From a virus, in IMG/VR virus record IMGVR_UViG_3300030116_007024, positions 1-64,000 of that record: a stretch of 64,000 nucleotides of DNA; one strand, 5' to 3'. Below, piece after piece: positions 1 through 64,000 of this stretch (positions are counted from its first letter, which is position 1; every line of letters starts with the position of its first letter). The notes below the pieces were generated by a model, which ran no database searches, was not told where the DNA came from, and saw only the letters and a list, made by a program, of their open reading frames with translations. Made by a program: the position numbers and the translations under genes.

Positions 1-2
1 TC

Positions 3-539
3 ACAAAGAAGAATCAACCGCATATATTATTAGATACTTTAAAATTAAACACTAAGAAATTTATAGCAGATGGCTCGGCAACTTTTGATATTTCTAATAT
101 TAAAACTCATGTAAATTATAATGAAATAAGTGTTTTTACACAACGTTTATTTTCGCAATATAAGTTATTTTATAAAAATCAGTTTTCAACAATACTTGAA
201 AACCAAGAACAGTTTCATACAATTCAAGTAGCATTGCCAGAAAAATATGCAGACTTAGCAATTTGGCAAGAACAAGTAGAACTAGATTATAAAACCAACA
301 TATATTCAAAACGTTATGCTTGTATGTCGTCTATTAAAAACTTTGCAAAGTACGATATTTTAGATGACTATATACTATTATATTGTGTAAACAAAAACAA
401 TACAAACGATTTAATAGATATTATACGAATACCTATATTAGAAATAAAAAACGAACGAGTGTATAACTTTTGGGTTAACACAAATAAAGATGTACACTTT
501 CTTCATAATCACCAAAAAATCTTAATGGGCATACAATGA
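3..539 (+). CDS. Uncharacterised protein, 5' end cut by the window edge
   Basis: The reading frame is open from position 3 to the TGA at 537-539, so the gene begins upstream of the window and about 178 residues are visible. A TTG at 234 could serve as a start, but the open frame and similar composition upstream argue that it is internal. The visible part is rich in Asn, Lys, Ile and Tyr, with no membrane segment or recognised catalytic motif. Its stop overlaps the ATG of the next gene by four bases, so it belongs to the same transcription unit. Function not recognised. Confidence 0.7.
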   Translation, partial: TKKNQPHILLDTLKLNTKKFIADGSATFDISNIKTHVNYNEISVFTQRLFSQYKLFYKNQFSTILENQEQFHTIQVALPEKYADLAIWQEQVELDYKTNIYSKRYACMSSIKNFAKYDILDDYILLYCVNKNNTNDLIDIIRIPILEIKNERVYNFWVNTNKDVHFLHNHQKILMGIQ

Positions 540-1507
540 AAGTACCAATTACAGAATACGATGTTGTATTCATTAGTTATGATGAGCCCAATGCTGATGA
601 TAACTATGCGGATTTAATTAATAAAATTCCATGGGCTAAACGTTCACATGGAGTATGGGGAAGCGATGCCGCACATAAAGCGGCCGCGGAAATGGCTGAA
701 ACTGATAGATTTATTGGCATTGATGCTGATAATATTATTGATCCTGAATTTTTAAACATTGAATTAGATAATACAACAATTGATCTGTCTATTGATGTTA
801 TTAGCTGGAGTGCTAAAAATCAAGTAAACGGTTTAGTATATGGCAATGGAGGAATCAAGTGTTGGCCAAAAGTGGTTGTTGAGAATATGATGACACATGA
901 AAATGCCAATTCTAAGGAAGGACAAGTAGATTTTTGTTGGGACATACATTATGTGCAAATGAATAACATTTATAGCACAATTTTTAATAATGCAACTCCG
1001 TATCAAGCATATAGAGCAGGCTTTCGTGAAGGCTGTAAAATGAGTTTAGATATGGGAGATGTGGTACCTATAGACCAATTTAAAAAACGAGTACACTATA
1101 AAAATTATAAACGATTATTAGTATGGATGTCTGTTGGTGCAGATACATTAAATGGTTGGTGGTGCATGTATGGTGCTCGCCTAGGATGCTGGATGACAAA
1201 CTTTGAACGAGATAACTGGAATTGGGTCGATGTTCGAGATTTTGAATGGCATACACGTTACTGGAAAGAGAATATTGTTCCACAATTTGAAAACAAAGAA
1301 GGTATTGGTGTAACATGTACTCACACAGGGTGGACATATGACTTTGATAAATTAATATCTGAAACATGTAGAATAGGTGCGGATTTAAGATCAGAATTAA
1401 ATTTAGAAATTGCCGATCTTGATGATTTAGGTAGTAAATTCTTTAAAGAAACTTACACAAATCCGCCACGAACCGCCCCACTAATTAGAGAAGATCAAAT
1501 ATTATGA
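536..1507 (+). CDS. Putative DxD glycosyltransferase-like protein (paralogue of 21877-22605)
   Basis: A 323-residue protein with an N-terminal beta-strand segment (VVFISYDEP) followed near residue 62 by IGIDADN, an acidic DxD-like motif at the position where GT-A fold glycosyltransferases bind the metal and sugar nucleotide. It aligns along most of its length with the 242-residue product of 21877-22605: both share SYxE, DAD, a YGxGG(I/V)K.(W/F)PK block and a VGAD block. The C-terminus here is about 80 residues longer. It overlaps its neighbours by 4 bases on each side. It probably transfers sugars in the cytoplasm; this is fold-level inference and the acceptor is unknown. Confidence 0.6.
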   Translation: MKVPITEYDVVFISYDEPNADDNYADLINKIPWAKRSHGVWGSDAAHKAAAEMAETDRFIGIDADNIIDPEFLNIELDNTTIDLSIDVISWSAKNQVNGLVYGNGGIKCWPKVVVENMMTHENANSKEGQVDFCWDIHYVQMNNIYSTIFNNATPYQAYRAGFREGCKMSLDMGDVVPIDQFKKRVHYKNYKRLLVWMSVGADTLNGWWCMYGARLGCWMTNFERDNWNWVDVRDFEWHTRYWKENIVPQFENKEGIGVTCTHTGWTYDFDKLISETCRIGADLRSELNLEIADLDDLGSKFFKETYTNPPRTAPLIREDQIL

Positions 1508-3012
1508 GTATATTAAATGAAAATTGGGAAAAAAGAGGTAATTATGTAGTTCATTCGTCGCATAATTTTGAATTAATGAAAAACAAACAAAACGAAATAG
1601 GTCCTGGATTTTGTATAGCAAAGTGGAATCAAGTTTCGTTACATTTAGAAACAGGATTGACACATAGTTGTCATCATCCGACAGCTCATGAAATACCGTT
1701 AGCAGAATTATCAATAGATCCTTCTGCATTACACAATACAGAGTTTAAAAAACAACAAAGAAAAGCTATGCTTGAAGGTAATAGGCCTAAAGAATGCGAT
1801 TATTGTTGGCGTGTCGAAGATCAAAATCAGTATAGCGATCGGCAAATGAAAACTATCGAGCCTTGGGCATTAAAAGATTTTGATGACATAAGTTTAATGA
1901 CCGGTGATGAAAATGTTCCTCCAAAATATTTAGAAGTTAGTTTTACTAATGCATGTAATCAAAAATGTATATATTGTGGACCTGAATTTAGTACGGCTTG
2001 GATAGAAGAATTGAAGGAACAAGGACCGGTAGTAGTTCTAAAAGAACATAATAACTTTAAACGTATAGAGCAAGGATGGCAAAATTTAGATGATCTTTAT
2101 TATAAAAAAAATCAAACCAATCCTTATATAGATGCATTTTGGAAATGGTTTCCAGAAATTTATGATAAATTAGAAATATACAGAATAACAGGAGGCGAAC
2201 CTTTATTAAGCAAAGATACTTTTAAAAGTATGGAGTTTTTTTTAAAAAATCCCAATACTAATTTAGCATTAGCAATTAATAGTAACCTTAGTGTACCTGA
2301 AAGCGTGTGGTCAAAATTTATAATTTTATGTAAAAAGCTCATTACTTCAAAAGCAATAGGTAAATTAACAATATTTACAAGTATAGAAAGTTGGGGCGAA
2401 CAAGCAAATTATGCTAGATATGGTTTAGATTTTGATATCTATAGACAACGTATAGAAGAAATTGCAAATATAAATGATTTAAGATGTGTTTTTATGTCTA
2501 CTTATAATATTTTAAGTGTACCTTCTTTTTATAAAATATTAGAATGGCAATTAGAGCTAAAGAAAAAATACAATACAATAAATCTAGATAATGAAAAACG
2601 ATCACATTCTTGGTTGATGGGTATAGATATCCCGTACCTTAGACATCCTCAATATTTAGATGTAGGTATTCTCACAGATGATATAAAAGAAAAATATATG
2701 TTACCTTGTTTAGATTTCATGAAAAACAATATTTCAACAAACCATACCGGATTTGAAGAATACGAAATGATTAAGTTTCAACGTATTATAGAATCTATTG
2801 ATATTCCTAAAGAAAATAAAACAAAATTAAGTATACGTAGAGCAAAATTTTATGATGTAATAAATGAAATGGACAAAAGACGAGGTACAAATTTTTTAAA
2901 GACTTTTCCTGAATTAAAAGAATTTTATTTTGAATGTGAAAAAAATAGGAATATGATAAAATATGCGGTAAATGTAATGGCAGATGGAGAAGCATATGAG
3001 TACAGTTCATAA
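1504..3012 (+). CDS. Radical SAM protein with variant N-terminal twitch-like domain
   Basis: A 502-residue radical SAM enzyme. The SAM [4Fe-4S] site is CNQKCIYC (Cys151, 155, 158), followed by the SAM-contact motif TGGEP around residue 234. An N-terminal auxiliary-cluster-like domain precedes the barrel: FCIAKW (Cys37), SCHHP (Cys56) and CDYCW (Cys98, Cys101). The usual CC pair of this domain is replaced by Cys-His-His. It is closely related in layout to the next gene, suggesting tandem duplication. It starts at an ATGA overlap. Reductive SAM cleavage giving a 5'-deoxyadenosyl radical is expected from the family; the substrate is unknown. Confidence 0.85.
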   Translation: MSILNENWEKRGNYVVHSSHNFELMKNKQNEIGPGFCIAKWNQVSLHLETGLTHSCHHPTAHEIPLAELSIDPSALHNTEFKKQQRKAMLEGNRPKECDYCWRVEDQNQYSDRQMKTIEPWALKDFDDISLMTGDENVPPKYLEVSFTNACNQKCIYCGPEFSTAWIEELKEQGPVVVLKEHNNFKRIEQGWQNLDDLYYKKNQTNPYIDAFWKWFPEIYDKLEIYRITGGEPLLSKDTFKSMEFFLKNPNTNLALAINSNLSVPESVWSKFIILCKKLITSKAIGKLTIFTSIESWGEQANYARYGLDFDIYRQRIEEIANINDLRCVFMSTYNILSVPSFYKILEWQLELKKKYNTINLDNEKRSHSWLMGIDIPYLRHPQYLDVGILTDDIKEKYMLPCLDFMKNNISTNHTGFEEYEMIKFQRIIESIDIPKENKTKLSIRRAKFYDVINEMDKRRGTNFLKTFPELKEFYFECEKNRNMIKYAVNVMADGEAYEYSS

Positions 3013-4504
3013 AGCATTTTTAGAGCCTACTATTAGCTATATTAAACGAGTTCTCAATTCAAAAAGTAAATCATTTTGCGGAGCAAAATGGTATAATGCA
3101 ACTATATGGCTAGGACAAGGAGTTAATTCTAGTTGTCACCATCCACCTCCGCATCCTATAGACCAAAATGAGATTAAAACTAATTATAAAGCAATTCATA
3201 ATACAAAATATAAAAAAATAGTTCGTAAACAAATGTTAGAAGGAATTCGGCCTTCTGAATGCGAATATTGTTGGAAAATAGAAGATAATAATATTAATAA
3301 TATAAGTGATAGATTTCATAAAAGTGCAGTATATACAGAAAAAGAATTGCGAGATATTACTAAATTAAAATGGAATGAAGATGTAGATTTATTAACATTA
3401 GAAATTGCATTTGATAATAATTGTAATTTTGCATGTAGTTATTGTAATCCTACGTGCTCCACTACATGGAGTAAAGATATAAAAACACATGGTGCATATG
3501 ATAGTTTACAAGGAGCAGATGATGTCGGTTTAACATTTGCTCAAACCGGAGAATGGGCGTTACCACATGGATCAAAAAATGAGAATAATCCTTATGTAGA
3601 AGCATTTTGGAAATGGTGGGATGCTGATTTATGTACTACATTAAAAGAATTGCGGGTAACTGGTGGTGAACCAACTGTTAGTAATAATTTTTGGAAGTTA
3701 TTAGATTGGTGGAAAGAGCATAAAGAATGCCAAGTAATATTAGCAATTAATTCTAATTTAGGTTTTAAATTTGATATATGCGATAAATTAGTTAAAGCTA
3801 GCCATTATATAAACACATGTCATATTTACACAAGTAACGAAAGTTATGGCAAACATGCAGAATACATTAGAGATGGATTAGTTTGGGACCTATGGACTGA
3901 TAATTTAAATATTATAGCAAAACATAGTAGAATAAAATTAATACATATAATGTTTACGATTAATGCATTGTGTTTAGCAAGCATTACAAAATTAATAGAA
4001 TATATTTTTACTTTTCAAGAAACATATAAAGATATTAAAATAGATATGAGTTTTAATATCTTGCGGTGGCCTAGTTTTCAAAGTATTACAACATTACCTA
4101 AATATTTGGTTGAACAAAAAATTAAAGAATTGGAGGAATTTATAGAACATAATAGTCAGCCACCATATTTTAAGGAAGGTTTAAAAAGTCATCAAGTAGA
4201 TAGATTAACTACTTTAATAAATTATTTAAAAAACGAAGTTGAAGGATTTGATGGCGCAACCGATTTAACCAAAAGACAACAAAATTTTAAAGCATTTTAT
4301 ACTCAATACGATCAACGCAGAAATAAATCTTTTATTGATACATTTGCTGATTGGCCAGAATTAGTTAAATGGTATAATTCTTTAGATTATGAATTTGTAC
4401 CTCAAGAACAAACTAGCGGTGTTCAACCTAAAAATGATCATTATGAAAGAGTGTTAAAGGAAAATAAGGAACAGGTACTTCTCCTTATGGAGGAAAGTAT
4501 GTAG
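2996..4504 (+). CDS. Radical SAM protein with variant N-terminal twitch-like domain
   Basis: A 502-residue paralogue of the preceding enzyme. The start at 2996 is chosen because a GGAG Shine-Dalgarno sequence lies 6 bases upstream; an in-frame ATG at 2984 would add four residues. The N-terminal domain has FCGAKW (Cys28), SSCHHP (Cys47) and CEYCW (Cys89, Cys92). The radical SAM site CNFACSYC (Cys143, 147, 150) is followed by CNPTCSTTW and TGGEP. As in its neighbour, a long insertion of about 70 residues separates the Cys motif from GGE, and a shared YxxAFWKWW segment lies within it. Substrate unknown. The pair probably acts on related substrates or sequential positions. Confidence 0.85.
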   Translation: MSTVHKAFLEPTISYIKRVLNSKSKSFCGAKWYNATIWLGQGVNSSCHHPPPHPIDQNEIKTNYKAIHNTKYKKIVRKQMLEGIRPSECEYCWKIEDNNINNISDRFHKSAVYTEKELRDITKLKWNEDVDLLTLEIAFDNNCNFACSYCNPTCSTTWSKDIKTHGAYDSLQGADDVGLTFAQTGEWALPHGSKNENNPYVEAFWKWWDADLCTTLKELRVTGGEPTVSNNFWKLLDWWKEHKECQVILAINSNLGFKFDICDKLVKASHYINTCHIYTSNESYGKHAEYIRDGLVWDLWTDNLNIIAKHSRIKLIHIMFTINALCLASITKLIEYIFTFQETYKDIKIDMSFNILRWPSFQSITTLPKYLVEQKIKELEEFIEHNSQPPYFKEGLKSHQVDRLTTLINYLKNEVEGFDGATDLTKRQQNFKAFYTQYDQRRNKSFIDTFADWPELVKWYNSLDYEFVPQEQTSGVQPKNDHYERVLKENKEQVLLLMEESM

Positions 4505-5671
4505 GTGAGTTCAATGATAAAATATGAAGATATTAAAAAAATTCACGTTGAATTAAGTTCAAAATGTAATGCTAGTTGCCCTGGATGTCCCAGAAATGTT
4601 CAAGGAGGTTACGAGCTTCCTTCATTAAAAAAAGCAGAATTAAGTATAGATGATTTTAAAAAACTTTTTTTAAAAGATTTTTTAAAACAAATAGATTCGA
4701 TTTTATTTTGCGGTAATTATGGCGATCCTATTACTTGCAACGACATTATTCCCATATTAACTTATATTAAATCATGTAGTGACGCAAATATAAGAATTCA
4801 TACTAATGGTAGTCTTAGAACCCCCGAATTTTGGAAAAACATTGCAACTATTCTTTCGCCATCTGATACGATTATATGGAGTATAGATGGATTAAGCGAC
4901 ACGAATCATTTATATAGACGAGGTACTGATTGGAATAAAATTATTGATAATGCAACTTCATTTATAGAAGCAGGAGGTGTCGCAACTTGGGAATATTTAA
5001 TTTTTAAGCATAACGAGCATCAAATAAATGAAGCACATGAATTATCAAAAAAATTAGGATTTCATTATTTTGCTCCTAAAAAAGCATTTGGGTTTGAATC
5101 GGGCAATTATGCAGTTAAAGCAATGCAAGTTGTTAATAAAAATGGTGATCATGATTATTTTATACATCCTCCTAGTGAGAAAAATAGAAATATAGATGTT
5201 TTAAAAGCAAAGCAAAATAAAAACGAAAAACTACATCCTCATTCCTATAATCGTAATAAATTTATTGAAGATTATAATATAAAGTGTAAAGAATCAAATA
5301 AACTAGTTTCAGAAGGTTATTTTGATTATTTAGATAATGTAGAAATAAGTTGTAGCACCATAAACAATTCTGAGATATTTGTAGATAGTCTAGGAGGAGT
5401 TCATCCGTGTTGTTACTTAGGACATGTATCACAAGAAGCCGATTCACATGTAGAAATTCAATATGCTAATTTTATAAATATGCTAGGAACATCATACAAT
5501 TTTAATGGTATTACACATGGTGTTCGTCATATAGTAGAAAATTCATATTTTAATCTAATAAAAGAAACTTGGTCAAAGACTCATAGAAATGGTCGAATAG
5601 CACAATGCTCTAGAATGTGTTCAAAAAATGATAATATTATAGATAGTTTATATAATAAAGAAAATGCATAA
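4505..5671 (+). CDS. Radical SAM protein with C-terminal SPASM-like domain
   Basis: A 388-residue radical SAM enzyme with the SAM cluster motif CNASCPGC near the N-terminus (Cys21, 25, 28) and CGNYGDP in place of the canonical GGE. The C-terminal third has cysteines typical of a SPASM auxiliary-cluster domain (SCS, HPCCYLGH, CSRMC). The start is GTG at 4505, 10 bases after a GGAGG; ATG at 4514, 6 bases after AGGTG, is equally possible. It resembles the product of 26720-27796 in domain order and in the unusual GNxGDP motif. It probably modifies a peptide or small molecule; the substrate is unknown. Confidence 0.85.
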   Translation: MSSMIKYEDIKKIHVELSSKCNASCPGCPRNVQGGYELPSLKKAELSIDDFKKLFLKDFLKQIDSILFCGNYGDPITCNDIIPILTYIKSCSDANIRIHTNGSLRTPEFWKNIATILSPSDTIIWSIDGLSDTNHLYRRGTDWNKIIDNATSFIEAGGVATWEYLIFKHNEHQINEAHELSKKLGFHYFAPKKAFGFESGNYAVKAMQVVNKNGDHDYFIHPPSEKNRNIDVLKAKQNKNEKLHPHSYNRNKFIEDYNIKCKESNKLVSEGYFDYLDNVEISCSTINNSEIFVDSLGGVHPCCYLGHVSQEADSHVEIQYANFINMLGTSYNFNGITHGVRHIVENSYFNLIKETWSKTHRNGRIAQCSRMCSKNDNIIDSLYNKENA

Positions 5672-7301
5672 TTATAATTTTGTTTTTAAAAAAGACGATG
5701 TTGGTAACTTTTTAAAAAATCAACCTTTTGTTTTTAGCTTAGAAAATGAGTGGGTTAATCACATAAAAAAAGCATCTGAGATATTTTTTTATAGAATAAA
5801 TTATGGAGCATATAGACAGCATAAAAATTACAATACTATTAAAAATATTTCTCACCATCATATAAATTTTAATATAACAGATTTAGAAGATTTATCAGAA
5901 AAAGATTATTGTTATTATTATATATCTTTTAATGTAATGTATGCCATGTTTCTACCACAAGACTTTAATAACAAAGGTAATGTAGAAAAAACAGGTAGTG
6001 CAGAAATTTTATCAACTTTGGAGAATAGTTGTAAGTTTATTCTTCCGGATGAAATTAAAAAATTATTAGATAAAGATAAATGTAAAATTATTTTAGATAC
6101 TTCTAAAGAAGGAGTCGGACATTTAATTCAATGGGATAAATTTTTTAAACTTACAAATTTAACACCTGATCAAGTTATACATACAACTGGAGATGTTTTA
6201 TTAGGAAGTAACATTAGTATTCCGACTACATTTTATAATCATTGGGAAAGAAATGTTGCAACATTATCATTTTCAAGACACCATGAAGTAATACATAAAT
6301 TAGAAGAATTAATATTAACTAAAGAGAAACGAAAATGGTATGGTTTATGTCTAAACAGAGTTACAAAACCCCACAGAATAGAAATTTGTAAATTTGTTGC
6401 CGAAAATTTACCAAATAAAATAGATTATAGTTTTGGTTTATTTAGTTGGAATACTTTACTTGAACGAGATAAACAAACCGACAAGCCGTTAGATACCGCA
6501 TTGTTTCAAGAATGGAAATATCGTATAGCCAATGATACTGCTAGTTATTTTGCAAATCCAGCTGATGCTAAAGAATATTTTACATGGTTATCTAAACACA
6601 ACGAAAAATCTAGTGATTTAGAACCCAATACATCATTTAGTCATAATATGGTGACTTTTTTTAATAATAATTCATATTATAATTCTTATTTTAGTATTGT
6701 ATGTGAAACATTTTATGAACAACAAGGTGCCTTGTTTGTATCTGAAAAAATTTTTAAACCTATAGCATATTTACAACCATTTATTGTAGTCGGCCAAGCA
6801 TATGTTATAGAATATATGAGGCATTTAGGATATGATGTATTTGATGATATAATAGATCATTCATATGATAAAATATTAAATCCTAGACATAGAATGGAAA
6901 AAATAAAAAAAGAATTAATTAGACTATGTCGTATACCATCAGACCAATGGGCTGATATTTTATATCATATATTTCCTAGATTATATAGCAATTATCATCA
7001 TTTAAATTTAGCATTTTATAGAGATGATAAATTACATATGCCTATTCATTTAAATGAACCAAAATATTACGAACCAATACATTCTTTTGAAACAAAAGAA
7101 GAGTATAGAAAATTATCTAGTTTGCTTAATTCTAAAGTAGAACTATCTAACTCATTTTATTCGTCATTGTATTCTAATATGGAATATGCAAATTTGAGAG
7201 GCAGGACATACACTAATGAAATATATAATCATCTTTTATTAAATAAAAACATGACTAATTCTTATTATAATAAAAACTATAATTATGATAGTACAACATA
7301 A
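5664..7301 (+). CDS. Putative glycosyltransferase, TEKIFKPI family, copy 1
   Basis: A 545-residue soluble protein. The C-terminal half carries SEKIFKPIAYLQPFIVVG, followed by a GYDVFDDIIDHSYD block. This resembles the nucleotide-sugar-binding C-terminal lobe of fucosyltransferase/exostosin-type (GT-B) enzymes, which have an E-K-[IL] motif followed by a hydrophobic strand. A second conserved block, LCLNRVTKPHR near residue 227, is shared with the product of 10565-11908. It overlaps the preceding gene by 8 bases. It is one of three paralogues in the window. The assignment rests on motif resemblance only; donor and acceptor are unknown. Confidence 0.6.
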   Translation: MHNYNFVFKKDDVGNFLKNQPFVFSLENEWVNHIKKASEIFFYRINYGAYRQHKNYNTIKNISHHHINFNITDLEDLSEKDYCYYYISFNVMYAMFLPQDFNNKGNVEKTGSAEILSTLENSCKFILPDEIKKLLDKDKCKIILDTSKEGVGHLIQWDKFFKLTNLTPDQVIHTTGDVLLGSNISIPTTFYNHWERNVATLSFSRHHEVIHKLEELILTKEKRKWYGLCLNRVTKPHRIEICKFVAENLPNKIDYSFGLFSWNTLLERDKQTDKPLDTALFQEWKYRIANDTASYFANPADAKEYFTWLSKHNEKSSDLEPNTSFSHNMVTFFNNNSYYNSYFSIVCETFYEQQGALFVSEKIFKPIAYLQPFIVVGQAYVIEYMRHLGYDVFDDIIDHSYDKILNPRHRMEKIKKELIRLCRIPSDQWADILYHIFPRLYSNYHHLNLAFYRDDKLHMPIHLNEPKYYEPIHSFETKEEYRKLSSLLNSKVELSNSFYSSLYSNMEYANLRGRTYTNEIYNHLLLNKNMTNSYYNKNYNYDSTT

Positions 7302-7782
7302 ATGTTTAGTTATTATTGATCCGTGGGCTCGGCATGGTCCTGGAGAAACATATACAAAAATAATTTTATCATTAGAAAAAATAAAATATCCTGTTGTTAT
7401 GGTTAATTATGACGAAACGCCTTATACATATATAGAACGAGCATGTAGAAATGGTACTAATCAAATGCCATATAATGATGGGGTTGGTAGTTATGATTAT
7501 AGCAATAGAATAACAACAAATGATGAGTCAATTTTTTTGCGTTTTTTAATGCATAATAATATAACAGAATTAAACTATTGTGGTGTTAGTTTTCCTGGTT
7601 GTGTTTGGCATCGACCATTAGGTATGCAATACATGAAAGATAAATTTAAATGTAATGTTGTAATTGATTTATGTGATAATAATTATACGCAAGGACCAAC
7701 TATTGATAAAATACATGCCCAATATAAATTTGCCAAATTTAGGAATATTCCTGTAAAATATTCAAATGAAATATATTCGTAA
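7285..7782 (+). CDS. Isochorismatase-fold (cysteine hydrolase-like) protein
   Basis: A 165-residue protein. The N-terminal strand CLVIIDPW (Asp12) and the motif ELNYCGVSFPGCVWHR (Cys106) match the layout of the isochorismatase/nicotinamidase superfamily, where an early Asp and a Cys in a G-V-x-x-x-x-C-V turn are catalytic. The catalytic Lys normally between them could not be placed with confidence, so it may be inactive or divergent. The product of 12702-13250 is a paralogue with the same Asp and Cys layout. It overlaps both neighbours by about 17 bases. If active it would hydrolyse a small amide or enol ether; the substrate is unknown. Confidence 0.5.
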   Translation: MIVQHKCLVIIDPWARHGPGETYTKIILSLEKIKYPVVMVNYDETPYTYIERACRNGTNQMPYNDGVGSYDYSNRITTNDESIFLRFLMHNNITELNYCGVSFPGCVWHRPLGMQYMKDKFKCNVVIDLCDNNYTQGPTIDKIHAQYKFAKFRNIPVKYSNEIYS

Positions 7783-9022
7783 TAAATTTTATTATTATTT
7801 TAATAAATCAAAAACAAATTATAATATTTTAGGACGTGGATATTTTGGAAATCCTATTCAAGAATCTTTTTATTATGATGCAATTCCTCAATATCAAATA
7901 CCTAAAGATAAGTATTCTTTAATGTTTTGTATAAATCATAAAAAAATAAATGAATGGATAGATAACAAATTTAAAAAAATATCTTTATCAAATAATATTA
8001 TAGATGACGTTAATAATGATAAATGTAACATTTTATTAAATCATAGCCACGAACCTTTTAATAATTTGCCTTTTGATCAAATAAAAAATCAATTTATAAA
8101 TGTAAAGCAAGATAATTTAATATGGATAACAGGCGATAGTAATTTGAATATGTCTAATGAAATATCATCAACTTGGACAAATATTTTTGAAAGATTAACA
8201 TATATGTTACTTCAAGGAAGTAACATAGCTAGAGAAGATTGGATAGAATTGTTAGTGCAACAACATAACCGAATAACAAATAGAACTAATAGAAAACATA
8301 AATTATTATTATATATGCGTCGTCCTAAACCATGGAGGATTGCATTAATGAGTAAAATGTTTGAAAATAGTCTTGTTGAATCACAAGAAACAATCATATC
8401 CTGGGGAGGATCTTCTGGAAGCGGGTATAAAGAAACAACAAAATCTTCATGGGATACATCATTAGATAATATTAGAAATATTAATACTACTTGTTCCCAA
8501 CAAGTATTGGATAAAATTTTAGATATTCAACATCCAATAAAATTAATAGGAAAAGAAAAAGTATTTCCTGACTTTACTATAGGTAAAAATCATAATTATC
8601 TTGTTTCGTCTATAGCAACTCCTTCGCCGACATTAGATATAAACGATGTTGTTAATACATATTTTCAAATAGTATCTGAAGCCAGAATAGATAATAATAT
8701 AGGTTTTATAACAGAAAAAATATATAAAACAATAGCAAGTATGCAACCATTTGTAATTTTTGGACCACCTAACACAGTAACATTTTTAGAAAATCAAGGA
8801 TATAAAATTAAAAATAATTTTATAGATCATAGTTACGATAAAATAGAAACAACAGAAAAAAGATTTAATGCATTATGGGCTGAAATTGAAAGATTAATGA
8901 AATTATCTCATAAGGAATGGGTAGATATTTTATATAATTTGTTACCAGACTTATTATACAATATTAATAATTTTCAGAAATGTTTTCATAGATTATATAA
9001 TGAAAAATATATTGCAAAATAA
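7766..9022 (+). CDS. Putative glycosyltransferase, TEKIFKPI family, copy 2 (divergent)
   Basis: A 418-residue protein sharing the C-terminal block FITEKIYKTIASMQPFVIFG and the following NFIDHSYDKIE segment with the products of 5664-7301 and 10565-11908. The LCLNR..HR block is weakly kept as LLYMRRPKPWR. The N-terminal region is less conserved and begins with a Tyr/Phe/Asn-rich stretch. Transcription is coupled to its neighbours by overlaps of 17 and 23 bases. By analogy with its paralogues it is inferred to be a GT-B glycosyltransferase, the most diverged of the three. Confidence 0.5.
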   Translation: MKYIRNKFYYYFNKSKTNYNILGRGYFGNPIQESFYYDAIPQYQIPKDKYSLMFCINHKKINEWIDNKFKKISLSNNIIDDVNNDKCNILLNHSHEPFNNLPFDQIKNQFINVKQDNLIWITGDSNLNMSNEISSTWTNIFERLTYMLLQGSNIAREDWIELLVQQHNRITNRTNRKHKLLLYMRRPKPWRIALMSKMFENSLVESQETIISWGGSSGSGYKETTKSSWDTSLDNIRNINTTCSQQVLDKILDIQHPIKLIGKEKVFPDFTIGKNHNYLVSSIATPSPTLDINDVVNTYFQIVSEARIDNNIGFITEKIYKTIASMQPFVIFGPPNTVTFLENQGYKIKNNFIDHSYDKIETTEKRFNALWAEIERLMKLSHKEWVDILYNLLPDLLYNINNFQKCFHRLYNEKYIAK

Positions 9023-9761
9023 TACAATCGTTTTAACACAAATCCGTTCCGGCGGTACTGTTTTAGACTCGTTATTATCTCTCATACATAAGAAAAAAAA
9101 TATAGAATTTCATAATTTTTGGCAATATGTCCCTGATGCAGGTTCGCCTAAAGAATTGGAACAGCAATTTGAAAAAATATATGATAAAATTGCATTATTA
9201 AATGTAAAATGGAATATTCGATTAATAATACCAGAATTAATAAATTTAAATAATGCAGGATATATTACAACGCCAGTGATATCAAAATTATTTAAAAAAT
9301 TAATAACACCAGCAGTAAAAATTTTTTTATATAGACAAGATATTGAGGATTGGTTTTTAAGTTATATAATTGCCGAAAAAACACAAGTATTTCATGTTAA
9401 TGATATTAATAATAATTTAAATTTAGATAAATCTTTTGATGTAAATGAAAACGAAATAATAAAATTTTTAGATACATTATTATTAACAAAAAATGTTTTT
9501 AATTTAATTGAAGATGATAAAACAGTATATATAGAATATAATGATCTATTAAATAAAAAAATATTTTGTGAAGAATTAGGTATAACATTTACTGATAATG
9601 ATAACACGTTTTTAGAAACAGATAATAATGGTTATCCGGTTAAAAAATTATATAGTAAAAATGAAAAAATAAATAAAATTAACAACTGGTCTAAAATTTC
9701 AAAAATTCTACATAATTATTGTAATTACCTCGGTTTTAACAATTCTTTTTTTTATGATTAA
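9000..9761 (+). CDS. Sulfotransferase-like P-loop protein
   Basis: A 253-residue protein. TQIRSGGTVLDSLLSL near residues 13-28 resembles the 5'-phosphosulfate loop of PAPS-dependent sulfotransferases (RSGS-type loop followed by a helix). KIFLYRQDIEDWFLSY near residues 107-122 resembles the 3'-phosphate motif (LxR.P.d...S). The C-terminal half is very Asn/Lys-rich and poorly conserved. A second, different sulfotransferase-like gene follows directly. A role in sulfating a glycan made by the neighbouring glycosyltransferases is inferred. Confidence 0.5.
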   Translation: MKNILQNNTIVLTQIRSGGTVLDSLLSLIHKKKNIEFHNFWQYVPDAGSPKELEQQFEKIYDKIALLNVKWNIRLIIPELINLNNAGYITTPVISKLFKKLITPAVKIFLYRQDIEDWFLSYIIAEKTQVFHVNDINNNLNLDKSFDVNENEIIKFLDTLLLTKNVFNLIEDDKTVYIEYNDLLNKKIFCEELGITFTDNDNTFLETDNNGYPVKKLYSKNEKINKINNWSKISKILHNYCNYLGFNNSFFYD

Positions 9762-10584
9762 AAATTGGCAAGAGCTATCATTTACTATAAAAGAACAACC
9801 TCGTTTTTATTCAGATCTTGATTTTGATTTTACAGTAGAAGATGATATAATGAATATTAACGTAAAAGCGAATCCTAGATGGGAAAATGTATTATCTGGT
9901 GATTTAAAAAATACATGGCAACCTTTGGAAATATTTGAAAATGCCGTTAGCTATGGGTATGTTCCTTCCTTTGGTCATGTTGGACGTATAATTAGGTTAG
10001 ATTCTAATATAGGTTGGATTAATATACCAAAAAATGCAAGCACTTCGATACGTAAAATAACAAACAGTTTTCGAAAAGAAAGAATAGAAACAAAAGTTGA
10101 ATGGCTTTTAAAATATAAAGATTATAAATTATTTGCAGTATTACGAGATCCAATAGATAGGTTAAAATCAGGATTCAAACAATATATTGTAGAAAATCAA
10201 TTTTTAATTCATGATATGAATCATTTTAAGAAAAATATTGATAAAATTTTCTCTTACCCGAGAGATCCCCATATGCTTCCAAATTTTGTTTTTTTTAATA
10301 AATTAAAATTAAATGATATACATTTTATAATTGGTTTAGATAATGTTGATGTTGAAGTAATCAGTTGGTTAAAAAAACAAAACTTAGAAGTAGACAAAAC
10401 AATGTTTGAAAAAGTATATGAAAATAAAGCAATAAATAACAATAGAAAATCTGATTTTAAACCAATTATTGATAATTATATTGATACATTAGATGACAGT
10501 AGCGTATTAGCAAAGTTAATAAAGAAAGATTACGAATTTTTAAATATTATTAGGGAAAAATATTATGATTGTAACTTATCCTAA
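9754..10584 (+). CDS. Sulfotransferase family protein (carbohydrate sulfotransferase-like)
   Basis: A 276-residue protein with clear sulfotransferase signatures. WINIPKNASTSIRK near residues 86-99 is the 5'-phosphosulfate-binding loop of the Sulfotransfer_2 type (P-K-x-A-S-T-S). FAVLRDPIDRLKSGFKQY near residues 127-144 is the 3'-phosphate-binding motif (R-D-P...R...S). It lies between two TEKIFKPI glycosyltransferase paralogues, which fits sulfation of a newly made sugar chain. It overlaps the upstream gene by 8 bases and the downstream gene by 20. No signal peptide or membrane anchor is visible, so it should act in the cytoplasm. Confidence 0.7.
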   Translation: MIKNWQELSFTIKEQPRFYSDLDFDFTVEDDIMNINVKANPRWENVLSGDLKNTWQPLEIFENAVSYGYVPSFGHVGRIIRLDSNIGWINIPKNASTSIRKITNSFRKERIETKVEWLLKYKDYKLFAVLRDPIDRLKSGFKQYIVENQFLIHDMNHFKKNIDKIFSYPRDPHMLPNFVFFNKLKLNDIHFIIGLDNVDVEVISWLKKQNLEVDKTMFEKVYENKAINNNRKSDFKPIIDNYIDTLDDSSVLAKLIKKDYEFLNIIREKYYDCNLS

Positions 10585-11908
10585 TTTTTTTAAAATTTAT
10601 ATAGATAAACAAGTAAGTGGTTCTACTTTAGATTTTTATAAAACAATACTGTTATCGTATAGTTATGCTAATCCCTTAGATAAAACTGTTCCTCAACCGG
10701 GTATGATTTTTAAAGATATTAATGATAAATTTTTAATATTTGATCTTCTTAATACTTCTGGACCTACAGATGTTACTCGAGATAAAAAAATTACCGAAAA
10801 TCCTTTTAAATTTTTTTATATTGATTTTTCTAGACTCATGACTTTTTTTCATTTTAAATCAGATGATACAATGGATCCCTTTTTAAAATGTATAAGATTT
10901 GAGGTAACAGATGAGGTAAAAACTATATTAAACAATAACACAGGAAAAATTTTATTAGATACCTCAACAGAGTGTATAAGAATGAAATATTTTAATTGGA
11001 AGTATTTTTTTAATCTTACTAAATTAAAACCTGAAAATTTTATTCTTATATCAGGTAATGCATCTAATCAAGTTAAAGCCAACACATTTGTTCCTGCAAT
11101 ATACAGAAATACTTGGGAACGGCGTACATTACATAATCATAGTTTGTATGATTTTGAAGTTGAAGTAAAAGTTGAACATATAATACATAGAAAACTTCCT
11201 AGATGGCATGCATTATGTTTAAATAGGGTAACTAAAATTCATAGAATTTATATATCTAAATTTATTAGTAAACATGAAAATTTAAAAAATAAAATAAATT
11301 ATAGTTTTGGTTTAATTAAACCAGGAGAACATGAACATATAAAAACCAAACCGCAAATTGATTCAAAAAAATGGGACGCATGGATCAAAAATATAAATTA
11401 TGAATGGTCTAATGTATTTTCTGAACCGTTCAACGAAATAGAAAAATGGATGGGGTGGCATCAAGAAAAATACCCAGAAGGTGATACCTTAGCTGATCAT
11501 TCAATTAATATGAACACTCAAATGTGTGCAGAAAATTATTATGATTCTGTTTTTAATATTGTTACTGAATCATTTATATCAGCTGACGACATTTTTTTAA
11601 CAGAGAAAATATTTAAACCTATAATATGGCACCAACCTTTTATAATTATAGGAAATCCAGGGTCTATTGAATTTTTAAGAACAGACGGATTTGATGTATT
11701 TGATGATATAATTGATCATTCATATGATAATATAATAGAAATACCAGAAAGATTTGAATATATTAAAAAAGAGATAATCCGTTTATGTGATATACCAATA
11801 AGTGACTGGGTTGAGATTCTTTATCGTATACTACCTAGACTTAGAAAAAATTACAGTTTGTTTAGAAGTGCTTCATCGAGACATAACATAAGAAATGAAA
11901 TGTTATGA
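10565..11908 (+). CDS. Putative glycosyltransferase, TEKIFKPI family, copy 3
   Basis: A 447-residue paralogue of the product of 5664-7301. Shared blocks are LCLNRVTKIHRIYISKF with a following INYSFGLI, IFLTEKIFKPIIWHQPFIII, and GFDVFDDIIDHSYD, ending with a WVEILYRILPRLRKNY segment. The N-terminal 150 residues differ. The start at 10565 has an AGGGA Shine-Dalgarno about 9 bases upstream, inside the preceding gene. It is inferred to be a GT-B type glycosyltransferase from the conserved donor-lobe-like motif; specificity is unknown. Confidence 0.6.
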   Translation: MIVTYPNFFKIYIDKQVSGSTLDFYKTILLSYSYANPLDKTVPQPGMIFKDINDKFLIFDLLNTSGPTDVTRDKKITENPFKFFYIDFSRLMTFFHFKSDDTMDPFLKCIRFEVTDEVKTILNNNTGKILLDTSTECIRMKYFNWKYFFNLTKLKPENFILISGNASNQVKANTFVPAIYRNTWERRTLHNHSLYDFEVEVKVEHIIHRKLPRWHALCLNRVTKIHRIYISKFISKHENLKNKINYSFGLIKPGEHEHIKTKPQIDSKKWDAWIKNINYEWSNVFSEPFNEIEKWMGWHQEKYPEGDTLADHSINMNTQMCAENYYDSVFNIVTESFISADDIFLTEKIFKPIIWHQPFIIIGNPGSIEFLRTDGFDVFDDIIDHSYDNIIEIPERFEYIKKEIIRLCDIPISDWVEILYRILPRLRKNYSLFRSASSRHNIRNEML

Positions 11909-11940
11909 ACCATAAATTTAATTTTATGAACCATAAATTT
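11903..11940 (+). repeat. 17-bp direct repeat over a start codon
   Basis: The sequence TTATGAACCATAAATTT occurs at 11903-11919 and again at 11924-11940. The two copies are separated by 4 bases and are in phase (21-base period). Each contains an ATG in the frame of the downstream SGNH-like gene, duplicating its first residues (MNHKF). It probably arose by a slippage or tandem duplication that created a second start. Confidence 0.85.
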
Positions 11941-12699
11941 TTGTATGTTGGTCCAAGTTGGGCTAGATTGAGCTATGACACTAAGTATGGAGATGAAAAG
12001 ACTTCAACTAATTTATTAAAATTATGGAAATTAACTAATAACGCTGTTGATTTATCAAAGAAAGGCGCTGGTCCAAAAGGTGTATTAAAATTATTACAAG
12101 TATATAACAAATGGCGAGGTAACGTCAACTGGAACAATAACAAAGAACAAAAGTTAAATTTACCTATTATATATGTAGCTTGTGAACCATTAAAAGATAT
12201 GGAGAAAGTAGAGAAAGTAGATAAAAAAAATAAACACAGAAAAAACTATAAGGTTGATCATAATTATGATTATATAGCACACGAAAAAGATATAATGAAA
12301 TTTAGAAAACAATTATTAAAATCAGTATATAAAAAATTAAATTTGCTTGGTGTTAGAATAGGAATAATAGGTGGTCATACTGATTGTGAAAATGAAGAAA
12401 ATATTTATGAAAATATAACAGTACTGGATAGAAGTTGGCAAAATTTTTTGGCTCGAGAAGCAGGTATATCTGAACGTAAATATAATTGGGGTGCAGAAGT
12501 ATTTCATAGGCATATACGTCATAGTAGTAATAATCCTATTGATCGTCAAACAGTAATTGATGTAGATAATCAATTTAAATTTTGGCGTGAATTAGAAGAT
12601 GCTAAATTAATGTGTTGGTGCCATCCAACAACATTAGCTAATAAACTTTATGCAGAATATACATATAATAAGGTAATAGATTTTATAAAAGAATATTAA
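11905..12699 (+). CDS. SGNH-hydrolase-like protein
   Basis: A 264-residue protein with an N-terminal strand ending in LYVGPSWARL, which matches block I of SGNH/GDSL hydrolases with Ser kept. Near the C-terminus, MCWCHPTTLANKLYAEY matches block V, where Asp-x-x-His supplies the catalytic His. It probably acts as an esterase or acetyltransferase-like enzyme on a glycan. The first 15 bases of the gene are repeated 21 bases downstream, so two in-frame start codons (11905 and 11926) each lie in a copy of the same sequence; the second would give the more typical N-terminus. It begins at an ATGA overlap. Confidence 0.5.
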   Translation: MNHKFNFMNHKFLYVGPSWARLSYDTKYGDEKTSTNLLKLWKLTNNAVDLSKKGAGPKGVLKLLQVYNKWRGNVNWNNNKEQKLNLPIIYVACEPLKDMEKVEKVDKKNKHRKNYKVDHNYDYIAHEKDIMKFRKQLLKSVYKKLNLLGVRIGIIGGHTDCENEENIYENITVLDRSWQNFLAREAGISERKYNWGAEVFHRHIRHSSNNPIDRQTVIDVDNQFKFWRELEDAKLMCWCHPTTLANKLYAEYTYNKVIDFIKEY

Positions 12700-12701
12700 A
12701 T

Positions 12702-13250
12702 ATGGCCGAACACCAAGGATTAGTAATAGTGGATGCGTGGGATTATGATGCGTATATTAAAAAGCGTAACGAAATACCGTATTCCCAAGAATGTGCTAAA
12801 GATGGTAGCGAATTTTCTATTTTTTTAAATAGAGTTTGTGAAAAAGAAAGAGCAAATGGCACGACAATAATTTTTGATATTGGATTTAATAAACTAATAG
12901 ATAAAATTACTGTTGACGAAAAAACAGATTTAATATTACCATACATGTATGAAAATAATTATATGAATATAATAAAAGAACGTAAAATAAACGAACTATA
13001 TTTTTGTGGATTTCATTTTGGATTATGTATACATGATAAAATTGCTAACGTAAGTGAATCGACTGATTATAACGGTAAATTAGGCATTATTATAAATTTA
13101 AGTATGTTATTACCAGTAGATACATTTAAAAACAAGTTTGAGCGTTTTCATAAACCTAATAAACCTAGATATAAACCAAATCATGCATGGGATTATTATT
13201 TATGGACACCAAAATGTGAATTTGAAAAAATAGATATAAGTTTTCCATGA
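12702..13250 (+). CDS. Isochorismatase-fold (cysteine hydrolase-like) protein, paralogue
   Basis: A 182-residue protein. GLVIVDAWDYD (Asp11) and INELYFCGFHFGLCIHD (Cys109) match the Asp and Cys positions of the isochorismatase superfamily and align with the product of 7285-7782. A following IINLSMLLPVD segment corresponds to the strand after the nucleophile. The catalytic Lys is not clearly identifiable. Two spacer bases separate it from the upstream stop. Its occurrence twice within 6 kb, each time next to glycan-type genes, suggests two related hydrolytic or non-catalytic binding roles. Function unproven. Confidence 0.5.
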   Translation: MAEHQGLVIVDAWDYDAYIKKRNEIPYSQECAKDGSEFSIFLNRVCEKERANGTTIIFDIGFNKLIDKITVDEKTDLILPYMYENNYMNIIKERKINELYFCGFHFGLCIHDKIANVSESTDYNGKLGIIINLSMLLPVDTFKNKFERFHKPNKPRYKPNHAWDYYLWTPKCEFEKIDISFP

Positions 13251-14299
13251 CAATATTAAATAAATGGGTTTGTACTAAACCTTGGAATTTTTTAGATGTA
13301 AATCATTATGGTTCTTATATGTGTTGTCCGAGTTGGTTACCTGAAGATATAACTAATCATAATACGCCAGAAGAAGTATCTATTACAAAAGGATGGTTTA
13401 GCGAAAAGGCAGACAGAATTAGAAAAAGTATGTTAGATGGAAGTTTTAGGTACTGCAATCATAAAATTTGTCCTGAATTAAGTGAAGTATTAGCAGGTAG
13501 AGAAACTGAAACTGAATTTTTTAAACTTAAAAAAAATTTTAAACCACCAAAAAAACCAACTGTAGAATTTATATGTTTTGGTCAAGATAGAAGTTGTAAT
13601 ATAAAATGTCCAAGTTGTCGATCAAATGTAATACCTAATGATCGTTTAAATAGTCTGGAACATATAAAAAAACAACAAATACAAGACGAAATTGAAAATA
13701 ATTTTAGTAATAGTATTAAGCGTATCTTATTAACAGGATCAGGTGATCCTATATACAGTAAAATTTATAGAGACTTTTTAATAAACTTCGATAAGACAAA
13801 GTATCCGCAATTAGAAGAAATTCAGATAGTAACAAATGGTATTTTGTTAAATAAAAAAATGTGGAATAGTTTTAATTGTAAAGAGTTCATTAAAATTTTA
13901 GAAATTAGTTTTGATGCTGGTACTAAAAATACATACGAAAATGTTACTCGTTTAGGAGGTAATTGGGATAAGCTCATATCTAATGTAAAGTTTTTAGCAA
14001 TGTTGGCAGATATGAAAAGACATTTTATTTTTAGTTTTGTTGTAAGTGAATATAATTTCAAAGAAATGGTAGCATTAGTAAATCTTATTGATGATATAAC
14101 TAATGGTATGATAGGATCTAAAACTATTCGTTTTTCACAACATGTATATTGGAATACAGGCGCATTAAGTCAAGATGAAGTTAAAAAAATAAGTATTTTT
14201 GATCCTAAACATTTACATCATGACAAATTTTTAAAAGAATTAAAAACTATTAATAAACACCCAAATGTATCGCATAACTTTCATCATTTAATACAATGA
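13247..14299 (+). CDS. Radical SAM protein with N-terminal twitch-like domain
   Basis: A 350-residue protein. The N-terminal auxiliary-cluster-like domain has WVCTKPWNF (Cys9), YMCCPSW (Cys26, Cys27) and CNHKIC (Cys70, Cys75). The radical SAM motif is CNIKCPSC (Cys117, 121, 124), and LLTGSGDP replaces GGE. The spacing of the second Cys pair (CxxxxC instead of CxxC) differs from the other family members in this window. It begins at an ATGA overlap with the isochorismatase-like gene. Substrate unknown. Confidence 0.8.
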   Translation: MTILNKWVCTKPWNFLDVNHYGSYMCCPSWLPEDITNHNTPEEVSITKGWFSEKADRIRKSMLDGSFRYCNHKICPELSEVLAGRETETEFFKLKKNFKPPKKPTVEFICFGQDRSCNIKCPSCRSNVIPNDRLNSLEHIKKQQIQDEIENNFSNSIKRILLTGSGDPIYSKIYRDFLINFDKTKYPQLEEIQIVTNGILLNKKMWNSFNCKEFIKILEISFDAGTKNTYENVTRLGGNWDKLISNVKFLAMLADMKRHFIFSFVVSEYNFKEMVALVNLIDDITNGMIGSKTIRFSQHVYWNTGALSQDEVKKISIFDPKHLHHDKFLKELKTINKHPNVSHNFHHLIQ

Positions 14300-15018
14300 A
14301 AAATATATTTTTATATGCTAATGGATGTAGTTTTACCTGGGGCGGTGAATTATATAAATCATTATTTGACAAAAATGATAATTTATTGGATTGTTATAAT
14401 CCATCACCAATTAACAAAGAACGATTACAAGTTACTTGGCCAGGCATTTTATCAAAAAAATTAGGAGGAAGTTTTATAAATGATGCAATGGGATGTGGTA
14501 GTAATGAACGTATACTTAGAACAACAACAAACTTTTTTTTAAAGAATAAACCAGATAATCCTCTTGCAATTATTCAATTTACGAGTCCTATTCGAGGGGA
14601 ATATTATGATGAAGATTTAGAAAAATGGTATCCGTGGAAGGATAAATATCTCGTACTACCGAATAAACTTAAAAATAAACATGATAAATTATATAAGTGT
14701 CTAGAAGAATATATGGTTCTTATTAAATATTCAAAACAATATTATGTTTTCTATCAACAAATGTTAGCTCTACATAATTTTTTTGAATCTAATAATATAC
14801 CTTATATTTTTATGACCATAGGTATTTTTGGTAACATAATAACTGGGGTTAAAAAAATATGTGAAAAGGAAAAATTACCCATGGATATTTTTAATTTTAT
14901 TAAAAAACCAAACGGAAATATTAGATTGGACAATGAGTATGTCTTTGCCTCACACCATCCTAATAGAAAAGGACATACTAAAATTGCAGATATTTTATAT
15001 AATGAAATACAACTTTAA
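14296..15018 (+). CDS. SGNH/GDSL-type hydrolase
   Basis: A 240-residue protein. YANGCSFTWGGEL near residues 7-19 is block I with the nucleophilic Ser, DAMGCGSNERILR provides the Gly and Asn of blocks II and III, and ASHHPNRKGHTKIADIL near the C-terminus is block V with the catalytic His. This is the best-preserved SGNH protein in the window. It probably removes or transfers an O-acyl group on a sugar or nucleotide sugar. It lies immediately upstream of a nucleotide-sugar dehydrogenase, with an ATGA start overlap to the radical SAM gene. The cytoplasmic location is inferred from the absence of a signal peptide. Confidence 0.75.
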   Translation: MKNIFLYANGCSFTWGGELYKSLFDKNDNLLDCYNPSPINKERLQVTWPGILSKKLGGSFINDAMGCGSNERILRTTTNFFLKNKPDNPLAIIQFTSPIRGEYYDEDLEKWYPWKDKYLVLPNKLKNKHDKLYKCLEEYMVLIKYSKQYYVFYQQMLALHNFFESNNIPYIFMTIGIFGNIITGVKKICEKEKLPMDIFNFIKKPNGNIRLDNEYVFASHHPNRKGHTKIADILYNEIQL

Positions 15019-15029
15019 AAGGATAATTT

Positions 15030-16235
15030 ATGAAAATAGGATTTATTGGTTTAGGAAAACTAGGATTAGAATGTGCAGAAGCAATAGTAGATAAAGGTAT
15101 ACCTGTTACTGGATATGATATTAAAGAAAGGACAAGTAATAAAGTATCTATTGTGTCTGACATAAAAGATGCAGTAACGGGAATGGACTTTATTTTTATT
15201 GCAGTAGAAACACCGCACAATGCAAAATATGACGGTAGCATTCCTTCATCTCATTTATCAAATAAAGATTTTGATTATTCGCATGTTAAAGATGTTCTTG
15301 GACGAATTAATAATATAGTAACAAAAGATCAAGCTATTGTATTAATTAGTACTGTATTACCTGGAACATGTAGAGAACAATTTATACCTATGCTAGGATT
15401 AGGAACAAATTTTATATATAATCCATATTTAATTGCAATGGGAACTACTACATGGGATATGTTAAATCCGGAAATGATTATTATTGGTAATGCCACAGGT
15501 AAACAAGACGATGTTACAGCCAAATTAGTAGATTTTTATAATATGATATTAGAAAAAAATAATACTAGATTTGAAATAGGAACATGGGACGAAGGTGAAT
15601 GTATTAAAATCTTTTATAATACATTTATATCTGCCAAGCTAAGTCTTGTAAATATGATCCAAGATGTTGCTGAATGCAATGGTAATATAAATTGCGATGT
15701 TGTTGCAAATGCTATTACTAATAGTACTCAACGTATTATTAGTCCTATGTATATGAAACCAGGTATGGGCGATGGAGGCCCATGTCATCCTAGAGATAAT
15801 ATTGCATTAAGATATCTAGCAGAAAAGTTAGATCTAGGATATGATTTATTTGATGCCATAATGACCGCTAGGGAGGTACAAGCAAAAAAATTGGCAGAAA
15901 AATTAATTAGTTATGATTTGCCTGTTGTTATTTTAGGCAAATCATTTAAACCAAATACAGAATTTACAGATGGCAGTTATGGAATGTTAGTAGGACATTA
16001 TGTAAAAGAGCTTGCTCCTCATTTAGATTTATATTATGACAAAAATCCAAACGATACGTTCGAACCTATTACTGAAGAAATACATGATGTACCTTGTACA
16101 TATCTATTAGGCCATCGAGGTAAATATTATGATTTTAATTTTAATCGTAATAGTATTATAGTAGATCCTTGGAGAGAGTTTGAAACAGACAATACAAACA
16201 TCAAAGAAATAGTTCATTATGGAAACACTAGATAA
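15030..16235 (+). CDS. Nucleotide-sugar dehydrogenase (UDP-glucose/GDP-mannose dehydrogenase family)
   Basis: A 401-residue protein. GFIGLGKLG (residues 4-12) is the GxGxxG NAD-binding loop, with Asp30 at the end of the second strand suiting NAD. PGMGDGGPCHPRDN carries the catalytic Cys252 of this family. The C-terminal domain retains ILGKSFKPNTEFTDGS, the substrate-binding segment. The enzyme oxidises the C6 hydroxyl of an NDP-hexose to a uronic acid in two steps. The nearest equivalents are UDP-glucose and UDP-N-acetyl-sugar dehydrogenases, but the exact substrate cannot be read from motifs. An AAAGGA ribosome site precedes it, at the head of the activated-sugar cassette. Confidence 0.85.
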   Translation: MKIGFIGLGKLGLECAEAIVDKGIPVTGYDIKERTSNKVSIVSDIKDAVTGMDFIFIAVETPHNAKYDGSIPSSHLSNKDFDYSHVKDVLGRINNIVTKDQAIVLISTVLPGTCREQFIPMLGLGTNFIYNPYLIAMGTTTWDMLNPEMIIIGNATGKQDDVTAKLVDFYNMILEKNNTRFEIGTWDEGECIKIFYNTFISAKLSLVNMIQDVAECNGNINCDVVANAITNSTQRIISPMYMKPGMGDGGPCHPRDNIALRYLAEKLDLGYDLFDAIMTAREVQAKKLAEKLISYDLPVVILGKSFKPNTEFTDGSYGMLVGHYVKELAPHLDLYYDKNPNDTFEPITEEIHDVPCTYLLGHRGKYYDFNFNRNSIIVDPWREFETDNTNIKEIVHYGNTR

Positions 16236-16237
16236 TA

Positions 16238-16852
16238 ATGGCGAGAATTACACTAAGTTACATATGTGCGGTAGAATGGACATATCCAACAGTAAATGAA
16301 TTAAGAGACAAGTATGACATTGGTATTCACATAGATTTAATGGATGGGCATTTTGTACCAAGACTTGGAGTACAACCAGAATTAATTGATCTTTTAAAAA
16401 ACGAATGCAATGTTCCTGTTGATGTACATTGTATGCTCACTGCTAATAACCACGCCTGGAAAGATGTGTTAAATAGCAAAGCAGACGTAATTTATGCACA
16501 CTACGAAGCATTTCATAGTAAAGAACACACACTAAAATTTTTAAAACAAGATAGCAGATTACAATTAGCATTTAAACCGCAATGGACTATCCAACAAATA
16601 AATGAAATTTGCGAGGAAATGGGCGTCAATGATTATTTGCTAATGGCATACAATCCAGGTATAACAAAACAGAATTCGTTTTACGATTTAAAAAAGATAA
16701 TGAATACACAACGTTATGTAACAGTAGACGGCGGTATTGATTTTGATACAGTCGAGCAGTTTCTGGGCCACAATAAAGTTAGCCTAGTAGCAGGTAGTAA
16801 ATTATTATTCAATTCAAAATATAAACAAAACATAGAAAGATTATTATGTTAA
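16238..16852 (+). CDS. Ribulose-phosphate 3-epimerase-like TIM-barrel protein
   Basis: A 204-residue protein close to the usual epimerase length. HIDLMDGHFVP (residues 31-41) is the family signature with metal-binding His31/Asp33 and catalytic Asp36-type residues. VDVHCML supplies the second metal-binding His (64) and VTVDGGID the second catalytic Asp. Classic epimerases interconvert ribulose-5-phosphate and xylulose-5-phosphate. The context (SIS isomerase, HAD phosphatase, kinase-nucleotidyltransferase) suggests it epimerises a keto-sugar phosphate destined for an activated sugar. Two bases separate it from the dehydrogenase stop. Confidence 0.8.
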   Translation: MARITLSYICAVEWTYPTVNELRDKYDIGIHIDLMDGHFVPRLGVQPELIDLLKNECNVPVDVHCMLTANNHAWKDVLNSKADVIYAHYEAFHSKEHTLKFLKQDSRLQLAFKPQWTIQQINEICEEMGVNDYLLMAYNPGITKQNSFYDLKKIMNTQRYVTVDGGIDFDTVEQFLGHNKVSLVAGSKLLFNSKYKQNIERLLC

Positions 16853-17211
16853 ATGGAACAGATTTAATTAGTGTAGCAAAACAATATTTTGATGCATGGA
16901 ATAACCAAAATATAAATCATTTGTCATTTCTATTTGATAAAGATGTTGTATTACAAGATTGGGATATAACTGCAACAGGCAAAGAAGATGTAGTAAAAGC
17001 CAATCAAAATATTTTCAATAGTGTTAACAACATTTCAGCAGAAGTACAAGACATAGGCTATAACGATAATAAAGTTTATGCAGAATTACTTATAAAAGTA
17101 TTATCATTAGATGCAGTTGATCCATCAGATGAAGATACAATAAAAGTATTAGACGTTATAACAATTAACGACAATTTAAATATAACTAAAATCAGTGCAT
17201 ATAAACAATGA
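16846..17211 (+). CDS. NTF2-like / SnoaL-like small alpha+beta barrel protein
   Basis: A 121-residue protein with the typical NTF2-like opening: a helix SVAKQYFDAWNNQNINHL, then a strand FLFDKDVVLQDW, a helix KEDVVKANQNIF and alternating strands. This cone-shaped fold serves as small isomerases, dehydratases or binding proteins. No catalytic residues can be assigned. It overlaps the epimerase-like gene by 7 bases and the following fusion gene by 4, so it is a core member of the cassette, perhaps acting on the same sugar intermediate. Confidence 0.6.
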   Translation: MLNGTDLISVAKQYFDAWNNQNINHLSFLFDKDVVLQDWDITATGKEDVVKANQNIFNSVNNISAEVQDIGYNDNKVYAELLIKVLSLDAVDPSDEDTIKVLDVITINDNLNITKISAYKQ

Positions 17212-18629
17212 ATTTATTGATTCCTTGTTCAGGTCCAGGTACACGTTCAAACAGTTACGCAAAATTTCATAAAGCATTAATACGAATAGGTAATAAAGCA
17301 GTATTATCGCACATTATAGATTCGTATGATGATATAGATACAGTTTATATTTTATTAGGTTCGCAAGCAGAGTATATAAAGCAATACATTGAACATTGCA
17401 ATTATACTAATGTTGAATTTATAGAAATTGAAAACTGGAATGATTCGCAATTTACAAGTCTTAAACAAATACCTAAGCATGTATTTGAACAACCATTCTA
17501 TTACAATGCATGTGATAACTGGACTCCAAACGTACCTATTGTAACTAAGAATACTATTTTTAATTATAATTCAGAGAATAAAGATTTATACGATAGTGTA
17601 GATGAAAAAAGTTTTTATGCAGGTATAAGTTACGTTAAAGATGCTAAATTATTTTACAACATTTTACATCATTCAAAAGAAACACGTAATGATTTAAACA
17701 TATATCATGAGTTTGATAGTTTAGAAGTAGCCATGTTAAACGAATGGTATGATGTTGGTAATATGGAAGCCTATATGGCATCAACTGCATTCTTTACAAG
17801 CAATTATAATATATTAGATAAAACTAATCAAGAAATTTATTACGTTAATAATAGAGTTATAAAACTGTTTAAAAATACTATAGAAGACTTGCAACAAGCA
17901 TTAAAATATAACCATTGTTTTCCGCATCCAAGCCCTATATACGAAACTCCTAATGGCATTAGTTATGATTTTGTAGAAGGTAATGTTAACTTAGATGCAG
18001 ACTATAATTATTTGTTAGAAAATTTATGTAAGTTATGGGACTTTACTTTAGCAAATAACAAACCTATTGTTAATAAAGCAATATGGCAAGATAAAACATG
18101 GGAACGTTTTGAAATGTTTTGCGACAAATATCCAGAGTCTGCTGAACCGGTAATTGTAAATGGAAACCAATTAGATCCATTTAGAATATTAGAAAAAATA
18201 GATTGGAGTATTTTAAACAATGGCATTGAAGGTGCATGTCATGGCGATTTAGTATTAGATAATATTATTGTTAATCATGAAAAAATAAATTATATAGATC
18301 ATCGCGAAGGTAATGTTGGTGATGTTTTTTATGATATATGTAAGTTTTATCACAGTTTACATCTGCATAATGTAAACTTACAACGAGCTAATTATTTTAA
18401 TATTATAAATGGCGATGTATATATGCCTACTGTACATCTACCTTTAACTGAAGTAGATTTAGAACGTATAAATAGATTTAAACAAACAACCTTATATCAA
18501 ACACACAAAGCAAAAATAGAATTAGGAGTCGCTTGTATATGGTTAAGTATGGCTCCATTAAATGTTAATAATGACTTAAATAAATTTTTATTTTTGTTTG
18601 CACTAGATCATTTAAACAGACATGTCTAA
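17208..18629 (+). CDS. Nucleotidyltransferase fused to an APH/choline-kinase-fold kinase
   Basis: A 473-residue two-domain protein. The N-terminal ~200 residues are an NTP-transferase domain: LIPCSGPGTR is the glycine-rich nucleotide loop followed by a conserved Lys (KFHKALIRIG), and ACDNWTPN is an acidic metal motif. The C-terminal ~230 residues are an aminoglycoside-phosphotransferase-like kinase: HGDLVLDNII near residue 345 is the catalytic loop (H-G-D...N) and YIDHREGNVGDVFYD the metal-binding D motif. The fusion would phosphorylate a sugar or alcohol and then transfer a nucleotide to it. With the following SIS and HAD proteins this recalls activated-heptose pathways. Substrate inferred only. 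Confidence 0.8.
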   Translation: MNLLIPCSGPGTRSNSYAKFHKALIRIGNKAVLSHIIDSYDDIDTVYILLGSQAEYIKQYIEHCNYTNVEFIEIENWNDSQFTSLKQIPKHVFEQPFYYNACDNWTPNVPIVTKNTIFNYNSENKDLYDSVDEKSFYAGISYVKDAKLFYNILHHSKETRNDLNIYHEFDSLEVAMLNEWYDVGNMEAYMASTAFFTSNYNILDKTNQEIYYVNNRVIKLFKNTIEDLQQALKYNHCFPHPSPIYETPNGISYDFVEGNVNLDADYNYLLENLCKLWDFTLANNKPIVNKAIWQDKTWERFEMFCDKYPESAEPVIVNGNQLDPFRILEKIDWSILNNGIEGACHGDLVLDNIIVNHEKINYIDHREGNVGDVFYDICKFYHSLHLHNVNLQRANYFNIINGDVYMPTVHLPLTEVDLERINRFKQTTLYQTHKAKIELGVACIWLSMAPLNVNNDLNKFLFLFALDHLNRHV

Positions 18630-19101
18630 TTTTTGGAACGAAATACCTGACGTATATAACGAGCAACATGAAAAAACAATTATAGGGCAAATTGTAAATG
18701 CCCGCAATATTGTTTTTGTAGCAAAAGGTCGGGTTGGCTTAGTTACAAAAATGTTTATGCAACGTTTAATTCAATATGGTTACAACTGTTATTGGCATGA
18801 TGATTTACATGTACCCAAACTTAATAATCAAGACTTAATTATATTCGTTTCTGCTAGTGGACAAACGCTAAGTTCGTGGATATATACACAAGTAGCAAAA
18901 GATATTAATGCTAGAACAATGGCAATAACATTTAATGACACAGGGCGTATAACGAGAGATGTTAAAGTTCCTGTTATATACGATGAAAAGCGAAATAATA
19001 TGCCAATGAAGTCATATTATGAACTAGCATTTATGTATATTTTTGAAAAGTTATTAAGTACGTTTGATACAAGTAAATTTACACACACAAATTTCGAATG
19101 A
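18622..19101 (+). CDS. SIS-domain sugar-phosphate isomerase-like protein
   Basis: A 159-residue protein consisting of one SIS domain. NIVFVAKGRVGLVTKMFMQRL is the first strand-loop-helix, and DLIIFVSASGQTLSSWIY is the phosphate-binding S-x-S-G-x-T loop typical of sugar isomerases (GmhA, KdsD, 6-phospho-3-hexuloisomerase). The length fits the single-domain isomerases. It probably interconverts a ketose phosphate and an aldose phosphate that is then handled by the upstream kinase-nucleotidyltransferase. It overlaps that gene by 8 bases and the HAD gene by 4. Confidence 0.8.
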   Translation: MSNFWNEIPDVYNEQHEKTIIGQIVNARNIVFVAKGRVGLVTKMFMQRLIQYGYNCYWHDDLHVPKLNNQDLIIFVSASGQTLSSWIYTQVAKDINARTMAITFNDTGRITRDVKVPVIYDEKRNNMPMKSYYELAFMYIFEKLLSTFDTSKFTHTNFE

Positions 19102-19436
19102 GCAAAATTATATATGTAGACATTGATGGCACTATTTGTACTGAACGGCCCAATCATCCAAAATCAGCAGTAGACTACAAAGCCGCGAAACCTTTTAAAG
19201 AAAGAATTGATATTATCAATAAATTGTATGATGAAGGAAATGAAATTCATTATTGGACTGCACGAGGTTGTAGTACAGGAATTGATTGGACTGATCTTAC
19301 TAAAGGACAATTAGAAGAATGGGGTGCTAAGTATCACAAATTACACGTAGGTACTAAGCCACATTTTGACATTTATATTTGTGATAAGTCATTTCAAGCG
19401 GATATGTGGTTTAAGAACCAAACAATAATGACATGA
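19098..19436 (+). CDS. Small HAD-superfamily phosphatase
   Basis: A 112-residue cap-less HAD protein. IIYVDIDGTICTERP carries the nucleophile Asp and general acid Asp two residues later (D7, D9), HYWTARG is motif II (Thr), and FDIYICDKSFQAD is the acidic motif IV. The short size matches phosphatases found in capsule and activated-heptose clusters. It probably removes a phosphate from a bisphosphorylated sugar between kinase and nucleotidyl transfer. It has ATGA overlaps on both sides, placing it firmly in the cassette. Confidence 0.8.
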   Translation: MSKIIYVDIDGTICTERPNHPKSAVDYKAAKPFKERIDIINKLYDEGNEIHYWTARGCSTGIDWTDLTKGQLEEWGAKYHKLHVGTKPHFDIYICDKSFQADMWFKNQTIMT

Positions 19437-20926
19437 TAGAATGGGGAATATCAGCACTATCGCATGATGCGGCATTAGCAGTAATTAAAGATAATGAATT
19501 AGTTTATGCTTCGCACTCAGAACGATATAGCAGAATAAAAAATGATAAATTATTACATGCAGATTTACTAACCGATGCATTGCGTTATGGTTCTCCTGAA
19601 GTTATTTATTATTATGAGCAACCTTTTAAAAAACTTACACGACAATTATACGCAAGACAATGGAGCTCTGTTAGCAAATATAATCACAGAGCATTAGCGG
19701 ATCATGTAAAACATGATTTAGGATTTACATTTGGACAAGAGTTACGTCAACATAATATGTCGCATCATATGTCTCATGCGGCAGGCGGATACTTTACATC
19801 TCCGTTTAAAGATGCTACAATAGTTGTTATAGACGCCATAGGCGAATGGGAAGTTCTGACCATTTGGAAAGCAGAAGGAAATAAACTTGAAAAGATAGCC
19901 TCACGGAACTATCCTCACTCATTAGGTTTATTTTATTCTGCAATGACACAACGGTGTGGGCTGAAGCCTAATGAGGAAGAATATATCCTTATGGGTATGT
20001 CGGCACTTGGAGAGCCACACCGTTTCTATGGAGAATTACTTGATGTATTTTTTAATACAAACTTTGCACCATTTCCAAAGTTTAAACACAATTTACACAG
20101 AGGTTGTACATGGTGGAGGTCCGAAGGATTAAAAGCAACAGATATATATGATGTAGCCGCCGCAACGCAATTAGTATATGAAGATATATTAGATGATATA
20201 ATGCAATGGGCTGTCATGCAAGGCTCTAGCAATAATTTAGTGTTTACAGGTGGTTGTGCATTAAATTGTGTAGCAAATAGTAAAATAGCAAAGTATTGGA
20301 ATAATATATGGATTATGCCTAGTCCTGGAGATTCTGGTTCTGCAATAGGTGCAATATTAGCAAATAAACAAGAACATATAAAATGGCCAGGACCATACTT
20401 AGGACATAATATAAAAGGCGACTATCCAATAGTTAAAGTAGTAGATGAATTATATAAAAATAAAATTGTAGGAGTGGCATCCGGTAAAGCAGAATTTGGA
20501 CCACGTGCATTAGGCAATAGATCTTTACTTGCAGATCCACGTGGAAAAGATATTAAAGACTTAGTAAACACATACAAAAAACGTGAGCCATTTAGGCCGT
20601 TCGCACCAATGATATTAAAGGAATGTGTTGACGAAGTATTTGATATGCCAGTAAGTAGTTCTCCGTATATGCAATTTACAGCCAAGTGCAAAAGACCGGA
20701 TGAATTTCCTGCTATTGTTCATTATGATGGAACAAGTAGAGTACAAACAGTCAGCGAAAAAGATAATAAAGAAGTACGTTCATTATTAGAAGCATGGTAT
20801 GTAAAAACAGGATGCCCGTTATTATTAAACACAAGTTTAAATGTGAAAGGCGAGCCATTAGTAAATACTGTTGAAGATGCTCGCCGATTTGAGTCACTTA
20901 ACAAGTTAAAGGTTATTACACCATGA
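19433..20926 (+). CDS. NodU/CmcH-type carbamoyltransferase
   Basis: A 497-residue protein. The N-terminal domain has the ASKHA-like opening WGISALSHDAALAV and HHMSHAAGGYFTSPF, with metal-binding histidines of the carbamoyl-adenylate site. FTGGCALNCVANSKI and GKAEFGPRALGNRSLLADPR form the C-terminal YrdC-like/carbamoyl transfer region. Length and motif order fit O-carbamoyltransferases such as NodU and CmcH, which transfer a carbamoyl group from carbamoyl phosphate via carbamoyl-AMP to a hydroxyl. In this cassette the acceptor is probably the activated sugar or its glycan. It starts at an ATGA overlap with the HAD gene. Confidence 0.88.
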   Translation: MIEWGISALSHDAALAVIKDNELVYASHSERYSRIKNDKLLHADLLTDALRYGSPEVIYYYEQPFKKLTRQLYARQWSSVSKYNHRALADHVKHDLGFTFGQELRQHNMSHHMSHAAGGYFTSPFKDATIVVIDAIGEWEVLTIWKAEGNKLEKIASRNYPHSLGLFYSAMTQRCGLKPNEEEYILMGMSALGEPHRFYGELLDVFFNTNFAPFPKFKHNLHRGCTWWRSEGLKATDIYDVAAATQLVYEDILDDIMQWAVMQGSSNNLVFTGGCALNCVANSKIAKYWNNIWIMPSPGDSGSAIGAILANKQEHIKWPGPYLGHNIKGDYPIVKVVDELYKNKIVGVASGKAEFGPRALGNRSLLADPRGKDIKDLVNTYKKREPFRPFAPMILKECVDEVFDMPVSSSPYMQFTAKCKRPDEFPAIVHYDGTSRVQTVSEKDNKEVRSLLEAWYVKTGCPLLLNTSLNVKGEPLVNTVEDARRFESLNKLKVITP

Positions 20927-21060
20927 ATAAAAAGTTAAAAAGAAAACTTGAAGTTATGTGGTATTATATTAGTTGGCCATATAATTATATTAAGTTAGAA
21001 ATTCGTTATAGGAAAAAATTAAAAGCACTCCGCGAACAAGACCCTTTCATTTATGATTGA
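20923..21060 (+). CDS. 45-residue basic small protein ending in DPFIYD
   Basis: This short open frame starts with an ATG overlapping the carbamoyltransferase stop (ATGA) and ends 8 bases inside the next gene. It therefore exactly fills the only apparent gap in this run. The product is very basic and aromatic: a KKLKRKLEVMWYYISWPYNY segment, then EIRYRKKLKALREQDPFIYD. Two positively charged helices separated by an aromatic patch suggest nucleic-acid or membrane-surface binding. From memory, similar small proteins ending in DPFIY occur in marine T4-like phages, but this was not searched. Function unknown. Confidence 0.7.
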   Translation: MNKKLKRKLEVMWYYISWPYNYIKLEIRYRKKLKALREQDPFIYD

Positions 21061-21880
21061 GACAAAAAAGTTATTAGACCGTATTGAGTTATTATTTCCT
21101 TGTAAAGAAAATATACGCTTCAGACGTGCAGTTCTGGACCATGATTTTGAGGCAATAAGATATATTCTTGAAGAACTAAATCAATTTAAACCTTGGTCGT
21201 CTTTTTTACACAACATAATAAAAAAAGTTAGAGACTTTCCAGAAATTGAAGAATGTTTACACGCATCACAGATACAATCAAAGCATTGGTTATTACAGGA
21301 ATTTAAAAATATATTAGAAGAACCAGATTCACAGTATATACGAACGGTGTTTATATACGGAGGATGGTATGGTGTATTAGCAGGAATATTGTTTGCCTAT
21401 TTAAATGTAGATAGGATAAGAAATTTTGATCTTAATCCGGAATGTTATGAGCTTGCACGAAAAATAAATGTAGAACAAACAAAAACATGGGCGTTTACTC
21501 ATGCTACGTTAGATGTAAACAATATAGAGTATTATCAAAGTGAAAAACATAACAAATGGATTACAGAAGTAGAATATTTTAATAATAAAGGCGAAGGCAG
21601 TAAGTTAGAAGAACAACCGGATATTATTATTAATACAAGTGCAGAACACATGGTTCCTAAGTGGTATGATAATTTACCTAAAAACATTCTTACAATAATA
21701 CAATCTAATAATTATGATGATTTAGATGAACATATATTTTGTGTAAAAGATTTAACAGATATGAAAGAAAAATACCCAATGTCTAAAATCTTTTATGAAG
21801 GTGAATTAGATCAGTTAGGACAACCTGTACAAGGTATACCAAAACCATATAAACGATTTATGCTAATAGGAAGAAAATGA
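21053..21880 (+). CDS. Class I SAM-dependent methyltransferase-like protein
   Basis: A 275-residue protein. After a helical N-terminus, VFIYGGWYGVLAGILFAYL is motif I of a Rossmann methyltransferase, and NFDLNPECYELARKIN supplies the acidic residue at the end of strand 2. IIINTSAEHM corresponds to motif IV, and KPYKRFMLIGRK forms the C-terminal strand. The whole protein aligns with the N-terminal 40 and C-terminal 180 residues of the product of 23719-25521. The shared N-terminal opening (LLDRIELL / LLDRFEIL) supports the start. The methyl acceptor is unknown. Confidence 0.7.
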   Translation: MIETKKLLDRIELLFPCKENIRFRRAVLDHDFEAIRYILEELNQFKPWSSFLHNIIKKVRDFPEIEECLHASQIQSKHWLLQEFKNILEEPDSQYIRTVFIYGGWYGVLAGILFAYLNVDRIRNFDLNPECYELARKINVEQTKTWAFTHATLDVNNIEYYQSEKHNKWITEVEYFNNKGEGSKLEEQPDIIINTSAEHMVPKWYDNLPKNILTIIQSNNYDDLDEHIFCVKDLTDMKEKYPMSKIFYEGELDQLGQPVQGIPKPYKRFMLIGRK

Positions 21881-22605
21881 GTTGTGATGTATTTTTTTTA
21901 AGTTATAACGAAGAGTTTGCAGATGAAAACTTTGAGTTAGTGCAATTAGTAGCACCTCATGCAAAACGTGTACATGGCATTAAAGGAATATTTAATGCAC
22001 ATAAAGAATGTGCAAAGCAAAGTCTTACTAAAAACTTTTACGTAATAGATGCAGATGCAATATTAGAACCAGGGTTTTATTTTGATTTTGAACCTAGAGA
22101 CGATTTATACTGGTGGGCTGGAGTATCTCAAACTGCATGTGTTCATGTGTGGAGAAGTAAAAATCCTATTAATGATTTATTATACGGATATGGTGGAGTT
22201 AAACTTTTTCCTAAACAAGCATTATTAGATTTAGAAGATTGGCACATTGATTTTACTAATTCAGCAAGTGGTAATTTTAAAGCAATGGCACAAGTAAGCA
22301 ACGTTACAGGTTTTAATACAAGTCCTTATAACACATGGAAAAGTGCATTTAGAGAATGTACTAAACTTGCATCGGGTGTAATTAAAAACAAGTACGACGG
22401 ACAAGTAGATAAAAACACAACTGATAGATTAGATACTTGGTGTACTGTTGGTGCAGATAGATTATACGGTAAAGATGCTTTACGTGGAGCAAATGAAGGC
22501 AGAGCATACGGTGAAAAATATGCTAATGATGCTAAAATGTTGGACAATATAAATGACTTTGATTGGCTTAATTCAGTCTGGGAGGGCAAGGTATCTATTA
22601 AGTGA
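21877..22605 (+). CDS. Putative DxD glycosyltransferase-like protein (paralogue of 536-1507)
   Basis: A 242-residue protein. DVFFLSYNEEFADENFELV and NFYVIDADAILEPGF match the corresponding segments of the product of 536-1507, including the DAD motif expected to bind a metal and nucleotide sugar. LLYGYGGVKLFPK and TVGADRLYG are the other shared blocks. It starts at an ATGA overlap with the methyltransferase gene, and its 3' end overlaps the converging minus-strand gene by 33 bases. Inferred GT-A fold transferase; specificity unknown. Confidence 0.6.
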   Translation: MSCDVFFLSYNEEFADENFELVQLVAPHAKRVHGIKGIFNAHKECAKQSLTKNFYVIDADAILEPGFYFDFEPRDDLYWWAGVSQTACVHVWRSKNPINDLLYGYGGVKLFPKQALLDLEDWHIDFTNSASGNFKAMAQVSNVTGFNTSPYNTWKSAFRECTKLASGVIKNKYDGQVDKNTTDRLDTWCTVGADRLYGKDALRGANEGRAYGEKYANDAKMLDNINDFDWLNSVWEGKVSIK

Positions 22606-23718
22606 CCAGTCTTTAAACGCCGGCGATGCAAACAATGGAAATAAATTTCCACATCCTTGAAAAATATGTCTTTGTGTAAGTCTATTCCAACGCAATAAAT
22701 CTTTTAAAGAAAAAATGGTTACGTTTAATTTGGAATTTAAATGTCCATGTAAGGTTAATATTTCTTCCATTGAAGGTTCATTATATGGTGCTAGTCTAAT
22801 ATGCAACATACCTTGCATATCTTTAATACATTGTATTAAATTTATAGGAATTTTATCTCGTTTTTTAACCATATGAAGTAATGGTTGAGCTGGTAAAAAG
22901 TTTTCATATGTTCTATAAAATATACAACTTACACAATCACTATTTTCAATTTTACTAGCAAAGTATAAAGATGTAAAATAGTTATAACCTTCACCGTAAA
23001 AGACATATTTTTTAGTATTAGGTATTAATGTTTTTATATACTCAGCAAGCTCAGAAAGTTCCATGTTATTAATACCAAACTCTCCTGCTTGCATTATAGC
23101 ATCTTTATATGATTGTTTAATTAAAATTAAGTTAGCATTTAACTTTTTTAAACGTTCAACATAAGGAAAAGATACGTTAGTATTTTTAACACTACATGAC
23201 CATCTTCCTGTTTCGGTAAATATCAATGTATAAGGAAGTTTTTTATCTAGTACATATATATTGTTGTCAATGTTTTTAAAATCTTGTAATGGTTTAGCAT
23301 TTTTTGCACTATTATTATCTCTTGTACGAAACACCCAATGTTTTTCATTCCATCGTTCAGGATACTTATGAATATTAAATCCAGTATCTTTAGAACTATA
23401 ATTAATTATAAATATACCAGATTCATTATGTTCTTTGTTACTGAGAGTAAAGTTACCAGGCAAACAATATGTTGTATTTGAGAAATCGTGTTCGTGCAGA
23501 TTCCATTGGCGAGGAATAAATGAAAAAGTATCACTTGTTATATGTATTTTGTTACCACCATAAACAGGATGAATTTGCACAAATTGATCTATATTGAAAT
23601 CTATGTCGCACTGGCCTTGTACATATATGACATCAAAGTTTTTTTCTTTTTCTAAAGAATTTTTTTGATATGATTTATATCTTTTATTAATAAACTCTAA
23701 TATATGAAAGCGATCCAT
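22573..23718 (-). CDS. Uncharacterised 381-residue protein
   Basis: A lone minus-strand gene inside a long plus-strand run. The start is an ATG whose complement lies at 23716-23718, directly abutting the ATG of the divergent methyltransferase gene. Its 3' end overlaps the converging gene at 22605. The protein is soluble and mixed alpha/beta, with YVFYGEGYNYFTSLYFASK near residue 240 resembling a nucleophile-elbow turn of alpha/beta hydrolases. However, the central residue is not a clear Ser, so no enzyme call is made. No recognised family; no membrane segment or signal peptide. Confidence 0.6.
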   Translation of the reverse strand: MDRFHILEFINKRYKSYQKNSLEKEKNFDVIYVQGQCDIDFNIDQFVQIHPVYGGNKIHITSDTFSFIPRQWNLHEHDFSNTTYCLPGNFTLSNKEHNESGIFIINYSSKDTGFNIHKYPERWNEKHWVFRTRDNNSAKNAKPLQDFKNIDNNIYVLDKKLPYTLIFTETGRWSCSVKNTNVSFPYVERLKKLNANLILIKQSYKDAIMQAGEFGINNMELSELAEYIKTLIPNTKKYVFYGEGYNYFTSLYFASKIENSDCVSCIFYRTYENFLPAQPLLHMVKKRDKIPINLIQCIKDMQGMLHIRLAPYNEPSMEEILTLHGHLNSKLNVTIFSLKDLLRWNRLTQRHIFQGCGNLFPLFASPAFKDWSLNRYLALPD

Positions 23719-25521
23719 ATGCTTAATTCAATTGAACTTTTAGATAGGTTTGAAATATTGGAACCTAGTAATTTAGCACTAAAAGATTTACGTCGATGTA
23801 TAGTTAATAAAGATGTTCGAAGTGTGTTTAAAATGTTCAAGAATATTTATGAAAATGATAACATACATCTTGTAGAGACTGCATGTTTAGATTTAAATGC
23901 ATATGCTTTTTTTAAGTTAGAAGAGAACTTAATTGGTAATGAAGATATGCCATTACTTAAAAAGATAATATGGCAACAAAATCCTTGGGCAGTTTTTAAT
24001 TTCTTTGCAAATCAAGATACTATTGATCCGTTATTAATTAGAAATGTAAAAAATGCTACTTTAATGGAGAAACCTAAAGCTCTCTTAAAATTATTAATAC
24101 ATAAACTTGGTACCGAAGAAGATCCTACTGTATATTTTTTAACTATCTTATTTTATAATACAAGATCTTATGATTTACGAAAAGTATATCGTGTTTTTTC
24201 ATTTTTGCAATCTAAAGGAATAGATATCTACGATGAACATGCGGAAATTTTTATAAAAGCTCTAAATGGAGTACCTATACATCTTGTAAGAATATTCAAG
24301 GCTATTACAAAGGATTTAACTTCTGAGGAACGAGAGGATTATGATTTAACAGTAAATTTCTTTGAAAAAGTTATGATAAAGGAAATGAAATATGACATAA
24401 GAGAAATATATAAAAGTTTTAGACACTTTAATTCTAAAATGGATATACATAATAAAGATAAAGAAATATTTGAAAAAATGATGAACAAAGTTCATTTGCA
24501 TGTAATAAAATTTCTGTCAGTAATGTATCCTAATCAATCATGGATTGAACATATAAGAAAATTTATTGTATTAGAAAATAAAATAAATTATGTCTGGAAA
24601 ATATGTAAAGAGTTTAATTTTCCGTATATAAAAGAACTTGAACTCGCAAGCAAAAATAAGTATTTTGGTATGAAAATGAAACCAGTGTTTGATAGATATA
24701 AAGGTAATAAATTGTACGATTCATATCAAAATGCAACAAATGGTAATGCAAATGAAAATGTACGAATATCAAACACATTAGATGTATTAAAAGAAACAAT
24801 AGGACAACAAACAATAATAGACGATATTAAAGGTAGTTTATTATACGATAATAGAGAAGCATTATATAATGTTGTTAAGTATACATCAAACGACAAACTT
24901 GTAAATACTTTGCAACGATTTGAATCAGAGCAACCTTCTGTATCTTTAAATGATGCGTTTAGTAGAGGCCAACTGTTTAGTAAAAAATGGATAGTAAATA
25001 AAATTAAAGACCTGGACTTAGGAACCATTGTTTTATGTGCAGGCTGGCACGGTTCTCTTATACATTTATTTGCTCGAGAAAATATTAAATTTAAACAATG
25101 TTTTAGTTTTGATATTAATTCTAAGTTTATTGAAACAAGCGAATTATTAAACAAAGACTTAGTACTTGATAATTGGAAATTTAAAGCAACCCATGCAGAT
25201 ATATTAGAATTAGATTATAATCCTGTTGTGTTTAAAACAGTAAAAGCAGACGGAACAGATGAAGTAATATCTGTTACACCAGATACTATTATTAATACAT
25301 CATGCGATCATATTAAAAATTATGATATATGGTATAATAAATTGCCTAACGATAAGTTGTTAATTTTACAAAATAATAATTATTTTGAAGAAGAAGAACA
25401 CGTTAATTCTGTAAAAGATTTAGACACTTTTAAAGAAGCATCGCCTATGTCTAATATAGTGTTTGAAGGTACATTAAATTTAGGCATGTATAAACGTTTC
25501 ATGCTAATAGGATACAAATGA
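23719..25521 (+). CDS. Methyltransferase-like protein with long alpha-helical insertion
   Basis: A 600-residue protein from ATG 23719; an in-frame ATG at 23704 would add five residues, but alignment with the product of 21053-21880 favours 23719. The first 40 residues and last ~180 match that smaller methyltransferase: TIVLCAGWHGSLIHLFA is motif I, FDINSKF the acidic strand-2 end, IINTSCDHI motif IV, and MYKRFMLIGYK the C-terminus. Between them lie about 330 residues of predicted helix with irregular repeats, resembling a HEAT-like or scaffold insertion. It may present a macromolecular substrate to the methyltransferase. Substrate unknown. Confidence 0.7.
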   Translation: MLNSIELLDRFEILEPSNLALKDLRRCIVNKDVRSVFKMFKNIYENDNIHLVETACLDLNAYAFFKLEENLIGNEDMPLLKKIIWQQNPWAVFNFFANQDTIDPLLIRNVKNATLMEKPKALLKLLIHKLGTEEDPTVYFLTILFYNTRSYDLRKVYRVFSFLQSKGIDIYDEHAEIFIKALNGVPIHLVRIFKAITKDLTSEEREDYDLTVNFFEKVMIKEMKYDIREIYKSFRHFNSKMDIHNKDKEIFEKMMNKVHLHVIKFLSVMYPNQSWIEHIRKFIVLENKINYVWKICKEFNFPYIKELELASKNKYFGMKMKPVFDRYKGNKLYDSYQNATNGNANENVRISNTLDVLKETIGQQTIIDDIKGSLLYDNREALYNVVKYTSNDKLVNTLQRFESEQPSVSLNDAFSRGQLFSKKWIVNKIKDLDLGTIVLCAGWHGSLIHLFARENIKFKQCFSFDINSKFIETSELLNKDLVLDNWKFKATHADILELDYNPVVFKTVKADGTDEVISVTPDTIINTSCDHIKNYDIWYNKLPNDKLLILQNNNYFEEEEHVNSVKDLDTFKEASPMSNIVFEGTLNLGMYKRFMLIGYK

Positions 25522-26111
25522 TAGAAAATGCAATAAAAAATGCAGTAGTTGAAGATGTGCCATTCCCTCATGCGGTACTTAATAATTTTTTTGAAAAAAC
25601 ATATTACCAAGAATTATTAAATGCAATAGATGATGATAACACAACTCCAATACATTTACCAGAAGAAGATTGTTATCCTGATAAGCAACATATAATTGAT
25701 ATTGAAGATATAACAAAAAACTTTAGTTTCTGGGATAACTTTATGCAAATGATGTCTAGTGAAGAAATGTTAAACGAGTTAAAAGAAGTATGGGATTTAA
25801 AGTATCCTATAAACACTATTGTATATAATATTCATAAAGATAAAAAAGGATTTTACAGAGGTCCGCATAATGATGTTAAGTCGTGGAACAGAGAAATGGT
25901 TTCTATACAAGTATTTTGTCCAGCAAATCATGATTTGTCGCATACTGGTACAAGATTACATGAACATAAACAAATAGAATTTGTACCTAATAGAGCATGG
26001 ATATTTAAATCTTGCGATACAAGTGTACATTCAGTAGATGTTGTTGAAGACGATATGCCTAGAAATTCCATATTAATTAAATATATGGCTACAATGAGAA
26101 AGAATGAATAA
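25518..26111 (+). CDS. Fe(II)/2-oxoglutarate-dependent oxygenase
   Basis: A 197-residue cupin-fold oxygenase. The iron ligands are His117 and Asp119 (GPHNDVKSW) and His171 (DTSVHSVD); Arg182 (MPRNSILIKYM) is placed to bind the 2-oxoglutarate carboxylate. The opening VPFPHAVLNNFF is typical of prolyl-hydroxylase-like phage oxygenases. It is followed at an 8-base overlap by a second oxygenase of the same subtype, then by a radical SAM/SPASM enzyme. Hydroxylation of a small molecule, sugar or residue is expected; the substrate is unknown. Confidence 0.8.
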   Translation: MIENAIKNAVVEDVPFPHAVLNNFFEKTYYQELLNAIDDDNTTPIHLPEEDCYPDKQHIIDIEDITKNFSFWDNFMQMMSSEEMLNELKEVWDLKYPINTIVYNIHKDKKGFYRGPHNDVKSWNREMVSIQVFCPANHDLSHTGTRLHEHKQIEFVPNRAWIFKSCDTSVHSVDVVEDDMPRNSILIKYMATMRKNE

Positions 26112-26733
26112 AGAGTTAGCAGTAAAATATTTTAATGCACCTATTATAACAGAACCATGGAATCATATTGTTATTGATAATTTTTTACCAGAAGACTTTT
26201 GGAAATTCATCTTACATAAGTTTGCAACAGATACAACACCTCCAGATAATTTAGATGATTTTCATTATCCATATGGACAAGTAGTGAGTCCGGAAGCAAT
26301 AATGACACATGAAGAATGGCACACGACATCGGGGCTTTTTAAAAATAATACATTTAAAAGGACACTTTTTAAAAAATGGAATATAGAGTATGATGGTATA
26401 ATATACTGTAAGTTTGCCGTACACAAAGATCAAAAAGGATTTTATCAAGATCCTCACACTGATATAAAAGAATACGCTAAAGAAATTATTACAATGCAAG
26501 TATATTGTCCACCAGATGAAAGTTTAAAGCATCTCGGAACATCGTTGTTTAATTCTGTTGAATATAGACCTGAATTAAACGGACCAGAGTTTCATTCTAC
26601 AATAGACTTTATACCTAATAGATGTATTAGTTTTAAATGTGATCCAAATACGTGGCACGGAGTATTTCCTTTTGAAGAAGATACTAATAATAAAAGAAAT
26701 AGTTTGCGATTATTGTATTATGTACCAGTATAA
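26104..26733 (+). CDS. Fe(II)/2-oxoglutarate-dependent oxygenase
   Basis: A 209-residue paralogue of the preceding oxygenase, with matching layout: EPWNHIVIDNFLPED opening, iron ligands His118/Asp120 (DPHTDIKEY) and His185 (NTWHGVF), and Arg198 for 2-oxoglutarate. A loop of about 20 extra residues precedes the distal His. The pair probably arose by duplication and may hydroxylate two positions of one substrate. It overlaps the downstream radical SAM gene by 14 bases. Confidence 0.82.
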   Translation: MNKELAVKYFNAPIITEPWNHIVIDNFLPEDFWKFILHKFATDTTPPDNLDDFHYPYGQVVSPEAIMTHEEWHTTSGLFKNNTFKRTLFKKWNIEYDGIIYCKFAVHKDQKGFYQDPHTDIKEYAKEIITMQVYCPPDESLKHLGTSLFNSVEYRPELNGPEFHSTIDFIPNRCISFKCDPNTWHGVFPFEEDTNNKRNSLRLLYYVPV

Positions 26734-27796
26734 TGAAATTAAAGCAGTTCATTTAGAAGTTACACAAAGGTGTCAAGCATCTTGTCCTATGTGCGACAGA
26801 AATGAAAACGGTGGCATAGTTAATAGACATTTAACTAATGCTGAACTTAGTTTAGCAGATTGCAAACAAATATTCAAGCCTGAATTTATTGCAAATTTAG
26901 ATAGAATGTATATGTGTGGTAATCATGGTGATCCTATTGTTGCGGAAGATACATTAGAAATATTCAAATATTTTAGAGATAATAATCCAAACATGTGGCT
27001 TAGTATGAATACTAATGCAGGAGCAAAAGACAGCGAGTGGTGGACAGAGTTAGCAAAAATATATGGGCGTATGGGTTGTGTATTGTTTAGTGTAGACGGA
27101 TTAGAAGACACTAATCATTTATATAGACAAAACGTACAATGGCCCATAGTAATGAATAGTATGCAAGCATTTATTAATGCTGGAGGACGGGCTAGATGGG
27201 ATTATATTATATTTGAACACAACGAACATCAAGTAGAAGAAGCAGAAACACTATCAAAGTTAATGGGTTTTGAAAAGTTTCAAAAAAAGAAAACAGGGCG
27301 TTTTTATTCTACTAATAAGTTTAAAACAAAAGACGAACATCAAGCAAAAAATAGAAAAGGTAAAGATACACAAAAACTTGAACTGCCAAAAGAAGAAAAG
27401 AATAAAAATAAAGCATTAGATAAAGTTGCTAAAATAGAAGAAAAATACGGCAGTATGCATGAGTATCATGATAAAGTTAAAATTGATTGTAAAGTAGCAA
27501 AAGAAAAAAACATATACATATCTGCTGAAGGATTAATGTTGCCCTGTTGTTGGACTGCTGGGCGTATGTATAAGTGGTGGTTTGAAGATCCACGTGAAGA
27601 ACAAATATGGAATTACATACAAGATAAAGATGCTATTAACACTAAAATACACGGATTACAAAGTGTAATGGAAAACGGATTTATACAGAGTATACAAAAT
27701 AGTTGGGCATTACCAAATACAAAAGCAGGTAAATTAAAAGTATGTGCCGACAAGTGCGGAGTTGAATTTGATGCATTTAAAGAACAATATACATGA
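26720..27796 (+). CDS. Radical SAM protein with C-terminal SPASM-like domain
   Basis: A 358-residue protein from ATG 26720, chosen because homology to the product of 4505-5671 begins there (IKAVHLEV versus IKKIHVEL); a longer frame to 26639 lies inside the oxygenase gene. The SAM cluster motif is CQASCPMC (Cys18, 22, 25), and MCGNHGDP replaces GGE. Near the C-terminus KIDCKVAKEKN, LPCCWTAG and CADKCG give the cysteines of a SPASM-like auxiliary-cluster domain. The central Lys/Glu-rich stretch is specific to this copy. Substrate unknown; it adjoins two oxygenases. Confidence 0.85.
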   Translation: MYQYNEIKAVHLEVTQRCQASCPMCDRNENGGIVNRHLTNAELSLADCKQIFKPEFIANLDRMYMCGNHGDPIVAEDTLEIFKYFRDNNPNMWLSMNTNAGAKDSEWWTELAKIYGRMGCVLFSVDGLEDTNHLYRQNVQWPIVMNSMQAFINAGGRARWDYIIFEHNEHQVEEAETLSKLMGFEKFQKKKTGRFYSTNKFKTKDEHQAKNRKGKDTQKLELPKEEKNKNKALDKVAKIEEKYGSMHEYHDKVKIDCKVAKEKNIYISAEGLMLPCCWTAGRMYKWWFEDPREEQIWNYIQDKDAINTKIHGLQSVMENGFIQSIQNSWALPNTKAGKLKVCADKCGVEFDAFKEQYT

Positions 27797-28313
27797 ATAT
27801 TTTATATGTTACGCAGGAGGTTGGCATGGAGATTTTATACATGATTTATTAAGTTTTAAATATCATGGTGTACGTGAACATGGACTAATTGAAGACTGGA
27901 GGAAAACATATCCAAACCATATATACATAGTTCCGTATAGTGTAAAAAATAATCGTTACAGAGTTTTTAATTGGTGGGAAAAAATTGGCAGGCGTAAACA
28001 TAGTGAAACAAATTTAAAAGACTATTATAAAAATTGTATAGACGATACACATAAAAATCTTAGTCAGCCAGATGTATATCCGCTAGATATTGATTTATTT
28101 TTAGACGAAAGCAACATGTTATATGTTAATTGGTTCTTTAGCCAGTTTAATATAGTGTGGTCGGAAAGAATGGAGATGCGGTATGTACAATTTAAAAAAT
28201 ACGAGTATTTTATGAACGAATTAGATAATAATTTTTTAGGAGAAATTAATGACGTCGACTTTTTGCATCCTGCCGTGGATGCACATCGCAACAAATTCTA
28301 CAGGAAACCTTAG
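27771..28313 (+). CDS. Uncharacterised protein with P-loop-like N-terminus
   Basis: A 180-residue protein from ATG 27771, 26 bases inside the radical SAM gene; an in-frame ATG at 27744 is possible. YFICYAGGWHGDFIHDLLSF near residues 10-29 is a strand, glycine-rich loop and helix resembling the phosphate loop of sulfotransferase-like P-loop proteins. The product of 47917-48861 has a comparable SGTAGDFFSQF segment. The rest is Tyr/Trp/Asn-rich with no clear motif. Its 3' end overlaps the next gene by 65 bases, but that gene has its own Shine-Dalgarno, so both frames are accepted. Function uncertain. Confidence 0.55.
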   Translation: MHLKNNIHEYFICYAGGWHGDFIHDLLSFKYHGVREHGLIEDWRKTYPNHIYIVPYSVKNNRYRVFNWWEKIGRRKHSETNLKDYYKNCIDDTHKNLSQPDVYPLDIDLFLDESNMLYVNWFFSQFNIVWSERMEMRYVQFKKYEYFMNELDNNFLGEINDVDFLHPAVDAHRNKFYRKP

Positions 28314-29421
28314 GGTTTGTTGTAATGCAGTACCTACAAAAAGTTATATCTATAAGTCTGATGGAAAGCCATATAAACTATTTAGAGATGATATTAATGA
28401 AGCATGGCATTCTGAATCATATAAAAGCATACGACAAGACTTTTTAAATGGAAATAAACCTGAAATATGCGAACGATGTTTTAGAGAAGAAGATGCAGGA
28501 TTAAAAAGTGCAAGGCAAAGTGCTAATGAACAATGGGGTACAGAATGCAGTATGACAACTACTCCTAAAATGGATATACGTTATGTTGATTTACGTCTAG
28601 GTAATTTGTGCAATTTAAAGTGCAGAATGTGCAATCCATATTCATCTAGTATATGGGCAAAAGAATGGAATAAAGTAGTTACAAAAGAAGAACAAATTTC
28701 ACAAGATGAAGTTACTAGACTTGCACAAATGGATTGGCCTACAAAGGATAAAACGTGGGATAATATAAAAGAAATAATGCCTAGTGTAGAAATGATATAT
28801 TTTACTGGAGGCGAACCTACATTAACATTGCAACAAATGTCATTATTAGAATATTGTATTGATAATAATTACACAAACGTTACATTAAAATACAATACTA
28901 ATTTAACTAACATACCAGAACGTATGTTAGACTTGTGGAAGAACTTTAAAAAAATTAAAGTTAACGCAAGTATAGATGCAACATACAGACTTAACAGATA
29001 TATACGTTATCCTAGTGACTTTGAAGAAATTGAAAATAATTTAGAAATACTAGGCAACCTTCCAAACGTAAATATACAAATACACACTACTGTTCAAATG
29101 TATAACATAATGAAATTGGACAGAATATTACAGTATTTTGCAGACTATGATCACTATTTAAATATATTAAACCATCCTGAATATTTAAACATTCGTGTAC
29201 TAAAGCAACGACATAAAGAGTTAGTAACAGATCGTTTAGAACGATCATGGAAAGCAGGAGTACAAAATGAAAAGATTAAAGGTATAATTAAATATATGCA
29301 AGAAGACTGGTCAGACAAATGGCCGGAATTTGTTGCCTACACAAAAAACGTTGATAAACAACGTAATGAAACCATTTTAGAACATATAGAGGAATTCAAT
29401 GAAGATTGCAATGACTGGTAA
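28249..29421 (+). CDS. N-terminal-twitch radical SAM protein
   Basis: A 390-residue protein and a textbook example of the family in this window. The N-terminal domain has TFCILPWMH (Cys6), LRVCCNA (Cys24, Cys25) and CERCFREE (Cys74, Cys77), which would bind an auxiliary [4Fe-4S] cluster. DLRLGNLCNLKCRMC (Cys121, 125, 128) is the radical SAM site, followed by FTGGEPT. The start is fixed by a TAGGAGAA ribosome site 8 bases upstream, despite a 65-base overlap with the previous gene. Substrate unknown. Confidence 0.9.
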   Translation: MTSTFCILPWMHIATNSTGNLRVCCNAVPTKSYIYKSDGKPYKLFRDDINEAWHSESYKSIRQDFLNGNKPEICERCFREEDAGLKSARQSANEQWGTECSMTTTPKMDIRYVDLRLGNLCNLKCRMCNPYSSSIWAKEWNKVVTKEEQISQDEVTRLAQMDWPTKDKTWDNIKEIMPSVEMIYFTGGEPTLTLQQMSLLEYCIDNNYTNVTLKYNTNLTNIPERMLDLWKNFKKIKVNASIDATYRLNRYIRYPSDFEEIENNLEILGNLPNVNIQIHTTVQMYNIMKLDRILQYFADYDHYLNILNHPEYLNIRVLKQRHKELVTDRLERSWKAGVQNEKIKGIIKYMQEDWSDKWPEFVAYTKNVDKQRNETILEHIEEFNEDCNDW

Positions 29422-29971
29422 TCCTGAATATGGATTAGCAAAATCATTTAAAAAAATAAGTCCTGAAACAGAATTTTTTAGTAGAGAAACTGGTTGGGAT
29501 TTTGGTAATATTTTAACACGAAAAAAATTAGCAGATCATTTAAATGCTGAAGGATTTAATGTGTTTATTAATAGTAGTGCTTTAAATAATTTTAATCAAT
29601 GTTTATTACTAGAACAAATCTGGGATAGATGGAAGTTAACAGAACGACCTAAACAAATTATTTGTATTGGAAGCACTATTGATAGAGTCTCAAAAGGAAG
29701 TGATTGGATTTATGGTACTGAAAAACATGCATTAAAACAAATGTGCAATGGACTTAGTTTATTAGGAGTATGGAGTGAAATACAATGTAAAGTCACATAC
29801 ATTAGTTTTGGCTCACTTCGCACTCCTAAAGTTACACAAAAACACCCTGATAGGCGACTTATGGATGTTAATAAAGCCGCTACATATATTAAATGGGTAT
29901 TAGATCAACCCCAAGACATAAGTTTAAATGAACTTAGTATAGACCCAAAGCAGATTTTAGCAGATGACTGA
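29399..29971 (+). CDS. Short-chain dehydrogenase/reductase-like protein
   Basis: A 190-residue protein. KIAMTGNPEYGLAKSFKK is a shortened Rossmann dinucleotide loop, FINSSALNNF resembles the NNAG-type strand-4 segment, QIICIGSTID the catalytic Ser strand, and YGTEKHALKQM the Y-x-x-x-K catalytic pair. It is shorter than typical SDRs (about 250), with much of the substrate-binding C-terminus missing. It is sandwiched between two N-terminal-twitch radical SAM genes with overlaps of 23 and 8 bases. A GAGG ribosome site 6 bases upstream supports the start. It could reduce or epimerise a product of those enzymes. Confidence 0.65.
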   Translation: MKIAMTGNPEYGLAKSFKKISPETEFFSRETGWDFGNILTRKKLADHLNAEGFNVFINSSALNNFNQCLLLEQIWDRWKLTERPKQIICIGSTIDRVSKGSDWIYGTEKHALKQMCNGLSLLGVWSEIQCKVTYISFGSLRTPKVTQKHPDRRLMDVNKAATYIKWVLDQPQDISLNELSIDPKQILADD

Positions 29972-31361
29972 TACATTTTGTGCCTTACCTTGGCTACATT
30001 TAAGTACTAGACCCGATGGTGCAATGCGAGTTTGTTGTACTGCAAATGCGTCATCTGTAGGTGCAACAAATGAGAAACTGTACGGAGGTAAGCAAGGCGA
30101 ATTACGTACAGAAGATGGCACTCCAGCAAATTTAAATAATTCTGATTTTTTGTCCTCATGGAATAATACGTATATGAAAAATGTACGTAAGCAAATGATG
30201 AACGGGCAAGAACCTCCTAGTTGTCATAAGTGTTATAAAGAAGAACGTGCAGGACATAATTCTAAACGTATGTGGGAAACACGTTATTGGGCAGACTATG
30301 GATATACAAAAGAAAAGTTAATAGCAGAAACAAGTGTTGACGGAGAAATAGAACCTAAAGTACGTTATATTGATTTACGTTTAGGTACTAAGTGCCAATT
30401 GGCTTGTGTTATGTGTTCACCACACGATTCAAGTGGATGGGTTAAAGAATGGATAGACATACATAACGAATGGACACTACCTGAATTAAAAGAAATTAAT
30501 CAATGGCACGGTGGCGGTAAAGACGAATGGGGTGCAACATATAATTGGCATAAAGATAATCCTGTATTTTGGGAGCAACTATATAGTCAAATTCCACATA
30601 TGGAACAGTTATATTTTGCAGGTGGCGAAAGCACTATTATAGACGAGCATTATGAATTACTTGACAAAGTAATAGAAATGGGTTATAATGAAAAGATAGA
30701 ATTACGATATAATAGTAATGGCATAGAACTTCCTGATCGTTTATTAGAATTATGGACAAAATTTAGAAAAGTTAGATTTCATTATTCAGTAGATGCAATA
30801 GGCAAACAAAATGATTTTATACGTTACCCTAGCGAATGGAGTCATACTGAAAAACAATTTTGGCGTTTAAATAACGACACATCAAACAACGTGGAGGTAA
30901 CTGTTGCATGTGCAGTAAATGCACTCAACATATATTACATTCCTGATTTTTTAAAATGGAAACTTGAACAAGGTTTTACAAAAATTAATATGTGGCCATT
31001 TGGGGCAGGTGGTATTAATTATCATTTTGTATATTGGCCTGCTTACCTTAATGTTAAATCACTTCCTATTGGTTTTAAAGAACAATGTGAAGCAAAGTAT
31101 GAGGAATTTTATCCTTGGTGGGAAAAAAATTGGGAGAAAGGCGTTCCGTCTTGGCATAAAGGAAAAGTAACATACGATAAATGGCGAGAAGCAAGTTACG
31201 GTATTAAACGATTACAAGGAATGATTAAGTTTATGAAATCAGAAGATTGGTCTATTCGTGTACCGCAGTTTAAACAGTATATAGATTCCTTAGCAAAACA
31301 TAGAAAAATGCCATTTAAGGAATACTTTCCGGAGATGCATAGTGCCATCGCAGATCAATGA
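29964..31361 (+). CDS. N-terminal-twitch radical SAM protein
   Basis: A 465-residue protein. Auxiliary-cluster-type cysteines are in TFCALPWLH (Cys6), MRVCCTA (Cys24, Cys25) and CHKCYKEE (Cys87, Cys90). The radical SAM site is LRLGTKCQLACVMC (Cys144, 148, 151), followed by YFAGGEST. It is longer than its neighbours because of an extended loop after CC and a C-terminal tail rich in Trp and Lys. It overlaps the following radical SAM gene by 20 bases. Substrate unknown. Confidence 0.88.
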   Translation: MTDTFCALPWLHLSTRPDGAMRVCCTANASSVGATNEKLYGGKQGELRTEDGTPANLNNSDFLSSWNNTYMKNVRKQMMNGQEPPSCHKCYKEERAGHNSKRMWETRYWADYGYTKEKLIAETSVDGEIEPKVRYIDLRLGTKCQLACVMCSPHDSSGWVKEWIDIHNEWTLPELKEINQWHGGGKDEWGATYNWHKDNPVFWEQLYSQIPHMEQLYFAGGESTIIDEHYELLDKVIEMGYNEKIELRYNSNGIELPDRLLELWTKFRKVRFHYSVDAIGKQNDFIRYPSEWSHTEKQFWRLNNDTSNNVEVTVACAVNALNIYYIPDFLKWKLEQGFTKINMWPFGAGGINYHFVYWPAYLNVKSLPIGFKEQCEAKYEEFYPWWEKNWEKGVPSWHKGKVTYDKWREASYGIKRLQGMIKFMKSEDWSIRVPQFKQYIDSLAKHRKMPFKEYFPEMHSAIADQ

Positions 31362-32475
31362 AACTATATGTATATTGCCATGGGTGCATCATTATATATC
31401 ACAAAATCATGATGTGCGTCCTTGTTGTACATCATGGGATTTAACGTTAGGCAATATAACTAAAAATACTTTATCATATATTGATAAAGATATTCCGATG
31501 CAAAAACTAAGACAAAAAATGCAAGATGGTATAAAGCCTAAAACATGTTTAGAATGTTTTCAACGTGAGAAAAATGGTAATAGAAGTCCACGCCAAGAAT
31601 TTAATCATCTATATAATGAAGAGCTTGAGGATATTTTAAATAATAAACCTGTAAAGAAAAAATATCTAGAAGTAAATTTTAGTAATTTATGTAATGCTAG
31701 ATGTAAATCTTGTTCTCCATTAAACAGTACACAATGGTATGAGACTGCTAGAAAATTAAAGGATTGGGAATATTATGATGATCTAGGAAAGTTACCACAC
31801 AATGTTGATTGGGATAACATAGATATTGATTGGCAAGAATTAGATTTAATAAAAATATTAGGTGGTGAGCCGTTTTTACATCCTGATAATGAAAAAATTA
31901 TACAACGTATTTTTGATAAAGGACAGCCTGAAAAATGTAGTTTAGAAGTGTTTACTAATGCAAGCATATTTCCAGATAATAATATGATTGAAGCATTAAA
32001 AAGATTTAAACGTGTTGAAATAAATTTAAGTATTGACGGACTAAGAGAAACATACGAATATATAAGAACTGGACTAAATTTTAATGAAGTATTAGAAGTA
32101 ATTGCAAAATGGAATGAAGTAGATATACCTAATAAACGATTAGGATTTCAAATGTTAGTGCAAGTTGATAATATTTTACAAGTAGCAGAATATGATAAAT
32201 TTTTTAAAGAATTTGTAAACTATAATGGTAACACAGAAAAAAGTTACATGCATTATAATATTTTAACTAATCCAGTATGGCTTCGTCCTAGGAATGCTTC
32301 TGATAATGATAAAGCAAAAGCGATTAAATATTTAGAAGCATATATGGAAATTGATGAAGGATTACAAAAAAGAGATTATGCTAAATTCAAAACAATTATA
32401 AAAGAATTACAACAACCTGCAGAAGATAGATATAAATTAGAACAATTTAATAAAGTATTCCATGGAACATCCTAA
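31342..32475 (+). CDS. N-terminal-twitch radical SAM protein
   Basis: A 377-residue protein. The start is a GTG with a GGAG ribosome site 7 bases upstream; no in-frame ATG precedes the conserved N-terminal ICILPWVHH. Auxiliary cysteines: Cys10, Cys28/29 (VRPCCTSW), Cys69/72 (CLECFQRE). SAM site: NLCNARCKSC (Cys117, 121, 124), then ILGGEPFLHP. It is the third radical SAM gene in a block of four, broken only by the SDR-like gene. Substrate unknown. Confidence 0.88.
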   Translation: MPSQINETICILPWVHHYISQNHDVRPCCTSWDLTLGNITKNTLSYIDKDIPMQKLRQKMQDGIKPKTCLECFQREKNGNRSPRQEFNHLYNEELEDILNNKPVKKKYLEVNFSNLCNARCKSCSPLNSTQWYETARKLKDWEYYDDLGKLPHNVDWDNIDIDWQELDLIKILGGEPFLHPDNEKIIQRIFDKGQPEKCSLEVFTNASIFPDNNMIEALKRFKRVEINLSIDGLRETYEYIRTGLNFNEVLEVIAKWNEVDIPNKRLGFQMLVQVDNILQVAEYDKFFKEFVNYNGNTEKSYMHYNILTNPVWLRPRNASDNDKAKAIKYLEAYMEIDEGLQKRDYAKFKTIIKELQQPAEDRYKLEQFNKVFHGTS

Positions 32476-33772
32476 ACCAGAAGATGGCAATATAGTAGCA
32501 AAACATTTTTGTGCATTGCCGTTTACACAATTTAGTACATTTAATCATGGACGACATAGACTATGTTGTATGGCACAAGAGCCCGAAGTTGATAACCCTA
32601 CAGATGATTTAGAAACTGTATGGAATGGCGATTATATGAAAAATGTACGTAAACGAATGCATGCCGGAGAAGCATTAAAAGAATGTAGGGATTGTTATGA
32701 TTTAGAACGTCAAGGCATAATGAGCGATAGGCAATGGGAAAATATCCAAAATAAGGATATAGTTGAAAAGGAAATTGCAACATGGGAACAAAACAATTAC
32801 AATATAGAGGCACCGATAATATACGATTTGCGTTTAGGCAACAGGTGCAATCTTCAATGCTCTATGTGCAGTGGCATACACAGCCACTTGGTACATGTAG
32901 AACGTTCAAAAATGGTAGCCCAAGGTAAAAACTTTTTTAGCGGACATCGTCCTTATGTATATGGCGAAGCATTAACTGGACAAACATATTCTAAAAAAGA
33001 TGCATTATTAGCAAGTTCAGTTGACTGGAGTTACATATTAAACAATACTGCTAATGTAAAACAAATAAAAATTATAGGCGGCGAACCTACTATTAGCGAA
33101 GATTTGTTTGAGTTAATGGACGCCTGTGTAGAACGTAATCATGCAAAAAATATTGAGTTACAATTTTTTACTAATGCCACAAACTTTACAGATACGTTTT
33201 TAGATAACTTAACAAAGTTTAAAGGTACTAAAATTACAACAAGTATAGATGGCTGGGGCGAAATGAATGATTATATTCGTTATCCTAGTAAGTGGGATCA
33301 TATATGGGAAAATTTTACTAAGTTAGTTGATGTAAGTAAAGAACATAAAAAAGTTAAAGTACGACTTAGTACTGTATCACAAATTACTAATATATGGCAT
33401 TTAAAAAAGTTTTACAAAAATTTATTTGAGTTCCAAGAAAGTACACCAGTAAGAATAGGTTTAAGTTCTAATCAATTAGTAGATCCAGATTATTATAATG
33501 TTAGATATGCTCCGCTGTTTATGAAAACGCTTGCAAGATCGGCATTAACAGAATTTTTAAATGATATTAAAAGTTCTTACTGGTATAATGAAACGTTTAA
33601 GGAACCTGTAGAAGATATTATTAAATGGATGGAGCCGGAAAATCATATTGAAAACGACGAAGTATTAAAAAAATATATCCATGTTACACAGGATTATGAT
33701 ACGTTTCGTAAAGTAGATATAAGAGAAGTATCACCTGCATTTGATTATATTAAATCATATTGCGGCTTGTAA
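32462..33772 (+). CDS. N-terminal-twitch radical SAM protein
   Basis: A 436-residue protein. Auxiliary cysteines: HFCALPF (Cys17), HRLCCMA (Cys35, Cys36) and CRDCYDLE (Cys75, Cys78). SAM site: DLRLGNRCNLQCSMC (Cys129, 133, 136), followed by IIGGEPT. A roughly 50-residue insertion separates the SAM site from GGE. It is the last gene of this plus-strand run; its 3' end overlaps the converging oxygenase gene by 18 bases. Substrate unknown. Confidence 0.88.
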   Translation: MEHPKPEDGNIVAKHFCALPFTQFSTFNHGRHRLCCMAQEPEVDNPTDDLETVWNGDYMKNVRKRMHAGEALKECRDCYDLERQGIMSDRQWENIQNKDIVEKEIATWEQNNYNIEAPIIYDLRLGNRCNLQCSMCSGIHSHLVHVERSKMVAQGKNFFSGHRPYVYGEALTGQTYSKKDALLASSVDWSYILNNTANVKQIKIIGGEPTISEDLFELMDACVERNHAKNIELQFFTNATNFTDTFLDNLTKFKGTKITTSIDGWGEMNDYIRYPSKWDHIWENFTKLVDVSKEHKKVKVRLSTVSQITNIWHLKKFYKNLFEFQESTPVRIGLSSNQLVDPDYYNVRYAPLFMKTLARSALTEFLNDIKSSYWYNETFKEPVEDIIKWMEPENHIENDEVLKKYIHVTQDYDTFRKVDIREVSPAFDYIKSYCGL

Positions 33773-34582
33773 TTTACTAACAAGTTCAGGTAATGTATTA
33801 CTAGTAGATTTCATTGTTTTTACATCAATATCATTTTCCCACATTTGACATTTTTCGCCCCACACAACAGAATGATTCATTACATTAGAATTAAATATCC
33901 AAATAGATTTAGGTGGAAATGTTACAAATGTTACTGGTAAACCAGCATAGTCATTTTCTCCGTTCCATATTACTTCGTTTCTTAATTCAAAAATAAAATC
34001 GTGTATGTTCATATCTTTATATCTTGTTTTATCTGCAACACGATCGAATAAAAGATTAATATGTTCACCTATTGCAAGTGTTCTAGGTTTATAACTAAGA
34101 TTAATTGACATTCGTAATTGATGTTCTGTGCCAGTATGATCACCATCAAGTAAATCTAAATGTTGCCTATTATATACAAGTGTATTATATCGATGACTTA
34201 AACATTCCATATCACCTTTATAATTAGGAAATAATTGTTTTTGAAACTCAATCCATGCTTGATGAGTACGCCTGTGCATTTTACGAAAAACATTTGTATC
34301 GTTTTCATCTAAATCTAAATCACGAAATAATCTATGACGTTCGGACCAATCTTCCTTTAATACTTCACGTGGAAACATTGGCGGTTCCCATCTGTTATTT
34401 TTAGTAGTATATGTAGGAATTTTATCCATCCAATAGTCGTAAGGAAAATCAGGAATGTTAACGCCATCTAAAACTATAAAATCATTACGTTCAAAAGGCT
34501 CAGTTAAGTCTTTTACTTCGTTAACTGTAATAATATTAAAGCCTCGATACTCCGGGGCAACTGCTAGTAATGTATTTTTCAT
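33755..34582 (-). CDS. Putative Fe(II)/2OG-type oxygenase
   Basis: A 275-residue minus-strand gene converging with a radical SAM gene and diverging from an SGNH-like gene. RQHLDLLDGDHTG (His141, Asp143) supplies an H-x-D facial pair, and NVMNHSVVWG (His237) the distal His, following a strand-rich region with FPPKSIWIFNSN. No arginine for 2-oxoglutarate can be assigned with confidence. The iron-oxygenase fold is probable, the reaction unknown. An AATAAATA late-promoter-like box lies 26 bases upstream of the start. Confidence 0.6.
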   Translation of the reverse strand: MKNTLLAVAPEYRGFNIITVNEVKDLTEPFERNDFIVLDGVNIPDFPYDYWMDKIPTYTTKNNRWEPPMFPREVLKEDWSERHRLFRDLDLDENDTNVFRKMHRRTHQAWIEFQKQLFPNYKGDMECLSHRYNTLVYNRQHLDLLDGDHTGTEHQLRMSINLSYKPRTLAIGEHINLLFDRVADKTRYKDMNIHDFIFELRNEVIWNGENDYAGLPVTFVTFPPKSIWIFNSNVMNHSVVWGEKCQMWENDIDVKTMKSTSNTLPELVSKLQAAI

Positions 34583-34585
34583 GAT

Positions 34586-34593
34586 GATAAATA
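34586..34593 (+). promoter_or_regulatory. Probable T4-type late promoter box (GATAAATA)
   Basis: GATAAATA differs at one base from the T4 late consensus TATAAATA and lies 31 bases before the ATG at 34625. It sits in the 42-base gap between two divergent genes, facing an oppositely oriented box. Confidence 0.45.
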
Positions 34594-34608
34594 TTTGTGG
34601 TTCAACTC

Positions 34609-34616
34609 TATTTATT
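34609..34616 (-). promoter_or_regulatory. Probable T4-type late promoter box (AATAAATA)
   Basis: On the minus strand this reads AATAAATA, one base off TATAAATA, 26 bases before the start of the minus-strand oxygenase at 34582. The same variant precedes the small-protein gene at 61912. Confidence 0.45.
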
Positions 34617-34624
34617 AATCAATT

Positions 34625-35443
34625 ATGAAAGAATATTTTAAAGACGACAAACTTACTGTCGCCTGTGTTGGTACTCAGCATACATATGGCATGAGTTACC
34701 CAGACGGAGAGTACCCTTATGAAAAAACGTGGCCTGGTAAACTAGCAGAAAAGACAGGGTATAATGTTTTAAACTTTGGTGTTACAGGTTCGAGTATTAC
34801 TCCGTTTGGTGAACGTATACTAAGAATTCAAGATATGTATAGACCAGATGTATGGATACTAGAAATACCTATGGGCGAAAAAGTAACAATAGGATACGAA
34901 GAGCCTGATGAAATAGAGAAAGATAGTCAGTTATTCACACATACACGAGTACAAGGTCCAGATTGGGAATTAGGATCTAATAGTAAAGATTGTAGAATTA
35001 ATTTTGGGCGGGGCGAATTAGAAAGCCAAGAAGATATACAATATCTTCAAGAAGAAAAGTTTAATTTAATTACTAGTAAATGGAAATCAATAACACAAGA
35101 AGATTTGATGGGCTGGGCAAAAATATTTGCATGGCAAGTAGATAGGAATATGCATCATATAAGATACACACAAGAAGTATTCTGTATACAATGTATAATG
35201 GAATCTTTTGATAAACCATTTATGATGTTTCAATGGAATTGGAACATGTTTAAATCTCCATTTGTAGAATTATTAAATAAAGAATATTGGTTAGACAAAT
35301 CATATTCTGGTAATTTAAAACGAACACTAAAAAAAAGTAGGCCTGATTTTTGGGCAGATAGTCAACATCTAAACGAAAAGGGCATGGACTATATAGCAAC
35401 GCAAATTTATGACGATCTTGACAGAATTATGGCAAAAAAATAA
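34625..35443 (+). CDS. SGNH-hydrolase-like protein with altered block I
   Basis: A 272-residue protein with SGNH architecture: VACVGTQHTYG near residues 12-22 takes the place of block I, NFGVTGSSITPFGERIL corresponds to blocks II/III, and ADSQHLNEKGMDYIA near the C-terminus is block V with Asp and His retained. The nucleophilic Ser of block I (G-D-S) appears to be replaced by Gln in G-T-Q. The enzyme may be inactive, bind carbohydrate, or use another residue. It opens a plus-strand run behind a late-promoter-like box. Confidence 0.6.
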   Translation: MKEYFKDDKLTVACVGTQHTYGMSYPDGEYPYEKTWPGKLAEKTGYNVLNFGVTGSSITPFGERILRIQDMYRPDVWILEIPMGEKVTIGYEEPDEIEKDSQLFTHTRVQGPDWELGSNSKDCRINFGRGELESQEDIQYLQEEKFNLITSKWKSITQEDLMGWAKIFAWQVDRNMHHIRYTQEVFCIQCIMESFDKPFMMFQWNWNMFKSPFVELLNKEYWLDKSYSGNLKRTLKKSRPDFWADSQHLNEKGMDYIATQIYDDLDRIMAKK

Positions 35444-36008
35444 AGTATACACAGAACCATTTAAACATGTAATTATTAATAATATTTTTCCCGAAGACAT
35501 TTTAAATGACATTTTAAAAAACTTGCCTAACCATAAGTTAGAACCAGTTATGTCGCACTACCCGTATGGCAAAGTATATGCTATGGGTGCAGATGATTGT
35601 GTTAGTAATAAATTTTGGTCAAATGTACACAGGTTTTTTAATAGTACTGATGTATTAGAATTTGTTGAAGATAAGTTTAATTTAGATTTTAAACTTAAAG
35701 AAGCAAATTTAAGTATACACTATGATTATGAAGGAGAACAATTAGGCCCTCATATTGATCAGTTATACACTTTAATAATTTTTTTAGATAAAATTAACAA
35801 TCCACAAGAATCCGGAACTGAATACTACATAAGACAACCCAGTAATTATGCAGATAATAAAATTGCTAAGTGGAGTAATTTTTCAGTGTTTAAAACAATA
35901 CCTGCAATTCAAAATACTGGACATTTATTTGCACCATCAGAAAATTCATGGCACGGATTTTATAATTTAAATGAAACAAGATCATGCTTAGTAATGAGGT
36001 TTAAATGA
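35409..36008 (+). CDS. Fe(II)/2-oxoglutarate-dependent oxygenase
   Basis: A 199-residue protein. EPFKHVIINNIFPED is the typical opening. Iron ligands are His115/Asp117 (LGPHIDQLY) and His182 (NSWHGFYN); Arg191 (TRSCLVMRF) fits 2-oxoglutarate binding. It resembles the pair at 25518-26733. It overlaps the upstream SGNH-like gene by 35 bases and the amidinotransferase by 4. Substrate unknown, possibly the same molecule as the amidinotransferase. Confidence 0.8.
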   Translation: MTILTELWQKNKVYTEPFKHVIINNIFPEDILNDILKNLPNHKLEPVMSHYPYGKVYAMGADDCVSNKFWSNVHRFFNSTDVLEFVEDKFNLDFKLKEANLSIHYDYEGEQLGPHIDQLYTLIIFLDKINNPQESGTEYYIRQPSNYADNKIAKWSNFSVFKTIPAIQNTGHLFAPSENSWHGFYNLNETRSCLVMRFK

Positions 36009-37054
36009 AAACAAATTGTTACACAGAATGGAGTAAATTGCGTGAAGTTTTTGTAGGATCTACATATCCTGCAGATGCCTTTGATTACCATAAAGACCCT
36101 GAGTTTCGTGATAATATGAAACGTATATTAACCGAAACGCAAGAAGATTTAGATGCGTTAGCAGAAATGCTATCAAAAGAGTTTGATGTTACAGTACATA
36201 GGCCTGATACTACTCTTTTTAAAGTAGGACAAGAACACACTAATGGACATTTTAATTTTTCTTATCCTAATCATCCATTAATGCCTAGAGATACTGTTGG
36301 TGCATTTGGCGATACAATAGTGCAAACATATACAAATACAGATAGTAGATATTTTGAAAATAATTGTTGGTACAGTCATTGTAAAAATTATTTCGATCAA
36401 GGTAGCAAATGGATTAGTTTACCTGCACCACATATAATACCTGGAAAGCAATATAAAGAGGAAGGTGTTGCTCACCAAGTATTTCAGCATACTGCTAATT
36501 TTATTAAGTGTGGTACTGATATATTTTATAGTTTACCAGGCGATATTGATGTTAATAAAGGTAAAGGTACGTCAGCAGGTTTATTCTGGTTTCAACGACA
36601 TTTATCTAACTTTGAATTTACTGCGGTAAATGTTGGCGGGCATGTTGATGGAAAAATTGCTTTATTACGTCCAGGTTTATTAATGACATGGAATAAAAAT
36701 TGGGTACCTGAAAAGTTACAATCGTGGGAAATAATTGAAATAGAAGATAATTCAGATTTTCCTGAAGATTTTGTTAAAACAAAAAAGAAACGTTACTACG
36801 GAGACTATGTTAAAAAGTATCTTACTAATTGGATAGGATTTGCAGATGAATCTGTATTTGATGTAAATGTTTTAAGTGTAGACGAGCAACGTGTAATTGT
36901 TACAGGCAACGATCCTAAGATATTAAGGCAATTAGAAAGTTACGGACTTACACCTATATATTGGAAATTTAGACATCAATATTTTTGGGATGGTGGCATA
37001 CATTGTGTTACTGCTGATATGGTACGAGATGGAGAACCGGAAACATATTGCTAA
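36005..37054 (+). CDS. Amidinotransferase family protein (glycine/inosamine amidinotransferase-like)
   Basis: A 349-residue protein with the pentein-fold amidinotransferase layout. WSKLREVFVGS at the N-terminus matches the first repeat, NVGGHVDGKIALL carries the catalytic His near residue 213, and DGGIHCVTADM carries the nucleophilic Cys334. These enzymes move an amidino group from arginine to an amine, forming a guanidino compound such as guanidinoacetate or guanidino-inositol. The 'HCVT' ending and size are normal, so it is likely to be active. In this island it may guanidinylate an amino sugar or amino acid. Specificity cannot be read. Confidence 0.85.
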   Translation: MKTNCYTEWSKLREVFVGSTYPADAFDYHKDPEFRDNMKRILTETQEDLDALAEMLSKEFDVTVHRPDTTLFKVGQEHTNGHFNFSYPNHPLMPRDTVGAFGDTIVQTYTNTDSRYFENNCWYSHCKNYFDQGSKWISLPAPHIIPGKQYKEEGVAHQVFQHTANFIKCGTDIFYSLPGDIDVNKGKGTSAGLFWFQRHLSNFEFTAVNVGGHVDGKIALLRPGLLMTWNKNWVPEKLQSWEIIEIEDNSDFPEDFVKTKKKRYYGDYVKKYLTNWIGFADESVFDVNVLSVDEQRVIVTGNDPKILRQLESYGLTPIYWKFRHQYFWDGGIHCVTADMVRDGEPETYC

Positions 37055-37712
37055 AGAAACTATATTAATTTTAGGACCACAAGGAATTGGCAATGAATGT
37101 ATGGCCAACATGCTTGATGCACATCCTGAATTACATGTTCCGGGTAGAGCAGGAGGACAATCTGAAACAGGCAAGTTTCATTTTGGTTACGGATATGAAA
37201 TAGGCGAAGTTAATTTACGATGGGAACCTCCAAGACTTCCAGCTGGCGAACATGCAAGACAAGTGCAACATGAAGTAGACATGGCTAGCCAACAAATTAT
37301 ACATAGAACTTCAGATCCACCATTAATTATAGGAAGCCATCAGTTTTGGCCTTATACCGCAGATATTTTTACAAACTTAAAAATTATTGTTATAATGCCT
37401 AGGTATTCATCAACAAACGAAAAACATTTACTAGAAAATTACATAGCAAAAAATTATGAAAGAGATAAAGACATATTAAGTGTACAAGGATTAATAACAG
37501 GATTTAGTCCATTTATGAATGGAATTAGAAAATTCTATGAAGATGCTTTACCGTTTTTACATTGTTATGATACTTGCATTGTAATGTTTGAAGATATTTT
37601 TTTAGGGCGACATTATTACGAATACAAGGCAATAGCTAACTTTTTAAACCTAGAAGAACGCCCGGACATATATTTTAAATATCACAAGTTGTTTACAAAT
37701 TATGGAGAATAA
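37029..37712 (+). CDS. Sulfotransferase-like P-loop protein
   Basis: A 227-residue protein from ATG 37029; an in-frame ATG at 36990 lies deeper in the amidinotransferase gene and would add an unlikely hydrophobic tail. TILILGPQGIGNECMANMLD near residues 11-30 followed by AHPELHVPG strongly resembles the sulfotransferase pattern in which a phosphate loop is followed by L-x-x-H-P. LKIIVIMPRYSS corresponds to the LxR.P strand. It is inferred to be a sulfotransferase-like protein with a divergent 3'-phosphate motif. Overlaps of 26 and 11 bases link it to its neighbours. Confidence 0.6.
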   Translation: MENRKHIAKETILILGPQGIGNECMANMLDAHPELHVPGRAGGQSETGKFHFGYGYEIGEVNLRWEPPRLPAGEHARQVQHEVDMASQQIIHRTSDPPLIIGSHQFWPYTADIFTNLKIIVIMPRYSSTNEKHLLENYIAKNYERDKDILSVQGLITGFSPFMNGIRKFYEDALPFLHCYDTCIVMFEDIFLGRHYYEYKAIANFLNLEERPDIYFKYHKLFTNYGE

Positions 37713-38910
37713 ACAATTTTATCATAACGAATCAATACCTTTATGTCTTGCTCCGTGGCATGCTCTAACTGTTAATTGGAACGGAAATATAAAGCCTGAT
37801 GTACATGCTAAAATGGTATTGGGCAATATTAAAGAAGATTCATTAGATGATATTTACAAGTCTAAAAAGTTTATTGATTTAACTAATAAGATGAAGCAAC
37901 GTGAGTGGCCCGAAGGCTGCCAGAGATGCAAAGATAAAGAAAGTATTAGTGGCAGAAGTAGACGTACATATTTTTGGGATACATTACCGTTAGACTTGCG
38001 AACAAACATATCATTTAAAAATAAGTTATCATATTTAGATATTAACACAAGCAATAAATGTAATTTAAAATGCATACATTGTAATGGCGAAGTCAGCACA
38101 AGTTGGATTAAGGATGAAAAAAAGTTAAACAGAGAACATGTACACCAAAAAGAAGTACGTTATCAAAAGTTAACAGAAGAAGATATTGATAGGTTATTTA
38201 ATTGTGATGCAATTAAAGGAATAGATACTATTGCATTACGTGGAGGAGAACCATTAGATGAGCCCAACAACATTTACATTATACAAAAGTTAGAGCAACT
38301 AGGTATTATAGGAAATGTAGTTTTAGATATATCTACTAATTTAACTATATTAAATGATAAAATACTTAATCTGTTTAGCAAGTTTAAACGTGTATTAATG
38401 TATGTTAGTTTAGAAGGTGTACACGAACGTTATGAGTATATACGTGGAGGTAAAAATTTTACATTTGCTGATTTAGAAAATAACATAAAAATAATTAAAC
38501 AACTTAATAATGTAGAAATTTGTTATGCAGTTACATTAATGAATTTGAACATTACTACTATACCCGAAATACATGAGTGGCTTACTACACAAGATTTATC
38601 ACGTTCATTAGTAAGTTTTTCTAATGTAGTTGCAAGACCAGAATATTTAAGGGCAGATATTTTACCAAATAACTTAAAAAAACAAACATTAGAAAAAATA
38701 CAAAATATACCTAAGGAATTAACGTGGCCTAAGGATAGTATTGATATTGGAGCAGGTGGATTATACGATACGGGCATGTCCGACATTATAAATATTTTAA
38801 ACAAAGATTCCGAAAACCCACCTTTGTTAAAACAGTTAACACAATATTTAAATAGTTTGGACAAATTACGTAATACAAACTGGAAACAAACATTCCCGGA
38901 GTTTACATGA
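37702..38910 (+). CDS. N-terminal-twitch radical SAM protein lacking the CC pair
   Basis: A 402-residue protein. The radical SAM site NKCNLKCIHC (Cys120, 124, 127) and ALRGGEP are intact. The N-terminal domain keeps PLCLAPWHA (Cys15) and CQRCKDKE (Cys73, Cys76). At the position of the CC pair found in its relatives there is GNIKPDVHA, without cysteine, so the auxiliary cluster may be three-Cys or use His/Asp ligands. It has an ATGA overlap with the aminotransferase-like gene. Substrate unknown. Confidence 0.87.
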   Translation: MENKQFYHNESIPLCLAPWHALTVNWNGNIKPDVHAKMVLGNIKEDSLDDIYKSKKFIDLTNKMKQREWPEGCQRCKDKESISGRSRRTYFWDTLPLDLRTNISFKNKLSYLDINTSNKCNLKCIHCNGEVSTSWIKDEKKLNREHVHQKEVRYQKLTEEDIDRLFNCDAIKGIDTIALRGGEPLDEPNNIYIIQKLEQLGIIGNVVLDISTNLTILNDKILNLFSKFKRVLMYVSLEGVHERYEYIRGGKNFTFADLENNIKIIKQLNNVEICYAVTLMNLNITTIPEIHEWLTTQDLSRSLVSFSNVVARPEYLRADILPNNLKKQTLEKIQNIPKELTWPKDSIDIGAGGLYDTGMSDIINILNKDSENPPLLKQLTQYLNSLDKLRNTNWKQTFPEFT

Positions 38911-39821
38911 AAACTAAAACAGGTGATCCTCAATTTAAATTTGAAAAAGGCGGAAATAGTGTATGGCATAATCCGTTTATGGAATTTATTGAAAAGGAAG
39001 AAATTTTACAAAAGTACCTCGATGGATTTCCAATGATTCAAGACGAATTCTTAGAATTATATCCTGAATGGATTAATACAAGTAAAAAGAATTCAGTCGT
39101 AGGAATGAATAATTTTAAGTATAAAGCAATTAGTGTAGGTTGCACACAAGCATTAGATTGGTTTCATTTATATGCGGCACAAAATGGTCTTATATTAAAA
39201 TTATTTAGAGGCGAATATCCATATAATAGAGATATCGGATTATTTAATTATCAAAAACAAATGATTAATGAATATGAAGAATTAAAAGAAGGCGATGCAC
39301 TTATATTAAGTTATCCATTTAGTGGTCATGGTAATAAACATGAACAATATGAATATGTAATGGAACATTGTACTAATTTAAACATTCCTGTATTAATAGA
39401 TTGTGCATGGTTAGGTAGTGCAAAGGATATGCATATTATGTTAGATTATGATTGCATATACGGTGTTGCATTTAGTTTGAGTAAATCATTAAGTTGCGGT
39501 AATTGGCGATCTGGTATGTTTTTAACAAATGACGAAAGATGTAGTATGGTATTATGTACAGAATGGAATCACCAAGTACATTTGAATACATGGATATGTT
39601 ATAATTTAATACAAAATTTTGGACCTGATTCATTGCAAGAAACATTTAATAAGTATCAACAAAAAGTTTGTAGAGATTATAAATTAATACCAACTAATAC
39701 TGTACACATTTGTTTATCATACGATGAAAAGTGGAAAGACTATCATAGAGATTTTAGTAAGTATTACAGAATTAATATTAGAAAGCCATTAAAACTTTAC
39801 AGAAAGCAAAAGATTGAATGA
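38907..39821 (+). CDS. Aminotransferase class I-like PLP-dependent protein
   Basis: A 304-residue protein. ISVGCTQALDWFHLYA near residues 75-90 is the cofactor phosphate-binding turn with helix, VLIDCAWLGSA provides the Asp165 contacting the pyridine nitrogen, and FSLSKSLSCGNWRSG carries the PLP Lys193 and Arg201. It is shorter than usual (about 400), with a reduced C-terminal small domain. A role in transamination or decarboxylation of a small substrate is inferred. It lies between two radical SAM genes with ATGA overlaps on each side. Confidence 0.75.
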   Translation: MKTKTGDPQFKFEKGGNSVWHNPFMEFIEKEEILQKYLDGFPMIQDEFLELYPEWINTSKKNSVVGMNNFKYKAISVGCTQALDWFHLYAAQNGLILKLFRGEYPYNRDIGLFNYQKQMINEYEELKEGDALILSYPFSGHGNKHEQYEYVMEHCTNLNIPVLIDCAWLGSAKDMHIMLDYDCIYGVAFSLSKSLSCGNWRSGMFLTNDERCSMVLCTEWNHQVHLNTWICYNLIQNFGPDSLQETFNKYQQKVCRDYKLIPTNTVHICLSYDEKWKDYHRDFSKYYRINIRKPLKLYRKQKIE

Positions 39822-40927
39822 AATATGCTTGCCGTTATCCATTAAAGGCTGTTCATATATTTCCTAATACAAAGGACACTCCATGTTGTCGCTTTCATCA
39901 AATGTATCTTAAAGATAACGATGTAAGCACTATACAAAATTATGATAATATGTTTTCTTCTATAAGAAATAACATGTTAACATCACCAATACATGGTTGT
40001 GAAAAATGCTATGAGCAAGACGGACGAGGTATTGACAGTATGCGAGCAGAAAGTTATAGACTGTTTGATAACGATGATGTAGCATTAGAATGTATCGAAA
40101 TATCAGTAGGACGTTTATGTAATTTAGCATGTGTATCTTGTGGAATTGATTCTAGCACAACATGGGAAGAAGATTCTTATGTGTGGAACGATACACCAAC
40201 GCCAAAGGAAACAGAAGTACACATTCCTTTAAATAAAGACATATACAAAGATTTAAAAATTTTAAAAATTACTGGTGGTGAACCTTTTTTACATATTAAG
40301 TTTTTAAAGTTTCTTAAGTTTTTAGTAGATAGTGATTTGGCAAAAAATATTGAACTGGAAATTTTTACTAATACGACTTTTTATCCTACTAAGTTGGATG
40401 TTGATAATTTACTATGTTTTAAATCTGTTACTTTAAGTTGCAGTATTGATGGTATAGGCGAAGTTAATGAATTCCTACGATATCCAAGCAAATGGAAAGC
40501 AACAGAAGAAATATTTATTAAATGGAAAACATTAGCAGAAGCAAACAAAAATTTTAATATTAATGTTGCATGTACTGTTGGTTGGTTAAATCTTTTATAT
40601 GTTAAAGAATTATTACATTGGGCTAGAATACATCACGATACTCCAATGATTTTACAATTTATTGATGGTCCTTCGTGGCTTAGTATAAACTGTTTACCAT
40701 CAAATTACAAGAAAAAAATACGTTATGCTCTTGATTTACAATTTGATGAGTTCTATCATAAGCGACAAAAGTACGATAACATTTATAATCAATTAAAAGC
40801 AAAACTAGATTCGCCAGGTAATGTAGATGATTACGAACTTGGTGTTGAAAAATTACAAACATTAATGGCACATAGACAGCAAGACTTTAGTGCTTTTAAC
40901 AAGCATTTTGAATTGATTGCATTATGA
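39818..40927 (+). CDS. N-terminal-twitch radical SAM protein
   Basis: A 369-residue protein. Auxiliary cysteines: YACRYPL (Cys5), TPCCRFH (Cys23, Cys24) and CEKCYEQD (Cys61, Cys64). SAM site: VGRLCNLACVSC (Cys101, 105, 108), then KITGGEPFLH. The N-terminal domain is the most compact in the set and lacks the usual Pro-Trp after the first Cys. ATGA overlaps on both sides place it in a tight aminotransferase/radical SAM/radical SAM trio. Substrate unknown. Confidence 0.87.
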   Translation: MKYACRYPLKAVHIFPNTKDTPCCRFHQMYLKDNDVSTIQNYDNMFSSIRNNMLTSPIHGCEKCYEQDGRGIDSMRAESYRLFDNDDVALECIEISVGRLCNLACVSCGIDSSTTWEEDSYVWNDTPTPKETEVHIPLNKDIYKDLKILKITGGEPFLHIKFLKFLKFLVDSDLAKNIELEIFTNTTFYPTKLDVDNLLCFKSVTLSCSIDGIGEVNEFLRYPSKWKATEEIFIKWKTLAEANKNFNINVACTVGWLNLLYVKELLHWARIHHDTPMILQFIDGPSWLSINCLPSNYKKKIRYALDLQFDEFYHKRQKYDNIYNQLKAKLDSPGNVDDYELGVEKLQTLMAHRQQDFSAFNKHFELIAL

Positions 40928-42126
40928 AATCTATTTCACATTTAAAAGATTCAAATACATTTTGCTTATTACCTTTTATGCACACATATGGAAGTGCTAA
41001 TGGTAATCTTGTATTATGTTGTGAAGCACAAGAATATGAATGCGGAAAAGGTGGTAAAACACTTGACAGTAAATGGAATAGTAAAGAATATAAAGAAGTA
41101 CGTCAAGCCTTAGTAGAAGGTAGAAAGCACGAAGCATGCCATGTATGTTGGCACAACGAAGATAATGGAATAGAAAGCAATAGACAATTACACACAGAAC
41201 AACATTGGGATGAGTTTTCGCAATTAATAAAATTAAATGATGATTATTCAGTTAGTAATCAACCCGTATGGTTTGAATTAAAAATAGGAAACTTTTGTAA
41301 CCTTGCTTGTAGAATGTGTAGCACACATAGTAGTTATAAGCGAGCCCAAGATATTGATATTATAGGTAAGTATAGCGGATTTGATAATCAAGAAACAAAA
41401 CTTGTAACACCTGATAATTTGTTTTCAATACTGCAAAGTGATGTAGACTGGACTCAAGTAGAACGATTACAGTTTACAGGCGGTGAGCCTATAATAAATG
41501 AAATGCATTACGATTTATTGTATAGCATACCTAAAGAATATAGGCATTTAATTCGTTTGCGTTATGCAACAAATTTAACACATTTAAAGTATAAACAACA
41601 CGACTTAATAGATATATGGAGGCAATTTAAACATGTTAATGTTAAAGTCAGTATGGATGGCGCCGGCGATGTTTATAATTATATACGTATTGGTGCTAAT
41701 TTTGATACTGTCGCAAACAACATGAATAAATTAAAAAATGTTGATAACGTAGACATAGCAGTTGGTTTAACAATACAAGCATATAATGTATTTGCATTAC
41801 CTGAGTTTTTTGATTGGATAAATAGAACTGGAATTAACTTTAGTTTTGTTGGATCCTTTTTACTACAAACTCCAAAGTACCTTAATATATCAGTATTACC
41901 ACAACATTTAAAAGATCAAATTTGCGATAAACTTAGCAAGTATGATGGAAAAGTCAACATACATAGACACGATAATTTTGATACTATCATAGAGTATATG
42001 CAAAAAAATAATAACGAAAAACTCTATTGGAAGAAAACTATGCCATACACAAAAGATATGGAAAATAGACATCCAGATAGTATAACATTTAGTAACCTAC
42101 TTAAAACACATGGAATTAGTATATAA
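40924..42126 (+). CDS. N-terminal-twitch radical SAM protein
   Basis: A 400-residue protein. Auxiliary cysteines: TFCLLPFMH (Cys14), LVLCCEA (Cys32, Cys33) and CHVCWHNE (Cys72, Cys75). SAM site: IGNFCNLACRMC (Cys125, 129, 132), then QFTGGEP. An extra Cys40 follows the CC pair. It has an ATGA overlap with the upstream radical SAM gene and a 17-base overlap with the downstream gene. Substrate unknown. Confidence 0.88.
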   Translation: MKSISHLKDSNTFCLLPFMHTYGSANGNLVLCCEAQEYECGKGGKTLDSKWNSKEYKEVRQALVEGRKHEACHVCWHNEDNGIESNRQLHTEQHWDEFSQLIKLNDDYSVSNQPVWFELKIGNFCNLACRMCSTHSSYKRAQDIDIIGKYSGFDNQETKLVTPDNLFSILQSDVDWTQVERLQFTGGEPIINEMHYDLLYSIPKEYRHLIRLRYATNLTHLKYKQHDLIDIWRQFKHVNVKVSMDGAGDVYNYIRIGANFDTVANNMNKLKNVDNVDIAVGLTIQAYNVFALPEFFDWINRTGINFSFVGSFLLQTPKYLNISVLPQHLKDQICDKLSKYDGKVNIHRHDNFDTIIEYMQKNNNEKLYWKKTMPYTKDMENRHPDSITFSNLLKTHGISI

Positions 42127-43603
42127 CCCAATTGAAATTGGTATTAAAAATATGAACCATAAGTTTATAAACTTTTTGGTTTACCCTGATTGGAATTCAC
42201 GAAGGCACAATCGCAAACATTTGCCTTTATTTGAAAAATTATTAGAGCTAACACATTGGGGCTCCTCTGATATATTTTATGCCATGAATCATGCATTTCT
42301 ACCAGAAATGTGGATACCACAAGCCATAATACAAGCAAATAGATTAGGTATGGAAATAGTTAACATATTCTATATAGGTACTTCAATTACTGATAGTGAA
42401 GTAGATTTTATAGATAAAGTTACAGACTACCATGCAAGTGCAAAAAAAGAATTACTTACAACTAATGATAGATTTGTATTAGCAGGAGAAATAGATCAAA
42501 GTCAAATATATCCTCGATTTAAAAGAAGTTACATGTTAGTTAATATTGATAATTATATTCAACATGGTTGTCCTAGATTTATTATAGAACCTGAATTACA
42601 TTATACATATTGTTGTACACACTACAATGATTTTGAACGTAACTGTATTGAAGGATTATGGCCTGATACTGAAAAAATGGGCAAGCAAATACCTCCTCCG
42701 AGTCTAGAATGGAGTGCTCCTGCAATATCTACTGTTTTATCATGGGGAACACCGGTACTACAATTACCAGAAACAATAACAAAAGAACTTCATACTGTTC
42801 CGTGGGATGAAGATAGAGATTACTGGCAAGATATATATTGTAATAATCCACATAAGTTAAAAGAATTATGTTATGAATATGAAATGGATCCTCAGTACGA
42901 AAAAATTCGTAGTAAGCACGAACTTAATAAAATTATTCCACCAGAATACGGAGGTAAGGCTGTTCCGTTTATTTTAAACACAGAAGATTATATTGAAGAA
43001 AAAAGACTAGCAGATGATTATAAATTAACAAATGTAGTAACTATTGCGGCAGGATTTAAATTTATAAATTTAATAGATGTATTAGAACATACCGATGATT
43101 GTAAAATTATATTTTATGATTATAACATACAAACATTAAATCTTAAAAAACATATCATAAAAAATTGGGATGGTAAGAGTGATTTAAAAGAATTTTTAAG
43201 AAAAGACTATCCTAAATTAATTGAAGAATACTGGAATGATTACGCATGGTTTAGAGATCAACGTGATCTTCCAAAATTGCAATCACTATTTTTAAAATCT
43301 AGAGAATGGAATAATGAATATCATAACATTGATATTTTACATGATTTGGATAATTTTTTAAGTATAATACCAGACAAGGAAGGTACTGTTGTTTTTATAA
43401 GTAACATATTTGATTTTGTTCAAAATTGGATTTTAGGATCATTAGCATTACATGAAAAATGGATTAAATTTGTAAGACACTTACAAGCATATGAAAATGA
43501 TATATTAGTAATTGGAGCAGATCCTTTACGTAATACAATATTTGATTTTGCTAAAAATATCCACTCAATGAGACCTAGCAAGTTGCATACATGGGAGTCA
43601 TAA
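42110..43603 (+). CDS. Uncharacterised two-part protein, Rossmann-like C-terminal half
   Basis: A 497-residue protein; a shorter start at 42152 is equally plausible. The N-terminal ~200 residues contain a VLAGEI strand and YPRFKRSYMLVNIDNYI. The C-terminal half has NVVTIAAGFKFINLIDVL (strand, Gly turn, helix), KIIFYDYNIQTLNLKKHI (strand ending in an acidic residue), NWDGKSDLKEFL, and later VVFISNIFDF. This order matches the products of 44357-45235 and 62803-63900 and resembles motifs I, II and IV of class I methyltransferases. No named family recognised; methyltransferase-like fold inferred. Confidence 0.55.
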   Translation: MELVYNPIEIGIKNMNHKFINFLVYPDWNSRRHNRKHLPLFEKLLELTHWGSSDIFYAMNHAFLPEMWIPQAIIQANRLGMEIVNIFYIGTSITDSEVDFIDKVTDYHASAKKELLTTNDRFVLAGEIDQSQIYPRFKRSYMLVNIDNYIQHGCPRFIIEPELHYTYCCTHYNDFERNCIEGLWPDTEKMGKQIPPPSLEWSAPAISTVLSWGTPVLQLPETITKELHTVPWDEDRDYWQDIYCNNPHKLKELCYEYEMDPQYEKIRSKHELNKIIPPEYGGKAVPFILNTEDYIEEKRLADDYKLTNVVTIAAGFKFINLIDVLEHTDDCKIIFYDYNIQTLNLKKHIIKNWDGKSDLKEFLRKDYPKLIEEYWNDYAWFRDQRDLPKLQSLFLKSREWNNEYHNIDILHDLDNFLSIIPDKEGTVVFISNIFDFVQNWILGSLALHEKWIKFVRHLQAYENDILVIGADPLRNTIFDFAKNIHSMRPSKLHTWES

Positions 43604-44373
43604 TGAAACATCCTTATTTTGTACCAGATACAGTCCAAGAAGATAAAACAGAAGATGTCGATGATATGGTACGATTTATATCAGGGCATGAACTATTTAA
43701 TAATAAAATGTATTATGATACATTGTATAATGTATTAACAGAATATGAGAAAACTAAGGATATTGATACTATTATAATGAGTTGGTTGCCTTTTTTAAAA
43801 ATAAAAACTCCTATACCACATGAAGAAATGTTTGATGAGGCAAAACGATTATTACCATTTTTTGTTAATCATAGAGGAGATGCATACAACTGGAAAAGTT
43901 TATGCTTATGGGGACTAAGTCATGCACACACAGGTGTTCCTGAAGATTACGGCATGGAAGAAACCGAAGAACTAGAAGAACAATATATGGATTGGACAGA
44001 TATGTCTAAGTTTTGTCCTGCTACTAAAAATTGGTTAGAAAATGATTTTGGTTTTAATAGTTTTACTAGAGTGCGTTTTATGTTAATTGAGCCAGGAGGT
44101 TACATTAAACCACATAGTGATACAGATCATTCAGAGTTAATCGCAATTAACATTGCGTTAAACATGCCAAAAAAATGTTATTTTATAGTAGACAAATATG
44201 GATGTTTACCTTTAAATGCAGGAGATATATTTTTGTTTAATAATTCATACACACATGCAGTATGGAATCAATCCAACGAACCGCGAATACATATGATAGT
44301 TTATGGTGGCAGAGACTGGAATTGGTGGGAGAAAAAAATAGTAGAAAATTTAAAAAATGTCACTAAGTTATAG
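43603..44373 (+). CDS. AspH-like Fe(II)/2OG hydroxylase (aspartyl/asparaginyl beta-hydroxylase fold)
   Basis: A 256-residue protein from ATG 43603, which has GGGAG 5 bases upstream and overlaps the preceding stop (TAATG). LIEPGGYIKPHSDTDHSEL carries His171 and Asp173, and SYTHAVWNQSNEPRIHMIV carries His218 and Arg228. The P-G-G...H-x-D and H-x-V-x-N...R patterns are characteristic of the aspartyl/asparaginyl beta-hydroxylase family. The ~140-residue N-terminal region is novel. It presumably hydroxylates a carboxylate-bearing substrate; identity unknown. Confidence 0.8.
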   Translation: MKHPYFVPDTVQEDKTEDVDDMVRFISGHELFNNKMYYDTLYNVLTEYEKTKDIDTIIMSWLPFLKIKTPIPHEEMFDEAKRLLPFFVNHRGDAYNWKSLCLWGLSHAHTGVPEDYGMEETEELEEQYMDWTDMSKFCPATKNWLENDFGFNSFTRVRFMLIEPGGYIKPHSDTDHSELIAINIALNMPKKCYFIVDKYGCLPLNAGDIFLFNNSYTHAVWNQSNEPRIHMIVYGGRDWNWWEKKIVENLKNVTKL

Positions 44374-45235
44374 CATTAATAATATAGATTTTACTAATCC
44401 TGAACATAAAACTTGGGCAATATTTGCAAAAAGATTGCATCAAGATATAAAGTTTGATAGTGATGCAGATATAGTGTTAGAACCAGGACAATTTGTAGAT
44501 AGTCATAAAATATATGATTTACGTGATCAAAACTCGCATGTTTTTAAAACATGGTATAAAGAATGGGCTAACTTAGAAAATACTGTTTGGCTATGGCATT
44601 CGGATGAATTAAGTATACCAGATTTATATTTAGATACAAAGTTTGATACAATAGTTGCACCCGGTAGTGGGTTTTATGCATATGAAACTTGGTGTAAATT
44701 AGGCAGGCCTAATGCTAGAATTGTAATTTACGATTACAATCCACATGCAATTAAATTTCAAAAAGAATTACATGAGTATTTTGATGGAATTGATTATCCG
44801 GCTTATCTTGGCGAATATATGGATCTAAATAAAGAATTATATGCTCCACCAAATACTGATAATAAAGTGTTTAATGAAGAGCATTGGAAAGAATATTTAA
44901 AACTAGATCATTGGATTATGCAAACAGATTTACTGCACGATAATATTATTTTTTCATATCCAAAGGGTAAAACATTTTTTAGTGTTTCTGATATATTTGA
45001 TTACCCAGAATTATTATTAAAATATGGATATGAAAAACTTAAAAAATATTATCTTGATTTTTTAAAATTTGGGCAAATAAATATAGGAAAGACTATTATA
45101 TATTTTGAAAAACCTAACAATGCATATGTCGATAATAGTTTTAAAGAACATCCGTGGCACGAGTATTTAAAATTTAAAATACCAAAAGATACTATGTTGT
45201 ATCTGTACGGAACAAGGTTTGAATTACGCCTATAA
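44357..45235 (+). CDS. Uncharacterised Rossmann-like protein (YDYN/DG family)
   Basis: A 292-residue protein aligning with the C-terminal half of the product of 42110-43603. FDTIVAPGSGFYAYETWCKL is a strand, Gly turn and helix; RIVIYDYNPHAIKFQKEL is strand 2 with acidic end; YFDGIDYPAYLGEY matches the N-W-D-G block; TFFSVSDIFDYPELLLKY matches motif IV. It appears to be the single-domain version. A methyltransferase-like fold is inferred; the SAM-binding glycines are degenerate. It ends just before a late-promoter box. Confidence 0.55.
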   Translation: MSLSYSINNIDFTNPEHKTWAIFAKRLHQDIKFDSDADIVLEPGQFVDSHKIYDLRDQNSHVFKTWYKEWANLENTVWLWHSDELSIPDLYLDTKFDTIVAPGSGFYAYETWCKLGRPNARIVIYDYNPHAIKFQKELHEYFDGIDYPAYLGEYMDLNKELYAPPNTDNKVFNEEHWKEYLKLDHWIMQTDLLHDNIIFSYPKGKTFFSVSDIFDYPELLLKYGYEKLKKYYLDFLKFGQINIGKTIIYFEKPNNAYVDNSFKEHPWHEYLKFKIPKDTMLYLYGTRFELRL

Positions 45236-45238
45236 ATA
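45230..45238 (+). promoter_or_regulatory. T4-type late promoter (CTATAAATA)
   Basis: CTATAAATA contains a perfect T4 late promoter core. It lies 20 bases before the ATG at 45259, over the end of the preceding gene and in one of the very few gaps of the plus strand. It would start transcription of the 45259-54471 run. Confidence 0.75.
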
Positions 45239-45258
45239 TAGTATAATGAGAGATTCAA

Positions 45259-47076
45259 ATGGCAGAAAATAATAATAAAGATTTAATACGACTCTTTCCT
45301 GATAGACATAGCACTGATAAAAGATATATGTTTGCCTTATGGGACAGACGGATTGGTTCGCCTAACTATAATGATGGAGACAAGGCAACGGATGGAATAT
45401 CCAGTGTATTTGCTAAATTAGCATATGCAGAATTTGCAAAATTATCAGGCAAAAAAATAATTGCTAGTGAAATAGCAAAAATATTCATAGAAGCAACTCA
45501 AAGCAATAAAGAATATCTTATAGTAATACCTACAACGGTGACAATTATTAATGCTAAAAAAATGCAGGATAATATTGATGCTTTTATTGATGCAGATAAT
45601 GATTGGATGGTTGCAGGACATTTAGGCGAACAAAGCATTCAGGCGTTTGTATATAATCAAAAAACATATTGGCGTAGTTTAGATGGTGAAGAACGCGAAG
45701 AAGATCCAATGATTAATATACAGGAGAGGTTTGGATATTTGTATGAAAATCCATTTATTATTAACATAGCAAAATATAAGTTACATGGAACATACGAATT
45801 TGGTGAACGATCAAGTTTAATGACTTCTCTCATAAAACAAAAAATAAACGACAATGTAATGACCGGGCATCCTGATAAAATAGAACAAGACACAGCCGAA
45901 GACCAGCAATATCAGTTTTGGGCAGATATATATGATTTACCAGTAGATGTACACGGATGGTCGTTAATACATAATTGCGTACAAACAGATCAGAAAGTAA
46001 TATCGTTAACGACTAATATTAGATCAGCATATTATAGTTCATATTGGCCAGTACACGACTCTTTTATACATGATATAAACAGTAAAGCACAAGCAAGTAC
46101 TGAAGCAATGCGATCTATACTTTCAATGGATAACAGAAAAGCATGGTTAGCAGAAACCAAAACCCAAGCAATGTCAAAAGATCCAATAGATGCTTGTAGT
46201 GATGACCAACAAGAATATTTAGGCATACTTCACGATTATGCAAACATGAAAGAAAATTGGGGAATAGGTAGTTTAAAACCGCAATGGAGTGGCGGAACCG
46301 ATACTGCAATGTTAGGTACAGACGAGTTTACTGCTATCTCTAATTTACAACAACTTGTTGATTTGCCTAAATTTGATAGAATAATATCCGTAGCAAATGG
46401 TTTAAATGTTTGTCGTTTTATGGACAATTTAGATTTTACTAATGTTAAAGAAATATTTTGGATTAGTGGATCTCATAAAGCAATGGATTTTCAACGACAA
46501 TTAGTAGCAGAAATACAAAGTAGAGTAAAAGCAGATACTCTTAGCGATTTTAATTATGGTACTTTTTATAATACATGGTTAGGAAACAATTCTAGTTGGA
46601 TAGGCGATTATGCAGGTGTACAAGACATATTAGATGATACACTTAATATGTCTGAATCATATGTTAATGACTCTAACCTTGCCGTAATAGGCGATGCTAA
46701 TATATCACATAAATTTGTTAGTTTTTCGTATTCGCCAATGAATCTTGCTCCAATGTTAAAACTAATGTTTAAAGAAAATTCATCATTAGAAAATGTGTTT
46801 ATAGATTTTGACGACATGTTTATTAGTCCATATTATATGTTATCTTGTGTTAAAACACAACCTGATTATCTTCAAGGAAAAAACGATAATACTCGTCGAG
46901 ATAATGATTTAGATCAAGGTAATAGATATAGACCAGAAATAGAATTTAATGATGTAATATACTATCTTGGACAACAGGCTAACAGAAAAAGATTTGATGT
47001 TGAAAAAGATTTTACAATCTATCTACATTGTTTTTGGCCTGGTACATATACCGGTATTAACACTCAACTTTACTGA
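45259..47076 (+). CDS. Uncharacterised 605-residue protein, distant Rossmann-family member
   Basis: First gene after a perfect late-promoter box. The N-terminal third has YLIVIPTTVTIINAKKM and DNDWMVAGHLGEQSIQAFVY, reminiscent of a small GT-A-like lobe and comparable to the VLAGEI region of the product of 42110-43603. The second half has FDRIISVANGLNVCRFMDNL, EIFWISGSHKAMDFQRQLV and VFIDFDDMFISPYYML. These parallel the Gly turn, strand-2 and motif-IV blocks of the YDYN/DG family but without its hallmark acidic residues. No named family; soluble, acidic, no signal peptide. Confidence 0.55.
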   Translation: MAENNNKDLIRLFPDRHSTDKRYMFALWDRRIGSPNYNDGDKATDGISSVFAKLAYAEFAKLSGKKIIASEIAKIFIEATQSNKEYLIVIPTTVTIINAKKMQDNIDAFIDADNDWMVAGHLGEQSIQAFVYNQKTYWRSLDGEEREEDPMINIQERFGYLYENPFIINIAKYKLHGTYEFGERSSLMTSLIKQKINDNVMTGHPDKIEQDTAEDQQYQFWADIYDLPVDVHGWSLIHNCVQTDQKVISLTTNIRSAYYSSYWPVHDSFIHDINSKAQASTEAMRSILSMDNRKAWLAETKTQAMSKDPIDACSDDQQEYLGILHDYANMKENWGIGSLKPQWSGGTDTAMLGTDEFTAISNLQQLVDLPKFDRIISVANGLNVCRFMDNLDFTNVKEIFWISGSHKAMDFQRQLVAEIQSRVKADTLSDFNYGTFYNTWLGNNSSWIGDYAGVQDILDDTLNMSESYVNDSNLAVIGDANISHKFVSFSYSPMNLAPMLKLMFKENSSLENVFIDFDDMFISPYYMLSCVKTQPDYLQGKNDNTRRDNDLDQGNRYRPEIEFNDVIYYLGQQANRKRFDVEKDFTIYLHCFWPGTYTGINTQLY

Positions 47077-47915
47077 TGATAGAATACTCACATTTTGATA
47101 ATTTAACAACCGGTATCTTTGAAGATACCGACACAGTACAAGTTATAGACATTCCTAGATTACATTTATACCAAGATAGACTTAAACGTGTAGAAGATAC
47201 ATGGAGGCAGTTTTCTTGGAATAAATGTGTATCAATTGGCGAAGATGAGCCACATATACATGAGTGGGTGTTTCCAAAAAACAAATTGTTTACTGGAGTG
47301 CAATATTCAAATGATGTTGTAGGTTATGATATAGATTATTACGAACCTGAAACAGATGACGGCGACCCTAGTGGAAAAAAGGTTACCAGAGAAAAAATAT
47401 ATTGTTATGAGTGGACACATAGACGCTTTGGAAAACATTTACCTTGGGCAAGATACTGGTACGATTTAGTTAATGATTTAGAATGTGTAGTTGAAAAATT
47501 ATTGCCAGCATTTGATTTACCGGAAGATTCATATACACAACGTCAATTAAACATTATAAAATATGAATGCAAAGAAGCAAGTAACAACGAAGAACTTAAA
47601 ATACATAGACGTGAAAGCAGTGATAGATTTGGCGTAGATCATATTGATGGTACGTTATTTGGATTGCACTTAGGAGAATCGCATCCTGAAATACATGCAA
47701 AACCAGACGGAGCAGATGAATATGTTAAACCAGATTTAACAGGAAATAAAGTACTTTTATTAGTAGGAGAACATGCCGCTGATCTTAAAAACGGCCGTGG
47801 AACAGATCATAGATTATTTTACAACGGCGATTATCTAACAACATCTCGTTATTCATTAATATTAGATATTACATTACGTTTTAAAGATGAAGAAGAACTA
47901 GAGCATCCTATGTAA
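47076..47915 (+). CDS. Isopenicillin-N-synthase-like Fe(II) oxygenase
   Basis: A 279-residue protein whose C-terminal half follows the IPNS/2OG dioxygenase pattern. FGVDHIDGTLFGLHL carries His189 and Asp191. GEHAADLKNGRGTDHRL gives the G-x-x-x-x-x-x-N-G-R...HR core with His245. TTSRYSLILDITLRF supplies Arg258-Tyr-Ser, the carboxylate-binding R-x-S. The N-terminal half is unlike standard members and contains an acidic loop. It overlaps the upstream stop by one base. It may oxidise or cyclise a substrate; identity unknown. Confidence 0.7.
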   Translation: MIEYSHFDNLTTGIFEDTDTVQVIDIPRLHLYQDRLKRVEDTWRQFSWNKCVSIGEDEPHIHEWVFPKNKLFTGVQYSNDVVGYDIDYYEPETDDGDPSGKKVTREKIYCYEWTHRRFGKHLPWARYWYDLVNDLECVVEKLLPAFDLPEDSYTQRQLNIIKYECKEASNNEELKIHRRESSDRFGVDHIDGTLFGLHLGESHPEIHAKPDGADEYVKPDLTGNKVLLLVGEHAADLKNGRGTDHRLFYNGDYLTTSRYSLILDITLRFKDEEELEHPM

Positions 47916-47916
47916 A

Positions 47917-48861
47917 ATGTTAGAATCAGACAAAATTATAATAGACCCTACAAAATCAAGACAAAAAATGCCTAGAGAATATGCTATTCCTAGACGTGCT
48001 AGATTAATAGATCAAATAAGTTGGATTTATAGTGAATACATTTCTGGTACTGCTGGAGATTTTTTCAGCCAATTTACTGCTGGAAGTAGTCCAAATATAA
48101 TAGCATTTAATAAAATTTTACAACAAGATTTACCTGCTGAACATGCTTTGTTTGCAACTAACGTAGAACTCGCAACTGTTAGAGGTGTTAATTTTAGTTC
48201 AAAAAATGTTATTGAAGCATGTTTATTTGATCAAGTAGCAAGTTTAAAAAATGTACTAGAAGGTTTATTAATTTATCAGTTATCTAAAAAGCGTGACGGT
48301 AATTGGACAAGAGATTATTTAGAAGGATACTTACAACTAAAGAAAGGATTTTTTACAACCCATCCACATGAATGCACTGGTTATAAAACAAACATAACAA
48401 GATTAAAACAGGAATTAGGAAGTGATAAATTAACATCTATTGCAGTAGTACCATCTACATTTGAAAGTTTTTATTTTATGTGTAGTTATAGAGTATTAGG
48501 AAAGTCTATAGATAAAGAACATCAAAATACTGAAAGATTAAACGAAATTGCTAGAACTAATACTCGATCTTTATTAGAAGAATTTGCCTCATGGTTACAA
48601 GATATAAAGCATAGAAAAGATATTATATTTGTTGATCATATTAATGGTATTGTAAACAATAAAGACAACTTTATTAATAAAATGGAAGACATTTTTGGCA
48701 TGATTGATAGAGAATATTCTGACTATGTGATAAATTCCTATATAGAAAAACGATTTAATAATAATTTAGATCGCATGGACAAATGGAAAGCAATTATGGA
48801 AAGAGAGTGGTTATCTAGCGAATATGCAGTAGATATTTTAAAGGAGCTAAGTATTATATGA
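47917..48861 (+). CDS. Uncharacterised protein with possible P-loop, sulfotransferase-like
   Basis: A 314-residue protein. SEYISGTAGDFFSQFTAGS near residues 39-57 is a Gly-rich loop after a strand. DIIFVDHINGIVNNKDNFI with the following MEDIFGMID resembles the conserved sulfotransferase region in which a Y/D-E-D-L strand is followed by a helix and a short leucine turn. The intervening region is helical. Resemblance to the product of 27771-28313 at the loop supports a shared fold, but neither is diagnostic. One base separates it from the upstream stop; ATGA overlap downstream. Confidence 0.5.
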   Translation: MLESDKIIIDPTKSRQKMPREYAIPRRARLIDQISWIYSEYISGTAGDFFSQFTAGSSPNIIAFNKILQQDLPAEHALFATNVELATVRGVNFSSKNVIEACLFDQVASLKNVLEGLLIYQLSKKRDGNWTRDYLEGYLQLKKGFFTTHPHECTGYKTNITRLKQELGSDKLTSIAVVPSTFESFYFMCSYRVLGKSIDKEHQNTERLNEIARTNTRSLLEEFASWLQDIKHRKDIIFVDHINGIVNNKDNFINKMEDIFGMIDREYSDYVINSYIEKRFNNNLDRMDKWKAIMEREWLSSEYAVDILKELSII

Positions 48862-50021
48862 GCCTAAGTAAAAGTGGTTACGATTTTACAAAAATACCAT
48901 TTGATGATTTAGTACGAGTGGGCCAACGTAATATGTTATATAGAGACTTGTTTACAGTCTCATGGTTACTTGGCAGATTTTGTAATTATAAATGTTCATA
49001 TTGTTGGACCCATGGACGGAGTGATGAGCATGATCATAGACCAACTGAGATGTGTCTTAGAACCATCGACGAAATTAAACGACAAGCCCGAGAGCGTGGT
49101 TTTAATAGTTTTCATTTTAGCCTCTCTGGGGGTGAGCCTACATTGCATCCTGGTTACCTTGATATATTACGGCACCTTAATGATGACGTAGGTAATACAA
49201 ATTACACAAGTGTACACATGACTTCAAACTGCTCGCAAGGGATGAAGTGGTTTGAGGAGTATGTTCGTGCGGTCAGTAACTTCCATAGAGCAAGTATAAC
49301 ATGCAGTTATCACAGAGAATATATTAAAAATACTAAAAAACAAAATCAACTATCTGATAAATTAGAACTTTGTCAAGAATGGGATGTCCAAATTACAATA
49401 AATGTTGTAATGGTACCTGAGTGGTTTTGGCAAATAATGGACGAAGTACAACTGTTTCATGAACGTGGAATCAATGTTACACTTAAACCACAAAGCAATC
49501 CTAATGCAACATTTGTTGTAGAAGGGTATACAGACGAAATGCTAGAAATGTTACATAATGGAATGCCTCAACGTGGGTTTACAGAAGCAAAAAATAAACA
49601 TGTTACACGACCTAAACCCACATTTATAAAAGCACCAGATCCTATATACTGGGAAGAAAACGATGGCGTTCCACAACATTTTCAAGTAGAATTTAAAGAT
49701 AGTAAGAATAAGCCATGGTTTATGGATCAAGCAGAACGTTTTAATGCATTTAATTTTAACAACTTTTTAGGATGGGAATGTAGTAGTGGTTATAGAAGCA
49801 TTATTATACGTGAGCCTGACGGAAGTATTAAACGAAGTTATAGTTGTGCTGATGAACCATTAGGTTATATATACGATGAATTTAATTTATTTGACGGGCC
49901 TAAGCCTTGTTTGAGCAAAAGTTGTGTTAGTTCTGCAGATAGTAAAATACCTAAGCGTAAACCAGGAACTAAATTACCTTTGTGGCCAGGAGATAAAACA
50001 TATGAGCTTCCATCTGTTTAA
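48858..50021 (+). CDS. Radical SAM protein with C-terminal Cys-rich domain
   Basis: A 387-residue protein with the classic radical SAM core: FCNYKCSYCW (Cys42, 46, 49) and SLSGGEPTLHP. The C-terminus contains GWECSSGY, SYSCADE, CLSKSC and lies in the place of a SPASM/twitch auxiliary-cluster domain. Codon use around 49000-49260 looks slightly more GC-rich than its neighbours. It precedes two AspH-like oxygenases and a nitroreductase, suggesting a shared oxidative pathway. Substrate unknown. Confidence 0.88.
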   Translation: MSLSKSGYDFTKIPFDDLVRVGQRNMLYRDLFTVSWLLGRFCNYKCSYCWTHGRSDEHDHRPTEMCLRTIDEIKRQARERGFNSFHFSLSGGEPTLHPGYLDILRHLNDDVGNTNYTSVHMTSNCSQGMKWFEEYVRAVSNFHRASITCSYHREYIKNTKKQNQLSDKLELCQEWDVQITINVVMVPEWFWQIMDEVQLFHERGINVTLKPQSNPNATFVVEGYTDEMLEMLHNGMPQRGFTEAKNKHVTRPKPTFIKAPDPIYWEENDGVPQHFQVEFKDSKNKPWFMDQAERFNAFNFNNFLGWECSSGYRSIIIREPDGSIKRSYSCADEPLGYIYDEFNLFDGPKPCLSKSCVSSADSKIPKRKPGTKLPLWPGDKTYELPSV

Positions 50022-50628
50022 TACTTTAACGGCATATGGAGATCAATACGCCTTAAGGTTACGTGTAGAATTAGCTGATGTACTATTAGAATTAGATAAT
50101 TATAAAAATAGTTGGACACCATATAACCCAAGAAAAAAGATTAATAGATGGGGGTTAAGTTTAACAAATTTAGATGGAAAACTAGGACCAGGTCCTGACT
50201 TAGATAGTTTACGAGAATACAACGCAGAACACAATACAAAAATTAGAGAAAAAGACTTTATAGTACCTACTCCAGTATATGATATTTTTAGTGATGTTCT
50301 TGCTCCAATTTCACAATGGTTAGTGCGATGTCATTTATTACAATTAAGACCTGGCGGATATTTTCCAACACACATTGATAATTATGGTACTGATATTGAA
50401 TCGTTTAGGTTGCTTATACCTTTAGAAAATATGAATCCAGATCATAGTTGGTTTATAATTGAAAATAAAATTTTATACTGGGAATATGGTGATATGTATT
50501 TTTTGAATACTTGCAAACAACATACATTGTTTAATGCTGGATTTAAAAATATGACTATGGTTGTTTTAAATGTTTTATTAGAAAAAGAAGTAGTAGATTA
50601 TATATTAAGTTCAAAGGTTATGTATTGA
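50002..50628 (+). CDS. AspH-like Fe(II)/2OG hydroxylase
   Basis: A 208-residue protein from ATG 50002, which has AGGAG 8 bases upstream; a longer frame to 49924 lies inside the radical SAM gene. LLQLRPGGYFPTHIDNYG carries His124 and Asp126, and LNTCKQHTLFNAGFKN carries His174. The arginine that normally follows the H-x-x-x-N turn and binds 2-oxoglutarate appears as Lys182, which could still serve. It overlaps the next, related oxygenase gene by one base. Confidence 0.75.
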   Translation: MSFHLFNTLTAYGDQYALRLRVELADVLLELDNYKNSWTPYNPRKKINRWGLSLTNLDGKLGPGPDLDSLREYNAEHNTKIREKDFIVPTPVYDIFSDVLAPISQWLVRCHLLQLRPGGYFPTHIDNYGTDIESFRLLIPLENMNPDHSWFIIENKILYWEYGDMYFLNTCKQHTLFNAGFKNMTMVVLNVLLEKEVVDYILSSKVMY

Positions 50629-51179
50629 TGTATTGGGAAGAATTACCATATAAAATAGATGTAGATAAAATACAAGAAACATGGAAAGCAATACGACTTA
50701 AATCGGCCTTAAAAAAGACACGAAGAGGGTTAAATACTACTGAGGGAGAACAAATCCAGTGGACAGATACAGCCCCTACTTTGCAAACTGCATTACAGTA
50801 TAGTCAATATTCGGAAAACAAATATTTAGATCCTTGTCGTATAGCAATTAAAGATACCGATTTTAAGGATATATTAGATTTTTATAAAGACACATATTTT
50901 GAAGAACTGATACAGGAGTTTAGCCTAGTAAGAACTAGGCTATGTTTATTACAACCAAAATCAACATACAGTATTCATAACGACCCTACGTGGAGAATAC
51001 AAATTCCTGTGCTAACAAATAAAGATAATTACTTTATTTGGTTTGGTGATAAAATAGAAGTAAAGCATTTAGAATTGGGAAAAGCATACAAAGTTAACAC
51101 AACAATTAATCATACTTTTGCCAACTTTTCTGACGAAGAAAGAATACATCTGTTAGGAGTCCAACATGACAAATCTTGA
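50628..51179 (+). CDS. AspH-like Fe(II)/2OG hydroxylase
   Basis: A 183-residue protein from ATG 50628 at a TGATG overlap. RLCLLQPKSTYSIHNDPTWR carries His117 and Asp119, and INHTFANFSDEERIHLLGV carries His162 and Arg172, the full AspH-type set. It follows another AspH-like gene and precedes the nitroreductase, whose start lies 14 bases inside this gene. It probably acts in the same pathway as its neighbour. Confidence 0.78.
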   Translation: MYWEELPYKIDVDKIQETWKAIRLKSALKKTRRGLNTTEGEQIQWTDTAPTLQTALQYSQYSENKYLDPCRIAIKDTDFKDILDFYKDTYFEELIQEFSLVRTRLCLLQPKSTYSIHNDPTWRIQIPVLTNKDNYFIWFGDKIEVKHLELGKAYKVNTTINHTFANFSDEERIHLLGVQHDKS

Positions 51180-51837
51180 AATATCCAAAATAGTACGTAG
51201 ATGTCAACGTAACTGGGATCACTCAAAAAGTATACCAGATGAACATGTAAAAGAATTGTTACATATAGCAAAACATGCACCTAGTAAACAAGACGAGGGT
51301 TATTACGATATTGCAGTTATACAATCAAGAAAAATAATTGAACAAATTTATCAACACACAGACGGATTTACGGTTCTTAATCCAGCAACAGGAAAATGGG
51401 ATATAACATGGCTAAATGCACAGGCAAATGCTAATGTATTGTTTATTTGGCATCCTAAAGAACCTGACGCAAAAAATAATAGAAATTTTTGGAATAAAAC
51501 AACAGGGCTAATACGGGACGGATATGAGGCAGAACGATTAGGACAAGCAAAACCAAATAATTCATTTAGTAGAGTTGTAGAAAATGCATATTGTGCTATG
51601 GGTTGTAGTATGGGTATTACTGCATGGGCGGCCGCCGAAATGGGTTATGTAACTGGTTTTAATAAAAATATTGATATGGATGAGGTTGTAAAAATTACAG
51701 GAATGTCATACCCGAGGTTTAGTTTAGGAATAGGTTTTCCTAAGTTATCTGAGGATAAATGGTATGTATCAAATGAAGGTAACGAGTATACTCGGCATTC
51801 ATTAAAAGAAAAACAAGTAACAGTAAAGTATTTTTAA
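51166..51837 (+). CDS. Nitroreductase-family flavoprotein
   Basis: A 223-residue protein. KIVRRCQRNWDHSKSIPDEH with HAPSKQ near residue 40 is the FMN phosphate/ribityl-binding opening of nitroreductases. AYCAMGCSMGITAWAAAEMG near residues 145-164 is the conserved dimer-interface helix, and LGIGFPKLSE is the FMN-binding C-terminal strand. Such enzymes reduce or oxidise varied substrates, including azoline-to-azole oxidation and dehydrogenation of small molecules. AGGAG 7 bases upstream supports the start. Context suggests an oxidative tailoring step. Confidence 0.85.
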   Translation: MTNLEISKIVRRCQRNWDHSKSIPDEHVKELLHIAKHAPSKQDEGYYDIAVIQSRKIIEQIYQHTDGFTVLNPATGKWDITWLNAQANANVLFIWHPKEPDAKNNRNFWNKTTGLIRDGYEAERLGQAKPNNSFSRVVENAYCAMGCSMGITAWAAAEMGYVTGFNKNIDMDEVVKITGMSYPRFSLGIGFPKLSEDKWYVSNEGNEYTRHSLKEKQVTVKYF

Positions 51838-51846
51838 GGAAGAATA

Positions 51847-52434
51847 GTGAAAATTGAAAAGCATAGTTTCCCGTGGGATCATTGGACAATCAAAAATTCT
51901 TTGTCGCCAGAAACGGCTAGACGATGTTTTAATGCATGTACTGCAAATAGAGGAGCAGTTTACCGCTACGGCAAACGATCTGGGCAAACATATGAAAAAC
52001 GTACTTTTTTAGAAAGTATGTGGTGGCAAAAGGAATTGGATGCAACGTGGCTCAACCCAACACTTTTGCCTTATATAAAAGAAAATTGTAGCAAGCATTA
52101 TAAATTTCAGGAAGGAGATAGATGGAGATTAGAATTTACTGCCGATCCTCCAGGCTTTCATTTAGATATGCATCCTGATATTAAAGAGAAAAAACTGTCA
52201 TTAATGGTGTACTTAGGACAAGAAACAAACGAAGGAACAACGTTATATGATGGTAAAGGAAAAACAAAACATGTACCAAGTGGGTTTAATACAGGCATGT
52301 TCTTTTTTCCAGATACACATACATTACATGGGTTCCCTAAGGAACGAGCAGTACCTAGATATAGATATGCCATTATCTTAAATATAGTTGATAAGAACTT
52401 TTCAGAAGAACCCACCTGGCCCGTAACTTTTTAA
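51847..52434 (+). CDS. Fe(II)/2-oxoglutarate-dependent oxygenase
   Basis: A 195-residue protein starting at GTG 51847 with AAGGAAG just upstream. FPWDHWTIKNSLSPE opens the fold; PGFHLDMHPD carries His105 and Asp107; DTHTLHGFPKE carries His161, and Arg171 or Arg173 (PRYRYAIIL) binds 2-oxoglutarate. It lies between the nitroreductase and an asparagine-synthetase-like gene, with a one-base overlap to the latter. Substrate unknown. Confidence 0.82.
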   Translation: MKIEKHSFPWDHWTIKNSLSPETARRCFNACTANRGAVYRYGKRSGQTYEKRTFLESMWWQKELDATWLNPTLLPYIKENCSKHYKFQEGDRWRLEFTADPPGFHLDMHPDIKEKKLSLMVYLGQETNEGTTLYDGKGKTKHVPSGFNTGMFFFPDTHTLHGFPKERAVPRYRYAIILNIVDKNFSEEPTWPVTF

Positions 52435-53720
52435 TGGAATTTATAGATAATAAAGCTCGCATTTTTGAAGTAACTAAAACAAAACATGATGTGTTATTTT
52501 GGTATAATACAGATTCGTTTAATAACGAAGCATGGATACCGGAAGACGATAATGCACCAAGTATTTGGGCAGATGCATTATTAAATGCCTGTCGTGAAAA
52601 GAAACCTCCACGATTTCAAGGTAATTGGGCATACGTTTATATTTGTAAAGATTATTGGTTAGCCGCAGTTGATCATTATGCAAGTATAAATTTATTCTTT
52701 AGTGAAAAAATTATAACACATAATTGGAATCTTATTAAACAAAAGCCTAACGATAATATAGGTATAGAACAACAACGTGTATTACGTAGAATGCTTGTTG
52801 GTTCACGTACAACTGTTAAAAATGTAAAAAGAATTCCGCCAGGATGTTATGCAATAAATGGCGAGATACATGAGTATGCTAATTTTAGAGAACTTAGTTT
52901 TCCAGATTCAAAACAGGTAGTAAAAAGTTTTGATAGGCTTACTAATCATATAAAAGGTCTAGTTTTATATAGTGGCGGTACTGATAGTTATATGTTAGCA
53001 TGTCAAGGACAGGATAAACATCGTTATATTACAATAACAAGTCCAAATATAAAATATAATTTTCAAATACCTAAACCGGGAATTGTAACAAAAGAATATG
53101 AAGTAGAACCTGAAATTAGTTGGAGCGACGACTTTATGACAGAACCAACTATGAATTATAAAATACAAACATTAGAAAAAGCAGGTGAAAATCGTTTTGG
53201 ACAATATGTATTAACAGGCGAAACAGGTAATGCTCCTTTGATGGCCACACATTTAGTTCATGCATATGTAAATGATCCTTCTATAAGTTTACAACGATAT
53301 GCTGATAGTGCTATACGTTTATTAAGGCACGATACACATACTTGGAATGTAGGCGAACAAGATGATACTTTAGAAAATGATTATCCAGACGGCTATAAAG
53401 AAATTAGCGAACATTTTATAAACAAGTTAAAAGATACACGTTACGACATGTTAAGAAAATTAGTTACTATATATGGAGAAGAACACACTAATTATAGATT
53501 ATATCCATATAGTCAAAATTTAAAATGGAGTTGGTATCATCCGTTTTCAACTGCATTATGGGCATCATGCTATTTTCAAAATGAAATTGTTGCTAATCCA
53601 AGAAAGCATTTACTTTATATTGTTGCTACACGAAAGAACTTTCCAATGCAACCATGGACAGTACCTAAAGTAGGAATGAGTATTCCAACAAAAGAAAAAT
53701 ATGTACGAACTAAGACTTAA
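52434..53720 (+). CDS. Asparagine-synthetase-like protein without N-terminal glutaminase Cys
   Basis: A 428-residue protein. The N-terminal ~150 residues follow the beta-rich Ntn glutaminase fold of AsnB, including the RIPPGCYAI strand, but there is no Cys at position 2, so glutamine hydrolysis is unlikely. GLVLYSGGTDSYMLAC (residues 175-190) is the PP-loop ATP-binding site, and VLTGETGNAPLMA takes the place of the G-D-G-x-D-E loop. Related Cys-less members (lasso-peptide cyclases, beta-lactam synthetases) make amide bonds by carboxylate adenylation. Amide or lactam formation is inferred. The 3' end overlaps the next gene by 20 bases. Confidence 0.78.
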   Translation: MEFIDNKARIFEVTKTKHDVLFWYNTDSFNNEAWIPEDDNAPSIWADALLNACREKKPPRFQGNWAYVYICKDYWLAAVDHYASINLFFSEKIITHNWNLIKQKPNDNIGIEQQRVLRRMLVGSRTTVKNVKRIPPGCYAINGEIHEYANFRELSFPDSKQVVKSFDRLTNHIKGLVLYSGGTDSYMLACQGQDKHRYITITSPNIKYNFQIPKPGIVTKEYEVEPEISWSDDFMTEPTMNYKIQTLEKAGENRFGQYVLTGETGNAPLMATHLVHAYVNDPSISLQRYADSAIRLLRHDTHTWNVGEQDDTLENDYPDGYKEISEHFINKLKDTRYDMLRKLVTIYGEEHTNYRLYPYSQNLKWSWYHPFSTALWASCYFQNEIVANPRKHLLYIVATRKNFPMQPWTVPKVGMSIPTKEKYVRTKT

Positions 53721-54471
53721 AAATTTTATAATTTTTAGAAATGCTAAACTATATGACGAAATAGTTCCACAAATGCAAGAGCATTATTGTGACTTTCATG
53801 GATTTAGTTTAGATTTAAAACGACCACTAGATGAAAAATTATGTGAACATATGTTCTCATTTCTAAATATAAAAGAAGATGTTAATATAGTATTAGTTGG
53901 ATTACCTGATCTTAGTTTGCCAGCAAAAAGAAAAATTAGTTTTGATTGGTTATTATTTAATGATTTAGTTAAGCCAGATAGAATAGCAATGGAACAAAAA
54001 TTTCCAAAGTTAGATATTGATATTGCAAAGTTTTCTACATTATGTGCTTGGTGGTTTAATTATGGCAAGTTTAAAACAGTTCGTTATAATAGTTTTGAAG
54101 CAGATAATGCTATAAATCTTCTTGAAAAAACAGATGATCCGTATTTTGAAAAAATAAGTTTTAAGTCACGAGTATTATTTGATTGCAAATTACAAGATGT
54201 ATTTTATACATTTGAATCTATTTGTACTAATAAAAAAATAATGACTAGTTATAATAAAAAATATCCATTAGTTGCATGTAGAGCAGAAACTCGAAAGGCT
54301 GTGGCTTCACAGAAACGTATAGGATATTGTGCTGGTTACATAAAGAATAGTTCTTTATATATTCATCATTGTAATGTTATAAAAAGATATAGAGGATTAG
54401 GAATTGAAAAAACTATGGAACAAGTATTATTTGATTGGGCCGAAGGTGAAGGTGCTAAAACTATTCTATAG
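53701..54471 (+). CDS. Protein with C-terminal partial GNAT acetyltransferase domain
   Basis: A 256-residue protein. The last 50 residues contain CAGYIKNSSLYIHHCNVIKR followed by YRGLGIEKTMEQVLFDWAE, which matches GNAT motif A with the acetyl-CoA loop R-x-x-G-x-G. The protein stops right after this helix, without motif B (the N...A..F/Y..GF segment). The acetyltransferase domain therefore looks truncated at the convergent junction, where its stop overlaps the minus-strand gene by 11 bases. The N-terminal 200 residues are not recognised. It may be a diverged or decayed acyltransferase. Confidence 0.55.
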   Translation: MYELRLKNFIIFRNAKLYDEIVPQMQEHYCDFHGFSLDLKRPLDEKLCEHMFSFLNIKEDVNIVLVGLPDLSLPAKRKISFDWLLFNDLVKPDRIAMEQKFPKLDIDIAKFSTLCAWWFNYGKFKTVRYNSFEADNAINLLEKTDDPYFEKISFKSRVLFDCKLQDVFYTFESICTNKKIMTSYNKKYPLVACRAETRKAVASQKRIGYCAGYIKNSSLYIHHCNVIKRYRGLGIEKTMEQVLFDWAEGEGAKTIL

Positions 54472-55135
54472 TAAACGGAACTGTATCTCTAAGTATTTTC
54501 TTTGTTTTTTCTGTAGGATCGCCTGTTATTTGCAACATAGGTCTATCCTCCCAGCTCATGTTAAAAGTTGAATGCGGAACTGAGATCCAATCAAACCACC
54601 AAGTATCCCCTGAACGCCATCTATCTAAAAAGTAATTACCGAACAATACACCTTGTCCAGGTTCCCAGTCTCTTAAAAATACAAGGAATCTTACTGTTTT
54701 ACTAGTTCTATCACTTTTTAATACATTTTCTTTTGTAGGCTTTCCTGGCAGGTTATCTACATGCCAAAGTAAATTATCTGTCGGATATTGTACATTATAT
54801 TTCCATGTATAATTTTCTAATTCAAAATACTCAAATGCTTTTCGCATATTAGGAAAATTATCTAACGAAATATCTTTTTCTCGCTTAGGCCAAACAACTG
54901 ATCTAAACATAGGTTGATCTGGATTTCCGCCTAAATCTCTAAGTTCTTTATCTTCTACTACATTTCCTTTAGAAGGCTTATTTGAAGAATGTCCATAATT
55001 TTGTTTATTATACGGAGCATCTTCTACATATTTGTTTGCTTCAGGCCACTCGTTACTAAAATCAAAAAGAAATCGTCCACAACGTTTAAAAAATCCGTTA
55101 GGACTATCTACGTGCCATTTCTCGAAGTGATACAC
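54461..55135 (-). CDS. Fe(II)/2OG-type oxygenase
   Basis: About 224 residues from GTG 55135, chosen because an AAAGGAAAGG ribosome site lies immediately upstream; a GTG at 55162 would add nine residues. LLWHVDNLPGK supplies the H-x-D pair (near residue 125), and ISVPHSTFNMSWEDRPMLQI the distal His and an Arg ten residues later. TVRFLVFLRDW and GDTWWFDW are core strands. This is the last gene of the minus-strand TctA run, converging on the GNAT-like gene. Substrate unknown. Confidence 0.75.
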   Translation of the reverse strand: MYHFEKWHVDSPNGFFKRCGRFLFDFSNEWPEANKYVEDAPYNKQNYGHSSNKPSKGNVVEDKELRDLGGNPDQPMFRSVVWPKREKDISLDNFPNMRKAFEYFELENYTWKYNVQYPTDNLLWHVDNLPGKPTKENVLKSDRTSKTVRFLVFLRDWEPGQGVLFGNYFLDRWRSGDTWWFDWISVPHSTFNMSWEDRPMLQITGDPTEKTKKILRDTVPFTIE

Positions 55136-55781
55136 TTTCCTTTCCTTTATACAATGCGGCACTTACGGTTGGTTCATGAATTTCGTAAGGCGGGTCCTTA
55201 ATATAATTTATCATCTCTGGCCAATTTCGTGTAAGCCAATTATCAGTATTAATTCCTTTTTGCCATTGTATATTATGCTTCTTTGTAAATTGAGCAATGC
55301 ATCTTGTTTCTACATTAATTTGACGCCACATCATTTCTTCTGTGCCATACCATTTATATGTAGGATATTGAATATGCCATCCGCCCGCTTCAAACCACCA
55401 ATCAAAACATATTTGTGGAGGTCTTAACACTAATAAAATATCTATTTCTGGTAAGTTTTCTGTGATCCAATCTAGTTGGTACGAAAACCAATGACATCTA
55501 CAGAAACGTATACAATTATCTGCATCAGCATCTAAATGAGCTTTATCAATTTCTGTAAATATTTCTTCTCTTGTTAATAAATGCAAGTTGTCAAAGTTTT
55601 CGCCACATTCATGGAATGGTCCAAAAAAAGCATGAGCATGATTACTATGATTTTCTGGATTATCTATACGCCATGGCGTATTGTCTGAACTGTCAACAAT
55701 AGTTGTTGATTGGCTTAACCATTTAGAAAGACCGGCCCATTTAGATCCTGGTGGACCGGTTACAAAGACATATTTAATCAT
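55104..55781 (-). CDS. P-loop sulfotransferase/kinase-like protein
   Basis: A 225-residue protein. YVFVTGPPGSKWAGLSKWL (residues 4-22) is a strand, phosphate-binding loop and helix of the sulfotransferase/kinase type. IDILLVLRPPQICFDWW resembles the LxR-x-P strand that binds the 3'-phosphate of PAPS. The C-terminus is Trp/Tyr-rich. It overlaps the upstream methyltransferase gene by 8 bases and the downstream oxygenase by about 32. A sulfotransferase role is inferred, but the loop would also fit a small kinase. Confidence 0.6.
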   Translation of the reverse strand: MIKYVFVTGPPGSKWAGLSKWLSQSTTIVDSSDNTPWRIDNPENHSNHAHAFFGPFHECGENFDNLHLLTREEIFTEIDKAHLDADADNCIRFCRCHWFSYQLDWITENLPEIDILLVLRPPQICFDWWFEAGGWHIQYPTYKWYGTEEMMWRQINVETRCIAQFTKKHNIQWQKGINTDNWLTRNWPEMINYIKDPPYEIHEPTVSAALYKGKESVSLREMARR

Positions 55782-56400
55782 GTTTTTTCCACCACCAAAC
55801 CATGCATAAAGGAAACTTTACTTTTGCCGCTTCTTCGCGGGTTTTGTATAAGTGATGAGGAGCATGAGCCATCTCAGTTTCTGGTTCCTTATGCATACTA
55901 ACATTACTGAGTTGTTCAGTCATTTTATATGCATCGTCAAGAGTCCAATTAAAACTTATAAATCCTTTATTTTCTTGTTCTTTTTCAGGTGGTATAGCAC
56001 TACCTAATCGTGCCCGGCATATGACAAACCCTCCTGGTTTTGTCCAATTAACACATGCCTCTAATTGTTTATATATTCTGTTATAATCGCCGAAGTTAAT
56101 GCTACCTAATGCAAGGACTGCATCAGCACAATCCTTGCCAAAGATATTATGTTTTACAACATCTTCAAACGATAGGTTTAAATCAACAGTATCATAAACA
56201 GTAGCAGGATCAAACCCTACTACGTTAGGCACTTTTCCTTTATATGGATTTGTTCCGCAACCAGCATCAATAATTAAATTAGGATTTAATGCAGTTAACT
56301 CAGCAATTAAGTTATTACTAGTTAATTCATGTGTTTCCCATTCTAGATGCCTGTAAGGCTTTTGGTTAAAATGTTCTACTACTGTATTATGATAGTCCAT
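55774..56400 (-). CDS. Class I SAM-dependent methyltransferase
   Basis: A 208-residue protein. LIIDAGCGTNPYKG near residues 41-54 is a canonical motif I (D-x-G-C-G-T). VVGFDPATVYDTVDLNL gives the acidic strand-2 end, DAVLALGSINFGD motif IV, and TKPGGFVICRA motif V/VI. It is distinct from the GGWYG/GWHG methyltransferases at 21053 and 23719. The acceptor is not predictable. One base separates it from the TctC-like gene's stop. Confidence 0.82.
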   Translation of the reverse strand: MDYHNTVVEHFNQKPYRHLEWETHELTSNNLIAELTALNPNLIIDAGCGTNPYKGKVPNVVGFDPATVYDTVDLNLSFEDVVKHNIFGKDCADAVLALGSINFGDYNRIYKQLEACVNWTKPGGFVICRARLGSAIPPEKEQENKGFISFNWTLDDAYKMTEQLSNVSMHKEPETEMAHAPHHLYKTREEAAKVKFPLCMVWWWKKHD

Positions 56401-56401
56401 G

Positions 56402-57496
56402 TTAATTTAAGAGCTCTTCTTTAAGAGTTGCTTTGTAACCCAACCCTTCGTTAACAAAACGTACTGCAACTTCAAGAGCACCTCTGTCAACTAAACCTAA
56501 AACTCGTGACATGACAAGTTCTGCATCACGCCCAACAAAAGCATCATAATTGCCTAATTTTGCAATTCGCTCTTCTTGGAAGGCCGGATCGTTCCATGTA
56601 GCCTTGGTAATCTTAACCATATCATTGGTATACTTACTACCTTTATTAATGAATAAACTCTTTTGTACTCCATCTCTCCATAGACGGGTTAGTACATAAC
56701 CATCATAAACAGTACCTGCAGGCTTCCTGCCCCATCTTGCTTCAAATACATCGTCAAAGCACATTCCTTTGAGTTGATCATTAGGATCATCAACCCATGT
56801 TGCAGTATTGTAATTCATCTGACAATGATGAAACCAAAGTTTAACTTTGTCTAAGTTGTCCTGATAAACTGCATTACCACTCCAATGTTGCCATGTTTCA
56901 CGACCTACTGACAATTCGCCATTAACAAGAGCTTGTTGTCTGCCGGATTTCATACCACGTACAATGATAACTTTTTCATCAAAGCATGCCATAAACTTAT
57001 CCATATTATCAGTAAATGGACACACCATTAATGCGGCCGCCCAGTGATCTGGCTCAGAACCGCCACCAGGATTAAGTGCTGATTTTTGAATGTCTGTTTC
57101 CGGATTATAATTTATATTGACAGGAACAAGCATGTTTCCTGGATGAATCATAATAGGAGTATATTTTCTAAAGTCATATCCTCCTACATCCTCAAGTAAT
57201 GTAGACACGGCATTACCACCATGACTTACTTGCATATGAGTAGGATCATGTCGTAATTGATTATGAAATGCTCTTAAGGATTTTTTACCTCGATTTCCAA
57301 TTACATACTTAAAATCAACTTTAGAAACAATTGAACCCTGATGAATATTATTATTCATGTGCTTGGCCCAAAGCCACGCCCATCTTGTTGTGCCACCTGG
57401 TTTAGGTCTTCCAGGAATTACTGCCCACATAGTTTCAGCAACTACCGCAGTAGAAATAAGAAGCATTGTAGCTAATACAAAATACTTTTTAAACAT
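56402..57496 (-). CDS. tctC: TctC-like (Bug family) periplasmic solute-binding protein
   Basis: A 364-residue protein with a clear signal peptide: MFKKYFVLATMLLISTAVVA then Glu, cleavage expected after the Ala. The mature part fits the tripartite tricarboxylate transporter binding proteins: an early PGG loop (RPKPGGTTRW), VSHGGNAVS and VRGMKSGRQQALVNGELSVG. Such proteins bind carboxylates in the periplasm and deliver them to TctA. It overlaps the tctA gene by 8 bases and has its own AAGGT ribosome site. It is somewhat divergent and longer than the usual ~320 residues, so ligand specificity may be altered. It is unusual in a presumed phage. Confidence 0.8.
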   Translation of the reverse strand: MFKKYFVLATMLLISTAVVAETMWAVIPGRPKPGGTTRWAWLWAKHMNNNIHQGSIVSKVDFKYVIGNRGKKSLRAFHNQLRHDPTHMQVSHGGNAVSTLLEDVGGYDFRKYTPIMIHPGNMLVPVNINYNPETDIQKSALNPGGGSEPDHWAAALMVCPFTDNMDKFMACFDEKVIIVRGMKSGRQQALVNGELSVGRETWQHWSGNAVYQDNLDKVKLWFHHCQMNYNTATWVDDPNDQLKGMCFDDVFEARWGRKPAGTVYDGYVLTRLWRDGVQKSLFINKGSKYTNDMVKITKATWNDPAFQEERIAKLGNYDAFVGRDAELVMSRVLGLVDRGALEVAVRFVNEGLGYKATLKEELLN

Positions 57497-58934
57497 AATT
57501 TACCTTTATTTTATTTGAAAATATTACCATCATTATTGATAATCCAATTACTATCATAACAAATGGTCTAGTTATTATTTGATAAAAATCATACATATCA
57601 TATAATTGATATGTGTATTCTTCGACTTTACTGCTGAGTATAAAACCAAGCAAAATTGCCGGTCTGCTGATGCTATAATACTTACATGCAAAGCCAAAAG
57701 CGGAAAATAACAAAAACATTAATGTATCTTCCAATATTGAGCTATAAAAATTTGTTGATATACAAGCCCACCATGTTACAATTATTATTGTAACAATAAA
57801 GAAATATTTATTAACACGTAAAATAGTTGATAACGGCCCTGCTAACAATAGTGACATTACTACTGTTACTATAAGAGCAATAAAGTATGAACTAAAAACT
57901 GTATTAATAAATTTTTGATCTTCCAGTAAGTAAGATTCACCTATTGGAAAACCAACAAATTGCCAAAGTCCCATAATAATCATTGTCCATGTAGACCCTG
58001 GTATACCTAACAGTAAAGTAGGCATTAACGCACCTGCTTTACCTGCATTATTAACACCCTCTGGTGCTACTAATCCCTCTGGTGCTCCTTTACCAAACGG
58101 AGTTTTAAATTTTCTTTTTAATTTTGTACCTATACCATATGAAAGCCATTCGGAACCCAGACCTCCATATCCTGGTAAGCATCCATAAAAGAAGCCTATT
58201 GCACCGCCTAAAAAACTATGTCGCCATAAACGAAAAGCATCTTTCACACCTTCTTTAATTTGGGTGAAATTGCTAACATGTTTTTCATATTTTATATCTG
58301 TTTTCCATAGAGACCATAATTCCGGAATACAAAAAAATCCTGTGGCTATAATTACTACACTAATACCATCATAAAAGTAGTCGTCGTGTCCAAATGTAAA
58401 TCTTGGATTACCAACGACATCGGATCCTATGGTTCCTAATCCAATTCCTATTGCTACTGCAATAATTCCTTTAAAAAAGCTACTTGTTAATAAACTTACG
58501 GTTAAAAAACTAAAAACAATAATACACCATATCTCTGGTATCATTAATAAATGTACATAATTTAGATATACTGGAAGTATTATCATAACAGGAATAACCC
58601 ATATTAATCCTTGTAAACCGCTTGTTGTAACTGCAAGAGCTATTGCATACGAACTTCTACCTTCCTTAGTCATTGGAAAGCCTTCTACCATAGTTGCGGC
58701 CGCAGAGTTAGCACCTGGTACACCTATGTATACACCAGCAAAACTATCACCTATTGTACATGAAATAGCCGCCGCCATGCTGAATGCAACAAACTCGTAA
58801 GGCATTCCCCAGAAATATGTTGCAATACTGAATAATAAAATTAGTGCTTTATTTGATCCTGAGGATGGTATAATACCAATAAAGAGTCCGTATAGCGTGC
58901 CTATAAAGGCAAACGACACAATACTTAAATCCAT
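57489..58934 (-). CDS. tctA: TctA-type large membrane subunit of a tripartite tricarboxylate transporter
   Basis: A 481-residue, strongly hydrophobic protein with about 10-12 membrane segments, near the usual TctA length. Conserved family blocks are visible: GIIPSSGSNKA, the YIGVPGANSAAATMVEGFPM loop, the second-half mirror GCLPGYGGLG, APEGVNNAGKAGAL and LLGIPGSTWTM. It would carry a solute, bound by the TctC-like partner encoded next, into the cell. No TctB small membrane subunit gene is present nearby. It is preceded by a ~94-base leader with two identical-core hairpins and a late-promoter box. Confidence 0.88.
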   Translation of the reverse strand: MDLSIVSFAFIGTLYGLFIGIIPSSGSNKALILLFSIATYFWGMPYEFVAFSMAAAISCTIGDSFAGVYIGVPGANSAAATMVEGFPMTKEGRSSYAIALAVTTSGLQGLIWVIPVMIILPVYLNYVHLLMIPEIWCIIVFSFLTVSLLTSSFFKGIIAVAIGIGLGTIGSDVVGNPRFTFGHDDYFYDGISVVIIATGFFCIPELWSLWKTDIKYEKHVSNFTQIKEGVKDAFRLWRHSFLGGAIGFFYGCLPGYGGLGSEWLSYGIGTKLKRKFKTPFGKGAPEGLVAPEGVNNAGKAGALMPTLLLGIPGSTWTMIIMGLWQFVGFPIGESYLLEDQKFINTVFSSYFIALIVTVVMSLLLAGPLSTILRVNKYFFIVTIIIVTWWACISTNFYSSILEDTLMFLLFSAFGFACKYYSISRPAILLGFILSSKVEEYTYQLYDMYDFYQIITRPFVMIVIGLSIMMVIFSNKIKVNYV

Positions 58935-58955
58935 TTATTTTTATTTTATTTAGGC

Positions 58956-58991
58956 AACTCTGTAAGAGTTAGTTTAGTGCTCTGTAAGAGC
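58956..58991 (-). repeat. Tandem palindromes (CTCTTACAGAG twice) in the tctA leader
   Basis: Read on the minus strand, AACTCTTACAGAGTT (58956-58970) and GCTCTTACAGAGC (58979-58991) are perfect inverted repeats sharing the 11-base core CTCTTACAGAG, with centres 22 bases apart, about two helical turns. They lie between the late-promoter box and the TctA start. They could be tandem operators for a dimeric regulator or two RNA hairpins. A third imperfect inverted repeat lies at 58992-59010. A 20-codon open frame (59008 to 58946) spans both copies but lacks a ribosome site. Confidence 0.75.
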
Positions 58992-59027
58992 GTATACATG
59001 TGATGCATACAAAATTTATTTATCTTT

Positions 59028-59036
59028 TATTTATAG
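59028..59036 (-). promoter_or_regulatory. T4-type late promoter (CTATAAATA, minus strand)
   Basis: The minus strand reads CTATAAATA, identical to the box at 45230-45238. It lies 93 bases before the TctA start and overlaps the end of the small upstream gene. It would drive the transporter-methyltransferase-oxygenase run. Confidence 0.7.
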
Positions 59037-59354
59037 ATATTCGTTATACAAATCTTCTGTTACACGAACAAAATTATTATCATCACCAACTTCTCCCCAA
59101 TTAGGAGTTTCCGTTTTTGCAGTAATAAAATCAAGTTCGTTGTTCCATTCTACTTTCATTAGTACTAGTTTTTTATTTGACGATAAGGTAAACTCTGGGT
59201 TAATTCCATACGTTGGTGTAACATTAGTATTAATCCAATTCTTTACAGTATCAAGCTCATTTATGGTTTCAAACTCAGTTATATCTGTATATATCCTGTC
59301 GGTATTGTCGAAAAAGTTCTTCCCATAAATAAACATGTACACAGTATACGCCAT
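59031..59354 (-). CDS. Uncharacterised 107-residue protein
   Basis: A small soluble acidic protein, with an AGGTGG ribosome site 6 bases before the ATG. Its start overlaps the ATG of the divergent radical SAM gene (shared CATG). YTVYMFIYGK at the N-terminus and WNNELDFITAKTETPNWGEV in the second half suggest a compact beta-rich fold. No family recognised; size and codon use are typical of small phage accessory proteins. Its end covers the promoter box of the tctA operon. Confidence 0.6.
   Translation of the reverse strand: MAYTVYMFIYGKNFFDNTDRIYTDITEFETINELDTVKNWINTNVTPTYGINPEFTLSSNKKLVLMKVEWNNELDFITAKTETPNWGEVGDDNNFVRVTEDLYNEYL
59324..59331 (+). promoter_or_regulatory. Probable T4-type late promoter box (CATAAATA)
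   Basis: CATAAATA, one base off TATAAATA, lies inside the divergent small gene 21 bases before ATG 59353. This distance matches the perfect box at 45230 and supports that start over ATG 59335. Confidence 0.45.
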
Positions 59355-60252
59355 GATTAACCACCTAAATTTAGAATTATTCGGAGGATGTAATTACACT
59401 TGTAAAATATGTCCTCAAGGTATTTATCAGAGAGAGAAACCATTTCTTACACATTTACCGTTTAAGTTTGCAACAGATATAATAGAACATGCACAAATGC
59501 ATGGCATTAAATCTGTGAGCTTACAGGGCTCTGGTGAACCAATTCTTTACAAAAAGTTAAAAGAAATTATAAGTTTTTGTAAAAAACTAGGTCTAAAATC
59601 TTATATAACAACCAATTTAAGCACAAAAAACGTCCAAGAACTTGAAGAATTATTTGACGCAGGACTAACAAGTATTCGTGTTAGTTTCATTGGATATGAT
59701 GCTAAGACGTATAACGAGTGGATGGGCCAAGATAAATTCCATGATGTGTACGATAAAGTTTGTGCCATGTATAATTATAACATATCTGTTAACTGTATTG
59801 CAATCGAAAAATACTGGTTAAATGAATATAAATTATTGTTCGATAACAAAGTTAAATTTGTTGTATGGAATAAGCATAACTGGTCTGGACAACTAAGTCA
59901 AGAAGAATCTAACGAACCTTGTCCTAAAGTATCGTGGCCTGTTTTAAATGTAAGAGCTGGTGGTTTAGATGGACATAAAGGTGCCGTTGTACCATGTTGC
60001 AATGTATTAGGTCAAGATAGTAAAGCCGTGCTAGGACATTTAGATGTAAATACAATATCTGAAATATGGAACGGCAAAGCATATAATAAGTTTAGAAAAA
60101 AGCACAAGGAAGGTAAAGCACATAAGATTGATGTTTGCAAAAACTGCGATCAACGAAGTGCAAGCAGGGATGCTCTACTTTATAGTAACTATGATATAAC
60201 ACAACGAGAGAATCATTCTGTATGGTTAGAGAATTATCGTTTGCGGAAATAA
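59353..60252 (+). CDS. Radical SAM/SPASM protein
   Basis: A 299-residue protein from ATG 59353; an in-frame ATG at 59335 sits too close to the promoter box. The SAM site is GGCNYTCKICPQG (Cys13, 17, 20), and SLQGSGEPILY replaces GGE. A standard C-terminal SPASM domain follows: NEPCPKVSW, VVPCCNVLG, LGHLDVNTISEIWNGK and CKNCDQR, giving the usual auxiliary-cluster cysteines. It is the first gene after the strand switch. It overlaps a GNAT gene by 31 bases. Substrate unknown, possibly peptide-like as in other SPASM enzymes. Confidence 0.88.
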   Translation: MINHLNLELFGGCNYTCKICPQGIYQREKPFLTHLPFKFATDIIEHAQMHGIKSVSLQGSGEPILYKKLKEIISFCKKLGLKSYITTNLSTKNVQELEELFDAGLTSIRVSFIGYDAKTYNEWMGQDKFHDVYDKVCAMYNYNISVNCIAIEKYWLNEYKLLFDNKVKFVVWNKHNWSGQLSQEESNEPCPKVSWPVLNVRAGGLDGHKGAVVPCCNVLGQDSKAVLGHLDVNTISEIWNGKAYNKFRKKHKEGKAHKIDVCKNCDQRSASRDALLYSNYDITQRENHSVWLENYRLRK

Positions 60253-60692
60253 AAGAAATTTGGGCAAAGGATCTTTGGAACGAAAAGTACAAAATAGAAG
60301 TGTTCAAAGACGGGCAGTTTCAACCTCAAGAAATTAAACCAATGAGTTGTATGGTGTTTAATAATTTACAACGTCTTGATGAAAATATATTTAAATTATA
60401 TACTCCTTTATTTTTAGGGTACTATAATAATGGTATAAAGGCGGTTAATTCAGGTCATAAAACGTCTGTATTACATTACCGTACTAGAGGAGCATGGTGT
60501 GATATGGATTGTAGACGCAAAGGATACAGCCATGAGATAATGAAAGTACTAGAAGAAGATGCTAAAAAACAACATGCAGAAATGATGTGGACATTTTCAA
60601 AAACATCCAGCATTCCTTTTTATGAAAGTTGTGGCTTTGAAAAAACAGGCCAAGGTAACGACACCAATTGGTATATGTACAAATATGTTTAA
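60222..60692 (+). CDS. GNAT-family N-acetyltransferase
   Basis: A 156-residue protein with a complete GNAT core. AWCDMDCRRKGYSHEIMKVL near residues 92-111 is motif A, with R-R-x-G-Y replacing R-x-x-G-x-G. MMWTFSKTSSIPFYESCGFE is motif B with the F-Y-x-x-x-G-F ending. It is placed between a radical SAM/SPASM gene and a small adenylating enzyme, suggesting acylation of a product amine. Acceptor unknown. It overlaps the following gene's start by 8 bases. Confidence 0.8.
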   Translation: MVRELSFAEIKEIWAKDLWNEKYKIEVFKDGQFQPQEIKPMSCMVFNNLQRLDENIFKLYTPLFLGYYNNGIKAVNSGHKTSVLHYRTRGAWCDMDCRRKGYSHEIMKVLEEDAKKQHAEMMWTFSKTSSIPFYESCGFEKTGQGNDTNWYMYKYV

Positions 60693-61365
60693 GAAGATTT
60701 CATTAACCACAGGTTTTTATTTAGAAACCTCTGGTACTACTGGCAAGCACAAAAAAATATTTCATACACCTGAACGTTTAAAAGCATCAAACAAAGCAGG
60801 TGTTGATTCTCAACAATTAACTAGCAAATCTAAAGTATTAACTGTATGCTCATTAAAACATGCAGGTGGCACAACTGCACAATCATTACCTGCAATAAGT
60901 GTAGGTGCTGAAGTAGTAGTTAAAAAATTTAATGCATTTACTTTTCATAACGATATTAAAGGATATACACATACACATTTAACTCCAGGTTTTTGTGAAT
61001 TATTAATGCGAAATAAAAACTGGGATAAACTTGATTTAACTGGTGTATGGGTTACATGTGGATCCGATTCAGTTTATCCATCTGTTATACAAGCATTTGT
61101 AAATAAAGGTGCTACGTTTATGTGTAATTGGGGTATGACAGAAGTTGGACCTTGTGCAATTAATAGAGTATTTGAGCCAAATAAAGAAGTAGGGTTATTA
61201 AATTATCCTTACTTAGGCAACAGATATTATTGTGATTATCGTATAGTTAATAATATATTGGAAGTAAAAGGCGATATCGTTTATGTTGACGATTGGTTTA
61301 GTACTGGCGATTTAGTAACACATGACAATGACGGACTCTGGTATCACGGTAGAAGTTCTAAGTAA
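60685..61365 (+). CDS. Miniature ANL-superfamily adenylating enzyme
   Basis: A 226-residue protein from ATG 60685; the frame is open further upstream inside the GNAT gene. Core motifs of acyl-CoA/aryl-acid ligases are present in order: LETSGTTGKHKK (P-loop), NWGMTEVG (adenine site), WFSTGDLVTHDNDGLWYHGR (hinge Asp). It lacks the ~150 N-terminal residues and the entire C-terminal lid after the hinge, being less than half of the usual ~500. It could still activate a small carboxylate as an adenylate. The following GNAT-like gene begins 44 bases inside it and might use the activated acid. Confidence 0.78.
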   Translation: MFKKISLTTGFYLETSGTTGKHKKIFHTPERLKASNKAGVDSQQLTSKSKVLTVCSLKHAGGTTAQSLPAISVGAEVVVKKFNAFTFHNDIKGYTHTHLTPGFCELLMRNKNWDKLDLTGVWVTCGSDSVYPSVIQAFVNKGATFMCNWGMTEVGPCAINRVFEPNKEVGLLNYPYLGNRYYCDYRIVNNILEVKGDIVYVDDWFSTGDLVTHDNDGLWYHGRSSK

Positions 61366-61894
61366 ACATAGAAAAGACTTTGTTCAATTAAAAGAATTTT
61401 GTAAAGTTTGTGCTACAAAAGGATACAGAAATAATGTTGATTTTGGAAAATTAAAACTTAACAAAATGGTACCTCCTTATGGACAATATTGGGTTGTTAA
61501 AAGAGATAATAAAATTATTTGTTTAAGTGGTTGCCATAAGTTTCCTGAAATAGACGATACTTCTTACAGAATTTTATTTAGAGCAGTAGGTTTAGAAACA
61601 CGTACTGGATTAAGTAGATATCATTTTAATAGTTTACCATTTTATTGGCATGTAAGACCACAAGTAGAATGGATTAAAAAACAAGGTGGAGAACGTTTCT
61701 TTATAACTACACAAACAGATGAAGGCAGTGATGTATCGGGTAAAATGTTTAGGATGGATAAAGTTATGCATTTACTTGAAAAACAAGGAATACTAAAATT
61801 AGAAACTATTCTAAAAATAGGATACACTAAAGAACATATTTGGGAATTAAATTATGACAAATATTTGTCTAAAAGGTTTAATAAATATGCTTAA
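61322..61894 (+). CDS. GNAT-like uncharacterised protein
   Basis: A 190-residue protein. The central YWVVKRDNKIICLSGCHKF is an antiparallel strand pair like the start of a GNAT acceptor domain, and HVRPQVEWIKKQGGERFFIT resembles motif A-helix-strand, though the R-x-x-G-x-G loop is not recognisable. A long C-terminal helical segment ends in KRFNKY. An in-frame ATG at 61328 is possible. A GNAT-like fold is likely but unproven. The proximity to an adenylating enzyme and a genuine GNAT suggests a role in the same acylation step. Confidence 0.55.
   Translation: MTMTDSGITVEVLSKHRKDFVQLKEFCKVCATKGYRNNVDFGKLKLNKMVPPYGQYWVVKRDNKIICLSGCHKFPEIDDTSYRILFRAVGLETRTGLSRYHFNSLPFYWHVRPQVEWIKKQGGERFFITTQTDEGSDVSGKMFRMDKVMHLLEKQGILKLETILKIGYTKEHIWELNYDKYLSKRFNKYA
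61880..61887 (+). promoter_or_regulatory. Probable T4-type late promoter box (AATAAATA)
   Basis: AATAAATA, one base off TATAAATA, lies 24 bases before ATG 61912 and overlaps the end of the upstream gene. GGAG follows 8 bases before the start. Confidence 0.4.
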
Positions 61895-61911
61895 TAAATT
61901 GGAGTATTATA

Positions 61912-62211
61912 ATGGCAGTAACACAAACTGTTACATTAACAAAAGATGGTGCTACGTTTGGTAGTGCTACCGAAGCCGCTAATCTTTTTATATCTGAATG
62001 TGATGCAGATTCACAACTCACTACCAACAAAACATATAACGAAAACGCCATTGAATCAGGAGATATGATTGAATCTATTGCCTTGACATCCTCAAATGAT
62101 GGATTTGTTGTCACCAGAACATGGACAGATGCAAAATATGCCGAAGCACAATCAACAAAATCTCCACTTACGTTGGGTAGTGGTTGGACAAAAACAAACG
62201 TTATATCTTAA
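61912..62211 (+). CDS. Uncharacterised 99-residue Thr/Ser-rich small protein
   Basis: It has a good GGAG ribosome site and its own late-promoter-like box. The sequence opens MAVTQTVTLTKDG and is rich in Thr, Ser and Ala with alternating hydrophobic residues, suggesting a compact beta-sheet protein such as a small virion or decoration component. No Cys, no membrane segment. One base separates its stop from the converging minus-strand gene. Function unknown; a structural role is a guess from composition and promoter type. Confidence 0.6.
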   Translation: MAVTQTVTLTKDGATFGSATEAANLFISECDADSQLTTNKTYNENAIESGDMIESIALTSSNDGFVVTRTWTDAKYAEAQSTKSPLTLGSGWTKTNVIS

Positions 62212-62212
62212 T

Positions 62213-62818
62213 CTAGTAGTATCCAAACGCCCGGACCTTTTCATTACACCACCAACACTTCTTACATGGCCTTGGCGGATGCATAGTTTCACAACTTACT
62301 GTTAATTTCACTAATTCTTCTAAATTATGTTTTACACAAAGTTTAGCGATATCTTTTTTATTAATTTTTGAAAGAGGACTATAACTTTGTATGTTATTAA
62401 ATATAATATTTTTAAATGGTTGTCCTGGATAATCACGATGTACATCACGTTCTTCCGTTAAAAATTCTGGATCAATAGGATTCAAAGAAAACCCGTTACT
62501 CCATGCATTTAAGTTAAACGTATTAGTAAGAAGTTTTACTTGTTTTTCTTTATTAGCCCTTGCCTCAGTTTTGTTTTTAACATGGGCTATTTCGTGGGCT
62601 ATAATAGAACAATCAGTTTTTTCTTTAACCCAACCAACAACATTTTTGGCATTTAATTCATTATCTTGGCCATCGTTTGCTCTTACTACGGTATATACAA
62701 GAAATTGACTTTTTAAATATTTTGCCATTAGATAAAACAGAATAGCACTATCAATACCACCACTAAGAAATATCCCATATCGAATATTATCAGGCATTAT
62801 TTCTATATTAGTTTCCAC
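62213..62818 (-). CDS. PP-loop ATPase, QueC-like
   Basis: A 201-residue protein starting at GTG 62818 (ATG 62797 also possible). YGIFLSGGIDSAILFYL carries the S-G-G-x-D-S PP-loop, VYTVVRANDG the following strand, and the C-terminus has SCETMHPPRPCKKCWWCNEK with four cysteines ending in RAFGY. That Cys pattern and length resemble QueC, which makes the nitrile of preQ0 and binds zinc. QueC-like proteins in phages support 7-deazaguanine DNA modification, but no QueD/E/F partner is recognised here. ATP-dependent amide or nitrile formation is expected. Confidence 0.7.
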   Translation of the reverse strand: METNIEIMPDNIRYGIFLSGGIDSAILFYLMAKYLKSQFLVYTVVRANDGQDNELNAKNVVGWVKEKTDCSIIAHEIAHVKNKTEARANKEKQVKLLTNTFNLNAWSNGFSLNPIDPEFLTEERDVHRDYPGQPFKNIIFNNIQSYSPLSKINKKDIAKLCVKHNLEELVKLTVSCETMHPPRPCKKCWWCNEKVRAFGYY

Positions 62819-63900
62819 AACGATTCTCTACTATTATGCATTGTTTTGTTGATTGCCTCTTTTACTGTTATACCATTATACTCAGTAATACAATGATCAT
62901 TACCATATGCAACCATATTTGAATTATAACTGTTTAATGTTTCTAAAAATGTTTTTACTGATTGAAAACTCTGTTCAGATGTTTTTAAAATGCTTCCTGG
63001 TAATCTTTTGAGAGCACCGTTCCACCAAAACGTAGATACTTTTTTATTTGGATTGTGTTTATTTAAAATGTTTATTAATGACTTATTATCATTAAGGTTA
63101 CAAAAATGATAATAATGATTGCATTGTTTATACTTTTTCCAATGCTCTAGCCAGTTGGTATCAAATGTTTGTTCCATATGTTCTAAACATTGACTTGAGA
63201 TAGACTTAGAAAACATGTTTAATAAAGGAAATTTTTTATGTAAATGCTCAACCCATAAATTAAAATCTTGTCCATCCCAATGTTCTATAGTATATCTTCT
63301 AATACGTAGGCTAGGTTTACTAATATCAATGTGATGTATATTTGCATCGTCCTTAAATCCATTATTGTAAAGAACATAATTAATATAAAATCCACTACTT
63401 ACAGTCATTGCCCATTCTATTTCTTTGTTAAATGATTTAGGAGTTGGTATTTCGTTATGCATAATGTAACATGTATTGCTATTTTTTAATAATAAATCAA
63501 TAGCACTTTCGTGGGTTGCTGAGAATGTATCTTCAGATGACGAATCAATAAACGGCAAGGGCCAGTTTAATGTTAATTCTTCTCTACCTTTTCCTCCGGG
63601 TTTTATTATAGTAACAGTTGGAGTATCTTTAAAGTTAATATACTCTGCATTACTTTTTTTGATAGGTTCATGCATCTGTTCTTCATAAAAAGTGTATGGT
63701 ATAATAGTTCCACTATCAACAATTATTACATATTCATATCTATAGATATTAACTAAATTCGCATCATTTGTTATTATGAATTCAAAGTCAGGTTTATTAA
63801 TTCGATTGCCCATGCAATAGTCAAAATTTAACTGAGTATAATTTAAAGCGATGTTAGAAATCCAATCACTTTTTTTAGTAATAATTACAAATGCTCTCAT
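62803..63900 (-). CDS. Uncharacterised two-part protein (YDYN/DG Rossmann-like family)
   Basis: A 365-residue protein. The N-terminal ~150 residues include YEYVIIVDSGTIIPYTFY, like a GT-A acidic strand. WAMTVSSGFYINYVLYNNG and NIHHIDISKPSLRIRRYTI with EHWDGQDFNLWVEHLHKKFP parallel the Gly-turn, strand-2 and W-D-G blocks of the products of 42110-43603 and 44357-45235. A C-terminal extension of ~120 residues is unique. Probably a methyltransferase-like fold; function unknown. It starts directly after the stop of the upstream gene and overlaps the PP-loop gene by 16 bases. Confidence 0.55.
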   Translation of the reverse strand: MRAFVIITKKSDWISNIALNYTQLNFDYCMGNRINKPDFEFIITNDANLVNIYRYEYVIIVDSGTIIPYTFYEEQMHEPIKKSNAEYINFKDTPTVTIIKPGGKGREELTLNWPLPFIDSSSEDTFSATHESAIDLLLKNSNTCYIMHNEIPTPKSFNKEIEWAMTVSSGFYINYVLYNNGFKDDANIHHIDISKPSLRIRRYTIEHWDGQDFNLWVEHLHKKFPLLNMFSKSISSQCLEHMEQTFDTNWLEHWKKYKQCNHYYHFCNLNDNKSLINILNKHNPNKKVSTFWWNGALKRLPGSILKTSEQSFQSVKTFLETLNSYNSNMVAYGNDHCITEYNGITVKEAINKTMHNSRESLWKLI

Positions 63901-63999
63901 TTAAAAATTATGATATCCTAATAATACATCATATTTTATATTTGCATAAGGGTCAGGGTTAGTCTCAAACCATCCTTCAATTTGTCTTATATTTCTTAC
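63901..63999 (-). CDS. C-terminal fragment of a gene cut by the window edge
   Basis: On the minus strand the frame is open from the window edge to a TAA at 63903-63901, giving 32 residues ending IKYDVLLGYHNF. The stop directly abuts the ATG of the next minus-strand gene, as expected for co-transcribed genes here. Upstream sequence lies outside the window. No function can be assigned. Confidence 0.55.
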   Translation of the reverse strand, partial: VRNIRQIEGWFETNPDPYANIKYDVLLGYHNF

Positions 64000-64000
64000 T

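Follow-up and report, generated by a model that had tools for sequence, protein, structure and literature searches.

Three predicted radical SAM enzymes form a recurrent kernel shared by large phages and some Bdellovibrionota

A 64,000-nucleotide stretch of viral DNA (the window; positions 1–64,000 of a 98,776-base linear virus fragment) encodes three predicted radical SAM (rSAM) enzymes that, judged from their sequences, recur as a kernel in hundreds of contigs from phages as well as in some bacteria of the Bdellovibrio type. The kernel is a genuine co-travelling enzyme set, but it is not confined to viruses. It is associated with a methyltransferase-like and a glycosyltransferase (GT)-like protein, for which no relative was found in Pfam, NCBIfam or PDB, and with a short reductase. 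Together with its two partners and a small protein present in most relatives, the kernel makes a concrete set, amenable to expression and assay, out of scattered remarks on rSAM-rich ocean phages.

26720–27796, + strand: kernel 1, SPASM-like rSAM (CQASCPMC, GNHGDP), family A2; 62–66% identity across phages
29964–31361, + strand: kernel 2, N_Twi rSAM, family A1; NF033640, 398 bits
48858–50021, + strand: kernel 3, rSAM (CNYKCSYC), family A3; 68–86% identity
21053–21880, + strand: kernel-associated methyltransferase-like protein, family A8, in phages and Bdellovibrionota; no Pfam match
21877–22605, + strand: kernel-associated GT-like protein, family A7, common to the Bdellovibrionota loci; no Pfam or PDB match
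29399–29971, + strand: short SDR-type reductase, a recurrent partner by neighbourhood (70 loci)

At least 588 relatives of the 26720 protein were found among candidate stretches, at least 559 of the 29964 protein, and 351 of the 48858 protein. The 26720 and 29964 families each occur in 21 of 22 related phage records and the 48858 family in 20 of 22, and the order of neighbours around the kernel genes recurs between loci. Most neighbour statistics were anchored on the kernel genes themselves, so that absolute frequencies are biased; counts anchored on the gene of a 74-aa protein described below, or cross-anchored, are fairer. On the chromosomes of some Bdellovibrionota, the trio and its methyltransferase/GT-like pair were found as a compact unit. 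An apparent restriction of the kernel to viruses, suggested by only five genome matches in a too-strict pattern scan, was overturned by profile searches of Bdellovibrionota.

The DNA polymerase B of the record matches those of large T4-superfamily phages such as Atu_ph07 (47%), which identifies the record as phage DNA, in agreement with the phage origin proposed in the initial annotation; related records reach 400 kb, beyond the 200 kb that defines a jumbo phage. A second contig, G001, is collinear over the cluster, with 56–99% identity and low dN/dS, which rules out a chimeric assembly. G001 runs on into virion-type genes, while the window begins just inside this border. In both G001 and G005 the array adjoins fibre or virion genes, and the G005 fibre matches jumbo-phage fibres. 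Among cultured phages, relatives were found only in Vibrio phages K566 and K567, with none for 42110, 10565 and 21053.

The initial annotation had listed 14 open reading frames (ORFs) with a CxxxCxxC motif, and the motif is intact in all 14. When the residues of all 70 ORFs in the window were shuffled, 0.16 such ORFs were obtained on average (maximum 2), ruling out chance. PF04055 matched 13 of the 14 proteins as well as three beyond the right end of the window (73081, 80376, and 81631), bringing the record of this large aquatic phage to at least 17 rSAM genes across approximately 99 kb. The sole window rSAM lacking a PF04055 match, 2984–4504, matched NF033640 (E 5e-87). With PF04055 or NF033640 thus matched throughout, all 14 are predicted members of the radical SAM superfamily by motif and profile. 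The best start codons differ slightly from those first annotated for three genes (2984, 26639 or 26720, and 59335). A companion motif (GGEP, GGES, GN.GDP or GSGD) is present in 13 of the 14, and none was found in 59335.

NF033640 (N_Twi_rSAM) describes an N-terminal twitch followed by the radical SAM core, and its name assigns no reaction. Nine window proteins passed its curated cut-off, a whole-protein score of at least 170 bits (1504, 2984, 28249, 29964, 31342, 32462, 37702, 39818, and 40924). The other five are of types other than N_Twi: 4505, 13247, 48858, and 59335 did not reach it (all 61 bits or less), and 26639/26720 had no listed match. The eleven rSAM genes outside the kernel are as follows.

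1504–3012, + strand: N_Twi rSAM, CHHP subtype; NF033640, 310 bits; G001 ortholog 94%; relatives in G002 and G005
2984–4504, + strand: N_Twi rSAM, CHHP subtype; NF033640, 292 bits; no PF04055 match
4505–5671, + strand: rSAM with C-terminal Cys region (SPASM-like), CNASCPGC; PF04055, 33.9 bits; under the NF033640 cut-off
13247–14299, + strand: divergent rSAM; PF04055, 33.2 bits; NF033640, 61 bits (under cut-off); no G001 ortholog
28249–29421, + strand: N_Twi rSAM; NF033640, 374 bits; orthologs in G002 and G005 (about 52%)
31342–32475, + strand: N_Twi rSAM; NF033640, 269 bits
32462–33772, + strand: N_Twi rSAM; NF033640, 302 bits; G002 ortholog
37702–38910, + strand: N_Twi rSAM without the CC of the twitch motif; NF033640, 263 bits; G002 and G004 orthologs
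39818–40927, + strand: N_Twi rSAM; NF033640, 221 bits
40924–42126, + strand: N_Twi rSAM; NF033640, 326 bits; 51% to G002
59335–60252, + strand: SPASM-like rSAM; PF04055, 48.2 bits; 94% in G001

The ten window enzymes of N_Twi architecture fall at ten separate tree positions, which rules out recent tandem duplication of one rSAM. The paralogs are ancient, and many have orthologs in other phages. The median dN/dS over 13 rSAMs is 0.12, so the genes are under purifying selection, and they are tightly packed (median gap −8). The direct observations are the motifs, the conservation and co-occurrence of the genes, their synteny, and the purifying selection. Radical SAM enzymes are oxygen-sensitive and costly in SAM and iron, and a phage with 17 of them must benefit from them.

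The initial annotation had named two findings that would count against it, namely, genes that rarely travel together and a chimeric contig. Neither was encountered, given the collinearity of G001, the co-occurrence of the kernel, and the orthologs of the paralogs elsewhere: the gene set moves together in an authentic contig. Its image of an assembly line suits the kernel but not the shell of genes around it, which is hypervariable between phages. This variability, the absence of a G001 ortholog of 13247, and the reshuffled gene order in G002, G004, and G005 are what would be expected if the island merely collected unrelated cassettes without a common product, the rSAM genes being favoured for separate reasons; rSAM cassettes gained and lost in the host-recognition cluster (HRC) of T4-like pelagimyophages have been published (PMC7029224). 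However, three rSAM families together in 20–21 of 22 records, the recurring neighbour order, and the compact unit in Bdellovibrionota make this very unlikely.

Other genes of the window, several of them of sugar type, are as follows:

15030–20926, + strand: sugar block of UGDH, RPE, SnoaL-like, NTP-transferase/kinase, SIS, HAD-like, and O-carbamoyltransferase genes (Pfam)
36005–37054, + strand: amidinotransferase; closest solved structure StrB1 (inosamine enzyme), E 5e-22
38907–39821, + strand: aminotransferase-like protein (PLP fold, weak); PF00155, E 4e-4; travels with 36005 and 37702
43591–44373, + strand: Asp/Asn beta-hydroxylase-type Fe(II)/2OG oxygenase; PF05118, E 3e-17
50625–51179, + strand: Asp/Asn beta-hydroxylase-type oxygenase; PF05118, E 2e-5, above cut-off
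9754–10584, + strand: sulfotransferase; PF03567, barely above cut-off
536–1507, + strand: GT-like protein close to the fibre-side end, sharing a family with 21877; no Pfam match
23704–25521, + strand: methyltransferase-like protein with a long N-terminal extension, 32% to 21053; no Pfam match

The accompanying enzymes are only partly supported. Clear assignments are the carbamoyl- and amidinotransferase, UDP-sugar dehydrogenase, ribulose-P epimerase, SIS, one sulfotransferase, and two oxygenases (43591 and 50625). The rest of the "about ten" Fe(II) oxygenases and every glycosyl- and methyltransferase of the window lack Pfam support and were assigned by motif, with weak oxygenase matches for 25518, 26104, and 49924. 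AMP-binding, nitroreductase, GNAT, and SnoaL-like genes are also present, and transporter genes comprise TctA in the record and an OpuAC/permease pair in G001.

In the likeliest reading, to which we give about even chances, the window is the hypervariable host-recognition island, flanking the tail fibres, of a large phage of the T4 superfamily and carries a sugar-tailoring pathway for a surface glycan. In this proposal, the kernel (rSAMs 26720, 29964, and 48858 with the methyltransferase-like and GT-like proteins) would carry out fixed steps, while the shell (the other 11 rSAMs, the oxygenases, the nucleotide-sugar genes, and the transferases for sulfo, carbamoyl, and amidino groups) would set a phage-specific pattern. 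Each rSAM would use CxxxCxxC to hold a 4Fe-4S cluster, generate a 5'-deoxyadenosyl radical by SAM cleavage, and abstract a hydrogen from an unactivated carbon, with an auxiliary cluster presumably held by the N-terminal twitch. GT-like proteins would attach the products, and the resulting glycan on infected cells or virions could mask or change receptors and in this way exclude superinfection or evade the defences of the host. The sugar substrate, the order of steps, and the biological role are the parts that we infer. If the product is a surface glycan, it would account for the way in which host recognition is altered by large marine phages.

The glycan proposal is supported by the nucleotide-sugar enzymes (UGDH, RPE, and SIS by Pfam), by genes for sugar decoration that lie in the same stretch, and by the G001 and G005 arrays adjoining fibre or virion genes, as in the pelagimyophage clusters (PMC7029224). 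The kernel co-occurrence and low dN/dS are likewise in its favour. The twitch of the N_Twi profile resembles that of BtrN, an rSAM butirosin aminocyclitol dehydrogenase (E 3e-7), and its core that of BlsE, a cytosylglucuronate decarboxylase acting on a sugar (E 1e-6), although the BtrN twitch is C-terminal, the N_Twi twitch is N-terminal, and overall similarity to both is low; the amidinotransferase is nearest StrB1. In the cultured 255-kb Vibrio phages K566 and K567, four N_Twi-like rSAM genes are interleaved with GT8 genes; in K566, the interleaved proteins are two of GT8 type and one with weak likeness to GT4. The K566 rSAMs share only about 22% identity with the window enzymes and form their own tree branch, and the kernel was not seen within the stretch of K566/K567 examined. 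EpsD-like GT2 genes of exopolysaccharide type lie near the kernel in 5 of 11 Bdellovibrionota loci. On the other hand, several Bdellovibrionota loci have no adjacent glycan gene, just SppA-like or unrelated genes. Among the window proteins scanned, no recognised glycosyltransferase, flippase (Wzx) or polymerase (Wzy) was matched in Pfam, the GT-like proteins (including that of the kernel, which also lacks a PDB match) being assigned by motif, and no more than 16 loci or records yielded fibre-type genes.

Under the strongest rival, which we regard as rather doubtful, the target of the array would be a protein or peptide: the 74-aa protein, whose gene precedes that of the 26720-type rSAM in most phages, or a protein of the virion, for instance the tail fibre next to the array. 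In the AlphaFold model of 29964 (pLDDT 88.7), with Cys residues 6, 24, 87, and 90 in the twitch and 144, 148, and 151 in the core, the best fold matches among rSAM structures are the peptide/protein maturases SkfB and anSME, with low TM-scores (0.34–0.45); the precursor peptide or sulfatase partner of those enzymes has no counterpart here. The 74-aa protein, found near the A2 rSAM in most other phages and needless for a sugar pathway, has at least 526 relatives. Its gene is single-copy in 18 of 22 records, lies no more than 4 kb upstream of an A2 rSAM in 47 of 48 cases, and directly follows a methyltransferase/GT-like gene in 65 of 67; six residues are invariant (N33, H38, S40, W43, Y44, and Y51). 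However, it is absent from the present record, from G001, and from two tested kernel-bearing Bdellovibrionales genomes, and its predicted fold (pLDDT 90) is a compact helical domain rather than a leader and core. The short precursor beside its maturase that marks rSAM RiPPs was therefore not found. Identity with a known domain was dropped, as no match appeared in Pfam, PHROG, cultured phages or PDB folds. A RiPP precursor hidden in the window was rejected as well, with only two gaps exceeding 60 bases among the packed genes, no candidate, and no further small ORF that recurred convincingly. Were the product a protein or bound to a carrier, it would imply a new biosynthetic logic. Tentatively, large aquatic phages and some Bdellovibrionota might share an undescribed multi-step radical pathway (three-rSAM kernel, methyltransferase-like protein and, in most phages, the 74-aa protein as substrate or carrier) yielding a new class of modified biomolecule, its pattern varied by the rSAM/Fe(II) shell of each phage.

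Alternatively, the cluster could make a free small molecule, derived from an amino acid or aminocyclitol, that is either released or used within the infected cell, the phage transporters (TctA and OpuAC/permease) providing import. The amidino- and O-carbamoyltransferases are nearest to antibiotic-pathway enzymes (NovN, GdmN, and TobZ being the closest solved structures of the latter), and the AMP-binding, nitroreductase, GNAT, and SnoaL-like genes would suit such a product. Yet no scaffold enzyme, such as an NRPS or PKS, was identified, carbamoyl- and amidinotransferases act in sugar decoration as well, and the Bdellovibrionota kernel is without such a gene set, leaving this unlikely.

The earlier view that no standard phage module explains the array was too strong. 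T4-like pelagimyophages carry rSAM cassettes and glycosyltransferases in their HRC, with no function given (PMC7029224), and the T4-like ocean phage TARA_ERS488813_N000010 was noted in 2017 to have 12 rSAM genes (PMC5332604). The HRC shares with the window a T4-superfamily phage, sugar genes, rSAM cassettes and, probably, a place by tail-fibre-side genes; the present record differs in its rSAM number and its polymerase nearest Atu_ph07-type large phages, and the kernel is not described for the HRC in the passages considered (PMC7029224). The TARA phage, likened here by description, is likewise a large T4-like marine phage with many rSAM genes, a trait that the passage considered treats with regard to Fe-S proteins only, without gene order, kernel or function (PMC5332604).

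All fourteen radical SAM (rSAM) genes named in the initial annotation proved to be open, each with a CxxxCxxC motif, and neighboring genes overlap or nearly do so. Because protein shuffling yields a mean of 0.16 such ORFs, a chance origin of the fourteen motifs is excluded. The linear virus record runs to 98,776 bases, of which the window is bases 1 to 64,000. Across the record, the Pfam radical SAM model matched 13 of the 14 genes and three additional ones at 73081, 80376, and 81631. The fourteenth (2984–4504) was found by NF033640 (E = 5e-87), the model of the N_Twi architecture, in which a twitch precedes the radical SAM core. The record therefore carries at least 17 rSAM genes, over and above a QueE-type rSAM.

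Contig G001, a phage relative, is collinear with the window from base 3 to 61894 at 56–99% identity, which shows that the set is real and disposes of the concern that the contig might be chimeric. Thirteen window–G001 rSAM pairs gave a median dN/dS of 0.12. The 13247 rSAM, whose ortholog is absent from G001, is an instance of cassette gain or loss. Synonymous divergence to G001 is approximately 0.02–0.2 at 1504–14299 and mostly 0.3–0.9 in the remaining window, suggesting that the fibre-side end recently recombined. In a tree of N_Twi enzymes from five phages, ten window proteins took ten distinct positions, many paired with partners (starred) from phage contigs G002, G004, or G005. This ruled out recent copies and upheld the proposal that the genes travel together, as old paralogs moving jointly.

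Nine window proteins passed the curated NF033640 cut-off (170 bits), with the twitch half-domain N-terminal to the core. Across 44 aligned N_Twi proteins, core Cys-144, Cys-148, and Cys-151 and twitch Cys-6, Cys-87, and Cys-90 are invariant and Cys-24 almost so, a twitch pattern compatible with one auxiliary Fe-S cluster; the twitch CC is lost in 37702. Five rSAMs (4505, 13247, 26720, 48858, and 59335) are of other types, mostly with Cys-rich C-termini. The twitch part of the NF033640 profile matched the twitch of BtrN (E = 3e-7), and its core part matched SkfB, Tes, and BlsE, while the structures closest to the AlphaFold model of 29964 (pLDDT 88.7) were SkfB and anSME. Sequence, with its BtrN/BlsE-type matches, therefore weakly favors sugars as the N_Twi substrate, whereas the fold weakly favors peptides or proteins, and neither line is decisive. 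A 725-aa protein within the related G002 array (L018:5493-7670), with B12-binding and rSAM domains, is probably a cobalamin-dependent rSAM enzyme.

The families of 26720, 29964, and 48858, here called the kernel, have at least 588, 559, and 351 relatives, respectively, among candidate IMG/VR stretches. In 22 records, mostly picked via a kernel match, they were present in 21, 21, and 20. Related records of 130–400 kb hold 6–25 rSAM genes each, and five smaller ones (28–86 kb) hold 12–18. The set recurs more strongly than initially recognized. A common order in other phages is methyltransferase/glycosyltransferase (GT)-like gene, 74-aa protein (where present), 26720 type, another SPASM type, 29964 type, further rSAM, PP-loop ATPase, two rSAMs, and SDR, with the 48858 type further on. 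Between phage contigs G000 and G002, kernel identity (65–68%) exceeds that of the best-conserved phage core genes (44–50%).

An initial genome scan returned five matches, two of them Bdellovibrionales contigs with the trio consecutive. By profile search, 17 of 141 Bdellovibrionales genomes carry the 26720 type and 21 of 369 Bdellovibrionota genomes carry the 29964 type, with kernel-bearing contigs reaching 937 kb. Methyltransferase- or GT-like genes usually accompany the trio there, with EpsD-like GT2 proteins nearby in 5 of 11 loci. This recurrence of trio and partners indicates that the kernel is a shared functional unit, not confined to viruses. Beside one such kernel, L374:13684-15186 encodes an N-terminal Cys-containing part fused to an EpsD-like GT2 domain.

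The array is best read as a surface-glycan tailoring island. Radical chemistry is established for the radical SAM superfamily; the sugar substrate, the step order, and the island's purpose are what we infer. The kernel would carry out fixed radical steps on the glycan, the variable surrounding genes (shell) would add decoration, and the altered glycan could change what other phages or defences perceive. Confirmed in the shell were a UDP-sugar dehydrogenase, ribulose-phosphate epimerase, SIS protein, and O-carbamoyltransferase, all sugar-type neighbors, and a StrB1-like amidinotransferase, one sulfotransferase, two Asp/Asn-hydroxylase-type oxygenases, a nitroreductase, a TctA permease, and an AMP-binding protein. 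The amidinotransferase, 37702, and an aminotransferase-like gene form a unit that travels together in both G002 and G004. A nucleosidase adjoins the 29964 type in other phages:

L038:11404-11958 and 23 other loci: PNP_UDP_1 family nucleosidase (fam35), adjoining rSAM genes

MTA/SAH nucleosidase can remove 5'-deoxyadenosine, a by-product of rSAM reactions, and the PNP_UDP_1 enzyme possibly clears it in those phages.

The main rival is that the array modifies a protein, foremost the 74-aa protein, the sole convincing recurring small ORF near rSAM genes:

L023:6500-6724, L026:8009-8233, and 100+ other loci: 74-aa protein, helical, conserved, near 26720-type rSAM

Other recurrent small ORFs there were apparently alternative reading frames of its gene. 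In viral contigs its relatives number at least 526. In loci anchored on the protein itself, a 26720-type rSAM lies within 4 kb downstream (47/48) and a methyltransferase/GT-like gene immediately upstream (65/67); the protein occurs as one copy in 18 of 22 records. Its predicted fold is compact and helical (pLDDT 89.8), and it may be a substrate, carrier, or scaffold. It was not found in the window's record, G001, or the two Bdellovibrionales genomes searched, and no relative was found in Pfam, PHROGs, cultured phages, or PDB folds.

Returning to the glycan-tailoring reading, virion-type genes lie leftward of the array in G001, and in G005 it adjoins fibre genes, the N-terminus of one matching jumbo-phage tail fibres. 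The pelagimyophage host-recognition cluster has a comparable location, and its rSAM cassettes vary among near relatives (PMC7029224). In 2017, 12 rSAM genes were reported for one T4-like genome from the ocean (PMC5332604), and the rSAM-rich marine phage island as a kind is thus already in print. A search of literature lacking most subscription papers and preprints turned up nothing on the kernel, on its counterpart in bacteria, or on the 74-aa protein. The cultured Vibrio phage K566 (L032:14956-22755) has four N_Twi-like rSAM genes interspersed with GT8 genes and offers a tractable model.

The TctA permease, with a partner judged TctC-like by eye, lies at 56402–58934 of the window, and G001 carries an OpuAC binding protein and ABC permease just past the cluster end (L017:15977-17843); the two sets are phage-borne uptake systems that vary among close relatives. 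QueC-like, QueE-like, and GTP cyclohydrolase I genes (window 62213–62818; L001:14742-15584 and 16260-16883; L002:2632-4131), accompanied by a TGT-like protein recognized by eye, probably form a 7-deazaguanine DNA-modification module with a candidate DpdA-like member.
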